Positions 1-64,000 of a stretch of DNA of 64,000 bases are shown piece by piece. Within the stretch, counting starts at the first letter, position 1; each line of letters opens with the position of its first letter. Both the position numbers and the translations under genes were made by a program. The notes beneath the pieces are model-generated. The model was not told where the DNA came from and made no database searches. It worked only from the letters and a program-made list of their open reading frames with translations. Source of the DNA: Tetracentron sinense (taxonomy: Eukaryota; Streptophyta; Magnoliopsida; Trochodendrales; Trochodendraceae); the NCBI GenBank assembly GCA_015143295.1, contig CM026553.1:3309912-3373911 (forward strand), given 5' to 3'.

Positions 1-109
1 AAGGCCACCTATCAAGGTTCCTATCCTCTTCTGGATGAGCCTTTGTCGGTTCCTCCTCACTGTAGTCCTTCTCGACCCATGGACTGAGATTACAAATGTC
101 GAACTGACC
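1..109 (-). CDS. LTR-borne acidic peptide, exon 2 (copy A, partial)
   Basis: The frame starts after an acceptor-like ACAG|GT and reads QFDICNLSPWVEKDY followed by an acidic stretch and NLDRWP at the window edge. The FDIC, PWVE and Y residues match the same frame in the other LTR copies. There is no ATG at the position where most copies have ATGTCGGCAGGT, which favours an exon over an independent ORF. The upstream exon-1 frame is open for about 45 codons in the matching phase but has no ATG. Function unknown. Confidence 0.55.
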
Positions 110-1352
110 TGTCAACACAAAATGTATGGCTGAGCATGGAATACTCAGCGTGCACAAACCACTAGCTAGCAATGCTATAATAACAATAATATTACATACA
201 AGTATTTAAAAGAATACCATTCATAAATTCATGCTTAAAACCCATCATGGAAAACCATTTGTCAAATCTTATCTTTCGTGGAAAACAAAACCCTTTGTAT
301 AAGTCTTATGAGTTCTTGTGAGCCTTGTGAGTTCTTATGAGCTTATGAGTTCTTATGAGCCTTATGATCCTTGGAGTCTTGTGAACTGATCTTAGACATG
401 ATCTGTAGAGCTTGTGAGCACTTATAAGCCTTGTAAGCCTTGTAATCGATCTTAGACATGCATTTCTTGTGCGTTCTTAGAAGCCTTGCAAGACTTATGA
501 TCCTTGGAGCTTATGCAAGATCTTAGACATAATCCTTGTGAGCATGACATAACCGATCTTAGAAATATCAGCCCAAAGTTTGACCTTGTCAATGCTTATG
601 AACATATGTTTGTTCTTGTGAATTGTCATTTGAAAAATCTTTTTTATGATTCTTGAAACATCGTGCTTATGAGAAAATGTCAATTATACAAGACATAGAG
701 TGCATCGTATACTTATGAGCATCATAATGTATATGGAAAACTTTAAACATCCACTATATGTTTAGATTGAACTTATGAGCATCATAATAGACTTAGAAAA
801 ATCACTATATATTTCAAGCATAGTTATGGGGTACTATTCATAGTAATGGTACAACAACAATCATGGATACTAAGCCTATTTCATCACGTCTTACTTAGAA
901 TCATAGTTTATTGAAGGAAAATCACAACCATGTATAAGCATAAACATATTTACCCTTCTATTGAAAAACCCAACTTAAAACCCCTTATTTACAACATTGA
1001 ATCATAATAAGATTAGAAAATAGGTATATTTACGTATGAAATTACAACAAACTAATTAGTAGAAGATAATTACCTTTAGAATTGAAGGAAAAGGCTTGAG
1101 AAGGGTTGAGAATGTGAGATCCAAACTTGAAGAAGGAAACCCAAGCTCTACCTTGATCCCCCAAGAGAAACTCTAGCTTCTCCCCTTTATCCCTCTCTAA
1201 ACTCTCTCAATTTCTCTCAAATTTATGCCTTGAGGGTTTATGAAACCCTAACCCACAAAAGTGGGTATATATAGGCAAACGGGGTGGTCATAGACCAACA
1301 TACCCTTAATAAAATGGTTTAAAAGGCAAAACAGGGCAAAATTTCTGTGCCC

Positions 1353-1547
1353 GATCGACCGGCTTGGAGGGGCGGTCGACCGACCTTGGAAAAATCCTTT
1401 CTATTTAGCCATTTTGGGCTTTTTCTTGACAGTCGGTCGATCGGCCTTGAGGGGCGGTCGACCGGCCCTGCACATAACCTCACTATAAGACCCTTTTGGG
1501 CCTTTTCGAGACAGTCGGTCGACCGACCTTGAGGGGCGGTCAACCGG
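1353..1547 (-). promoter_or_regulatory. U3 palindrome array of copy A (GGTCGACC type)
   Basis: At least five GGTCGACC-centred palindromes or one-base variants recur about every 20-100 bp, with spacers such as GGCCTTGAGGGGC. They end about 80 bp upstream of the TATA box at 1266-1273 in LTR sense. Position suggests upstream promoter elements. No binding factor can be named. Confidence 0.6.
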
Positions 1548-1609
1548 CCTTTCCAGAACTTGGCCACTTCTCTTGTTTTTTTTCTCATTTTTCACACTTA
1601 GAGTGATTC

Positions 1610-1975
1610 CTCAATCCGACTAGTGCCTCCAGGTGATGCCACTTCAATCAATCTGACCAGCACCTCTTGGTGATGCCACTCTAGCTAGCGCCTCTTGGTG
1701 ATGTCACTTCTTTCAATCTGGCTAGCACCTCTGGGTGATGTCATCTCAATCATTTTGGCTAGTGCTTTCGGGACATGCCACATCTCCTCTGGCTAGTGCC
1801 TCAGGGATATTCACATCTCCTTCATGCCACACACTCTTCAGCTAGTGCCCTTGTGGACATGTCATTCCCCAGCTAGTGCCTCCAGGATGGCCACCTCATC
1901 TCATCTTCGGCTAGAGCCTCCGGGACATGTTGCATCATGCCGTTCAGCCAGTACCTCCGCGAACAACTTTACCTC
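1610..1975 (+). repeat. Tandem repeat, CTAGTGCCTCCGGGACATG type
   Basis: About ten degenerate units of roughly 30-40 bp carry ctagtgcctc followed by a gatgcc or gacatgcc tail. The reverse complement of the same unit occurs at 59560-59660 and 60345-60550 downstream of the Tat-like integrase. This block therefore comes from the 3' untranslated region of a related Tat/Ogre-like element in the opposite orientation. Confidence 0.7.
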
Positions 1976-2954
1976 GATTTCTGTATGAACATAGAGACCA
2001 TAAAATTATGAAAAAATCATGTTAATTTGCTCATTGACACTGTGAATCCAGAACATCAAACAGAATTCAAATTGGAGTCCAGAGTAGGGAGTTATGGTTG
2101 TCCAAAGTCGGGGTATAAAATTTAATAGAAAATGAGCTAACCCACTTTGGTGCACACCCTTTAACAACGGTTAACAGACTTAACCATGGTAAACTTGACC
2201 CTAGGCCTCTGGGCTCAATCCTTAGCCTCTGGGCCCATACCCAAGCCTTTGGGCTCAACCTTAGGCCTCTGGGCCCATACCTAAGCCTCCAGGCTCAACC
2301 CTAGGCCTTCGGGCTCAATCCTTAGCCTTTGTGCTCAACCCTAGGCCTCTAGGTCCAATCCTTACCCTCCGGGCTCAACCCTAGGCCACTGGGCCAAATG
2401 TTTAGCCTTAAGGCTTATATTCAAGCCTCATGGCCCAACCTTAGGCCTCCGGGCCCAATCCTTAGCCTCTGGGCCTATACCCAAGCTTTCGTACTTAACC
2501 CTAAGCCTTTAGGCCCAATCCTTAGCCTCCGGGTCCATACCCAAGCCTCCGGGCTAAACCCTAAGCCTCTGGGCCTAATCCTTATTCTCTAGGCCCATAC
2601 CCAAGCCTTTGGGATCAACCCTATGCCTTTGGGCCAAATCCTTAGCATTCAGACCCCAACCCTAGACTTTTGGGCCCAATCCTTAGTTTCTGGACCCATA
2701 CCCTAGCCTCTGGGCTCAACCTTAGGCCTTTGGGCCTAATCCTAGCCTCCAGGCTCAATCCTAGGCCTCCAGGCCCAATCCTATGCATTTGGGCCCAATC
2801 CTTAGCCTTCGGGCCTATACCCTAGCCTCCGGGCTCACTCCTAGGCCTCCGGGTCCAATCCTTAGCCTATAGGCCCATACCCTAGCCATCGGGCTCAAAC
2901 CTCGGCCTCCGGGCCAAAACCCTATCTCCGTACCAAAACCTTAGCCTCCAGACT
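1976..2954 (+). repeat. Tat-like LTR fragment with about 20-bp tandem repeats
   Basis: From about 2195 to 2950 the sequence is a degenerate array of ccttagcctcyggg and cccatacccaagcctccggg words. Ahead of it, the reverse complement of 2150-2210 resembles the LTR edge at 59240-59300 (ctagggt...ccatggttaa). The block is probably LTR sequence of a plus-oriented Tat element. It abuts minus-oriented gag at about 2955. Confidence 0.55.
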
Positions 2955-2978
2955 ATGCAACTGAAAAGAATGCTCCCT

Positions 2979-3759
2979 TCACCAGGTTAGGGCCGCTCCC
3001 TTCAAACTCTTCTGGAAGTACTGAATTAGAAGAGACTGGTTCTTATTGTGTTGGAGCACGTCCCCTCGGTACAGTTGTAGGTGTTTTTTAGAGCAACCTA
3101 TGCCATTATATTTGTCAAATTCAGACACTTTGAAACCTGGAGGAACAACATCTCCAAATGAGAATGTCAGATCTTCTAGAGATAGATTAGAACTGGCAGA
3201 TGCCCCTTTCATTCATTTCATTTCCTCTTTCATTTGTTTACTCTCTTCATGTTGGTTCCTAAGGGATAACATAAGGTTCGAGGAAGATGGTCTGTCTTGA
3301 TTAACCTGAGAAGCCTTGGGTGCTCTACCCCGTCATATTGTTCAAAGTCTACTTCTCCTCCACCTGGTACGGATCTTGGGTTAGGAATGATGATTGGAAT
3401 AGGCTAAGGCTCCTAAGTAGGTTGTTCAGAGGATTCTCCGATTGGGTTCCGGATAGAAGGGTTGTCAGATCGGGCCCCAATTAGATCTTCATGGATTCTA
3501 TAACACTGTCAAGTGTAGTATACATGGCTGCAATATCTCGATCATAAGACTGTGAAAAATCATTTGTCATTTGCTACTGGTCTGAGGGTTCTGCCATTGA
3601 TTCTGACCAATTTTTAGGTAGGTTGGTGCTAGTTGGTTCTTTTCTGATTGGTACTTCTATCAAGACTGTGTCTGGGGTAGTTTCTTCTACGATAATTGCA
3701 ATCATAGAGCAAGTCATGGGTCGACTCATGCAACTGAAAAGAATGCAACGGCTAAACAT
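2979..3759 (-). pseudogene. gag: Tat/Ogre-like gag fragment
   Basis: Minus-strand frames encode the core of a Ty3/Gypsy gag. Recognisable blocks are a PPGFKVSEFDKYNG-like start, a Y...H..N...LLI.YF core and the ending SLKGAALTW, all typical of Tat-lineage gag. An N-terminal piece lies at 3574-3759. The frame is broken by shifts and stops, and gag ends abruptly where it meets the repeats at about 2955. It follows ORF1 in the normal element order on the minus strand. Not functional. Confidence 0.7.
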
Positions 3760-3984
3760 GAATATGCATGATTTACAGGAAAGGGGATGCTAGAAAAGAT
3801 TTTTCATTGATGCATTCTTCTGAGTACAAGACTGTATGACTTAAAAAAGAAAAATACTCGATCATAGGTAGGGCTGTTAGGGATAGAAAAGTCAAGTGAT
3901 CGGGGCACATCGTTGAGGTCCATGATTTGTTGTTGGAGGGATGTAACCTCAACCTCCATGTTATCAATTGTTTCAGCACCATTG

Positions 3985-5300
3985 AACATTCAAGATCTGA
4001 ACTGTCGGATCCGGGCAGTCATCTCAATATTTGCACTGTCTAGTTTCTCTTGGTAGAATTGTAGTTGGGCCCTGATGAGGGTTGTCTCTCTGGCATCGCT
4101 TGTACGTCTCTTCTGGAGAGATTGGACTGTCTGCTCGAGCTGCTCGACTTGTTCCTGCATTGCTTGAAGTTTGCGGTCTCGCTCTGCTTCTTACTGCCTG
4201 AACGCCTGTTGGGTTGTTCTTAGCCTTCTCTCCTTCTCCTGAATCTATAATTGTCTCTCCAGGAATGTGTCTCTCCAGGGAACCACCATCTCAACTATGG
4301 GAATGGTTCATTTTGATGATGTTGAAACTGGTGTGGGCAGTTCCCTTGGTATGGGTATACTAGATGAAATATCAGGGTCTTCCACCCAAAGGAGGTATGC
4401 TGAATCAGTAGGTGGTCCTACTGTAACCACAAAATCTGGTCATTTGTCTCTCCTAGAGCTTCGCCAATTTGACTGAAAGTGGCGAGTGAGGCACTCGAAG
4501 TGCACAGCGAAGTCAACACAATCATTTCCCAGCTTGTTTATCATCGGGATACACTGAGGGAGTCCGAACTGGTGAAGCACTCGGAGTGGAATATATGTTG
4601 TTGAGCCGGTTAGACCAGTGAGGATCATGCATTATCTTCCTATTATTACAACATGAGGTAGCTTTTTCAGGATTAGCCACTTGTATTTCCATGTGATCTG
4701 CTCCTTTGTCAGATTTTGGAGAAGTTGGTAGAGAGTTTTGACATTTGTAGACACAATTTGGCCTTGATTCTGAGAAATTTTCCTGGGTAGACTGTAAGCT
4801 TCACGGAGGTCGGTAGGCACTGAGGTGATTGAAGGCACGGGTCCTACTAACCATGGGTGTAATAGTGGTACATTGGCATGGAAGATGACCTTTCGACAGT
4901 CTACAGCTAGGCTGAGAACCCTGAGAAGCTCTACGATGATAACTGGGACATTTGTTCCTGAGCTGCACATGTCTTCCATAATCCCTACCAGTACTGAGTC
5001 AGCGAAGGTGCGGCACTTCGGAAAGACCAACTGAGACATGACTATCTGTGTAAAGGCATTGAGATCGGGTAGTTCAGCTATTATGGCATCAGGGTTCCAT
5101 TTGCGACTGTACTGATCCTCAAGATAGCATACGGGTATCCGATCGTAAGAGTCATTAGGACCGTGCTTCAAGCAGGCAGGCTTGATATACAAAAACCTTG
5201 AGAGGTCTACCTTGTATGTTGTCTTGTAGCATGGTATTATGGCTTCGCCATCCATGGTTAAGCTTAGGATGCACTGAGTTTCTTCCAATGTTGGACACAA
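3985..5300 (-). pseudogene. Tat/Ogre-type ORF1 (plant mobile domain-like plus coiled coil)
   Basis: A 222-residue open frame at 4632-5300 begins CPTLEETQCIL and contains LVFPKCRTFADSV followed by VPVIIVELLRVLS. This resembles the plant mobile domain-like ORF1 upstream of gag in Ogre/Tat elements. After a stop at 4631 the homology continues at 4440-4628 (YIPLRVLHQFG..QCIP). A Gln/Glu-rich coiled-coil segment follows at about 4000-4230 (EQVEQLEQTVQSLQ). The role of such ORF1 proteins is not firmly known. The N-terminus is cut at about 5305 by the CACTA-like end. Confidence 0.6.
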
Positions 5301-5305
5301 CTAGT

Positions 5306-5760
5306 TCTTATACTACAAAATTTAAGCCTTTTAACGGCGGTTCAACACCGCCGTTAAAAGTCCCAAAAACACCGTTATTGGCAACAATGGCATTTCATAT
5401 CAAACGCCATTTTTGGTCACGTCGGGGAAGGTAAACACGACATTTATATTCACGGAGTTTGAATAACACCATTATACGTTGTGTCTTTTACGATGTTTTG
5501 CACAACGTCGTAAAGACTCTACGTATAACGGCGTTTGTATAACGTCATCACAGACTCCACCTTTCAAGGTGTTTTGTCAAACGCCATGAAAGACACAACA
5601 TATAACGATGTTTTCAAAATGCCGTTATAGAACATATCTGTAAATGCGTTCAACAAAACGCCGTTATAAGCTAAATTAAGAACGGCGTTTGGAAAACGCC
5701 GTTTTATTAACGGATGTCAATTACAGCGGTTTTCAAATGCCGAGGATAGTAATCAAATAA
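5306..5760 (+). mobile_element. CACTA-like terminus with subterminal AACGGCG repeats
   Basis: The block opens with tactacaaaatttaagcc, one base from the CACTACAA-type terminal inverted repeat of plant CACTA elements. About a dozen AACGGCG/CGCCGTT words in both orientations follow to 5735, including an inverted pair at 5328-5360. It interrupts the Tat ORF1. The opposite terminus was not found, so internal extent and target duplication are unknown. Confidence 0.55.
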
Positions 5761-6180
5761 AAAATATATATATTTTTTGACAAAATTTTTTTATCTGTTT
5801 TGTACCTATCAACAATATAAAATAAATAAAATGTATTCCTACAATTTTCTACCTGGAAATCCAAAATCAACATATATAAAATAAATCCATCCAATCACAC
5901 GTGCCTATAATGTAAAAATAAAAAAAAATGTCCATCTTGCTCATAATGTAATAATACATGTCCATAAAAAAGTGTCGAAAAAATCCTAAGTCTAGCTATC
6001 TCCATCTCGCCGGTTCCCTCCCACAGCTCTAAAACTCAATAGGTGTGTGCTGCCGGCTTCCTCCTACAAAGACAATAAAATAAAATTATTTATTAGAATA
6101 TCGAAAAGATAAAATTTACGTATTTCATAATTAATTAATATGTAAAGAAGCACAAAAAAAAAGATTCAATCACTAACATG
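5761..6180. other. AT-rich spacer, no gene seen
   Basis: This low-GC sequence with A/T runs and no sustained reading frame lies between the CACTA-like subterminal repeats and the 180-bp array. It may be transposon interior. Confidence 0.5.
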
Positions 6181-7839
6181 CAAACTCATCACTAACCGCG
6201 TACCAAATCCAAACAGAGACTCGGTTTTCAATGTCGTTTCTTCTAACGCATGTATTTCCACACAACCTAAGTGTGAGAATTGGTTTCGAAGGAATCGGAG
6301 GTCATTTGCCCGATTTGGGCACCGAGTAGTCCGAATTCTCGATTTTCAAGTTTAGTTTGGCCTAAACCTACAACCTCGCACAAATCCAAACTAGACCTCG
6401 GTTTTCAATGTCGTTTCTTCTAATGCGTGTATTTCCACACAACCTAAGTGTGGGAATTAGTTTTGAGGGAATCGGAGGTCGTTTCCTCGATTTTGGGCAC
6501 CATGTAGGACGAATTCCCGATTTTCAAGTCTAGTTTGGCATAAACCTACAACCGTGCATCAAATCCAAACCGGACCTTGGTTTTCGATGTCGTTTCTTCT
6601 AACGCGTGTATTTCCACACAACCTAAGTGTGGGAATTGGTTTTGAGGGAATTGGAAGTTGTTTGCCCGATTTGGGCACTGAGTAGGCCGAATTCTCAAGT
6701 CTAGTTTGGCCTAAACCTACAACCGCACACCAAATCAAAACTAGACCTCGGTTTTTGATGCCGTTTCTTCTAACGCGTATATTTCCACACAACCTAAGTG
6801 TGAGAATTTGTTTCAAGGGAGTTGGAGGTTGTTTGCCCGATTTAGGCACCAAGTAGGCTGAATTCTCAATTTTCAAGTTTAGTTTGGCTCAAACCTACAA
6901 CAACGCACCAAATCCATATTGGACCTCGATTTTCGATGTCGTTTCTTCTAACGTGTGTATTTCCACACAATCTAAGTGTGGGAATTGGTTTCGAGGGAAT
7001 CAGAGGTCGTTTGCCTTATTTGGGCACTGAGTAGGCCGAATTCCCAACTTTCAAGAATATATAGGCCTAAACCTACAACCGCGCACCAAATCCTATCCGG
7101 GCTCGATTTTCGATGCGGTTTCTTCTAACATGTGTATTTCGACACAACCTAAGTGTGAGAATTGGTTTTGAGAGAATCCGAGGTCGTTTGCCCGATTTGG
7201 ACACCAAGTTGGCTGAATTCCCAACATTTCAAAAACACTTTGGCCTAAACCTACAACTGCGCACCAAATCCTAACCGGGGCTCAGTTTGTTATGCAGTTT
7301 CTTCTAACGTGTGTATTTCGACACAACTTAAGTGTGAGAATTAGTTTCGAAATAATCTAAGATCCTTTGCCTGATTTGGGTACGGAGTAGACCAAATTTT
7401 CAACTTTTCAAGAATACTTAGGCCTAAACCTCCAACCGCACACCAAATCCTAATTAGAGCTCGGTTTTTTATGCGGTTTCTTCTAATGAGTGTATTTCGA
7501 CACAACCTATGTCGCGACCCAAAATACCCCCTAGGAGTTAAGGATACTTTGACTCGTGACCGCCGTACCATACCTCCAGTATGATACATAAGGCACACGT
7601 GGAAACCTGTCAGAGTACCTGAATATACATAGCGGAAATGAAATACAATGCACAGCGGAAAACAAAATACTAAACATAGCGGAAGCAAAATGAATACTCC
7701 TATAACTTGGCTCAAGTAAGAGCCAACAAGTGTACATGTGTGAGAAACACAAAAGTGGAGTGGACAAACCCCACACTCACATAACAAAATGACACAAGTT
7801 CTAAGTCGGTCGATCAACAGAAATCGAAGTCACGACTCC

Positions 7840-7958
7840 TATCTAGAGCACCATCGTCATGATAGTGATCCATGGAAGGCTCCGGGTCATGGTACTCTTC
7901 CTCGACCCAAGGTTCTTCGCCACACAAATCGAATGGAACCCGAGCACCTGCCGATCAT
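7840..7958 (-). pseudogene. LTR-borne acidic peptide frame (copy B, shifted)
   Basis: After GGCAG|GT the frame reads ARVPFDLCGEEPWVEEEY and then DPEPS, keeping FD.C, PWVEE and Y. The usual start word is ATGATCGGCAGGT, which puts its ATG out of frame, and the upstream leader frame is closed in the required phase. This copy is probably decayed but retains the peptide core. Confidence 0.5.
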
Positions 7959-8966
7959 AACAATATTGACTGAGCATGGAATACTCAGTGTATACAAACT
8001 AATAACAATAAAGCGGTTAGGCATGGAGCATACAAGACATGGAGAATGAAATCCGTAAATCTCTTAAAGCATGGAAACCGTGAAAACATATGTGAGATAA
8101 TATTCGAAACCAAAACTGTAACCGTGTGAGTCAATCGATAATCATAGCCTTATGAGTTCTTGTGAGTTCATGGAGTTACTTAGAGTCATTATGATCCGTA
8201 GAGACATAGAGGATAGAGCAATAACCTTAGAGCATTTCCATAGAGCATAACCTTAGAGATCTTAGAGCATTTCATTGTGATCCGTGGAGCTTGTGAGACT
8301 ATCTTAGAGCATTATCATAGAGTTTCCTTGTGAGCATGGTATGATCCTTAGAGCTTGTGAAACGATCTTAGAGAAATCATAGAGTTACTTAGAATCATTC
8401 ATTATTCGTCTTTTCGTGAAAAACCTTTGTTTGTACTTGGAGAAATCCATGGAAACCATCGGTTCATGCGAGACATGCGAGCATATGCACTTAATAAGAG
8501 AAATCATCACATTTAAGCATAGAATCCCTTAGAGGTATTTTATCAAACACTTAGAGTGCATCATAATAGTAACCTTCATCCAAGTATATAATCACACCTT
8601 TTCATACATAAAATCAATACATAAAGATAGGGCATAGATAAGAAGAATCATAATTAGTAACTAGTAGGATTGCAAGATTGTAGTAGAGCGTATCTACCTT
8701 GGTGAAATCAAGGACTTTGATTCCCAAAGGCTGGAACAAGCAATAACCTTGTGTTCTTGGTTGAGAATCACCAAGGGAAGTGGAAGAACCTTGATCTTCC
8801 ACAAGCTTGATCAACAAGTAGTTCCTCTCCTTCTTCTCTCTCTCAAAATCTCCTAAGATAGGGCACAGAGGGTTTCTGAAACCCTAAGGCACGAACTCAG
8901 CCTATTTATAGGCAAATGGTGATGGCCAAAGTCTTAAACACCCTTAATGAAGAAAATCTGCGTCTG

Positions 8967-9153
8967 ACCGATCGATCGGTGGTATGGACCGAGCGATCGG
9001 TGGCTTCCGGTCGATCGGTGTTATGACCGAGAGATCGGTCAAAAACACGCTCTCTGAAATTTTTCCCCATACAAAAAAGTTAACCGTGCGACAGCTATCG
9101 AGCGATCGGTGGTTGACCGATCGATCGCAGGTAATGACCGAGCGATCGGTGCT
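8967..9153 (-). promoter_or_regulatory. U3 palindrome array of copy B (ACCGATCGATCGGT type)
   Basis: About seven copies of ACCGATCGATCGGT or ACCGAGCGATCGGT lie 57-243 bp upstream of the TATA box at 8903-8910. A conserved spacer (tctctgaaatttttccccat) divides them into two clusters. Confidence 0.6.
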
Positions 9154-9440
9154 CTGTTATGTCTGGACTGTTTTGACCATATCTTTTGACTCGCTCGTCG
9201 GATTTCGACGATTCAACTTGCGTTGGATCCGTCTTTCGAAAACGAACATTTCTGACGTTTCGGAATTTCCGATTTCTCCCTTATTTATTAATTAGACTAC
9301 AAAAACGGCCAATTAGCTACGAAGGTGCTATTCATTAAGGATGAAAAAGTCCGGGGTGCTACAACCTAAGTGTGGGAATTGATTTTGAGGGAATCCGAAG
9401 TCGTTTGCCCGATTTGGGCACCGAGTAAGACAATCTTAGC

Positions 9441-11888
9441 TCGACTTGAATACAGGTTTAATTTGGCATTTCCATAGTCCTTAATTTATTAGGTTCTTAG
9501 GAGGAGTCTTTCTAATATGACCTCTGAAAAAGCTAGATAAGATGTTCCACCATACAATAGGGTCATGCTCAATGAAGCAAACCCAAGTATTAAACAAGTG
9601 CTCTCAGATTTCCATCAAAACAGGTACTAATTATCTTAACAGATATCATAAACAAATCCCTCTCTCTCTCTCTCTCTACATATATATAAAAAAAAATGGC
9701 TACATATATATAGGCACCTTTTTCTAAATGCCAATTACATATTTTCAACAAGGGATTCTCAAAGGCGATTACTTCCATCACCTGGACAATGGGCTATCCA
9801 TATGCGGCTAAATCTAGTGTTGAATCTATTCGAAATAAATTTGTATATCAATCAGCTGGTGACCTTCAGTGTTCAGTCAACCTCCTAACTCCACAAAGGT
9901 AGTCTCGTTTGGGATTGAGTAGAATCAGTGAGCAAATACATTTTCCATACATATGGGATTTCTATCTCACATAATTCAAGCTTCTGAAAAGGGCACTGAT
10001 TAGTGATCCCTTAAAAGGTTGGAGAACTTAAGGTCTATACTGAACCTCCTAAAACTTAATAGGTCAACTGAAAGGACAAAAGTTCTACCACTAATCTGAG
10101 AGGAGGATTTTGCAGTCACACTATTGTCATCCACATGATTTCAACAATATAAAAGAATAAGGTAGTTGATCTCTGAGAAGGAAAGGGCAGGGCACCACAG
10201 CCACATCAACAATTAAACTACACATGCTAATAGCCATAGCCATATTCTCTCATTTCGTTACTTCAAAATCTGTGACTGTGCATCACACTATAACAGAAAC
10301 TCAGCTTGAGAAGGCAACTTAAGATTGTGGAAGACATAGCAGCACATGATCTGTCAAAAATTATAATTGGCTACATATATAAAGATCATTTTTCTTTTTG
10401 AATCTTGAGAAGAAATGATCTTTGTAACAGAGTTTTGTGGAAATTGGAGGAACTTAATCTAAGGTTTCTCTGCTATTCAAATTCTTATTATGAACTTAGT
10501 AATTTTCTTTTTGTTTCCTATTCAAAAGAGATTGATTTTTAGGTGAGATTTATATATTAGAAATTAATTTCAATACTCCCAATTCTCTGTTCTTGCCAAG
10601 AAACTTGAATTTTGAGAAGCTTTTATAGTAAACTGAAAATTTTCATCCAAATTTTTGCATGCTTCAAAGGAAAATAGTCAAGTAAAGAATCAAGAAATTT
10701 TAAGTTTGATTACTCCTATATAAATAATCATGTTTAATAAGCTCCAAATCACCACCACCATACACCACCACTACCATCACCCATCCACCACTAGCACCAC
10801 CACTACCCACCCACCACCACTAGCACCATCACTACACACCCACCACCAACACCACTAACATCACCCACCCACCATCACTACCCATCCACCACCACTACCA
10901 CCACCACTAGCACCACCACCACCACCATACACCACCACTACCATCACCCAACCACCACCACCATTCACCACCACTACCATCACCCATCCACCACCACTGA
11001 CTATGTACATGTGCTTGAAACTACCAACCATAATTACATCTAAAACTACCAACTGATAAACCAGAACTTAGCTTGCAAAACGATTGTAGGGAGTTAAAAA
11101 ATGGAACTGAATTTAAACAAACATATCTCTAAACCTCTCTATTAAGAAGGCATACATCTCCTCCGATGGAAAATGGTTCATGGATGGTAAGAGATTCCTA
11201 GCTCCGTTCATTACATTTACATTGACCAAGTAATCATTTTAAATTTTTTATTTATTTTTAAAAGTAGATTTCATTGAAATTTCAGTTTTACAAACTTGAG
11301 AAAAGGAACCAAAGAAACCATGCTTCAAGCAATGGGAGCAGACAAGTTGCATCGTTGTGGAGCTCAATCAAGAACTTTTTGGGGGTATATTACTCTTCTC
11401 TTTTTTTTTTCCTTTCATTTACTATAGGTGTTTATGTACTTAGATATTCTCCTAGAAAACCTATGCAAGAAATTTGTAAGCAATCAAGTGATGTTTTCAA
11501 AGTACATTTCCTTCTACTAATCATAATTCTTTTTGAAACCTTTAAATATATGGGAGATAAATTATAATTATTATTTTTTTGCATTCATGTCCAACTTCTG
11601 CAGGCATTGCAAAGTGTATGTTTGTCTTGAATTCTATCTATATGTTAGTTGATATTTTTTTACATTTCTAATTTGTGATAACAAGGCATACTTCTCCACT
11701 GATTTTTTTATTACAAATTTTGATTTGTTGTGAAAATTTTCAAACTCAAGTAACTCTAAGACATCTTGTGTTTCCTCTAACATGTGCCATCAACGATGAT
11801 ACATGAAAATGGGTTATGGTAAATAACTATTATAGTTCCGAAAATGGGTTATGGTAAATCAATCCCTCAGCATCTGGGTCTCGCCAGA
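9441..11888. other. Gene-free AT-rich sequence with microsatellites
   Basis: No convincing gene or transposon protein was seen. There is a TC run followed by TA and A runs at 9658-9720, and a CAC/CCA-rich microsatellite at 10745-11000. A ctgcag preceded by pyrimidines near 11600 could be a chance acceptor. This is the least repeat-like part of the window. Confidence 0.5.
10745..11000. repeat. CAC/CCA-rich microsatellite
   Basis: About 250 bp of degenerate CCACCA and CATCACCCA words. The Gly/Val-rich open frame on the minus strand is a by-product of this composition. Confidence 0.9.
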
Positions 11889-12275
11889 TGTCACACCCCA
11901 AAATACCCCTTAGGAGTTATGATACTTTGGCAACGTGACCTATCCTTCAAACCATCCTGCAAGGAGTATACAAGGCATACCAAATAGTGAACCTGAAAAT
12001 TTCTTCCATATAATTGTTCTTCCAAGTGTTGACATAAACAAACAATTGAATAAAACTACAATAAGTACAAAGGCACAATGCTTGAGTCACCAACTCAACC
12101 CACATGAAAACCCCCAAAAGTAAATCCCAAAATACATGCCTCTCTCACTCAACCCAACCGTTGGACCACATGTCAAGACCCTTAACATCTGGATGACAAT
12201 TCCAAGGAACCCCCTTAATCCAAGGAACTGAGCTCATATGCCGCAAGGTGCACCTGCCGCCATCAATAGGTACGA

Positions 12276-12294
12276 CTGAGTATGAAATACTCAG
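12276..12294 (-). other. Conserved hairpin of copy C
   Basis: CTGAGTATGAAATACTCAG has CTGAGTAT and ATACTCAG arms around a short loop. It lies just upstream, in LTR sense, of GGCGGCAG|GT at 12254. The peptide frame after it is degenerate in this copy, with a stop after AGAPCGI. Confidence 0.7.
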
Positions 12295-12439
12295 CGAGTA
12301 CAGGCTACTAGCTAACAATAGTAATAACATTAATATTCCATGCGTGGTAAAAATCATTTTCACATATAAAAAATCAGAGTGCGGAACCTAAGACAAAATA
12401 ACAAAGGTAAATCTTGAACATCAAAATTCTAAATCATAC

Positions 12440-12970
12440 TTTATGTTCTAGCGGCTTGTCTTGTTTAACTAGTACCCGAACTATGAAATGGACGGACATA
12501 CTAGCGGCTTGTCTTGTTTAACTTGTACTCGAACTATGAAATGGATGGACATACTAGAGGCTTTTTTTGTTTAACTAGTACCCAAACTATGAAATGGACG
12601 GACATATTAGCGGCTTGTCTTCTTTAACTAGTACTAAACTACGAAATGGACAGACATACTAGCGGCTTGTTTTCTTTAACTAGTACCTGAACTATGAAAT
12701 GGACGGACATACTAGAGGCTTGTGTTATTTAACTAGTACCCGAACTATGAAATGGACGGACATACTAGCAACTTGTCATGTTTAACTAGTACCCGAACTA
12801 TGAAATAGACGGACATACTAGAGGCTTGTCTTGTTTAACTAGTACCCGAACTATGAAATGTCTTGTTTAACTAGTACCCGAACTATGAAATGGACGGACA
12901 TACTAGCGGCTTGTCTTGTTTAACTAGTACCCGAACTATGAAATGGACGGACATACTAGCGGCTTGTTCA
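12440..12970 (-). repeat. Minisatellite of copy C, about 57-60 bp units
   Basis: About nine units contain ctagtacccgaactatgaaa followed by tggacggacatactag and ggcttgtcttgtttaa. Each unit has CTAGTA and TACTAG arms about 24 nt apart. The same unit occurs in LTR H on the other strand (41050-41515). It lies between the donor-like and acceptor-like sites. Confidence 0.9.
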
Positions 12971-13984
12971 TTCTTGCTTGTTTTCTTGTGAGTCAGATGT
13001 CACATATCCTTGGATATGCCCCATCCTTGACCGACCCAAAGTTCGGCTTTGTCACTCGTGTCGTAATCCCATGTCTTGTTCTTGTGGTTTCTTTTATGTA
13101 TACTTATACTTTGAAAAGCTCGATTCATGCGTGCTCGTGCATAACAATTGGTGATATCATGGTGACATGCAACAATAAAGTGTCTTATAGCATTTCTTAC
13201 ATTTTCATAGACATGGGAGATTTAAAGAAAACATGTAGAGCAATGGATCCAATTTACTAAATTATCAATAAACATGTGAGATTTGAAGGAACATACATTG
13301 CATTTGTTTAAAACTACCAAATTGGGGAAATCCCTAAGTCATGGTTCATAATCTTGGGTTTTGTTTCCATACATGCATTTTATTGAGCACATGGCATTCA
13401 ACATCTTTATAGTCTTTTATTCATGTTCTTATGTTCAAGCATTTCATCAAACACATTGAGTGTGTATTTTATGAGTGCAATGCCCTTCCCAATTTTCTAT
13501 CACAACATCAATCATATTTCCACATGGCATCCAATCGTCTCAACCATCCACACATCTACACATTCACAACTAATTGGTTAATCTTACACATTTTTAGGGT
13601 CATGATAGATTTCAAGAAAATGAGATATACTAGCCCTATCCACAATCATTTTAAAGAAAACCTAGGTTATTACTAAGCTTAACTAGAAGGGTGTACTAAC
13701 CTTGAGGATTAACTCCTACTTGAAGAAAAATCCTTGATTTGGGGTCCCAAGCTTGAGGAAAAACACCACCTTGAAAATGGAGGAACCCTTGCTTGATGGG
13801 GAAGATCCACCTTGACTTGAGCTCCTCTTGATCTTAGATGCAACCCTTTTCATTGGATTCTCCCAATCCTCTTCCTTCTCCTCTCAATCTCTCCTCTAAG
13901 TTTAGGTTAACCCAAAACTCCCAACTTGATCCCCTATTTATACGCAAAGGGTTTAAAATCCTCAATTCTGAAATCGGCACCCGC

Positions 13985-14207
13985 GTGCGATCGATCGCAC
14001 ACCTACTGCAATCGATTGCAGATCCTAGTGCGATCGATCGCACCTGGGGGCGATCTGTCGCACATTCACCCGAGAGCATTTGTCAGTTTTTCCCTATCTG
14101 CGATCGATCGCACACCACCTACGATCGATTGCACTTGCACTCGAAAGTTTCTCCAGTTTTTCTCTAACTGCGATCAGTCGCACCTTACCTGCGATCGATC
14201 GCACATC
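13985..14207 (-). promoter_or_regulatory. U3 palindrome array of copy C (GTGCGATCGATCGCAC type)
   Basis: About seven copies of TGCGATCGATCGCA or one-base variants lie upstream, in LTR sense, of the TATA box (13935-13942, tatttata on the plus strand). The motif differs from the ACCGATCGATCGGT type of neighbouring copies but has the same position. Confidence 0.6.
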
Positions 14208-14565
14208 CCATTCTCTGAATTTTTTCACTTTAGACCTCTTGGAGTGGTTTTAAATTCTTGTTTTCATCATCCTTAAGGCAATAACCTGTCACGCCCCAAA
14301 ATACCCCCTAGGAGTTAAGGGATACTTTAGGTGTGACTATACATAACCTGGCAAACCATCCTGTAATGAACAAGGTATAACATGCTCTGATGGAAATATA
14401 ATACAGAGTGCGGAAGCTAAAATACGGTGGAAATACAACCAAATTTTTCTTTCCTTCTATAAACGTAACAAGTATTCCAAGTTATACAAAATATGACATG
14501 TAAAGGTGGACATGCCCACCTATCAAAATACAAAAGACAAAACACAACTCTATCTCGCTCAATAG

Positions 14566-14739
14566 TCACCCCTGTGGGGCCAATGGTCTAAGTCTCTCGC
14601 CTTGGAGTCGCCGCATCCACGTCCTCTTGGCCGGAGGCTCAGCTACTGAATCCTCGTATGGTTCTTCCTCCCCGTAGTCCTCCTCAACCCAAGGACCCGG
14701 AGCACAAATGTCGAAAGGGACTCGTGTACCTGCCGACAT
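14566..14739 (-). CDS. LTR-borne acidic peptide (copy D)
   Basis: An ATG in the conserved word ATGTCGGCAGGT opens a 57-residue frame. It begins MSAG and contains VPFDICAPGPWVEEDY, an acidic run and a basic tail. A conserved ending, DLDHWPHRGDY, lies in a neighbouring frame, which suggests a late frameshift. If spliced from the donor at 15856, an upstream frame starting MCGARSSSWG would join in phase to GTRVPFDIC. There is no recognised family. Aromatic residues in acidic context would fit an activation or docking motif, but that is speculation. Confidence 0.55.
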   Translation of the reverse strand: MSAGTRVPFDICAPGPWVEEDYGEEEPYEDSVAEPPAKRTWMRRLQGERLRPLAPQG

Positions 14740-14929
14740 CAAAGTACAGCTGAGCATGGAATACTCAACGAGTACAAGCTCCTAGCTAACAATAATAATA
14801 ACGAGCAAAGCATCATATGCAAGTACTGGAAGGATACAGTTCATACTCATTTAAAACAACATCATATATAACCATTTATTAAATCACAACTCAAATCAAA
14901 ACCAAACCATATCTATAAAACATATGAGT

Positions 14930-15320
14930 CCTTCCATATTTCTTATGAGCCAGAGGTTAGTACCTGCACAACCGCTACCAACCTCCTTGACAGTACAATA
15001 CTTTTGAGTCTTTTCTTATGAGCCAGGGGTTAGCACCCGTACAATCCTGGGCTACCAACCCCCTTGAAAATTTCAACACTTTCTTTATGAGCCAGAGGTT
15101 AATCGACCTCCTTGACATTTCACATCTTTCTTATGAGCCAGAGCATCCGCACATCCTTGGGCTACCAACCTCCTTGATAATACAATACTCGTGGACATTT
15201 CTTATGAGCCAGAGGTTAGCACCCGCATATCCCTGGGCTACCAACCTCCTTGACAATACCATTCTCTTATGAGCAAGAGGCTAGCACCCTTTACCGGGCT
15301 ACCAACCTCCTTGACATTTC
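14930..15320 (-). repeat. Minisatellite of copy D, about 70-bp units
   Basis: About five or six units contain cttatgagccagaggttagc, then acccgcayatcc, then tgggctaccaacctccttga. GAGGTT and AACCTC arms with AGC/GCT inside form a hairpin in each unit. It occupies the same slot as the minisatellites of other copies but has unrelated sequence. Confidence 0.85.
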
Positions 15321-16162
15321 TCCATATACATGTGTGCTTGTGCATAGCTATTTGTGAAACATAATGACATATATTATCTGAGAAGTAACATATAGTATTT
15401 CAATTCTTATCACATTCATATGAGAATTTAACAAGCATATAGAAATATGGTCACAAAAGCCACCTTAGGGAAACTACATGATTCATGTTCCTCGAACTTC
15501 ATTTAACTCAAAGTATTTTAATTCATGCATTTTACCAAGCAAGTGGTATCCTACATTACCTTTAGTCCTTTAAACTCATAATTTCTTTTTCAAGCATTTC
15601 AACAAGCATCGCATGTGCATTCATTATGTGTACAATACCCTCCCACCATTTCCATCATTCAACACATCACAATATGGCATCCCATCGCCTCAATCCCCTC
15701 CTCAATCCACACATTCTACCATTTATTCATATTATCTTGTTTATGTTTTAAGTATTTAGCATAGATCAACACAAAGGATGAATGGGGAAGATACAACACA
15801 CCATATTCACAAGAAGTCTAAGTTATTACCAAGGTAGCTAGGAAGAGTGTACTAACCATGAAAAGGAGGGAGGAAACCCTTGTAAATGCCGAGGGAGACA
15901 CTGCCCCAGCTTGAAGAACGAGCTCCACACATGCTCCGCCTTGGATTTGAAGAATCCAAGCCTTTGGGGTGCTCTTGGGTTTCCAAAACCCTTGATTTGC
16001 TTCAATGATGCCCTAGGGTTTAAAACCCCTTTCTACTCTCCCCCTTTCTCTCAAAAACTCTAAGTATGATGAAATGAGGACCCAAGGCTCGTGCAAGCCT
16101 TATAAGCAAGGGTTGAATACTCCAAAAGATGAAAAAGCCCTTGATGAAATTTCTGTAAAACG

Positions 16163-16362
16163 CGATAGACCGATCGATTGGTGGTTAATACCAAGCGATC
16201 GGTTGCCTATCGAGCGACCGGTGTTCTTGACCGAGCGATCGGTCAAAAACATGCTCTCTCGAAAAATTTCTCATACAAAAAAGTTAACCAGTCGATAGCT
16301 ACCGATCGATCGGTTTTGGACTGGTCAATCTCTAGCTTGGACCGATCGATCCCTAGCGATCG
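16163..16362 (-). promoter_or_regulatory. U3 palindrome array of copy D
   Basis: About seven ACCGATCGATCGGT-like words lie 60-260 bp upstream of the TATA-like sequence at 16099-16106 in LTR sense. They are more diverged than in B. Confidence 0.55.
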
Positions 16363-17475
16363 GTGCTCTGCAGGTTTCACTATTTCGGCCATATCTTTTG
16401 ACTCGTTCGTTGAATTTTGACGATTCAACTTGCGTTGGATTCGTCTTTCGAAAAGGAACATTTTTGGCATTTCAGAATCTTCAATTTCTCCCTTATTTTT
16501 TAATTAGACTACGTGAAAGGCCAATTAGTTACGAAAGTGCTATTCATTAAGTATGGAAAAGTCCGGGGTGCTACATAACCCTTCTTATATACTACACATA
16601 GTTCGCTGCCATCCATTTTCTCATTAATCACCAATTCAAATGCCTGGAAGGCCCTTTGGCCAAGACAACACTATTCATCAACCACGTACAAAAGTTTCGG
16701 GGTTCTACATCCTCCCTCCCTTATAGAAATTTCATCCTTTCAATTAGGACGATACGAAATTAAGTAGGGGCACCTTTCCCATACTCAACCTTGAACTCTG
16801 TCACCTAGTTATACTAAAAGACATACTAATCCTTCATCAATCAACACAAGACTAGGCACTTGCTTGTTGGCAAAGCACTTAGGTTTTTTCATATTACTGA
16901 ACACCCACAAAAAGCAAGAAAATTTCATAACATAATATAGTATGTTTATACAATAGGCAACATACTGAAACACACATTACATCATCCTTTACAAAACCAA
17001 ATTTCTATCTCTTGGCATTCATGCAACATCATTAGGTGCCTGAGCACCTAGCCCTGATATAGCAAAGACTTGGCCCTTGTTAGCCTGACGTGGCAGTTGT
17101 ATGGGCTAGGGCCTCGAAGCTTGAAAAGACTCTTGCTGCATGGGCAGTTGAACTGGTTGCCTGCACCCCCAAGTGTCGCGACCCAAAACCCACCCTAGGA
17201 GTTAGAGTGAATCGTGGACGACTAAATCATGACTTACATGACTTGCTTGACAAACCACCTGCAAAACACCCACAGAGCATATACAATAGAGGATAACAGC
17301 GGAAGCATAACTATAAGACACAGTGGAAGTCTAACAAACCTCTAAGTATATACACTTGGTCCAAGTTTTAATACAAAGAAATCAAAACAAAGAAAGTGCG
17401 GACATGCCCGCCAAAATACATGGATATAATCACTCATGCTCACCCACAGCTAATCCACTCAGAATCTAACACCAC

Positions 17476-17595
17476 CTACTGATAACCCTCTACGGGAGGT
17501 TCCTCCAAAGGCTCCTCGACGTACTCCTCCTCCACCCATGGACCAGGAGCACAAACATCAAATGGAGCAGCAGCTCCCTCAGAACCTGCCGACAT
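17476..17595 (-). CDS. LTR-borne acidic peptide (copy E)
   Basis: This intact 39-residue ORF from ATGTCGGCAGGT begins MSAGSEGAAAPFDVCAPGPW and ends PPVEGYQ. About a quarter of its residues are Glu. Compared with copy G, codons differ mostly at third positions (GTT/GTC Val, TAC/TAT Tyr, GTC/GTT Val, GAG/GAA Glu), the pattern of selection on protein. The leader frame that would join by splicing is open for about 26 codons and then closed by TGA. Function unknown. Confidence 0.6.
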   Translation of the reverse strand: MSAGSEGAAAPFDVCAPGPWVEEEYVEEPLEEPPVEGYQ

Positions 17596-17884
17596 AAGAA
17601 GTACGGCTGAGCATGGAATACTCAGCGGGTACTAACTACTAACCAACAGTTATAGCAAGAGATAACAATGCATACCCAGGAAACAATATAGATATATATA
17701 TATGAATCAGGAACAATTAATATCATACAAAGAAATAAGAAAATTCATAATCATGCTTGTAGTTCATGAAAAGCCGATAAAATCCTTGAAAAACGCCATG
17801 CACTTGACTTGACTTGACTTAAAATACCCTTCGTGTAATTGGGAACTTATTTACCGTGTCATGCTTGTATCATGCTTGCTTATT

Positions 17885-18320
17885 CGGAATTTAAACATGT
17901 TCACATGCCTAGTTTCCGTTCATAGCCCATCGCAACTAGTATCCTATATGATGAATGATATGCCTAGTTGCCGTTCATAGTCCGTCGCAACTAGTACCTT
18001 ATATGCGGAATGACATGCCTAGTTGCCGTTCATAGCCCGTCGCAACTAGCATCCATGCAGAATGTGTATGACTAGTTGCCGTTCATAACCCGTCGCAACT
18101 AGCATCCATGCGGAATGATATGCCTAGTTGCCGTTCATAGTCCGTCGCAACCAGTACCCTATATGCAGATGGGTATGCCTAGTTGCCGTTCATAGTCCAT
18201 CGCAACTAGCATCCATGCGTGTCATGTCATGCCATGAGTGTCTTGAAATGCTATGCTATGCGTGTCATGCGATGCTATGCCATGCGTGTAATGCGATGCC
18301 ATGCCATGCGTGTAATGCGA
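17885..18320 (-). repeat. Minisatellite of copy E
   Basis: Six units of about 55-60 bp contain CTAGTTGC, a 15-nt loop and GCAACTAG, a perfect 8-bp stem in every unit. A second array of catgcgatgctatgc words follows at 18220-18320. Both lie in the slot between donor-like and acceptor-like sites. Confidence 0.9.
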
Positions 18321-19251
18321 TGGGATGGGAGACCCTTTCCTATGCGATGCATGATCATCTTGTCCTTGAAAAAAGTGGAGTGAAACATATCGTAGGATAT
18401 GCCCCACCTCTACATCTCGTCCTTGAAAACATCGGTAAATCACGTCGTTTCATGCCGTGCTCGTGTAATCGTGTACACACTTGCAATGGAAATTAAATAT
18501 GACGTTTTGGGGAATTCACAATACATTGCACATCACCATATATACAAGTAATAAATTAAACAATTTAGGGGAAGCGCGAAAACACACTACCATAACCCTA
18601 GCAATTTTCATGAATGTTTAAGCATGCAATTTCTTTATTTATTATTCATTTCATTCATCTTGGCATTTCATCAAACATGGTGTGTTCATTATTGATTTAC
18701 CCTACAACATGCTTTTCTAGATGGGTTTTACTCAAATCATGCATGTATGTTCATTATTGGAACAATGCCCTCCCCATTTTAATCATCACAACAAAACCAT
18801 TGGCATCCAATCGCCCATTCCATCTCCATTCACCATTCACAACCATCCATCTCATAGCACATGTGTAAATAAAGGAAAATAAAGGGAAAAGAGGAACTGT
18901 AACTAGGAGTGTAGCAAGAAGTACCGACCTTGATCAAGTGAGGAAGAAATCCCCTTCCAAAAACGACCGTGAGTTGCTGCCCTAGCTTTAGGAGATGCTC
19001 CTCACGAGCTTGTGCCTTGATCTTGAAGAAAAATGGGCTTGAGTTGAGTGTGGGTTCACAAACCCCTTGATTTCTCTCCAAAATGGGAACCCTAGGTTTA
19101 GGAATCGCCCTCTCCTCTCTTCTTATCTCCCAATCTCTCTAAGTGTCGAAATGAAGCCCTAAAGGCTCGGGTTAAACTCTTAAGGTAAGAGTGAACCGAC
19201 CAAAAGACCATAATACCCTTACTGAAATTTCTGCAAAAAAAAACGCGAGTA

Positions 19252-19437
19252 CCGAGCGATCGGTGTTAATGACCGATCGATCGGTTGCCTACTGATCGAT
19301 CGGTTTCATAACCGAGCGATCGGTTAAAATTTCACTCTCTGGAAAATTTTCCCATACAAAAATCTTGACCAGTCGATAGCCTCCGAGCGATCGGTTTTGG
19401 ACCGATCGATCGCTCCATGGACTGAGCGATCGGTGGT
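19252..19437 (-). promoter_or_regulatory. U3 palindrome array of copy E
   Basis: About seven ACCGATCGATCGGT or ACCGAGCGATCGGT words lie in two clusters separated by the conserved tctctggaaaattttcccat spacer, as in B, D, G and I. Confidence 0.6.
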
Positions 19438-20688
19438 CTGCAGGTCCAAACTGTTTTGGCCATAACTTTTGACTCGTTCGTCCGATTTTGACGATTCAAC
19501 TTGTGTTGGGTTCGTACTTCGAAAACGAACATTTTTGAAATTTCAAAATTTCCAATTTCTTCCTTATTTATTAATTATACCTCTTTAAAGGCAAAATGGC
19601 AACGAAAGTGTCATGCATTAAATGTGAAAAAGTCCGGGGCTCTACACCAAGACTGAGTCGGTGGTGGACAGCGAGGACAATCTCTAATCCAGTGCCCGTA
19701 GTTACTGCAATGGAAACAAACATCCGTGTGTGCTCGGCACTCCCCAACTCTATGCTTCCTCCCATAATGTGCACATACCTCAAACGTAGGTGAAGAAGAT
19801 TGCGCCTGCCGAGTGACTTGCGTAGTAGTAGGGAAAAGAGCTTGGGGTGTAATAGAAAGACTCTGCACCTGCGTATGTCCAGAGGACTGGTGTAGAGCCA
19901 TTCTAGCTCTCTTCTCCAGTTGTGTTGAGCCATTGGAGTGGCCTCTCAGTATTTCTCCCTCTTGCAGAATTCCTCTGAATTCGTTTTTGCCAATTGAGCC
20001 TTGTCCACAACCTTTGCATAGGTCTCATGCTTGAACATTGAGACCTTATCTTTGATGTAGGCCTACAATCCCCTCTCAAATTTCCTAGCCTTCATTGCCT
20101 CCATGACTATCAGGTATGGAGTGAACCTCGACAATTCAGAGAACTTGGCCTCATACTCAGACACTATCATGTTCCTTTGTTCCAAGGTAATGAACTCCAG
20201 TTCTTTCTTCTCTCTAACTCCTACTGGGAAGTATTTCTTGTAGAAAACATCTAGAAACTCTTCCCAAGTCCATTCTTAACTTGCTTAAGTCAAGTCCCTT
20301 GTTCTGATGGAGGATCTCCACCAGTGATCAGCCTCACCTTCCATCATAAAGGTGGCCCATGCAAATTTCTCTACTTCCATAGGCATCAAGATGGAGAAAA
20401 AATTCTCCAGCTGCCTAACCCATGCTTCTGTAACCAATGGGTCTATGCCACCATAGAATACCGGAGCCTCATCCTCCGAAATGCCTCTATCCCTATCTGT
20501 GCTCTATTAGGAGGAGTAGGGACTAGTGCTGCAGTAGGAGGAGTGGTAGGTTGCCTGGCTGTGAGCATAGCTAAGGTCTCAGTTATCGACTCTAAGATTT
20601 GTGTAAGGTCAGGTTGCTCATCCCCTACCGGAGCATCACCTCAATTTCCTTTAGTAGGGTAACCGCGACCCCGATTGCCACACCTCAT

Positions 20689-22000
20689 GATTGAATCTTG
20701 AGAACAATAACAAAGCATGAGCCTAACTTGGAAACCAACTTATCTCGACCCCAATTTCAACAATCACTTAATGTTTATAGGTACATAATAATACATTGAG
20801 GCATACAATAAAATAATATTAGCATACAAGAAATGTTTCCTAGCGTATGACACCAAGTTCGGTTGAGATTCCAATTGGTTTTGACTAAGACTAATTTGTT
20901 ATTCTACACTTGAGAGCAATAACATAGCCTGAGTATAACTTGAAATCAAGCTCCTAACAATTCAATGAGCATATATTTCCTATATAAGTGTATCATATAT
21001 ATCCAAGTACACACATAATAGTATAATCATACAACTGGTTTTCCTAGCAAATCTAAGTTCTCACACTCGGTTAAGGTATTAACCGGTTATATACTTAAGA
21101 CATTAACGAGCTTAAGACTAAGATTAATAAGTAGTTTATACATTTGAGTTATTTAAGTAAAATCCTTTGAATCTTTGTGACATGTATGATGCTCCTAAGA
21201 TCATGATGCATGCGAGATGTGTATGATGCTTATGATATGTATGAAGCGAATGCTATGTATGATGCTTATGAGATGCATGATGCTTATGCTATGTATGATG
21301 CTCATGTTATGTATGATGCTTTTGAGATGTATGACTATTCTTGGAGTTTATAATATATTTATCATTTTGGACTGAGCACTAGGTCTAAACATGCTGCAGA
21401 ATTAACGTGCATCTGTATCTAGAACTTTTCGACTGAGCACTGAGTCTAGAATGTGCTGCAGATAATGCGCATCTGTATCTAGAAACGTGCATCAAACATC
21501 CATGAGCTTGTAAAATATATATATATATATATATATATTCCTACTAGTTATGGGGATGCATGAACCTATATAGACTTATCGTCATACCATGATGTGCGAC
21601 TTGTGCTTGTTTGTGATGCAAGACACATTAAGTATAGTTTAACAGATAAAATTACACCGGATACACATAATAGCATATATATTGAAACCTATGTCTTAGT
21701 TCTGCAACAACTCTAAATCTACTAGACTTGTAAGACGAAAGAGAATCATATAGTCTCACTCGGAAGACAATTCCCTTCAGAAACTTAGTAACACAATGTA
21801 TGACAAAGGACACACCAATCCCTTGTCAACCAACATCTAGGCTAGACTCTAACCTGAGTATCACAACAACTCATGAATCTAACTGGGAAACCTGTTCATA
21901 AAGCATAGGTTTTCACTTAGCATATAACATATAGTATGCACACAACACATAGCATATCATGCCTCATAACACTACAACACACAATAGTATAGGTATATAA
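20689..22000. other. Non-coding sequence upstream of the Tekay-like gag, with repeats
   Basis: No gene is visible. The sequence has gatgtatgatgcttatga tandem words at 21180-21340. A roughly 65-bp duplication lies at 21365-21490 (gactgagcactnngtctag...catctgtatctagaa). A TA microsatellite lies at 21512-21538. A weak primer-binding-site-like gcgtatgacacca occurs near 20840, but no 5' LTR of the gag-bearing element was recognised. Confidence 0.5.
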
Positions 22001-23758
22001 ATTTTTGGTTTTTTTCTAGCAGATTTAAAGTCAATAGCAGATTTAAAAATTATTTTCCCTTTTAATGCGAAATTTGAAAAACAAAGGGAAATACAACTAA
22101 CAAATGATATAGAAATCTAATAGTAAGATAATCTAAAAGATAGAAGAGAGAAAAGGAATTACAAACTCAGTTGTTAACAAGGTTCAACAATCTCTAGCCT
22201 ACTCCCCGCCTCTGCAAACCGCAAGAGGTTCCACTACGATCCATAATCGTACAAGCTTCTTCACAGGTGAAGCTTAAGACCTTTTACAATCTCTCTTCTG
22301 GTCGAGATACAACCTTACAATCCCTCTTAAGGTCAAAATGGAACCTATCACCGTCAGAGCACAACCCTCTCTGATAAAAGCGAAGCAGCAGCTTCACTGC
22401 AAGAACACGTAGGTTCTTGACTGATACAAATTGAAGTTTTGGATTTACAATCCTAAATAAATAACTCCTTTTGAGTTAGATTTGAATGGAATATCAAACT
22501 CTATGAAATCTCTCAAGAAGATGATTCGAATTTAGCTCAAAGAGAAAAACAGATTACCGTTTTTCAAGATTGGGATTTTTGGCTCAAGTGAATGATTGAT
22601 CAATATAACAGTGTAATCTTTTTTGTTGTATGTGTTTTGATTCAAAGATCATCTCTTTTTATAGTGTTCTAATATTTATTACCATTAATGAGCATTAAAT
22701 GAAAAATCACCCGTTATTAATATAGCCGTTGGGCATTAAAGGCGAGTTTCAGATTTTTCTAGGTTATCCAGTCAATTAGAAGAGTCCTCTGATCGGCTGG
22801 ATGGTCATCAGATTTGCTGGATCATTCATCTGATCGACTAGATGGTAAAAACCAAGTTTTAAGCTTTTTGTTCTATCCAGTCGATTAGAAGGGTCATGTG
22901 ATCGACTGGATGGACCACCTGATCGACTGGATGGTCCACTTGATCGGCTGGATAGACCAAAAAAGATTCTGATTTTGGTTTTCTTAGACTTTAATGATTT
23001 GCATGATTTCCAAAGTCTTTTCACACATTAAGTTAACATGATTAACATCTCATAATGATCTTATGAATGATCTAAAATGGATCCATAAAGAGTTCCAACT
23101 TGATCAATACATGCAGATAAATTTTAACATTATTTGTTCTATCCAGTCAATCATAGGACTTGCCTGATCGACTGGATGGTCTACCAAATCGACTGGATGG
23201 TCTATTTGATCGACTGGATAAACCATTTTATTTCAGAATCAATTTTTCAAAACATTTAAGATAGGATTTGATTCCAAGGTTTTGTACTTAATCTTTATGA
23301 GAAAGATGATCATGTTTTAAGGTCCTTAATTATATTTATATATTTGTTTAAAGATCCTATGGTCAATCTAAGCTATTTTGAGCTTTTCACCAAATCACCA
23401 CTAGAGGATTTTCACAAAATCCTAGACAGACCACTGGCTACCTATTCTTAGACCTTGATGGATTTGATCATTTGCTTCTTTGGTCTTCAGTTGCAGTGCC
23501 TCAAAGACAATCTTCTAGAATCTTTTTTGCTTATAGATGAATATCTTCTTGAGGCTTTGATTTGGAATTGTTATCATTACATTGACTTGATCTTTTGCAT
23601 TGAAGGTTCTTGAATCTTGCTTGAAGTGAATTCTTTATCTCTTGAATACTGTAGACAATTATGCTCATGGTAGACATTAGTATCTCAAGATTCATTTCAT
23701 TATTTATGTTATCATTAAAATTAATGAGGGTTATATGGTTGTAACCTTTAGGCTAACA
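22000..23758 (-). mobile_element. SIRE-like Copia 3' LTR (first element)
   Basis: On the minus strand the sequence CATCAAAAAGGGGGAGAT is followed by TGTTAGCCTAAAGG. This is the usual polypurine tract and LTR start of SIRE/Maximus Copia elements. The LTR has a TATA box (ctataaaaag, 22655-22664) and GATCGACTGGATGG repeats upstream of it. The left edge is uncertain; about 22000 is chosen because U5-like sequence fades there. It adjoins the env-like ORF of the same element. Confidence 0.7.
22755..23230 (-). promoter_or_regulatory. U3 array of GATCGACTGGATGG words in the SIRE-like LTR
   Basis: About ten copies of CATCCAGTCGATCAG or variants lie in two clusters (22755-22955 and 23140-23230), 100-570 bp upstream of the TATA box in LTR sense. 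The arrangement parallels the palindrome arrays of the Tekay-like LTRs. Confidence 0.6.
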
Positions 23759-23773
23759 ATCTCCCCCTTTTTG
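23759..23773 (-). other. Polypurine tract of the first SIRE-like element
   Basis: The minus-strand purine run AAAAAGGGGGAGA directly precedes the 3' LTR start. It primes plus-strand DNA synthesis in this family. Confidence 0.75.
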
Positions 23774-25185
23774 ATGAGGACACAAATAATGGACTGAGAT
23801 GGGTTAAGCTCACCCTAAACATATATTTTCCATAAACCCCTTAAGCATATGCATATAAGAAAAAACAATAGATTGGAACCAAGAGAAGTTCCACAAAGGA
23901 ATTCATTTAAATTTTCTTTTAAATACCAAGAAAAATTCCATGAAGGGAAATCATTTAATTTATAAGAATCAAGAGAAGTTCCATGATATTTCAAGTTGAA
24001 TTAAAGTATAACAACATAAAAGAGATATATCAAAATGATTCATGTATTTCATTTGTCAAAAAAAATTACATCCATAACATCCGTACATATATCAAATTAT
24101 CTCATCATCACATTTCTACACCATTAGATTACCATCACATCACATTCCCTTTTCTCCATCACATTGCATTCCCTATCTCCATCACATTCCTTTTCTCCCC
24201 CTTGTAAACATAAAAAAAATCAATAAGAGCAACAAAAATAAAAGAAAGAACAACCCCTAGAATAGTAGCTATGGGACTCTAAGAGGACTTCTTCTTCTTG
24301 TTCTTCTTCTTGATCTCCATGTACATGGAGTCTTCTTGACTGCTTGAGCTGACCATGGAAGCATCTGAACTGTCGGAGGAAGAACTAGAGATGAGGGTTG
24401 GATCTTTGTCTTCATTAGAGGAAGGATGAGAGATGATTGGTTCACCTTTAGAATCACCCTTAGAAGGGACTTCTTCTCTTTTCATTGGTTGTTTGCCTTT
24501 GTCTTGAGAGGAGAGCCTTGAGGGGTGCCGGAGGCCAAGCTCACCAAAAATTTGTTGATCTTCTTGAGCTCAGAGATAGCTCTCAAAATGATAGTGGCTG
24601 ACAAAGAGTCTTGTTCAGCCATATCCAAGAGGAGTTTACCTTGAGTCTTCAGTTGCAGAGCTGAGGACTCAACTTGACCCTGGATAACAGAGGCTGCCTT
24701 CCTAAGCTTGACAAATGCTTCCATCTGATCAGCTTCAAGCCGCTGAATTAGAGTAGTGGCAGTGTCAACTCTATTCTTAGTCACTGAAGTATCTATGTTG
24801 ACAGCTCCCAAGATAGAATCACTACCATCTAATCTCTCTCTCAATTCAGAATGCAGAGCAGCTATGAAAGACTCAACAAAGGAGATGTCGAGACCCAAGA
24901 CCCACCCTAGAAGTTAGAGTGAATCTTGGACGACTTATCATGACTTACATGACATGCTTGACAAACCATCCTACAAAACATACGGAGCATATACAATAGA
25001 GAACACAATAGCAGAAGCATAAACTAATCATGGCACAACGGAAGTCTAACAAAACCTCTATATATATACCTGTAATCCAAGTTTTGTACGAAAGAGAAAA
25101 CAAAATAAAGAAAGTGCGGACATACCCGCTAAAATACATGGGTATAATCTCTCGTGGTCACCCACACTCACTTAGAATCTACCAC

Positions 25186-25308
25186 CTAGTAGTAGCCCTC
25201 CACATGAGGCTCCTCAGCAGGGGCCTCCTCGACGTACTCCTCTTCTTCCCATGGACCAAGAGCACATATGTCAAAAGGAGCGGGTGCTCCACTAACACCT
25301 GCAGACAT
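25186..25308 (-). CDS. LTR-borne acidic peptide (copy F)
   Basis: This intact 40-residue ORF starts MSAGVSGAPAPFDICALGPW, continues EEEEYVEEAP and ends HVEGYY. It aligns without gaps to copy E over the first 28 residues. If the 1,072-nt intron 25299-26370 is removed, the open leader frame ending WRFSSSFQ joins in phase at a Gly codon. In that model translation would start in exon 1 and the MSA residues would be intronic. Which start is used cannot be decided from sequence. Confidence 0.6.
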   Translation of the reverse strand: MSAGVSGAPAPFDICALGPWEEEEYVEEAPAEEPHVEGYY

Positions 25309-26671
25309 CAAAAGTACACATGAGCATGGAATACTCAACGGGTACCAAATACTATCCAACAGTCATAGCATATACTAATGGGATATAAAGCGGAAGCAAT
25401 TCATATCATAACAAGAAAGTAGAACAGTTTATATTTCATGCTTGCAACACATCAAAATCGGAAAAGCTCTTGAAAACATCGTGTACTTGACTTGACTTGA
25501 AATACATCTTTCGTGCTTGAAAAACTTGTCTTTTCATGTTCTGTCTTGTTGGTCTTGTCGAGTCGTACTTGTCTTGTCATGCGTGTCATGTCGTGTCATG
25601 AAATTTAATGCTCATGCTTGCTTGCTTGACTGGAAAATAAACATGTTCATGCTACCTGTGAGGGAGGGTGGTTAAGAACCCCTTCTTCCTAAATGATATA
25701 CAACTTGTAAGGGAGGGGAAACCTCTTTTTAGTGAAAATGCATTGAAAGTAAACATGTATGGTTGGAGTCTTGCTTGGCATGTTCTTGTTCTTGTCAAAA
25801 ACGAGGCAAAACATATCTTAAGAAATGCCCAACCTCTATTTACCAACCCTTACGTTTGGCCTTGTCATTGTGTTTGTGAATCGAGAATAAAAACCCTTGT
25901 CTTGTAAAACACCGATAAACCATGTCATGCATGCCGTGCTCGTGAAGCCGTGTACATGCTTTAGCTTGTAATTAAACGTGACAATTGAGGTTCAACAATA
26001 CATGAACTAGCATTCATTTCAACTCATAAGAATATTCATGCCGTTATAGAAAGTGAATAAATTTATACAAGCATTTCTAGGACTAATTCTTCACCTTGGC
26101 ATTTCATCAAACACTTGGTGTGTACATTATGGTTAAAGCCTACATCATGCTTTTCTAGGTTGATTAATACTCATAGCATACATGTGTATTCATTATTGGT
26201 ACAATGCTCTTCCCATTTCATTCATCACAAGACATACACATGGGATCCATCGCCCATACCCAACCATCCATCTCTATCCATTCATTCCAACATATTATCA
26301 TGCTTAGAATTTTTGGGGAAAACCATAAAAGAGAATAATATGAACTAGGAGGGTAGCATAGGGTACCGACCTTGAAAAGATGAGGAAAACCTCCAAAACG
26401 TGCATGGAGTCATTGCCGAGCTTGAAGGAGGTGCTCCTCGAGTGCTTGAGGTTGGATTTGAAGAATCCAAGCCTTTAGAAGGATCTAGGGTTCTCAAACC
26501 CTTGATTTCTTGATAACCTGGGAGGAAACCCCTTTCTCCTCTCTTACTCCCTCTCAAAATGCAGCTAAGTGTATTGTGTGGGGACCCAAGGCTGGAGCAA
26601 GCCCTTATAGGCAAAGGTGGAATGCCCAAAAGACGAAAAAACCCTTAATGAAATTATGCAAAAACGCGAAA

Positions 26672-26822
26672 GGCCGAGCGATAGATGGTCAGGACCGAGC
26701 GATCGGTGTTTTTGACCGAGTGATCGGTTGAAAACACCATCTCTGGAATTTTTTCTCATACAAAAAAGTGAACCAGTCGACAGATACCGATCAATCAGTT
26801 GTGGACCGAGCGATCAGTTATC
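26672..26822 (-). promoter_or_regulatory. U3 palindrome array of copy F
   Basis: About five ACCGAGCGATCGGT-like words, partly decayed, lie 60-220 bp upstream of the TATA-like box near 26602-26611 in LTR sense. Confidence 0.5.
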
Positions 26823-29689
26823 TGTAAATTTTGCCACTGAGTCCATTTTCCACTCAATCCACTACTTGGACTCATCCCACTTCTGTTCTAACCTCTTCCA
26901 AACATGACTAGGACCTTTATAAGGCAATGGCATTTTAATAATTATTTTATTTAATTATTTTATGGTATTCTTGCAAAATTATCAAAGGTTTCCAAATTCT
27001 CATTTCATGGGAAATGGAGATTTCAAGGCATCATGCCTTGACACGCATTCCAAGACACATACAAAAGTTCCGAGGCTTTACAGGAGATCTTTTCTCTGAT
27101 TTCAGATCTAAAATCTACTGAGGACCCTCAAGATATGTCAATCAGTCTCGAACTTAAGTCTACATCCCAGAGACTTGAGCTTCTTGAGAATCCTGTCGCT
27201 CTCTAATCTCAGATTGAAAACTCAGCATCCCAGAGCTCAGAGAGTCAAGTTTCCCCATCATAAAGCCGAGAAGATCATCATGAATAGAGGGCCTATGAGG
27301 AATCTCAGACCAACCTCAAAATGAGGAGGGGAAGCCCTGAAGGGCGAAGAGATAGGAGAAAGGGGAGGAGCTCTAGCTGGAGACAGAATAGGAGGATCAG
27401 AAGGAGGGGAATGATCCAAAGCTGGATCAAAAGAATATGGAGCAGAGGAGGGTGATGGAGCAGTAGATGTAGAAGGTTGAGACGCAGAGGTCTTGGGAAG
27501 CCATTTCTGCAGATCCTTATCCCATTGATATCCCATCTTAACAAGAGTGGTAGGACTGTAGATATCATAATGGGAAGGATAAATAACCTTTAAGATATCA
27601 AAAGAGAGTTCAAAATGTTTGAAGATATGAGTTAGGAGCTGGCCATAAGGCAGATAGGAATTTTTCTTTGGGACACATTCAACCATGTTATGGAAGATAA
27701 GATAGCAGAGATCAAATGGTTGAGAGGTTAGAACACACCAGATCAAGAAAACATCAAAATAGGATAGGTAATTTCGGTTACCTTTCCTTGGAAGAATGTT
27801 GTAGGATATAATGTGATGAACCAGTCTGGCATCTAGTGTGAGACTGTTAAGAGAAGGAAGGAAAGCTTGAGAAATGTCCTTATTGGAGCACATAAGCTTT
27901 AAAGCTTCAATAAGGTCGAATCCAGGATGGATTGGCCATTCTTTGGAGGCGAACATTTCAATGTTCCCAGTAAGAAGAGCAAGAATTGAAGTAATTTCTT
28001 CAATGGACAGAGAGATGTCCTTTCCACAAACAAAGGAGGTGAAAGAATTTTTGGAAGGACTGAAATGAAGATGGGAATAGAAGAGTTTCACGAGTTTAGG
28101 ATATAAAGGTTCCTTGAATTCGAGGAGATGGAGCCATCCCAGAGCTTTGAAGAGCTCACAGATGTGACCTAAGCCCCATTCTTTTAGAACAGTAGAATCA
28201 AGAAACTTACCGAATACTATATAGGACGGGAATGGATGATATCTCTGTATCTCTTTGCAGCCTTCCTTGCCTTGAGCATGAAGCTTAAGGTTCTTATGCA
28301 CACCTTTGCCTTTTAGGGCTTGACCATTCTTCAGCATTCTTTGTTCTCACCATTGGGGATACGGTTTGAAATCAATTGGAGTAGATTATAAAGGTTTTGG
28401 AGAGATTATGGAGGTTTGGAGAAGATGAAATAAAGTAGAGAAGGTTTTGGAGGGAAAAGGCGAATACGGGTAGGAACATAGAACATGTGTTTAATTTTAA
28501 TGTGTTTAAGCCTGCAAATTTAATGCTAAAAAGTGTAGATTTTAAAACCCAAATAAAACACTTAATTTAAGTCGTTTTTGAGGTTTAATTGCATGAAAAG
28601 TGAGATAAACAAAAAGTAGCAAATGAGTCTTAAAAAAAAAAAATCAGCACCAGCGATCGATCGATCGCCCAAAATGCCGTTCGGTGGCGGGTTTGCGCGA
28701 TCTCACTTATTTTGAGTCCCTAGGGCTCCCAATGTTATAAATACCCTTTATATTCATGAGTTAAGGGTTTCAAAAGGTTTCTAAAGCTTTCTAAACCTAA
28801 AAGAGAGTGAGAGAAGGGGTTTTTGAGAGATCCAAGAGGAAAGATCAAAGGTTTTGCAAGGAAGAAGGGTGAAAAAGCTTAGATCCATCCCATTCGCAAG
28901 CGCGTGATCATAGGGAAGCGATCAGGAGAGGTAAATATAACTTCCTTACTATCAATATAATAATTTTGATATGAATATTATGAAATTGATAGATCTAAGG
29001 CAAGAATGAACAAGATTAAGCATGCTTGTGATGTTTTAAATCATGATTTCCTTATAAAAATATATATGATAATTTGAGAGTGTTTTAAATCATGAATTTC
29101 TGATGGAAAAATATATATGATGTTAGAGAGCATTTTAAATCATGACCTTCTTATGGAAAATAGATATGATGCGTAGGAGGTAATTTAAATTATGATTTTC
29201 TTGTGAAAATTATTATGTGAGAGATGTTTCTTATGATTTTATTATTCATATCAACAAGGGAAAAGGGAATGAAATTGTGGTGTATGTATGGTGAATGGAA
29301 GAAAGGATGATGATTGGAATTGATGGAATGATTATTAGGTTGCTCTAAAACTAGGATATGTTATGAAACTAGGGTTCCGTGAGATTTATTTGATTAAAAT
29401 TATGTAATAAAGATTGATGCATGATAAATGAAATTGTCCTTTATTTTTATTATCGAAAACTTGAAAAATCTATATTTCATAGTGATTATTTATGAGAAAT
29501 TCTGTATGTTTAAATTAGTGCATGATCTACAATAATCATTATTGCACTGACACTGATTCACGAAATTAAATATAAATAAGCATGAGAATAAACAAGATGA
29601 CAAGTAATATGCAAGTACACAAGGATACAAGCATGATGTATGATTGAGTTTTGCACTGACCGAGTACCCACAAGCCTATGATCAAGGTA

Positions 29690-29810
29690 AGACCAGCCGT
29701 ATACACCGGCGAATGTGTAGACAAGCCGTATACACCGGATAATGTGTAGACAAGCCGTATACACCGGATAATGTATAGACAAGCCGCATGCATTGGATAA
29801 TGTGTTAACC
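29690..29810 (+). repeat. Minisatellite of copy J, about 30-bp units
   Basis: Four units contain aagccgtatacaccgg and ataatgtgtagac. TACAC and GTGTA arms pair within each unit. It lies in the same slot as the arrays in other copies, with unrelated sequence. Confidence 0.85.
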
Positions 29811-30079
29811 GTGTGGTACCTCAGAAAGTAAGGTATATGTTAGTCTCTACCTAATATATGGGGTAGAGTTATATTAAGTTATTGCATTTGTATGTTGTTG
29901 GATACATTCACGAACAAGAAAATAAGTAAGATAAACAAGAGAAATAAGTACAAGTGATCATGTGTAAGAATTAAAATTGAATTATGTTTCCGCACTCTGA
30001 ATGGTTATATGTTTACATGTTATGTTGAATTTTAAATCATATTTATATTAAATATTGTTAGATAGGATTTTATATATAC

Positions 30080-30101
30080 GTTGGGTAACTTGTTACTCAA
30101 C
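30080..30101 (+). other. Hairpin of copy J (different sequence, same position)
   Basis: GTTGGGTAAC and GTTACTCAAC are arms around TT, pairing over ten positions with one G-T wobble. It sits about 20 nt before YAG|GT, exactly where other copies have CTGAGTATTCCATGCTCAG. Confidence 0.65.
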
Positions 30102-30113
30102 CGATAACTGTTG

Positions 30114-30254
30114 TTGTCGGTAGGTTCTAGATTTGACATCTGTGCTCCAGGACCTTGAGAAGAGGAAGAGTACGAGGAGGAAGAGGAAGAGCCAATAGGT
30201 GATTACCCCGAGGGTGAATGGAATTTGGACCATTGGCCGTATACTGGAAATTAG
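30114..30254 (+). pseudogene. LTR-borne acidic peptide (copy J, one stop)
   Basis: The 46-codon frame contains SRFDICAPGP, then a TGA where other copies have the invariant Trp, then EEEEYEEEEEEP and the ending NLDHWPYTGN. The usual ATG is TTG here. FDICAPGP and the .LD.WP ending match copies D, A and K. Confidence 0.55.
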
Positions 30255-30544
30255 ATCACTAGTATTTTGAGTTCGAGTTTAGACATTGTAATAGACTAAT
30301 TCTAGATTTATAGTTAGTTTGAATTTGATAATCGGGAATCATAGAGGATGATTCTAATTAATTTTAATGTTTTAGTATTTATTTCAGATATTAGACTTGA
30401 TCATTATTTATTTAAAGAGAAAAAATTTTAGGTTCATGTTTTAGTATTGCCTTAAATGCTTTATGACAGAAAGTTATGGAAGTTAATGATTAAGTCACGT
30501 GTCAAAGTCTCACATTAAGTTAGGTGGGATTTTGGGGCGTGACA

Positions 30545-32958
30545 ACTCCTTATATTAATCAGTGATTCCCAATTTTCTTGTAACCTCCAAGGATAACATA
30601 ACTGTCACCTATCAACCATCATGTTCCCTGGTTAAGTGAAACCCATTATTCTCGGTTGTCATATGATCAAGTAGGAATATGCCTCCATGCTAGTTGATAC
30701 TCCTTATCAGGTCATACACATTCCTATCTACTACAGAAATAAAGCACTATGAGTTTAATTTAGACTGAATGATGTTTAATTCCTGCCAAAGAGACAAGAC
30801 TCAAGCTAATTAATTCCTAGTCTTATTGATAATGGAAGGTCATAGGACAAAATATCTCATAGGATAAATTAGCCCATTTAATTCACTTAATATTTTTCTT
30901 GAGGGAAAACAGAATATCATGAACAAATTATACATCTAATGCATATATCAAAAGCATTCACAATATATATCATTAGATCATATGTATAAAACAATATACA
31001 AAATCATTATATGATAATAAATCAAATTTTGTTCAATTAGATCAAACTAATTCCAATGAACTCCCACTAGCCCCAAAAATCTTAATGGATCTAATCCAAG
31101 GGTACAAAGATCATTTTGACATCGATAGGCCTTTGATAGTTCATTCATCCATATGATGAACCATTGGTCATACCAAGCATCATGGATCCAAAATAACAAT
31201 TATAAAGTGTCCATGTGCATCAATAAAGCCCATAAGTCAAAATGGACTATATTACCCTTTAATTCTCTATGAATTATTTTTAGCATACTAGAGTTCACTA
31301 ACCCTAATTTTAAAAGAAATTATGGGAGTCTCTAAGCAACTCTCTAAGACCTCTGCTAGGGTCTATAAGTGTCACTCAAGCACTTCCCATAATTATAAAT
31401 ATTGTTAGCTTACATCTATGTCAATTAAGGCACAATTATCTCATAATCTTGCAAGTAATATATTCCACGTAAAAATTTCAACATGGACTACATGCATCAT
31501 GTCCCAAAGGGCTATTATAATGTGTTTTATTTAAACACAAACTTTTTATGTTTCAACAAAATATATATTGCGGGGTTTGATCCAATTATCCAAAATTTGC
31601 ACAAAAACGATAATCACATTATCACAAGGGTTATAGACTTTTCTAAGCAACTAAAAACTATATCAAATCATCATATGAAATACATAATATAGCTACACAA
31701 TGGGTCCACATGATCATGCTATCTTAGAAATCCTACAACTACTCTTGTAGAACATCTTCTAAGATTTATTCTCCATGCGATCACCATCATCTTTTATTTT
31801 CAATACGATTTCTCCATAAAAAAACAGCAACTCCTAATACTAAGATTACATCATATTCAAAATAAGAAATCTTGATAAATCACCTAAAATAGGGTGCTCA
31901 AGGGGCGTACAACCCATAAGAAGAAAGAGAAGAAGACATGATCATAGAACCCATCCACCATTCAACAAGAATATATATATATATATTAACAATTCATCAA
32001 CTATGAATAATAACATGGAATGATAAATTACTTAGAAAGTCCATAACCTCAACAAGGATTTTAGCTAACCTTAGGGAAACACTTTCCCATATGGTTAAAG
32101 TCACTATTAACATTTAATAGATAAACCCTAGAGCAAATAAAACAAGTATGTCTAGAATGAGATCTTAGGGCTTTAGATCATCATTAAGAGAAAACTATTT
32201 TCCTTTAATGCTTGGGAAATCATTGAGAGAAACAATTTCACTAAGATTTAATCTAACCCTAAAATTCATCCTCTACATTTCTCAATTGATAGACAAATAG
32301 AAAACATCATGTTAAATTCGGCTAGCTTAGGGTTCTAATCTCTTCCATATTATTTTGATCTAATAATTATTAAAAGACCAAAATAAAAATCAGCAAATTG
32401 CTAATTTTTAATATCACTTTATATTGATTCCAAAAATTAATTCAAAATCAATAATAGATGAATTCAAAATTTTCCATAAGGGCCAACTGTTCTAGGGATT
32501 ATTTGATTTAACAATTAAATAAAATAATACACTGTATCTCAACCAATGGCATTTATGTAATTACTTGATTAACTCTTAATAAAATAAAAACTTATAAATA
32601 TTATATAGCCGATAATTCTGAGCACATGTAATTGATCCAAATCAACTACAATAATTATGGTATTATTCTCATAAACTTTTTAGGGGACCATAATGGATAT
32701 CATAATTAACATTTAATTAAATGATAGCCCGTGAACTCGAAACAGATAATTAAACAATTTAATTAAATCTCAACTCGTGCTCTCAAATCAAATAATTAAA
32801 CTATTTAATTAAATGATAGCCCGTTAAATGATTTAATAGCATCTCATGCTCTCAAATCAAATAATGGAATTTAGGAAAAATTTGAAAGCCTCTTGAAAAA
32901 TTAATTTAGAAAACTTCTTTTCCCGCTTTAGATTTTCGACTCAAGTTTTGACCCTCAA
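30545..32958 (-). other. AT-rich internal remnant of an Angela-like Copia element
   Basis: There is no long ORF. A minus-strand ggggctagtgggagtt near 31052-31067 resembles a Copia polypurine tract. Short direct repeats (ttaattaaatgatagcccgt) occur at 32710-32870. It is placed in the Copia element because the primer-binding site at 35858-35869 faces this side. Confidence 0.4.
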
Positions 32959-33263
32959 TGTCGCGACCCGAGACCCACCCTAAGAGTTAGAGTGAATCTT
33001 GGACGACTAATCATGGCTTGCATGACTTACTTGACAAACCAACCTGCAAAACCCACAGAGCATAAACAATAGAGGATAAAAACAGCGGAAACATACTCTA
33101 ACTTGGTACAGCGGAAGTCTACCAAACCACTATGTACATACATACGTAAATCCAAGTTTGAACAAAAAGGCAACCAAAAGAAAGTGTGGACATGCCCGCC
33201 AAAATACATGGATATATCTCTCTCAACTCACCCACAACTATATCACTCAGAATCTACTCCCAT

Positions 33264-33371
33264 CTAATAGTAACCCTTGACCGGAGGTTCCTCAACATAC
33301 TCCTCCTCCACCCATGGGTCAGGAGCACAGACATCAAATGGAGCAACCGCTCCGCTATCACCTGCCGACAT
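33264..33371 (-). CDS. LTR-borne acidic peptide (copy G)
   Basis: This intact 35-residue ORF starts MSAGDSGAVAPFDVCAPDPW and continues VEEEYVEEPPVKGYY. It is five residues shorter than copy F through loss of a short acidic block in frame. The leader frame that splicing would join is open for about 37 codons and ends FWRSSFPHCQ before the Gly junction. Confidence 0.6.
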   Translation of the reverse strand: MSAGDSGAVAPFDVCAPDPWVEEEYVEEPPVKGYY

Positions 33372-33719
33372 AAGAAGTACAGCTGAGCATGAAATACTCA
33401 GCGGGTACCAAGTACTAACCAACAGTCATAGCATACAGATAGCGATACATAGAGCAGGAAACAATTCACACATATAAAGCATGAATAATTCATATCATAA
33501 CAATAAAGTAAAGCAGTATATAATCATGCTTGCATTCATAAAAGCCGATAAAACCCTTGAAAACACCGTGCACTTGACTTGACTTAAGGTACCATTTTCG
33601 TGCTTGAAAACTCATCTTGTCTATCTTGCTTGATTCTTGTATATCGTGTCATGTCATGCACGTCATGCGTGCTTGCTTGTGATCATGTAACTTGTGAGAT
33701 ACACTTGTAAGATGTACTT

Positions 33720-33880
33720 GTGAGATGCTCTTGTGAGATGCCTTGAGAGGGAAGGGAGACCCTTCTTTATGCAATGCACTTGAGAGGGAAGGGAGACCCT
33801 TCTTCATAATATGTATGTACTTGCGAGGGAAGGGAGACCCTTCTTTATGCTATGCACTTGTGAGTGAGGGGAGACCCCTT
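33720..33880 (-). repeat. Minisatellite of copy G with perfect hairpins
   Basis: Three to four units contain gagggaagggagacccttct. GAAGGG and CCCTTC arms flank a 3-nt loop. A related but diverged version is seen in F (25660-25730) and L (50205-50285). Confidence 0.8.
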
Positions 33881-34795
33881 GTGGAATGTTTGTTCTTGTT
33901 TTCTTGTGAAAAATGAGGTAAAACATACCGTAGGATATGTCCCACCCCTAATCATGTTCTTGAAAATACGATAAATCATGTCATGCATACCGTGCTCAGG
34001 GAAGTCGTGTACATACTTGCAATTGAATTTAAATATGACATATTTAGGGATTTCACAATACATTTCACATCACCATTTAAACAAGTAACAAATTAAATAA
34101 TTTAGGGAAAGCACGAAACACACTATCATAACCCAAACAATTTCCATAAACTTTAAGCATGCATTTTCTTAATTTATTATTCATTTTATTCACCTTGGCA
34201 TTCCATCAAACATGGTATGTTCATTATTTGTTAACCCTACAACATACTTTTCTAGGTGGGTTCATATTCACAACATGCTTGTATATTTATTATTAGTGCA
34301 ATGCCCTTCCCAATTTCATTCATTACATCATACACACGGCATCCAATCGCCAACACCCCTCTCCATTCACACCATTCACCATTTCAACTCATAATCCATT
34401 TATGGATGAAAGAAAACAAAGAATACAAAAATAAGGGAAGAAAGAAAAGCAATAACTAGGAGGGTAGCAAAAGGTACTGACCTTGGCAATGAGGGAAGGA
34501 ACTCCTCCAAAAATGTTCGTGAGGCGCTGCCCTAGCTTGGAACACGAGCTCCACGAGTTCTTGAGCTTGAATCTTGAAGAAAATGGGCTTGAGGTTGATC
34601 TAAGTCTTTACCCCTTTTGATTTCTTCCCCAAATGGAAACCCTAGGTTAGAAATCGCCCTCTCCTCTTTCTCTAACTCTCAAATGTCTCTAAGTGTTGTA
34701 AATGAGCCCTAAAGGCTCGGGCAACCCTTAAGAGTAAAGAGTGAAACGCCAAAAGACCGAAACACCCTTACTGAAATTTCTGCAAAACACGATAC

Positions 34796-34982
34796 ACCGA
34801 TCGATCGGTGGTCGATACCGAGCGATCGGTTGCCTACCGATCGATCGGTTTCATAACCAAGCGATCGGTTAAAAATCTACTCTCTGGAAAATTTTCCCAT
34901 ACAAAAATCTTGACCAGTCGATAGCTACCGATCGATTGGTTTTGGACCGATCGATCGCTCCATGGACCGAGCGATCGGTGGT
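34796..34982 (-). promoter_or_regulatory. U3 palindrome array of copy G
   Basis: About seven ACCGATCGATCGGT or ACCGAGCGATCGGT words lie in two clusters around the conserved spacer, as in copy E. Confidence 0.6.
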
Positions 34983-35857
34983 CTGCTGGTCCAAACTGTT
35001 TTGGCCATATCTTTTGACTCGTTCGTCGGATTTTGACGATTCAACTTGCGTTGGGTTCGTACTTCGAAAAGGAATATTTCTGATGTTTTGGAATTTCTAA
35101 TTTCTTCCTTATTTATTAATTGTACTACTTTAAAGGCAAATTGGCTACACTCAAAAAATTCGGGGCTCTACACTCAAAAATATTGATTTTGTAAAAACTT
35201 TCTTCACGAAAGTTGTAAATATTTTTGACAGCTTCGAAACGATGTACTGATGGACCTAAATTGGATTACGGTCACAAAGTTATGGCCAAAATACCTAAAC
35301 TGTATCGATTCTCCAAATCAAATACAAATCCTAAAATCCATGAATCAATTCAAATCGAAATAAGCTTTAATCTCCAAGAATGCTTAAGCAAGGGTGTCAA
35401 ACACCATGGGATTTATTAATTAACATTTAATAAATAAAATCCCATTAATAAATATTGGCCGAAATATCAATGAGTATCTAATTGGTCTAAATCAAAGGGA
35501 AAACTTGCCCAGGGCTCTCAAGAATAAATTAAACAACTTAATTTAATATAAAAATGATCTCTAAATTCTTAAAGGCTTTAACCAAATTTGTATCTCTATA
35601 TACCTATCCCTATTTGAATTAAGAGAGGTTTTGAAATCATCCAAAACTAAAATTAGTATCACATTAATTTCTAAGGGCTTAATTACTCCCTCAATAACTG
35701 GAGGGGGATCCATTAACCCTAACAATAATTATCACATCATCAAGATATTCAATAATCAAAAAGATTCAATCCATAGGATGACCGAAATTCATAGGGGAGG
35801 TAATCTTGATATAACTATTGATTAAACTCAATAAAATAAAAAAGAAGCATAGCCAAG

Positions 35858-35869
35858 GCTTTGATACCA
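35858..35869 (-). other. Primer-binding site of the Angela-like element
   Basis: The minus-strand TGGTATCAAAGC differs by one base from the initiator-tRNA-Met complement TGGTATCAGAGC. It lies one base from the LTR end (…CATACTTTCA) at 35871. It marks a minus-oriented element whose 5' LTR lies to the right. Confidence 0.75.
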
Positions 35870-36896
35870 CTGAAAGTATGCCTCTTCTTAATCTTAGAAA
35901 AACAGTTCCTGGGGGGTATACATCGAATCCCAAGATCTAACTAAAATTCTAATTGATTTTATTCAATGAAGGTTCAAATAACATTCACCTTTGCAACTTT
36001 GAAATTGTTAAGTCAAATCCACGTTAGAATAGTATTCGTAAAACTTCACAAGTGTCAAGTCTCCTTCGCGATCCACGGGAACTTTCTTTTTTCCTTTAAA
36101 GCTCTCTAATGGAAATAGCCCTTCCAAAGTCCAGCTCTAGGATCTTGAACTAAAGATCCTTTCTTGATGAAGAAGAATGGTTCTTCTTCTTCTTGATTAT
36201 CAAACTAGAAAACAAGAGAGAAGAGAAGGGGGAGGTGTGTAGAACCCCGGAATTTGGATTCACTGTTCATGTGAAACGGACAGTGAATCACTTGCATAGT
36301 AGATGAAAAGGCCTAAAGCCTTACATGGGTATATGGTGTGGGGAGAGTGAAGTGAGGACTTACGTGTGCATGTTGAGTCTCTAAACAAAAATATGATAAT
36401 ACTCTAAGTATATAAATTCATAGGGTGTAAAATACCCTAAGAGTGAATGTAGGACCCCGAGAACCAAGTTCACAATGTTGTGAATAGTGCCGAGGGCACT
36501 AGTATTGGAAGGGCCAAAGACCTTTATTATAAGTTGGGTTTGGTCAATGAGGGAATTCTATGTTTAGCGTGTGTGTTATGTGTATGCTAAGACCGTGATG
36601 AAAGAGTGGAAACTGTAACGACCCCAAAATCCCCCAAGGCTAAAATAGGACTTTAGAATCGTCACATTACTTAACCTACTTAAAATCCATGCATACAAGG
36701 CTTATTACACGAGTCTTCAAAAATAAGAGTAATAAAATTCCGATATATAAACTATAACCAACCTGCACAAGTCTATGGTCAACATAAACAACCTACTATA
36801 AACCAACAAGTACGAAAAATACAACAATAAAAGTCTACTGAGCAAACATCCTCTAAAAGTCTATTACAAAACTCTCTCAACTAAACAAAGCATAAA

Positions 36897-37016
36897 CTAA
36901 GAGGTATAGACACCCAAGCCTCCGGCTCCTTCCTCAGAAGGCTCACCTTCTCCTGCTTCCTCGATGTAAGCTTCCTCAATCCACGGCTCCGCCGTGTACC
37001 CCTGCTCTAAACCTGC
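36897..37016 (-). CDS. LTR-borne acidic peptide, exon 2 (copy I)
   Basis: The frame reads AGLEQGYTAEPWIEEAYIEE and continues acidic and Gly-rich to VYTS. It keeps PW[VI]EE..Y.EE although its surroundings are barely alignable. There is no ATG at the usual place, and TTGGATTTGGCAG|GT looks more like an acceptor. The leader frame ends in TAA in the required phase, so this copy could not encode a spliced product as it stands. Confidence 0.5.
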   Translation of the reverse strand, partial: AGLEQGYTAEPWIEEAYIEEAGEGEPSEEGAGGLGVYTS

Positions 37017-37027
37017 CAAATCCAAGA

Positions 37028-37054
37028 ATTTTATATACACAGTGTATATAAAAT
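37028..37054 (-). other. Perfect hairpin of copy I (different sequence, same position)
   Basis: Arms ATTTTATATACAC and GTGTATATAAAAT flank a single base, giving a perfect 27-nt inverted repeat. It replaces the CTGAGTATTCCATGCTCAG hairpin of other copies at the same place before YAG|GT. Confidence 0.7.
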
Positions 37055-37289
37055 CCAACCAACAATAATAACATACCTACACTTAGTTAGAAACATATCC
37101 AATAGCATAATAACATAATCATAGTGCGGAAGAACGTGTGCGCATATACATCATATCACCACCTTGACTCGTGTACTTGTGTGAATCTTAGACTTAGAAG
37201 ACAATACACTTGTGAGTTGCTTATGCTTATGAGACCACGTGCTTGTGAGATGCTTATGCTTATGCACTTATTCAGATCATACAATGATT

Positions 37290-37475
37290 TGACATGCCGT
37301 TCTTGGCGGATACGGACCATGTCTAAGAAGTCATATAGTTGGCATGCCGTTCTTGGTGGATACGGACCATATCTAAGAAGTCATATAGTTGGCATGCTGT
37401 TCTTGGCGGATACGGACCATGCTTATGAATCAAATGTAACTGACATGCCGTTCTTGGCGGATACGGACCATGTCA
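37290..37475 (-). repeat. Minisatellite of copy I, about 55-60 bp units
   Basis: Four units contain gacatgccgttcttggcgga followed by tacggaccatg. CCGT and ACGG arms can pair within each unit. Same slot as in other copies, different sequence. Confidence 0.85.
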
Positions 37476-38439
37476 TGCTTATGCTAATTTAGAATGTCAT
37501 ACGTATGCCATGCTCATGCTTGTGGTCCACATGTGTGACTTGTGAGACTCTTTTCTTAACATACACGTGCATATGTGCTTAAGTGTCGAAATTAACATTC
37601 GAGTTAGTAATTGCTTAGATTCCAATCTCCCACCATGGAAACTCCACTATACTGTCCCATACCAAATAGTTAGAGAATTCCCGGTTTGAGAGATTTTCCT
37701 CTAAGTTCTTATCGTCCCGACTATCAATTTCCATGCAAGTAATTAGACATACTTAACAAATAATCGCATATACATATCTTATCATAAATCATATCACAAT
37801 TCATAATCAATTTACCATCATTTCATAAGAGTATAATAGCATTTATCCTCTCAAGCATTTTCACAAACACCTTGAGTACGCATAATATGAATCCATTGCC
37901 CTTCTACATTTTCAAGCATTCATCAAACCATAATCCATCCATACAATCCATTCACCATTCACATCCACATATTAATCTCATCCTCCATACATTTCCCATC
38001 CTCCATATATTCTATCCACATTCAAATCCACATTTCCATCCACATTTCCATCAATAATTAGCTTACTTCATAGAAAATTTGGGAAAAATACATTTAATCT
38101 CTATTCTATCATTTCTATCATATTAATATTCACAAAACATTACAATAGAGTTGATTAGGATACTATATCGACCTTAGGAATCCTTCCATTGGATTCAAAA
38201 CGCTCCCGAGGTGATTTAGGGAAGCTTTGAGGACGATCTCCAAGCTTTCCTCTCAATCTTCTTCTTCTCCAAGCAACCCTTCTCCCAAAACCCTAGGTTT
38301 TCTCCCCCTTTTTGCTAAATTAGGTTAGAAATAGGTAGAGTATTCTAATACCCCGAAATAGGGTCCCTATTTATAGCCTCAAGGTTTGAGAACCAAAATA
38401 CCAAAAAGCCCTTATAAAAATTCTGTCAAAAACACGAAA

Positions 38440-38632
38440 GACTGAGCGATCGGTGGTTATGACCGAGCGATCGATCGCCTACCAATCGATCAGTGTTTAT
38501 GACCGGGCGATTGGTCAAAAACACACTCTCTGGAAAATTTCCCCATACAAAATTTTGGACCAGTCGATAGCTACCGATTGATTGGTTTTGGACCGATCGA
38601 TCGCTACTTCTGACCGAGCGATCGGTGCTTTG
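38440..38632 (-). promoter_or_regulatory. U3 palindrome array of copy I
   Basis: About seven ACCGATCGATCGGT-type words lie 65-260 bp upstream of TATA 38367-38375 in LTR sense. Confidence 0.6.
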
Positions 38633-39204
38633 CAGATTTCGACTCATTTTAGTATTTTAGCCATAACTTTTGACTCGCTCTTCAGATTTCGAAGATTCAA
38701 CTTGCGTTGGATTCCTCTTTCGAAAACCAACATTCTTGGCATCTTAGAATTTCCAAATTCCACTTTATTTATGGACCAAAAACTCTCCAAAGTTGACTGA
38801 TCTGCAATTCCATCAGACAAAACCTCAGAAAACCCATTTTTGACTTAGCTTAGACTAAAAATAAGGAAAAATATTAAACATGAACCTCAAAGAGGGTTCC
38901 AATACCTTTCTAATGGTTCAAGAATCACTCAATTCTAATAAACGGTGCCAAAACTAGAGCTTCCTAAAGTTTAGAGTGTGATATGACATTCCTGAACTAG
39001 AAGTTTGATTAAACCTTAATCACACTACACGTATTAGATATTCAATACAATAAACATTAAAACATCACAAGAACTATAATACCCCTAATGCAATGCAATA
39101 AAAACATGAAAAAAAGATTCGGGTCTCTACAGAAACACTCTAAGTTGTCTAAGTCGAGAGTGGAAGCACTCTAAGGAAGAAGAAAATAAGCAAATAGGGA
39201 AAAT

Positions 39205-39970
39205 CAGGCAAAACTGGTCGACCGAATTCCCTACCAGTCGACCAATAGCCTAGCAGTCGACCGAGTGCAATTACCAGTCGACCGATCGTCGAAAATTTTG
39301 TATGGAGTTTTATTCCAGAGAGGGATCTTTGGACCGGTCGACCACTCCTCATTACCAATCAACCGATCCCTCAAGATTTTGCCTATTTGATCTTTTTAAG
39401 CCATTCATTAAGGGTAGAATGGTCATTTGACCTTCCCTTCTCTTATATCAACCCAATTTCTTGGGTTGAGGGTTTCATAAACACTCAAGCTTACGTTGGA
39501 GAGATTTGAAGAGGTGGAAAAGGGTTCTAAGTGTCAAATTGAGGGATGTCAAAACATTCCCACAACTTTAAGGAGCTCTAGTTTTGTCGTTCTTATTGGA
39601 ATTGAGTGATTCTTAAAGTTTTGGAAAGATATTGAAGTCCTCTTCGAGTTTCATGCTTTACACATTTTCATATTTTGAGTGTAAGTTATGTCAAAAGTGA
39701 GGTTTCCAAAAGGTGGTCTGCTATTGATTCAGCAGTCATTTTGGACCAATCCACTTGTGGGCCCATTTAGACCATCAAGAACTCATAATTAGGATTTGTA
39801 TACAACATGAAAGTTGTTCCCCTTTGAAAGATGAATCCAACGTCAAGTTGAATCATCAAAATCCAATAAGCGAGTCAAAAGTTATGGCCGAAATACTAAG
39901 GCAGGAAAAACGAGAGAAGTGAGGACCAATCCGATTGACCAGATTTGTGACCGGTCGACCGGTCAACTGT
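39205..39970 (+). promoter_or_regulatory. U3 palindromes of copy H (GGTCGACC and ACCAGTCGACCGA types)
   Basis: The first cluster of ACCAGTCGACCGA-like words lies at 39205-39365, upstream of a weak TATA (cttatatcaa, about 39450). A second, GACCGGTCGACCGGTC, lies at about 39953-39970, some 75 bp upstream of TATA 40041-40048. The two sets fit the idea that H is two fused LTRs. Confidence 0.5.
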
Positions 39971-41049
39971 TCATTTGCGCTCTGGCTGACTTCCAGTGCT
40001 GTTTTAAGGGTATTTTGGGGTTTTGGCAACCCCAAACTCTTATATAAACCCACATTTTGTGGGACTAAGGGTTCTAACAAATAGGGGAGACATTTTGAGG
40101 GGAAAAGAGAGAGAGCTAGGGTTTACAAAGGGGATTTTCAATTGAGATCAAGTTGGAGCTCAAGTCTTGCTTCCAAAAGCTTCTCAAGTGCTTTGATATT
40201 CCTCCTCAAGGTTAGGACTTCCTCCTAAAGCTAGGGTTTATTTTCTTCATCAAGTTTCAAGTCTTGGATCAAGGGATTTGGTCCTTCCAAGATTAGTACA
40301 ACCTTACTAGTTACCCTAGTAATAACCTAAGTTCTCTTAAGCATGTTGTGACTATATTTTTCAAGTGTTCTCTTCCTTGTTGAGATTCATTGTTATTATC
40401 CCTAAGATAAACAAGGTAAACTAAGGTGTATAGATATGTGTGATGGATGGATGGATAGTAGAGGCGATTGGATGCCGTGAAGGTGATGAATTTCGTGTGA
40501 TGGAAATGGTGGAAGGGCAATGTACGCATAATGCATGCACTCTTGATGTTTGATGAAATGCATGATAAGGAAAATGTAAAAATAAGGACTATATTAATGT
40601 TGCATGTGAAGTGTTTGATAAAATGCATGGATGAGAATGCCAAGAATAAAATGATGGATTTGGGAAATATGATTAGTGTAGCTTTCCTAAAAAGGTGATT
40701 TTAAAACAAATGCTCTACATGTTTTCATTAAGTTCCCCATGTCTATGCAATTTTAGGAAATGTCACATTGTGCTTTATTGCTTCATGTTAACATGATTAC
40801 TAAAAAGAATTGATATGCAATATGTGTCCCTTGAATCATCTATGATAGTATGATCGTCACGAATGCCTCACACACCAAGCACGCATGCATGAACCAAACT
40901 TTTTAAGTATAAGTATATATGTAAGAAATAAAAAAGAACAAGATATATGAATTATGAAACGAATGATAAAGCCGGACATCGGGCCGGTCAAGGGTAGGGT
41001 ATATCCCCTGGATATGTCATATCTGGCTCACAAGAAAACAAGACAAGCA

Positions 41050-41515
41050 AGTCAAGAAGCTAGTATGTCCGTCCATTTCATAGTTCGGGTATTAATTGAA
41101 CAAGACAAGAACCTAGTACGTCCGTCCATTTCATAGTTCGGGTACTAGTCAAACAAGACAAGCAAGACAAACCGCTAATATGTCCGTCCATTTCATAGTT
41201 CGGGTACTAGTTAAACAAGATAAGAAGCTAGTATGTCCATCCATTTCATAGTTCAGGTACTAGTCAAGCAAGCAAGACAAGAAGCTAGTATGTCCGTCCA
41301 TTTCATAGTTCGGGTACTAGTTGAACAAGACAAGAACCTAGTACGTCCGTCCATTTCATAGTTTGGGTACTAGTCAAGCAAGACAAGCAAGACAAACCGC
41401 TAGTATGTCCGTCCATTTCATAGTTTGGGTACTAGTTAAACAAGACAAGCAAGAATGACAAGAACCTAGTATATCCCGTCCATTTCATAGTTCGGGTACT
41501 AGCCAAATAAGATAA
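41050..41515 (+). repeat. Minisatellite of copy H
   Basis: About eight units contain ctagtatgtccgtccatttc and atagttcgggtactag. CTAGTA and TACTAG arms form a hairpin per unit. The unit is the reverse complement of that in LTR C, as expected for the opposite orientation. Confidence 0.9.
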
Positions 41516-41804
41516 GTGAAGTGAAGAACCTCATAACACATTTAAGGAACTCATAAGATTCATAAGATGCATAAGACATGTAAGTAACTCACAAGTCTCA
41601 CAAAGTAATGGAAAACACGTATTGGTTAAAGCATGAATGGAAAGTATGATGTAAAGTATGATGTTCAAGATTGTACAAGTGTTAATTTTATTAGCTTCCG
41701 CACTCTGATTATGTGTATGTGAAAATGAATTGTACCATGCATGATATATCATTGTTTTTACATATTATTGTTATTACTATTGTTATCTAGTAGCTTGTAC
41801 TCGT

Positions 41805-41821
41805 TGAGTATTCCATACTCA
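41805..41821 (+). other. Conserved hairpin of copy H
   Basis: TGAGTAT and ATACTCA arms flank tcc, a perfect 7-bp stem, eleven bases before ATGTCGGTAGGT. Confidence 0.7.
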
Positions 41822-41832
41822 GCCGTACTTTT

Positions 41833-41946
41833 ATGTCGGTAGGTACACTATACGACATATGTACACCGGTCTCTTGGATCGAGGCAACTCAGGGAGAGCA
41901 GGAGGTTATTCGGATTGTTAGCCAGACATTAGGGGTTAGCCTATGA
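41833..41946 (+). CDS. LTR-borne peptide (copy H)
   Basis: This 37-residue ORF begins MSVGTLYDICTPVSWIEATQ. YDIC.P..WIE matches the core of the other copies, but the acidic tail is lost. The leader frame (FFIKFQVLDQGIWSFQ) is open in the phase needed for splicing, although the donor GT is AT here. Confidence 0.5.
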   Translation: MSVGTLYDICTPVSWIEATQGEQEVIRIVSQTLGVSL

Positions 41947-42216
41947 CCCTACGGTTAGGTTGAGTGTGAGAGACATGTATTTTGGGATTTACTTTTGGGG
42001 GGATTTTCATATAGTAACTCAATTATTTATACCCTTTGTGATTATTGTATTTTTATTCAGTTGTTCGTTCATGTTAACACTTGGAAGTACATTTATTTTA
42101 AGGAAATTTTCCAAGCCACAATTTGGCATGCCTTGTATACTCTTTGTAGGATTGATGTAAGGTTAGTCACTTCGGCAAAGTATCCTAACTCCTAGGGGAT
42201 ATTTTGGGGCGCGACA

Positions 42217-43983
42217 AGTACACCCTCAAAAGAGAGAGAGGGATGGGCGTGAGATTAAGGAGAGGAGAGGGAGAGCCAAAAACTTGGAATATATTCATTC
42301 TCTCCTAAAGTGGTCGTCCACCTATTTATAGGTTCCCTCTTGGATTACTTGCAATCCAAGACTCCTTTTCTTAATCCAATTAGGTTTCCTCAATTGTTTC
42401 CTTAATGATTATTCTCCAAATTAATTAGGATTAATCTTAAAAGAAACTAACCTTATCCATTAGTAACTAACTAATCTTATCCTTATCTAATAAGGAATCT
42501 TTAATTAGTAACTAACTAATTATTGATTAGTAACATACTAATGGAATCCCTAACAATTAGGGAATCTTTAATTAGTAACTAACTAACTAACCTTATCCAA
42601 TAAGGAGTCAATTAATTAGGAACTAATTAAAACAATGTTTCCTCCTTGAAGTGGGAGTCCCACCCTAGGTGGGCCCCACTTCCACACGCCCCTTAGGGTT
42701 TCCAAAACCCTAAAGGTCATCTTTGATCTTTTATCAAAATCCCCAATGGGTTCTACCCATTTGGTTGATCACATTCAATGTGATTTTACCTTTTAGAGCT
42801 TCACTATACCATATAGTGATTACTTAGAGAAATTAATTAATTTAATTAATAATTAAATTAAAAGCTTTAAGAAGGTCCTAGTGTGTGAGATCTAAATGGA
42901 TCTCCTATTTCCGGTTGTGGGACAAAGTGCTTAACCTTTTGGTTGAAGCATTATTACTAGGAAACACTTTCCTAAAACTCCATTAGGATCATAGAATTTT
43001 ATCTATGTCCCTGGACTTCCACTAATCACAATAATGTCCATTAACACAATGTGACTAACCTCCAAAAATTAGAGAATTGCTTGTAAGTACCATCTCACAA
43101 TATATTTACAAATAAATCCTTCCACATTCTGATATCACTTGTAAGCTTCTGGGATTGGAACAATTCCACTGTCTAGTCCCTAGCTTATGAATAAAACTCT
43201 TTCTCATGAATACTTTTTCATTGAACTGAACTTCCAAAACACTTTTGAAGAAACATTAGAAAAGAACTGACATATATATATATTTATATATACTTTTCCA
43301 TATTTAAAATATTAACTTCGATAAAGACCATTTTACCGAAAAGCACCAGTACTGGATTTAACAGTTCAGTTCAACAAGAATCACCTTGATATCATTATCT
43401 CCAATTAAGGAGTTATGGATTCCTTATTGAGTGTTTACACACTTCTCCAAACATTGTATACATGACCCAACGTACCCGGAGTTAGTCCTATGAATTGGAC
43501 ATTGCCGATTGGCACATCAAAGCCATATACACAGATGTTTGAGAAGATGTTAACCTCTCAAGTCTAAGGACAATTTGTCGAATGGATAACCTTAATACAA
43601 TCTGACAATGTATTCTATAGGGTATCCAATAGTGACCCCGTTCAGTATTATGTACTTGCTACATGTTAGTCAAGAGTCAACACTCTCTGTGAATAAGATT
43701 CATCGCTCTATCTTATAGAACTACACATGTGCAAGCCATGATGAAGTAAAGCGCCTAACCAGTACTCTAGAGGCTTCGAACAATATTAGGTTTACAAGGA
43801 ACTGGAAAATCATATCTCCTCACAACCTTTGCATGATTTTCCTATAATGTTACCTATGGAACTTTATGCCATCATCAAATGAGATAGTAATTGATATAAA
43901 TACCCTTTATAGTTGGTTGTGTGAATATGATGCTTGTCTAATCAATATAGAAAAGTCTCTTATTGGCTTTCGAGGGCATATAT
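42217..43983 (-). other. Remaining Angela-like LTR sequence, no gene
   Basis: The U3 portion is AT-rich, with attagtaactaactaa direct repeats at 42420-42620. No protein-coding region is seen. Confidence 0.5.
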
Positions 43984-43991
43984 GTCCAACA

Positions 43992-44682
43992 GAGAGTGGA
44001 CTAGGGACCTTAAGGGGATTAGGAAGAGGGTTGGCGGAGGTCTCAGAGGCGTGAGGGATGGCCAGAAGGCGTACCTATTGCCCTTGGGGAGCAGGCGGAG
44101 TTTGATTTTATATAAATTAGGAATGGTGGTAATTCCAGTACCATCATTCCCCTACAAGGGAAAATTAATAATGACAGTAGAATAATTACCAACATTGTTG
44201 AACTTTTCCAGAAATGGGCCTACCCAGAGTTAAATGCTCATGCACACGGTAATATTTTATCAAAGATTTTCAAATTTTGGGGCCTGGGCCCCCTCCTAGA
44301 GCTTGGCTAGGGTCTGTGGGCCTTGGGTTGTTTAGCTACAGGTTGAGGCCCCAGGGGCCTAGGCTTGGTGTTGCATAGGCCTTGGGCCCATGCCCTAGGT
44401 TTGAAGGGTTAGGGTTGGACTAGGGCTAGCTAGGGTTCAACCAGGGTTCACCTAGGGTTTAACTATGGTTAACCTAGGGTTGACTTAGGATGGACTTCGG
44501 GTTGACCTAGGATTTACTTATGGTTCAACTAGAGTTGACTAGAGTTATACTAAGGTTTTGACTAGGGTTAGACCTAGGGCTGACTTAGGGTTGACCTATG
44601 GTTTACCTAGGGTTTGACTAGAGTTAACTGGGATTATACCAAGGTTTTGACTGGGGTTAGACCTAGGGTTGACTTAGGGTTT
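43992..44682 (-). mobile_element. Tat/Ogre-like LTR, left part
   Basis: This segment holds a TATA box on the minus strand (tttatataaaatc, 44106-44118) and ctagggttgacttaggg word repeats at 44400-44682. The repeats continue at 58577-59290, on the other side of the SIRE-like element, so both parts belong to one LTR split by that insertion. Confidence 0.65.
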
Positions 44683-46077
44683 TGAAAAACTCGGTGAACC
44701 TCAAATCTAATGTTTGAGTTGAGAACTCACAAATTCAATGGGATGGTTAGGATTCCCTATAAGTCAATCTACCATTTTTAAGATTATGCAATCAAATTAT
44801 TAATGAAGGGAGAATGAACAATAAAGTGGAGAAATAGAGAGAAGACAAGCAAACCACAACACAAGGATTTTTACGTGGAAACCCTTAGGGGAAAAACCAC
44901 GGGACCTAGTCCAGCAACAAGAATCCACTAAGACAAAGTACCAGATACTTACAGACTCGAACCTCACCCAAACAGGACTTGACTTCCCCGATCCACGGTT
45001 AGTCCTCTATGCCTCAATAAGTAATCACGATCTCGCAAGACTCGTAATCTATTGCAGTAACCTGTTCTTCTCTTGTGTCTCGACCACCACGATCTCCACG
45101 ATCAATCTCAGTCAATGACGGCTTCAGATTCCACCGACCAAATCACACAACCACGATCCTTCTCGTATCAATCTCCTTCATAAAGTCTTCGGAACACTCC
45201 GGCCAATTTATTCTTTCCAAAATGGGTTGATGGTTAATTAAAATCAAATCTTAGATGGATTCCTATCAATGGGAAAGTCCAAGCAAGCAAGAATGAAACA
45301 ATGGCTTGCAAACTCTAGGATGGAAGAGAAACTAATAAAGGGGATGGAGAGAAAATAAATTCAGAGTTTCTGTGAACTCTAGAGATAGACCAATACTCTC
45401 TCAACACTCTCCCCAAGTCCCCATTCACGGACTAGCAATGTTCTAATAAATAGAGCAACTCAAAAAACTTTTAGAAGGAAAAAATCAGATTTAGAAATAG
45501 TCTAAAAAGCAAGTTGGTCGACCAAACATGAATTGGGTCGACCCAGCATGGCAATTTGGTCAATCGAAGTGCCCATTTGGGCTGACCAGATTTTTTGTAT
45601 CCCTCTGGTCGATTTCACCATACAAACTTTTTCGAGGATTGGGTCGAACCGATCATGGTTCGGTCAACCGACTTTCAAAAACTCGATTTTTGATCATGCT
45701 TTCTTCACAAAAGATGTAAATCTTATTGATACGGTCGATTTGATATATTATGAAGCAAAATCGGAGCTACAGTCAATGAGATATGCCTCTTACAAGGAAC
45801 CTTGGTTTTTAAGATCCTCTAACACTCTTAAGGCTACATATCTAGCCACCTAAGATTCATATGATCATTCTAAGTCAATTTTCTCCTAAGTTAACATGGT
45901 ATCTAGGTCACTTACCATCGTATGAGTGAAATGAAGGCTATGATGTTAATGTCTTCAGCTGATCTTCGTCGGTCTTCATCTTCACTTGTCTTGGACACTT
46001 GTAGGCAATGACACAAGACACACTAGACTCACTGTTTTGACAATGCAATAGGCCAACACTAAAACATGGACTTTACA
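44683..46077 (-). repeat. 3' LTR of the SIRE-like element
   Basis: In LTR sense it begins TGTAAAGTCC directly after the polypurine tract. A TATA-like ctatttatta lies at 45444-45455, with GGTCGACC-type words at 45513-45665 upstream of it. Confidence 0.9.
45513..45665 (-). promoter_or_regulatory. U3 GGTCGACC array of the SIRE-like 3' LTR
   Basis: TTGGTCGACCAA, GGGTCGACCCA and weaker variants recur about every 20-50 bp, roughly 60-220 bp upstream of the TATA-like box in LTR sense. The same array is at 58010-58165 in the other LTR, with different variants intact. Confidence 0.6.
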
Positions 46078-46091
46078 ATCTCCCCTTTGGC
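46078..46091 (-). other. Polypurine tract of the SIRE-like element
   Basis: Minus-strand GCCAAAGGGGAGAT is immediately followed by the LTR start TGTAAAG. A second, older-looking AAAAAGGGGGAGA lies at about 46381-46393. Confidence 0.8.
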
Positions 46092-47451
46092 AATTCCATG
46101 GCAAAACCAAACTGAAGTATATGACGTAACACAAACTCACCCAAACACATCAAACGGTGAATTAAGGCATTACATGACTCCAACACAATTACATGACACC
46201 AATTGACAAATAATCTTAAAGTGAAGACACTGAAACTCTTGTCATGTAAGGTTTGTCTGCTGCAAACCTGCAACTGCACATGCTAATCAAACACCCCATG
46301 AAACATGTATAAAATATGAAAATAAATAAACACAGATATTGCAAGGAATGTACTGAACTTGGAAAATAATACCCTCACATTCTCCCCCTTTTTGGCACAA
46401 TTGCCAAAGGTAGGCAAGAAGCCAATATCACAGAAATATATCAATTTAGAGCATATGCAATATCAAGATAACCACAATACAATCAAACAACTACAGACAA
46501 TGCATGGACTATAGAGTAGGGAATAAAATATACCAATATAAAGCAAAAACTCCCCCTTAATAACTCAACTTGATCTTCTCCCCCTAAGATTAAGGACAAC
46601 ACCAAAAGTAGGGCACCTATGCTAGAAAGGCCCATGCCAAACAAAAAGGAAACACGTAATAATATATATTTTTTTAAATATCATGTACCACACAAACATG
46701 CATCAAAAGCGTTTCAAGCAGTAGTAATTTAAAATTATAAATCAAATGAAAAACATGATTAGTTAGTCCGACTAAGGATACACATCTAACTAAATCTCAC
46801 GAAATGCTAAAGCATAGCCAATTCACTTAGTCACATTTAATGAACAGTTCAAAAGTGAAGCAATATGTGTGTAGTGGTGGTCTGACTAGATAGTAAATCA
46901 AGGTTTCTTTCCCTTTCCAAGGTTATGACATTAACCACTAAGAGGACTCCGGAGATACAAATGTTAGAAGTCAAACCTAGTTAGATCCAGATATGCTGAT
47001 TTTTTACATTTTGGTGCTCCTTTATCCATTTTATTTGACTCAATATTTTTCTTTTACTTTTGGTCAAATACCACCGAACTTTGTAAGATTTCTTTTCATG
47101 TTTTTTATCTGAACATATGTTTTCATGCAATGATGGCTTTCACACTATCCAGGTAGTTAGTCCTGGGTATTGGCAATAGGGGTTTTCACTCTAGCAACCC
47201 AGATAGATAACTACTGTTCGCATAGGTAGCCATTACATACTTTTTGCATCCAATAGTGACTTTCACACTAGCCCAGTAGGTAGCCCTTTTCATTGCAACA
47301 ATTTTTGCTCATGGAGGATACATAAAATGGGGAGGACTAACAATATGGTCATTTTAGATTGGTCATCTAAGGTCACACTTTTGGGATAAGTCAAACAATT
47401 ACAGATTGGCAAATAGATCTCTCAACAGAATCAGTCAGAGTGCATGCGAAA
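46092..47451 (-). other. Non-coding 3' part of the SIRE-like element
   Basis: There is no ORF of note. The region is AT-rich and contains a roughly 60-bp imperfect repeat (ttcacactagcccagtaggtagcc) near 47140-47300. Confidence 0.5.
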
Positions 47452-49728
47452 TGTTAAACATTATGCCCTAAAAAATCATTTAGATTGTAAGATTCTTATT
47501 GATTAGATTAATAAAGACATCTTCTTTATCTATTGTGAATTCATTATGGGTAATTGACCATGATCATGAGATGATCTATACGATATGAGATATCGATAAA
47601 GGTCCCTAGGATATATTGTAGGAAAGCTATATGATAGGTATTAGACTCTCATAGGCAGATATAGCTTTCCAGTTTCTTATACCTTATAGAGTCATAGCTA
47701 TGGATGAAGCTGGGCGCTTCACTCATATAGCTGCCACAATGCTAAGAAGTTCTCAATGATTAAGACGTAGTTTTATCTCAATAGTGGAGACTACACATCA
47801 GCATATGGGTGCTTAAATGTACACTGACTGATTGCATACAATGAAAGACCTCTTGCATAAACATACTATCAGATAAATGGTCTCTCATTGAATAGTTTTG
47901 ATAATCCTTAGATCTGATGAGTTCATTTATAACTGAGCAGTAATCTGACTGTTTTGATTTCACCTAAGTACTCTTTACCTGAGGGACTACGATATGGTGA
48001 CAGTTGGATAATCAGAAAGCTGTTCGAGTCATGATGAATTTCAAACAAGAAATCCATGCTCATTAAATTGAGAGATTATCCAAGTTTCGGCTAAGACAAT
48101 CAATTAAGCTTAAATCCTGTACAGGTGATTTTGAAATCAAATAAGTTTGAAATATATTTTTAATAAAATATATTGTACGTAACAAAAGTTTTTCTCAAAA
48201 TGTTTTACTTGAGAAATAGTTTCTCATGGCTTAACCAAATGTCTTGGAAACTCGGATAATGTACAATGGGCTATGAGTTAGATAGTATATTAATCTCGAA
48301 GACCCATTAGGGATAATGTTATTGGAAGGATAAATCGAATTAAAAAGTTCATGTGTCGGGATCGTTTATTGGTTAATGTTCTTACACTGGGATTCAATTG
48401 CAACATGGATATCTCACGTCACTTGCAATTCCAATGTCATTCCTATTTAAGGGTTAATGGGATAACATCGGGTAAGCTAGGGTTAGAATATCCCAGAGCA
48501 ATATGTGGAGATGCTCATAAAATAAATACAAGCTCGAATAATAGATTAAATGTTAATCTATAATTTAAAGGATTAAATGTTAATCTTTAATAAATAGATT
48601 AAATGTTAATCTATGGTTTAGATTATATGTTAATCTAAATTAAAGGATAATAATAATAATTATTTAATTAACCCAATATAAGGGGATATGGGTTTGACCC
48701 ATATCCATAAAAGTCCTTTAAAATGGACCTTATTGGTGGGCCCAAGCCCATGGGATAGACTCCCTAGGGTGGGCGCCCACTTCTAATTCCCTAATGGTAA
48801 ATAATTATTAATTAATTAGTCCTTATCTAATGGGATTAGATGCCTTACTTGAAAGACAATAATCAAAGAGATAAGAATTAAACCTTATCCTTAATCAAAC
48901 TTGGAGCTCAAGACTCCCTCTATCTCACGCCCCCCTCTAGCTCACGCCCACCTTGATGGTGTTTCTAATTGGATTAGAATCTCTAATTATTAGGGAGTTG
49001 GTTAGAATCCCTAAATTCTAGGGAATTAGTTACATCCCATTAATTAAGGAATCCTTTTAGGAAAAGGAATCCTAAATTAGAAAGTTCATTATAACTAATT
49101 AGTTATGGATAAACATGGAGTTTAATTAATGATAAGAGTTATCATTATTTAGTAACTCTTAGGGATAACTATCATTATTAGATAATGATAGGGATAACCA
49201 TCAAGTTGTGGATAAGATCCACATCTATATAAGCCAACACCCAAACCATGTGGGGTTGTAGATTCATTATTTTTCTCTAAAAATTTCTTAAGCTATAGCT
49301 TGGAGCCCAAGATTTATCTCTTGGATTTTTGTGAGCTTAGGGAGAACACCCTTCAAGGGATTTTCGTAGGGTAGTCTTAAGACCCTATATGATTTTGTGA
49401 GTTAGGGTTTTGAACCCTAAGGGATATTGTCGCGACCCAAGACCCACCCTAGGAGTTAGAGTGAATCTCGTATGACTTATCATAACCTACATGACATGCT
49501 TGACAACCATCCTGCAAATCACATGGAACATATACGATAAAGGAAAAAATAGCGAAAGCATAAACTAACATGGCACAGTGAAAGTCTAACAAAGCCCTCT
49601 ATGTATATATATATAATCCAAGTTTTGTATAAAAGGGAAATCAACAGAAAGAAGGTGCGGACATGCCCGCCAAAATACATGGGTATAAAATCTCTCGTGC
49701 TCACCCACACTCACTTAGAATCTACCAC

Positions 49729-49851
49729 CTAATAATGGCCCTCTATATGATGCTCCTCCACAAGGACCTCCTCGAAGTACTTCTCTTCCACCCAAGGACT
49801 AGGAGCACAAATGTCATACGGATCCGTAGCTCCCTCAGTACCTGTCGACAT
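49729..49851 (-). CDS. LTR-borne acidic peptide (copy L)
   Basis: This intact 40-residue ORF starts MSTGTEGATDPYDICAPSPW, continues VEEKYFEEVL and ends HHIEGHY. It is the same length as copy F and shares the YDIC/FDIC, PW and Y positions. Differences include conservative replacements (F/Y, V/I). Confidence 0.6.
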   Translation of the reverse strand: MSTGTEGATDPYDICAPSPWVEEKYFEEVLVEEHHIEGHY

Positions 49852-51109
49852 GAGATATACGGCCGAGCATGGAATACTCAGCGGGTACCAAATACTATCC
49901 AACAATCATAGCATAATAATAACAAAATAAAGTAGGAAGAAGTTCATATCATAACAGAAAGGTAAGTAGTTTATATTTCATGCATGCATCACATCAAAGC
50001 CAGGAAAACTCTTGAAATCATCGTGTGCTTGATTTGACTTAAAATACTCTTTTCGTGCTTGAAAACTTGTCTTGTCATGTTCTATCTTGCTTGTCTTGTC
50101 GTGTCATGCATGTCATGTCATGAAATTAAAATGTTCATGCTTGCTTGCTTGGAATTTAAACATGCTCATGCGCTTGGGATGTTAGTGCCCTTGAACAACT
50201 TGAAGGGAGGGTGGTGTAAAACCCCTATTTTGCGAAATATGGAAAATTAAACTTGAAAGGAGGGAAGTGTAAACCCCATTTTTTTAAAAATGTAATAAAG
50301 TAAATATGCATGCTTGGAGGCACACTGTAGAGCCCCGGAATTTGAGTTCACTGTTCATGTGAATAGTGCCCTTACATGATGTGTGTAAAGGCCTAAGGCC
50401 TTCCTTGGTGTTCCGGTTATTATGGTGAGTCAAGTGAGGGTTTAGGTATATGTTTTGAGTCTTAAAGAGAGAGTATAAATATACTCTAAGTGGGTAAAAG
50501 AAAGGGGTATAAAATTCCCTAAGTGTTTAATGAGTTATAAGTGAATAGTGCTAGTGCGCAAGGCATAAAGAGGCCAGGGCATGTCATGCATGTCGGTGTG
50601 AATTTCATGATCACCGAGGTGGGTTAAAAACCTATGAGAACAAGTTATGAGGTGTGAGTGGGGTTTTGGAACCGAGGGAAAAGAGTGTGAAAGCACTTAA
50701 AGTGTTCTAGGTGGTGAAGAGGCAAGTTTTGACATTTCCCTCAAATTCAAGAAGCTCTAGTTTGATCACCGATGACCGGAATCGAGTGATTCATGAATTT
50801 ATGGAAAGGTATTGGAACCTTATTCAAGGTTTATGTTGATCACTTTCCCTGATTTTTAGTCGGGATTGAGTCAAAAGTCCGATTTCCAAAGTCGGGACTA
50901 TTGAAAATCTGGGCTGTCGAAACCCATTTACAGACCAGTCAGCTTTGGAGCCATTTTTGGTAAAGTAAAACTCAAAATTTGGAGTTGTACAAAACATGAA
51001 AATTGTTTCCCTTTAAAAGAAGAATCCAACACAAGTTGAATCATCAAAATCGGACCACCGAGTCAAATTTTATGGCCAATTTACCGAAACGTGTTTTTGC
51101 AGAAAAACT

Positions 51110-51205
51110 CGCTCGAGCGAGATCCAACCCGCTCGAGCGAGATAGACCAAAACTGAATTTTTGAGTCTCGGGAGCAACCCACTTGAGCGAGATGGAAGCC
51201 CGCTC
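51110..51205 (+). promoter_or_regulatory. U3 palindromes of copy K (CTCGCTCGAGCGAG type)
   Basis: Four CTCGCTCGAGCGAG or CCGCTCGAGCGAGAT words, one decayed, lie 54-150 bp upstream of TATA 51259-51266. The word is unrelated to that of L, which surrounds it. Confidence 0.6.
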
Positions 51206-51324
51206 GAGCGAAATCACCCAGAAATATTTTTTTTAGGGTTTTTCTCAACCCAAACACCTATAAATACCCCATTTTTGGGGGACCAAGTTTTCTAACACCT
51301 AGAGAAGAGTATTTTGAGAGAAAA

Positions 51325-52970
51325 ATGAGGAAACTTAGGTTTCCAAAAAGGGGGCTTTGTGGTAGATCAAGGAGGAGCTCGAATCATCACTCCACGAGCT
51401 TGGGATTCACGTTTACAAGCTTCCTCAACCTTGGATCTCGTCCTCACACGCCATTGGAGCTTGGATCTTCATCCACAAGCTTGAGTTTCACTTCTACAAA
51501 CTTCCTCAAGCTTCTTCAAGTATTGGATCAAAGAGATTTCATCCCAAAAGGTAGATACACTCTACTAGGTTCTAATTTCATAAACCATTATTGATAAATA
51601 TGATTTTCTTGACAAATATAGATATAGATAGCCTTATACTTGTGTAAATCAACTTTCCTAGCCATTGATTTCATGGATCCCTTTCTATATCAAGATAAAA
51701 TCCTATGAATGATGATGTGAGTTAAATGTGATGATGCTATGCTTTTAACCAACAAATAAAAGATGGTATTTATTGAGATGTTTTATATGTTAGTATCCAA
51801 AGATGAAAAGCATGTTAAAAGCCACAAGTTTTGGGAAAAACAAGTAGAAAAACCTATTTTCAATGTGATTGGATGATGTAATGTTATTGTATATGGATTA
51901 TTGTAATGAGTGAATTATGTTAAGCATTAGTCATATGATCATATGCAAAGGGTCTCCTTTAAATGTCTACTATGTTATATCACAATTGCTACACGGACAC
52001 ATATGCATATGCATGATCGAGTTTTTCTATATTATGGGTATCCAAAAGAAGAAGTACATGTATATAAGATGCAATATAAGAATAAGAAGAAGAAGAGTAT
52101 AAGATGCAAATGAACCACATGAAAAGTATAAAATGCAAATGAACCAAATGAACATTACAAGAACCAAAAGAAGTATAAGAAGAGTACAAGAAGTAAAAGA
52201 TGTATACGAAAAGTATAAGAAGCACAAGATACATACGGAAAGTACAAGAAGCACAAGATGTATATGGAAAGTACAAGAAGCACAAGATGTTACAAGAAAT
52301 ACAAGAAGATGGAAAGTATATGGAAAAAGCCGACGGGGATGCGACGATAGCAGGCTGCCTGAAAGGGAAAGGGATACTGGCATCGGACTCCGATGATAGC
52401 AGGCCACCCGGAAGGGAGATGGATACTGGTCGTCTACCCCGAAGGTAGCCGAAGGTGAGGAGAACATTAGGCCACCCAGCTTACGTGGGTACGGGTACTA
52501 GTTGTCCAACTCCGGAGGTAGCAAATGATGAATACCAAGGTATTTTAAATACCCGTACAGGATAATAAAAGATAAAAGCCAAGGTATTTAAATACCCGTA
52601 TATGCAAAGGTACAAGATGATAAAAGATGACAAGAAGATGTTTTAGACAAAAGATGATAAAAATATGTTTTCCGATAGTATTTTCTGAGATATATGCACA
52701 TGATATGATTTTGTTTTCCTCGCTCTGATTTCAGGAATGCATGTGAGATGATTAAACTGTGATATATATGTTGTATTCTTGTTTATGATATTACGATCTA
52801 GTGGTTTGTATACGCTGAGTATTCCATGCTCAGTCGTACATATTATGTCGGCAGGTCCTATTGATGCACATACTCAGGAGCCGTGGGTCGAGGAGTATAT
52901 AGAGGAGGAGTCCACTCCTGCTGAGCTTCAGGAGCATCAGAGGTTGCTCGAGAGGTGGCCTCATCTTTGA
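51325..52970 (+). CDS. Predicted two-exon LTR gene (copy K)
   Basis: Model: exon 1 51325-51550, intron 51551-52854, exon 2 52855-52970. Exon 1 opens with ATG 59 bp after the TATA box and stays open for 75 codons (starts MRKLRFPKRG, Ser/Thr/Leu-rich, ends QRDFIPK). The donor is AAAAG|GTAGATA and the acceptor TCGGCAG|GT. The junction recreates a Gly codon and continues in frame as PIDAHTQEPWVEEYIEEE to ERWPHL. Alternatively ATGTCGGCAGG at 52845 starts a 41-residue ORF with the same C-terminus. The exon 2 frame is supported by conservation across copies. Exon 1 is supported only by openness and signal placement. Confidence 0.45.
52330..52600 (+). repeat. Minisatellite-like block of copy K
   Basis: Units of about 45-55 bp carry gatactgg...gatagcaggccaccc and hairpin cores CATCGG-act-CCGATG and CTACC-ccgaa-GGTAG. 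It is more degenerate than in other copies but lies in the same slot before the hairpin at 52815-52833. Confidence 0.65.
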
Positions 52971-54087
52971 GTGATGAGAGAGAGAGACTTGTATATAAAT
53001 GTTGTTGAGCGAGTATGTTCGCTCTTTATTTTGGGTTATGTATAAACTGAGATATAGTATGAATAGAAATTTTATAGTACGCTTCCGCTATCACATGTCT
53101 TATACGTTGTACAGGATTTACAGGTTATATGGGATGATTTGGTAATGAGTTCATGTCACCAGAGTATCCTAACTCCTACGGGGTATTTTGGGTCGTGACA
53201 CACACTAACATCTTACCTGACGTGTTCTTGTTCTTGTCAAAAGCGAGACAAAACATATCGTAGGATATGCCCTACCTCTTATACCAACCCTTTCGTTTGG
53301 CCTTGTCATGGTGTTCGTGAATCAAGAATAAAACTCTTGTTCTTGAAAAGCCCGATAAATCATGCTTGACTCATGTATGCATGTCGTGCTCGTGAGGTCG
53401 TGTACATACTATAGCTTGGAAATAAACATAGCATATTGAATTTCATAGTATACAATTCATCAAAATAAGCATTCACTTTACCACATGCCCTTCTAGAAAG
53501 CAAGGTAACAAACAAACATAAAACCCTAGAAATTTACATGCCTTAAGTCATGCTTTTCTTGATCAATGATTCATCCAATCCATCCACCATCCATGTGTGT
53601 TCATTATTGGTGAAATACCCTTCCTATATCATTCATCATAACATCCATATGGCATCCATCGCCCATCACATTCTTCATCCATTCATCCCATCACATTCTC
53701 ATGCTTAGAATTTGGGAAAAAGAACCACAAAATGAAGAAAAATGAGAAGAAGATGAACTAGAAGGGTAGCATAGGGTACCAACCTTAAAAAGGAAGAAAA
53801 CCTTGAAAAATGTCGAGGAAGAACGCTGTTGGGCTTGGAGAAGGAACTCCACGCGTGCTTGAGCTTTAGCTTGAGAAATCCAAGCTTTTAGGATGATCTA
53901 GGGTTCTCAAACCCTTGATCTTTCTCTCAAATGGGAAGAACCTTTAGGAACCCTAGGTTCTCTCTCCCTCTCTCTCAAAACGTTCTAAGTATTGTGAGTG
54001 GGGACCCAAGTCTCGTGCTAGCCTTAAAGGCAAGGGTGGAATGGCCAAAAGACCGGAAATGCCCTTAATGAAATCTTTGCAAAACGC

Positions 54088-54235
54088 GAAAGACCGAGCG
54101 ATTGGTGGCCTACCGATCGATCGGTTGAAAACACCATCTCTGAAATTTTTCCCCATACAAATTTTTGGACCAGTCGATAGATATTGATTGATCAGTGTTG
54201 TATCGATCGATCACTCTTGTGACCGAGCGATCGGT
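54088..54235 (-). promoter_or_regulatory. U3 palindrome array of copy L
   Basis: About five ACCGATCGATCGGT-type words, some decayed by C-to-T changes, lie on either side of the conserved tctctgaaatttttccccat spacer. Confidence 0.5.
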
Positions 54236-54839
54236 CCTCTACAAATTTTGACACTAAGTCCATTTTCCACTCAAATCCACTATTTGGACTTATCCCACTT
54301 CTATTCTCTAGGAATATGCATAGGACCTTTCTAAGGCTATGACATATTATTAAATATTTTATTTAATTATTTTATAGCATTCTTGCAAAATTCTCAAAGG
54401 TTTCCAAATTCTCATTTCATGAAAAAATGGAGATTCCAAAGGCTTCATGCCTTAACACACATTCCATGACATATACAAAAGTTCTGGGGTTCTACAGATA
54501 TTGAGGATTTTGATATCTAGGGTTTTGAACCCTAAGGATTTTGTGAGACAGAAAGTCTATTTCAAAAATCTCTTTCAACTCTTTTGTTCTTCAAATGCCA
54601 AGAAAAGAATTGAAAGCTTCGCAGGGATAGTGAAGAGAGAGAATCGAGCTTAGAGTATTTCTTTGGGAAATCTCTACAAAGAGTTCTAACGATTCATCAT
54701 CTTTTGTGCTTCACCGATGAACATCATTCACCGAGGTAATTTTCTAAGCATGTAGTTAGTATTATTTGTTATGTATGGTGTAAGGATCTTCGGGATCCAG
54801 TTTTTCACATAATTTTTTATCTGGATTCCCTACATGAAA

Positions 54840-55274
54840 TTTTAAAGCATACACACATGAATAAGTCTCTAACTGTGCAAGATAAAATCAGTTTAATTTT
54901 CAGTCTAACCAAGGGACTATGAAAGTGATATATCCCCAATCAGCAACAAATTCATGTTCAACCCTGGACGAGTATAGAAATAAAGATCACACAAGGAATG
55001 GAGGTCATGCAAGTCAAGCAAAGGCAACAAGACAAAACTATTTTTGGATTTTATAGTTTTTCAATATTTTTGAATTTTTCAAAATAAAGAAAATAGAAAA
55101 ACAAACCAAAACAGATAACAAAAAAATAAAAACTACTAGTATACACAAGCAGCATAACACTAGAACAAGATATAACAAACAAAGCACACCCTAGGCTATG
55201 ACAGGCAAGGGCTAAGTGAAGCCCTTCAGGTCTTCCTTTCGCACCCAAACGGTTTTACATGTTTGATTGACCCT
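54840..55274 (-). other. SIRE-like internal remnant, no ORF
   Basis: This sequence between the Angela-like solo LTR and the gag end is AT-rich at 55040-55150. No pol motif is recognisable. Confidence 0.5.
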
Positions 55275-57116
55275 TTAGTCTCTAATCATTTCAGTTGAGG
55301 TAGGTATGACCTTTTTCCTCTTCCTCCTATTCCAAGATTGAGTCCTAGAATTATGGCGGTCATATTGGTTCTTCCCGTTTCCTCCTTTATATCTAGCATA
55401 AGGAGTGTCCCAATCATGCCACTGTCTAGAGTTATTATAGATATTCAATATATCATCATTTAACTTCCTAGACATATCCACTAGTATATCAACTCTCCTT
55501 TGAAGATTCCCATTAAAATTATGTTGGTTCCTAGAACCATGATTGGGCATTCTTCGAAGTTTAGGACATCGAGGCTTAATATGACCATTCTCTCCACTTT
55601 TATGACATGTAGGAATGAATTTTTGAATAGAGGGGTCTTTCCTATTTTTAGGAGGGTGCCTCTTATCACTAGGCTCAGTGTTCGAGGTAGAAGGAGTTCC
55701 CTTCACATCTCCACACCTCTAGTTTTGCTCAAGATCAGCCAACTTGATTTCAAGATTTGTCTTTTCATCAAGACAAATATGTAAATCAGATTCAAGAAGC
55801 TGAGTCTTGACAAGGAGGGAAGCCTTCTCTTCCTCAAGCTGTGACACAAGAGCTTTCAACCCTAAAGTCACTTGGTCTAAGGCATCTCTTTCCATTCTAA
55901 TTGATTTTACTTTATTGGACATGAAAAACTGAGTCTTTTTCAGCTTTAGGCATTCCTCAAACAACTCATCATAGGTTGCCTCAAGGTCTTCCTCAGACTC
56001 TGAATCATTCTGACTCTCTTCATCATCCTCACCATCACTATGGTGTTGGTTACTTACAATATTTGAAGAAGATTCTTCAACCCCAGATAAGGATGCAGTG
56101 AAGGCCATATAAACCCTAGTCTCCTCACAAGAAGAACTATTCAATTCTTAAAATTAGATTCACTATCATCCCTTATCTTGCCCTTAAATCTTTTCTTATT
56201 CGAGTACTCAGCGGCAATATGGCCGTAGCCTTGACATTCATAGCATTCAACACCTTGGGATTCTTTGTCCACACTTTTAGGATGTTTCTTGCTTTCAAAG
56301 TGCTTGGACTTAGGCTTCTCAAAAGATTTTTGCCCTTTCAGATTAAATCTCTTATTAAATTTTAGAAATTTTTTCAATTTCTTTGCAAATAAAGCCAATT
56401 CTTCTTCATCATCCTTAGAGTCACTATTTGAACCATCTGTGGATTCCTTGACAGATTTTAAGGCAATAGATTTTGATTTCTTAGATGGGTTCAGATTTAA
56501 CTTATAGATTTGGAGAGAACTAACCAACTCCTCGATTTTGAGAGCATCAATATTTTTGCTCTCTTCGATGACGGTAACCTTCGATCGAAATCTCTCAGGT
56601 AGAGATCTCAAAATTTTTCCAATAATTTTAGAATCAGGAATTATTTCTCTTAGATTAAAACTAGAATTGACAATGTCACTTAGATTAGCATAAAAACTAT
56701 CAAAAGATCCATTATCAAGTTTGAAAACTTAGAGGTAAGCGTTTGAAGTTTGGAGATCTTGACTATTGTAGTCCCTTCATGGGTAAGTTTAAGAATGTCT
56801 AATGCCTCATTTGAAGTGTCACATTTAGAAATATGCCGAAATTCTTCAGGTGTGACAGTAGTGAAGATTGCATTAAGATCTTTATTATTTCATATACAAC
56901 TTTCAAGATCTACATTGGTCCATTTAGAAGAAGGTTTAGGGATGGCTGGCCATCTATAGTCTTTGTTGGATGGGTTTAACCTTATTCAACAGAGATCCAT
57001 ACTCTCTCATCCAAAGATTTTAGTAAGGCTCTCATACGAGCTTTCTAATAGGCATAATTATTCTCATCAAATAATGGAGGACAAGAGATGGATCCTCCCT
57101 CTCTAATGGAATTCAT
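55275..57116 (-). pseudogene. gag: SIRE-like Copia gag
   Basis: ATG at 57116 starts a Copia gag (MNSIREGGSISCPPLFDENN), which is broken by stops and shifts within its first 150 codons. Clear SIRE gag blocks follow: RSLPERFRSKVTVIEESKN, an acidic DDEEELALFAKKLKKFL segment, coiled coil (LEEECLKLKK-like) and two zinc-knuckle regions. Both knuckles have lost one cysteine: CYECQGYGHIAAEY ends in Tyr, and CHKSGENGHIKPRC has Ser at the second position. Several stops fall where Trp is usual (TGG to TAG or TGA). The protein would normally form the particle core and bind RNA. This copy cannot. Confidence 0.85.
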
Positions 57117-57164
57117 ATTCACTGAAAATAAGAGACAAGATCACACTCATAAATTAGTGAACCC

Positions 57165-57176
57165 GCTTTAATACCA
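57165..57176 (-). other. Primer-binding site of the SIRE-like element
   Basis: Minus-strand TGGTATTAAAGC is two bases from the initiator-tRNA-Met complement and begins two bases after the LTR end at 57179. Confidence 0.75.
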
Positions 57177-57178
57177 AT

Positions 57179-58571
57179 TGAAAAATCTGGTGAACCTCAA
57201 ATCTAAAGTTTGAGTTAAGAACTCAGAAATTCAAGGGGATGGTTAGGACTCCCTATAAGTCTATCTACCATTTTTAAGATTATGCAATCAAATTATTAAT
57301 TAAGGGAGAATGAACAATAAAGGGCAGAAATAGAGAGGAGACAAGCAAACCACAACACAGAGTTTTACGTGGAAACCCTTCCGGGAAAAACCACGAGACC
57401 TAGTCCAGCAACAAGAATCCACTAAGACAAAGTACCAGATACTTCCAGACTCGAACCTCACCTAAATAGGACTCGACTTCCTCGATCCACGATTAGTCCT
57501 CTACGCCTCAATAAGTAATCACGATCTCACAAGGCTCGCAATCTACCGTAGTAACCTGTTCTTCTCTTATGTCTCAACCACCATGATCTCCACCATCGAT
57601 CTACATCAATGATGACTTCAGATTCCACTGACCAAATCACACAACCATGATCTTTCTCGGATTGATCTCCTTCATAAAGGCTCTAGAACACTCCAGCCAA
57701 TTTATTCTTTCTAGAACGGGTTGATGGTTGATTAAAATCAAATTCTAGATGGATTCCTATCAATGGGAAAGTCCAAGCAAGCAAGAATAGAACAATGGCT
57801 TGCAAACTCTAGGATGGAAGAGAAACTAATAAAGGGGAATGAAAGAAAATAAATTCAGAGTTTCTGTGAACTCTAGAGATAGCACAATACTCTCTTGACA
57901 CTCTACCCAAGTCCCCATTCACGGACTAGCAAGGTTCTAATAATTAGAGCAACTCAAAAAGATTTTAGAAGGAAAAAAATCAGATTTAGAAATAGTCTAA
58001 AAAGTAAGTTGGTCGACCAAACATGAATTGGGTCGACCCAACATGGCAATTCGGTCGACCGAAGTGGCCATTTGGGTCGACTAGATTTTTTTTATCCCTC
58101 TGGTCGATTTCACCATACAAACTTTTGTGAGGACTGGGTCGACCTGATCATGGTTCAATCGACCGACTTTCAATAACTCGATATTTGCTCATGCTTTCTT
58201 CACGAAAGTGTAGATCGTTTCGATATGGTCGATTTAATATATTATGGAGCAAAATCGGAGCTACAATCAATGAGATATGCCTCTTACAAGAAACCTTGGT
58301 TTTTAAGATCCTCTAACACTCTTAAGGCTACATATCTAGTCACCTAAGGTTCATATGATCATTCTAAGTCAATTTTCTCCTAAGGTAACATGATATTTAG
58401 GTCACTTACCATCCTATGAGTAAAATGAAGGCTATGATTTTACTGTCTTCAACTGATCTTCTCCGATCTTCATCTTCACTTGTCTTGGACGCTTGTAGGC
58501 AATGAAACTAGACACACTAAACTCGTTGCTTTGACAATGGAATAGGCCAACACTAAAACATGGACTTTACA
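57179..58571 (-). repeat. 5' LTR of the SIRE-like element
   Basis: This is the partner of 44683-46077, with the same ends. GGTCGACC-type words lie at 58010-58165. Confidence 0.9.
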
Positions 58572-58576
58572 GGTTT

Positions 58577-59316
58577 ACCTAGGGTTTAACTAGAGTTGAC
58601 TAGGATGGACCCCGAGTCGACCTAAGGTTTACCTATGGTTTGACTAGAGTTGACTAGGAAGGACCTAGGGTTAGACCTAGGGGTGTCAACGAAACGAGCT
58701 AGCTCGGCTCGACTCGAAATAAACCGAGCTTGAGCTTTTACTTTGGACTCTTTAAGTCGAGCCAAGCCTTAAAAGTGAGCTCAAAAAATAAACGAGCCGA
58801 GCCTGAATAATAGGTGGCTCAGCTCAGCTCGGCTCGATTAATTTCATAATAATATCCTTTAAAAGTTAAATTTATATTATATATTTAGTATACCTTTTTT
58901 TTGGTAAAATATATTTAGTATACATTAACATAATTATTTCCGTTCAAGTTTTAACTCAAGCTTTCACGTGAGTCACATGACATCCAAAAAAAGTTGCCCT
59001 TTTAATTTCTTTTATTTAATTTAATGCTTATCAATGTATTTTTAAAAAATATATTTATCGAGCCGAGCTGAGCCGAGCTGAGCCGAGCCAAGCTTCTATA
59101 AAATTCCAACGAGCCGAGCCCGACCAGTGCCCAACTTGGCTTAGCTCGGCTCGTTTACACCCCTAGTTAGACCTGGGGTTGACTTAGGGTTGACCATGGT
59201 TTACCTACGGTTTGACTAGGATGGACCTAGGGTTAGACTTGGGGTTGACTTAGGGTTGACCATGGTTAAATTGCTTAACCATGATTAAGGGGGTTTGTAA
59301 AAATTGGGTGCTTACA
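58577..59316 (-). mobile_element. Tat/Ogre-like LTR, right part
   Basis: ctagggttgac word repeats continue from 44682. The LTR start on the minus strand is TGTAAGCACCCAATTTTTAC at 59316, preceded by the polypurine tract. A hAT MITE is inserted at 58678-59165. Confidence 0.7.
58678..59165. mobile_element. hAT-type MITE, 488 bp
   Basis: TAGGGGTGT and ACACCCCTA are perfect 9-bp terminal inverted repeats flanked by a perfect 8-bp duplication gttagacc (58670-58677 and 59166-59173), the hAT signature. Inside both ends are clusters of gagccgagc/gctcggctc words that extend the inverted repeat. There is no coding capacity, so it must be mobilised by an autonomous hAT transposase elsewhere. Confidence 0.93.
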
Positions 59317-59335
59317 GCTGCCCCTCTTTGTCAGA
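59317..59335 (-). other. Polypurine tract of the Tat/Ogre-like element
   Basis: Minus-strand GACAAAGAGGGGCAGC directly precedes the LTR start TGTAAGCACCC. Confidence 0.7.
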
Positions 59336-59559
59336 AAATTTCAAGTTGGCAATTGAATGACAAAGACTGGAATCATCCTATTTTTACACCAAGGTTGAAT
59401 TTTGAGAATGCAATATGATGTGCATGCATGCTGTGCAAATGGGGCTGCAATCGATGTTGAGTAAAAGATACATGCATGCCTACATCTGCTGAGGAGATGG
59501 GTGACATGTGGAAGATGAAGAGTGATGAAGGACTTATGCTAGAGAAAAATTAATGTTAT

Positions 59560-60550
59560 GAGAGTTGGCATGTCCCGGTGGCACTAGCCAGAATAAGAGG
59601 GGAAAAGGCATTACTCGGAGGCACCAGCAAAATCGATTGTTGTGGCATCTCCTAGGGGTGCTAACCAAATCGATCGAAGGATACATAGTGTCAAGAACAC
59701 TTAGGGTGTTGAGGACGCACTTATGATGTGGTTAGAAGGACATGCAAGTGTGTCGGCATGCTAACAAGATGCGGTGTTGGCCGGCAAGTTCTCAGTGGTA
59801 CACATGATAACATCGGGGGACACACGGGGGTGTCAAAGCGGATATACGGGTATGTCGGCATGTTGACAAAGATGCGGCATTAGCCTGTGGTTTGTCTATG
59901 ATACACACAATGATGTCAACGAACACATAGGGGTGTCGAAAGGGGGACATACAGGTGTGTCGGCATGTTGACAAAGATGCGGTATTAGCCGACAGTTTTT
60001 CAATGGTACACACAATGATTTTGAAGACACACGGGGGTGTCAGAAGGGGGACATGCGGGTGTGTCAGCATGTTGACAAAGATGCGACATTGGCCGATGGT
60101 TTGTCAATGGTACACACGATGATGTCAGAGAGACACAGGGGTGTCGGAAGAGGAACATGCGGGTGTGTTGGCATGTTGACATAGATGCAGCATTGGCTGG
60201 TGGTTTGTCAATGGTACACACGATGATGTCGGAGATACATGGGGGTGTCGGAAGGGGTACATGCGGGTGTGTCGACATGTTGACAAAGATGCGGCATTGG
60301 CCGACGGTTTGTCAATGGTACACACGATGATGCCAAGGGTTACGGCATGTCCTAGAGGCACTTGCTGGAAAGATATTGATTGATATGAGATGGTATATCC
60401 CAGAGGAACTAGCCTGCTTGAAATTGAGATGGCATGTCCCAGAGGCACTAGCCAGATCAAAATTGAGATGGCATGCCCGGAGGCACTAGCTGGATCAAAA
60501 TTGAGATGGCATGTCCCGGAGGCACTAGCCGGATTGACTTTACAATGGCC
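59560..60550 (-). repeat. Tat-like 3' untranslated tandem repeats (two families)
   Basis: Units of 33-36 bp containing catgtcccggaggcactagc lie at 59565-59660 and 60345-60540. Between them, at 59700-60340, are five to six units of about 108-118 bp containing gtgtcggcatgttgacaaag and gatgcggcattggcc. Tat/Ogre elements commonly carry tandem repeats between pol and the 3' LTR. Confidence 0.85.
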
Positions 60551-62185
60551 CAGAAGCGCTGAATATTGATCACTTCAAGTGATGCTAGGAAGTGTTGTCA
60601 TGCTGATTATGACGCTATGACTGGATGCAAAATGATGTCATGCTGGGGATGAAGACAAAGATGCTTTCCCATGACTTCTCTTGACCGTGATTTACAGGGA
60701 TGAGCAGCGTCAGCTCCTTCTCATTGTTTTGCCGAGGCAGCTTAGTACAGGTTGGTACAATCAGATTGTGGTACCAAAAATTGTTTTGAAAACTTTTTTC
60801 TTTTCAAAAAAATTTTGAAATATTGGTGAAAGGTGCTTTGTTAGCTTTCAGATTTGTTAGTAAATTGGCTCTGTTAGGGCTTAATGGGGATTTATGGCCT
60901 GTCTTTTACTCTCAGAGAGTAGAGTATGACTAAAAGAGGATTTGCTCTCCAGGGGAGTTGCTAAGGACTGTTATCAAGAGTCTACTGGGGAGTAGAGAAT
61001 TGCTAAAGACTTCTACTGGAGATCCGCTGGGGAACTATTGCTTCAGAGGATAATCAGGAGTTCAGTGTGACTGATTGCTGCTAGATTTTGTTGTCAAACC
61101 ATTTTTTAGTTTTTCCCCATTTTTTACCCTTGGAATGACCAAGGCAAGGTATTTGCATAATTTTTGCACGATGAGGTCATTGCCAGTTTTCCTCATGCTT
61201 GCGAAGCTGATTGATTTTGTCCCTTTTTTGCCCTTTATAAGACTAGGTCTAGGGTCGCCTAATTTTTGCGCAATGAGGTTGTTTTCGATTTTCACTCATG
61301 CTCGCGATTTATTAGGAATTTGGATCTTCTCCCTTCATTGCCCTGGATGACACTCCCTGGGGATATAGATGTGATATTGCTCTTGTACTCATAGTTTCTA
61401 GGGGATCTAGGAGGACTTAGAGTGGGACGAGATGTAGGCTAGGGGACTGAAGTTTGGGACACTCTAAGACTGCTTCTATTGCAGTTGACTTGCACTCTCT
61501 TGGAATTTTTTTCTCACTGGGGAATTCTCCTCTTTGGCAGAGGCTGATTTTGGGGAATTTTTCTTCATTTGAGGCAGACCCATTTTGAGAGTATATGAGA
61601 GATTGACTCTACTAGGGAAAATTTTTGTATGGAGGTTGATTCTGCTGGGGAGAGAGTTTAGAGAGATTGTTTCTACGGGGGGGTCTCTGAATTTGAGTAA
61701 GTTTTAACTTTTATTTTGGGCTCTGCCTTGATAGAAATTTTATACTTTTGAGGCTGACTCCATTAGGGAAACAGGGAAAATTTGACTCCGCTTGGGGAAA
61801 GATTCAGGAGAGATTGTCTCTGTGGGGAATCTCTGATCTTGAAAATGTTTTGACTTCTATTTTGGGCTCTTGATAGAAATTTTTTTCTTCTTTGGTCGAA
61901 GCCGATTCCATCGGGGGTCTGCCCCTTTAATGACCGCACCTGATTGTCAGGTTGCCTACGTACCCTTTGCAGGATCAGGTCAAGACATAGTTCAGAAGGG
62001 TGGCAAGGGAGGGTGTCCCTGATGAAAGGTTTTTTTGAAATAAAGGTTGTTAGGCTCAAGGGGCTAACTAGCGAATTTCATTGATTTGGAAAGGTTTACA
62101 TTACTAGGGGTAAGGAGGGTGCCAAGGATGGCGTCTTTTCATTTCCCAGAGAATCTATGAGTGCAAAGCGCCTATCAGAACTAGA
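60551..62185 (-). other. Tat-like spacer between integrase and 3' repeats
   Basis: There is no conserved ORF. The sequence has diffuse repeats of tctgctggggagagag type (60900-61920) and a roughly 120-bp duplicated block near 61080-61300 (ttgcgcaatgaggt and ttgcacgatgaggt). The gggtacgtaggcaacctgac word at 61950-61970 (minus strand) recurs in this untranslated region of Tat/Ogre elements. Confidence 0.55.
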
Positions 62186-63365
62186 CCCTAAGCTTAATAT
62201 CGTTTGACTTTGTCCATGTTTATGAGCTCTAGGAGGTCTTCATTATCTATACGTCCGAGTTGAAGGGCGCCGTCGAAGAACTTTTCTCGGACGATGTGTA
62301 GGCCTTCATAGTTGGGGGTGAACTTGCCCCTCGGCCAGGGCGGTTTGGTAACATTTTCTGGAGAACAAGGTCACCGACTTCGATGCTTCAGGGCTTGACT
62401 TTCTTGTAAAATGCCCTAACCATGCGCCTTTGGTAGGCCTGAGAATGGTTGATGACTTTTAGTCGCCTCTCTTCTATTAGATTCAACTGATTATACCGGG
62501 TCTGCACTCATTCTGCCTCTGAGATTTCTGCTTCCATTAACACCTAGAGTGATTGAATTTCTACTTCAATGGGGAGGACTACTTCCATAACATAAGCCAG
62601 AGAAAATGGTGTTGCCCTAGTTGAGGTTTGGATGGACATTCTGTAGACCATGAGTGCATATGAAGCATCTCATGTCAGACAGAGTAACTGGTTATCATCT
62701 TTTCTATGATTCTCTTCATGTTTTTGTTAGCTGCTTCAACTGCACCGTTGGTCTGTGGCCTGTATGCAGTGGAATTGTGATGTTGTATCTTGAATTTCTA
62801 ACAAAGATCAGTTATCCCCCTGTTGCATAAATTGAGAGCATTGTCTGTTATAATCTCGTACGAGACACCGTATCGGCAAATGATGTCCTTTTTCAAAAAG
62901 TACTGAACCACAAAGGCAGTGACATTGGCATAAGAGGTTGCCTCGACTCATGTAGTGAAATAATCGATTGCTACCAAAATGAATCAATGTTCATTAGATG
63001 CTTTTGGGGTTATGGGTCCAATGACGTATGTTGATGCCCTAGGCTGAGAATGGCCAAGGAGAGGTGAGGTTGTGCAGCCTAGTTGGCGGTGCATTGATCA
63101 TATCAGCATAGATTTGGCACTGGTGACATTTTGTACATACTAACCACAGTCAGATTCCCTTGTAGACCAGTAGTAGCCCAATCTGAGTATCTTCTTTGAC
63201 AGCATTAACTCATTCATGTGTGGGCCACAAGTTCCTCCGTGAACTTCTTCGACTACTTGTGCAGCTTCACGAGCATCGAGGCATCTGTGCCAAATCATGT
63301 TCGGCAATATCTTGTATAAAATTCCTCCTGAGAGGATAAACTGAATGGCCAATCTTCTTATTACC
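62186..63365 (-). pseudogene. pol: Tat/Ogre-like integrase
   Basis: The minus strand encodes a degenerate integrase. The zinc-binding region (63140-63352) has VHGGTCGPHMNELMLSKKIL and YYWSTRESDC. The core has ITDNALNLCN and, 35 residues after its Asp, the Glu of TNGAVEAANKNMKRI, the D-35-E spacing. The C-terminal part has GKFTPNYEGLHIVREKFF and ends at about 62186. Several stops are present, including one between the catalytic D and E, so it is inactive. It would insert element DNA into chromosomes. Confidence 0.88.
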
Positions 63366-64000
63366 CGGTGGTATATTTTGGTGGCATCGAGTGGGAAGGT
63401 CCCATCCTCGAGATATTACTTGATGTCTGCATACCAAGGCTTGTTGTCTAATACCTCTTTCATCTCAGGGCAATAGGCAGGCTAATTCTGTTATTGAATC
63501 TCGATAGGCAAGAGCATGATGCCCTTGGGGATCTGTACCATGGAGGCGAGAGTAGCCAGTGCATTAGCGAATCTATTGTAGGTCCTGGACCTATGGCTGA
63601 AGGTAATTCTTCTGAACTGAGTGAACTACACATTGAGATAGGCTAGGAATGGGCCTAGCCTGTCTTCTCTGATAGCCCAAGATTCATTTGCCTGGCATAT
63701 TACTAAAGATGAGTCACCATAAACGTCTATCTCTTTGATTCTAATTCCCAGGGCCTCTTTTAGTCTGACTATGCAAGTCTCGTATTCTGCTTCATTTTTT
63801 GAGCATCTGGACTTCAGTTTGACTGAAATGGGGAGGTGGGCTCCTTTAGGAGAGATCAGGACTGCTCCTATCCCATGTCCATATCTGTTAACCGCTCCGT
63901 CAAAATATTACTCCTAATCGAGGTATTCTTGCTTTGCAGTCTCTATATATAAGATAGCTTCATCTGGGACCTGATCATGTACTGAGACATAGTCCTGTGC
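63366..64000 (-). pseudogene. pol: Tat-lineage RNase H (partial at window edge)
   Basis: From about 63895 down to 63625 a long open stretch contains FDGAVNRYGHGIGAVLISPK, SRCSKNEAEYE and DVYGDSSLVICQANESW. These are the acidic catalytic positions of the additional archaeal-type RNase H domain found in Tat/Ogre elements. A stop (NV followed by TAG) and later shifts separate it from the integrase. The reverse transcriptase lies beyond the window. Confidence 0.8.

Follow-up and report, generated by a model that had tools for sequence, protein, structure and literature searches.

Long terminal repeats (LTRs) are annotated as non-coding control regions. The mouse mammary tumour virus superantigen is a retroviral gene inside an LTR. 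Conserved-peptide upstream ORFs (uORFs) of plant mRNAs are often most conserved near the C-terminus. A review of plant LTR retrotransposons describes additional ORFs between pol and the 3' LTR (PMC7264820), and one survey set a minimum of 250 codons for its eORFs (PMC6317226). As these two sources present them, such aORFs or eORFs are encoded by the element beyond gag-pol, and their function is mostly unknown. Splicing of BARE RNA is described as separating translation from replication (PMC3735527).

We analyzed a window of 64,000 nt (the whole stretch of DNA under study). It contained 12 divergent copies of one Ty3/gypsy-family LTR, 11 of which carry the frame of a small acidic peptide (about 35 to 57 residues). 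The ORF lies wholly inside the LTR. It resembles the superantigen in being a protein gene in an LTR and differs from it in position, size, and host. It resembles the conserved-peptide uORFs in being a short ORF upstream of a main ORF (here the order is known from DNA) and in its amino acid-level conservation. Those uORFs belong to host mRNAs rather than LTRs, and here a central core is kept in addition to a C-terminal motif. The ORF shares with aORFs and eORFs its place among element-encoded frames beyond gag-pol (PMC7264820, PMC6317226). It differs in lying wholly within the LTR and, at about 35 to 57 codons, in falling short of the 250-codon threshold given for the survey; it would therefore be missed by a survey of that kind. 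As in BARE, splicing could separate RNA pools; the BARE splice is described as favoring Gag-only RNA, whereas the predicted intron here is inside the LTR and would affect a leader ORF (PMC3735527). No description of such an ORF inside plant LTRs was found in the literature searched (titles and abstract openings of openly licensed papers).

The solo LTR hallmarks (TG..CA ends, a 5-bp target site duplication [TSD], and no internal region) were present in 8 of the 11 copies with a testable end. Copy A is cut by the window edge, and C, H, and J are the three without resolved ends. The LTRs in the window are 1854 to 2875 bp long. This overlaps with the lengths of beet Tekay elements and is weak evidence for Tekay (PMC3605345). 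Coordinates are collected in Table 1.

Table 1. Features of the LTR copies in the window. The strand of a frame is its sense strand.
Feature	Position	Strand	Remarks
LTR B, solo	7510..9363	-	TSD TAGGT
LTR D, solo	14287..16575	-	TSD GGTTA
LTR E, solo	17174..19646	-	TG..CA ends, exact 5-bp TSD CTTGG
LTR F, solo	24886..27082	-	TSD TCTCC
LTR G, solo	32959..35172	-	TSD TTGAG
LTR I, solo	36614..39131	-	TSD GTTTC
LTR K, solo	50326..53200	+	nested in L; TSD CACAC
LTR L, solo	49428..54496	-	split by nested LTR K; TSD ATATC
Peptide frame A	2..108	-	no in-frame ATG; cut by window edge
Peptide frame B	7814..7947	-	no in-frame ATG
Decayed ORF C	12234..12263	-	12th copy; stop six codons past junction
Peptide ORF D	14566..14739	-	frame and codon tests
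Peptide ORF E	17476..17595	-	MSAG...GYQ stop; frame and codon tests
Peptide ORF F	25186..25308	-	frame and codon tests
Peptide ORF G	33264..33371	-	frame and codon tests
Peptide ORF H	41833..41946	+	core partly kept
Peptide frame I	36897..37012	-	no in-frame ATG
Peptide frame J	30124..30254	+	in-frame TGA in core; no in-frame ATG
Peptide ORF K	52845..52970	+	
Peptide ORF L	49729..49851	-	frame and codon tests
Hairpin core A	130..148		
Hairpin core B	7970..7988		
Hairpin core C	12276..12294	-	
Hairpin core D	14750..14768		
Hairpin core E	17607..17625	-	
Hairpin core F	25320..25338		
Hairpin core G	33383..33401		
Hairpin core H	41804..41822	+	
Hairpin J	30080..30101	+	placed by hand
Hairpin core K	52815..52833	+	
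Hairpin core L	49863..49881		
Predicted intron 1, D	14730..15856	-	ATG|GTTAGT to GGCAG|GT; prediction
Predicted intron 1, E	17586..18928	-	AAG|GTCGGT to GGCAG|GT; prediction

The initial annotation had listed 11 copies of the frame, and its places and frames were right when checked copy by copy. Of these 11 frames, 10 are open through the core (A up to the window edge). The exception is J, where a TGA replaces the core Trp; H keeps the motif only in part (YDICTPVSWIEATQGEQ). Elsewhere, copy n14 also has a core stop, and the n16 pair also has a partial core. Copy C was absent from that list; it gives the peptide no support. The core consensus is [FL]D[IV]CAP.PW[VE]EE.Y.EE. Length differences between copies are multiples of three, as had been proposed: in all 24 copies tested, the core begins 5, 8, 14, or 23 nt past AG|GT, and each of these offsets equals 2 mod 3. 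This offset was read by eye in five of them (n12b, n13, n16a, n16b, and n29), which have a second AGGT or none. Copy C, outside the 24, breaks the phase.

A C-terminal [DN]LD.WP motif is present in several subfamilies, and the earlier report of it proved real. In D it lies in a neighboring frame, which looks like a private frameshift, since three of five D-family relatives (L035, L036, and L037) keep LDHWP in frame and one more (L033) has LDHCP in frame. The fifth (L034) reads LNH and then a stop. Among the best 150 genome matches scored for the D-type peptide, D itself counted, 14 had stops by eye; the matches came from protein similarity, so this figure for intactness is biased. The 165-nt exon-2 region of E had 40 scored genome matches at 98 to 100%, E itself counted.

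The peptide sequence is supported as the object of selection, kept while the surrounding DNA changed. Across 17 core codons in 11 window copies, variation at third positions is twice that at first and second positions (P = 5e-5, 1 of 20,000 permutations; P = 1e-4 with the decayed copy C added). The pN/pS ratio is 0.336 in the peptide frame, and the two alternative frames give 1.158 and 1.552. A DNA profile search of the genome gave 38 matches, of which 25 were used (12 from the window and 13 others). The remaining 13 were near-identical E-type matches in L001 to L011 and did not enter the diversity tests; window copy E itself, in L007, is among them. The core tests on 24 copies left out C, whose frame is broken. 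The 13 independent copies outside the window gave pN/pS of 0.333 versus 0.983 and 1.154 in the other frames (P = 6e-5). Synonymous differences are high (pS of 0.77 to 0.79), and the amino acids are retained. On a tree built from upstream sequence only, we counted 55, 43, and 104 changes at codon positions 1, 2, and 3. The top three of 118 windows along a five-LTR alignment for codon periodicity all lie in the peptide ORF, and no codon periodicity was seen in exon 1 or in the stretch downstream of the ORF. Periodicity together with pN/pS below 1 occurred in one frame only, the pattern of protein-coding DNA. The earlier reading of the codon changes as largely synonymous and of the frame as under protein selection holds in two separate copy sets and in the tree counts; conservation was not equal in the three frames or in the flanks.

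L010 is a complete element of the family. It contains a primer site, gag, reverse transcriptase, RNase H, integrase, and two LTRs (5' LTR, 141-2579; 3' LTR from about 7702), and the peptide is encoded in both LTRs. The Pfam domain order is PF03732, PF00078, PF17917, PF17921, and the family is a Ty3/gypsy LTR element. The rve match falls short of its cut-off, and there is an in-frame stop in the pol frame. The primer binding site TGGTATCAGAGC sits four bases past the 5' LTR in L010 and L009; we take it to be of the tRNA-Met type. A PF00385 chromodomain match lies at the expected place, the integrase C-terminus of L010 (E = 1.6e-4, 22.0 bits versus a cut-off of 25.1), and the family is probably a chromovirus.

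Relatives of the peptide were sought elsewhere. P0019, a public 47-aa protein from outside this genome, shares the core and the C-terminal WP motif; it was a single match (E = 1.1e-3) on a 753-base contig. A first protein search gave 96 candidates, of which none reached an E of 1 or less. Pfam had no match to two of the peptides or, later, to 16 members, and PDB sequences had no relative (best E, 0.81). Rfam at the gathering threshold and a tRNA search returned no result. Two DNA patterns found nothing in IMG/VR, and by protein 11 stretches there fit a pattern, with 0 confirmed. Structure prediction was of low confidence (mean pLDDT of 67.2, pTM of 0.18), with no secondary structure reported.

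The order inside the LTR is an AUG-poor exon 1, an AAG|GT donor, a fast-evolving intron, a hairpin, a start codon, and the ORF, with the splice sites predicted by eye at homologous positions. Exon 1 contains 8 ATG versus 21.3 expected (18 copies), and 0 of 300 shuffles were so low. The predicted donor has GT in 17 of 18 copies and AAG|GT in 15 of 18. The predicted intron is about 0.75 to 1.3 kb; in L010, the one complete element examined, it contains 72 ATG in 1331 nt versus 26.5 expected. The hairpin is paired in 94.7% of 132 cells. Both sides have changed in three pairs, a modest covariation, and the hairpin is lost in copy I. The start codon is most likely just upstream of YAG|GT. Of 30 copies, 25 have an in-frame AUG, which lies at -9 in 20, at -18 in 2, and only at -27 in 3. 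Its context looks weak by eye. In 12 of 30 copies it is preceded by the AUG of the hairpin, which is in another frame, so leaky scanning would be needed to reach the peptide AUG. Before gag, L010 has an acceptor-like AG, but its place differs in L009.

The YAG|GT is better retained than the AUG (28 versus 25 of 30 copies) and occurs even in the five copies without an in-frame ATG (A, B, I, J, and n26); it would also suit an acceptor that excludes the AUG. Together with the fixed phase between junction and core, this would fit a frame that forms one coding exon of a larger spliced protein, with the start codon in exon 1 or in an internal gene joined by splicing to the 3' LTR. We consider this unlikely. 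In the seven copies compared, exon 1 has no in-frame AUG in common, and stop codons occur at the junction in L and I, so the frame cannot simply run through the splice; with no codon periodicity there either, coding through exon 1 was rejected. A Pol tail spliced into the 3' LTR was also considered, but inspection by eye of the pol end of L010 and L011 gave no convincing in-frame donor, and the in-frame AUG near the junction in most copies speaks against a distant start. The initial annotation had called the frame exon 2. The conserved AAG|GT-type donor and YAG|GT agree with this; the missing coding signal of exon 1 does not.

The peptide ORF is on the same strand as gag and is placed between it and the LTR promoter, and the leader holds other short AUG-started frames. 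Such a layout would suit a cis-acting uORF whose translation tunes gag and for which any amino acid sequence would serve. It is improbable, because selection acts at the amino acid level across the core and the C-terminal motif is common to distant subfamilies and P0019. A nascent-peptide form of the uORF is a possible part of the explanation favored below.

GAGGAG is a known type of splicing enhancer. GAGGAG abounds in the second half of the core, which is adjoined by the acceptor-like YAG|GT, as would be seen if the purine-rich GAG/GAA stretch served as an exonic splicing enhancer, with the acidic peptide as a by-product. An RNA motif predicts no three-base periodicity, and each half of the core is significant by itself in the tree-based counts (P = 0.002 and 0.004), with 23, 15, and 46 changes at positions 1, 2, and 3 in the E-rich half and 32, 28, and 58 in the E-poor half. 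The pN/pS of the other frames (0.98 to 1.55 over the 11- and 13-copy sets) also argues against it, and codon periodicity makes an enhancer origin very unlikely. Least probable of all is that a fragment captured from a host gene survives as a relic and looks conserved just because its copies are young. Some copies are indeed near-identical, but divergence between subfamilies is deep (terminal branches of up to 0.69 in the upstream-sequence tree), pS is high with amino acids kept, and the 16 members had no Pfam match.

We favor, with moderate confidence, an explanation in which each LTR is a small leader gene with a translated micropeptide and the YAG|GT is possibly a switch. A translated leader micropeptide is the most likely product; from the sequence we infer its transcription, splicing, translation, switch, and function. 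Transcription from the LTR promoter would begin in the AUG-poor exon 1, the intron would be spliced out, and the next exon would display the hairpin, the start codon, and the ORF. If a U-rich acceptor ahead of the hairpin were used, the start codon would be retained. The conserved YAG|GT about 10 nt past the start codon, if used as the acceptor, would remove it. Acceptor choice could in this way toggle between peptide-making and gag-making leaders. The acidic peptide is probably disordered and probably a short linear motif, which may work in trans, with Gag or a host factor as its binding partner, or may restrain gag translation as a nascent peptide. A stronger version is doubtful: that in this lineage the LTR is a complete spliced micropeptide gene in itself, with promoter, intron, hairpin-gated start codon, and ORF, that each solo LTR is a spare copy, that the peptide is a trans accessory factor with a role like that of retroviral accessory proteins, and that acceptor use at the hairpin picks peptide or Gag.

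A protein-selected ORF in LTRs suggests that small element genes may have been missed, since surveys demand long ORFs. By implication, solo LTRs, too, may be small expressed genes. The ORF is a testable candidate for an accessory factor or for the means by which a plant Ty3/gypsy element could split translation RNA from packaging RNA.

A single repeat type with a common anatomy occurs in the window as twelve divergent copies (A to L). On comparative sequence evidence, the small reading frame inside these LTRs is real and protein-selected. It lies on the LTR sense strand and spans about 35 to 57 codons. It reads MSAG, a variable stretch, [FL]D[IV]CAP.PW[VE]EE.Y.EE and an acidic linker; several subfamilies add [DN]LD.WP close to the C-terminus. 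Across the 20 frames listed, net charge ranged from -3 to -14. E-type copies stop early and lack the WP motif.

The frame was tested on eleven window copies over 17 core codons, with no gap other than one codon in K. Positions 1, 2, and 3 differed between pairs by 0.278, 0.256, and 0.549 on average (column permutation p 5e-5). The pN/pS was 0.336 in frame versus 1.158 and 1.552 in the other frames. The related copies E, F, G, and L alone gave 0.177 versus 0.878 and 1.546 (periodicity p 0.016). A second set of thirteen copies was retrieved by DNA profile, without use of the reading frame; 11 lie in the neighbouring 200 kb and two at other loci. The set gave 0.303, 0.235, and 0.521 at the three positions (p 6e-5; p 9e-4 minus four E-like copies), with pN/pS of 0.333 in frame versus 0.983 and 1.154. 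When changes were counted on a tree that used upstream sequence alone and not the core, the three positions received 55, 43, and 104 (p 6e-5), and both core halves were significant. In a scan of five aligned LTRs, the top three of 118 intervals for periodicity fall in the peptide ORF, and predicted exon 1 and the downstream stretch show no periodicity. The four tests agree with the initial annotation, which proposed protein selection on this frame; low pN/pS is confined to the peptide frame.

The peptide frame is broken in copy C. The core contains a stop in J and in n14, a copy outside the window, and the motif is only partly kept in H and in the n16 pair. Some decay is expected because solo copies evolve without constraint. 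The C-terminal motif of D had been placed in a neighbouring frame. This holds for the window copy, which looks to have a private frameshift near its end. Among five D-family relatives, LDHWP is in frame in L035, L036, and L037, L033 encodes LDHCP, and L034 encodes LNH and then a stop.

A protein search with 16 peptides, its reach limited to relatives with exact words in common, gave one match at E up to 10 (P0019, E 1.1e-3; 1418 candidates, 5.77 billion searched). P0019 is a 47-aa protein from a 753-base public contig and reads ...LDQCAPVPWVEEEYVEEPAEDLPTEDDYHPDQWPYPAH. Compared singly with the D-type peptide, it aligns at 46% across 41 columns (E 1e-7). Annotation of the peptide does not seem to be common, because a database with annotated plant proteins gave P0019 alone in this exact-word search. 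The literature searched in full text, with few subscription papers covered, held no description of an ORF of this kind inside plant LTRs; the initial annotation knew of none for the peptide. Additional ORFs of plant LTR retrotransposons are placed between pol and the 3' LTR in one account (PMC7264820), and one survey counts extra ORFs from 250 codons (PMC6317226). LORE1 and BARE are the subjects of PMC2832683 and PMC3735527. Full Tekay LTRs of beet chromoviruses are given as about 2.6 to 3 kb (PMC3605345).

Of 11 copies with a 3' end inside the window, eight (B, D, E, F, G, I, K, and L) lack an internal region and have TG..CA ends with an exact 5-bp duplication of the target, and are therefore solo LTRs. 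The other three are C, H, and J; the window edge truncates A. LTR K is nested in LTR L. Longer elements elsewhere in the same 1.16 Gb genome are flanked by the same LTR. L010 runs from a 5' LTR through the primer binding site TGGTATCAGAGC, gag, reverse transcriptase, RNase H, integrase, and a chromodomain match below threshold to a 3' LTR. Its pol has one in-frame stop, and its LTRs are 96.8% identical (2199 aligned columns). L009 is shorter, again with two LTRs (97.4% identical), and has a 5-bp duplication. Named gag relatives come from Melia, Musa, Rhododendron, Acorus, Prunus, and Arachis, which marks the source as a plant. An E-type 165-nt query gave 40 scored matches at 98-100% in its own genome (best-scoring matches, no census). 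The D peptide gave 25,307 first-look candidates there. Among the best-scoring 150, again no census, 14 had stops and eight same-strand pairs lay 6.4 to 7.5 kb apart (both by eye), a spacing that would be expected for two LTRs of one element.

At the putative promoter, several copies have TATA-like boxes ahead of predicted exon 1. Exon 1 is AUG-poor, with 8 AUGs versus 21.3 expected in 18 copies of 170 nt, lower than all 300 shuffles. Its predicted end is AAG/GT in 15/18 copies and GT in 17/18, at homologous donor positions chosen by eye. The stretch that follows is 750 to 1343 nt long in six copies measured, and is fast-evolving with subfamily-specific tandem repeats. In L010 it contains 72 AUGs versus 26.5 expected. 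Many LTRs have 10-bp palindromes upstream of the TATA-like box, and their core varies with subfamily. CGATCGATCG occurs in B, C, D, E, G, I, J, and L. K has three copies of CGCTCGAGCG, and A has three of CGGTCGACCG, which H has once. LTR F has none of the three. The palindromes look like exchangeable operator boxes.

Two direct repeats 12.5 kb apart (88-92% identity), together with a copia-type gag fragment, may represent a single copia element that LTR L splits, with LTR K in turn splitting L.

Features of the window and of related loci
Feature	Position	Remark
U3 with palindromes, A	1373-1525	
U3 with palindromes, C	13988-14201	
U3 with palindromes, K	51110-51210	
U3 with palindromes, E	19274-19412	
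U3 with palindromes, G	34798-34957	
Predicted intron 1 tandem repeats, C	12395-13036	53-bp unit
Predicted intron 1 tandem repeats, H	41044-41449	53-bp unit
Predicted intron 1 tandem repeats, D	about 14930-15320	other unit, by eye
Predicted intron 1 tandem repeats, E	about 17900-18320	other unit, by eye
Second possible hairpin, J	30080-30123	folded
Second possible hairpin	L012:9022	by eye
Second possible hairpin	L013:4673	by eye
LTR 3' end with acceptor-like YAG/G, E	17174-17260	
Direct repeats	44682-46014, 57178-58508	
Copia-type gag fragment	56141-56728	
222-aa ORF (-)	4632-5300	sub-threshold Plant mobile domain (PF10536, E 0.0026)
Tandem repeats	6136-7403	about 177 bp
Tandem repeats	2158-2972	about 20 bp

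The L010 gag is preceded by a further donor-like GTAAGT, plus an acceptor-like CTCAG ten bases before the gag AUG. L009 keeps GTAAGT, but ahead of its gag-like ATG it has CTCAAG instead of CTCAG. Near the LTR 3' end, 9/11 copies have another acceptor-like YAG/G, 67 to 109 nt from the end; it is at 149 nt in I, and at 113 nt in another context in J. There may be a second leader intron.

The far end of the predicted intron has a U-rich tract with TAG, then a hairpin, a start codon, and YAG/GT. Identity between D and the E group peaks here (0.82; up to 0.78 in U3; 0.34 to 0.54 just upstream). Hairpin pairing is 94.7% of 132 cells in 11 copies (I, which lost the hairpin, left out), and three pairs show changes in both strands of the stem. 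The covariation is modest, since shuffled columns reach the pairing in 7/500 and the two-sided pair number in 34/500. J-type copies have a second possible hairpin of CCGATGAC/GTCATCGG type immediately 5' of YAG, variable among copies.

Thirty copies (12 from the window, the thirteen retrieved by DNA profile, and five D-family loci) were compared at this site. The U-rich tract with TAG is present in 29/30 by eye (missing in I) and YAG/GT in 28/30. An in-frame AUG with no intervening stop lies upstream of the junction codon in 25/30. Twenty copies have it at 9 nt, two only at 18 nt, and three only at 27 nt; it is missing from A, B, I, J, and n26. A hairpin AUG precedes the peptide AUG, out of frame, in 12/30. 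Entry into the peptide frame from predicted exon 1 was rejected; the junction has stops in L and I, no AUG is common to the copies, and there is no periodicity. Use of the U-rich upstream acceptor would retain the start codon, and use of YAG/GT would remove it. Acceptor choice as a switch between peptide and gag leaders is thus an attractive but unproven reading.
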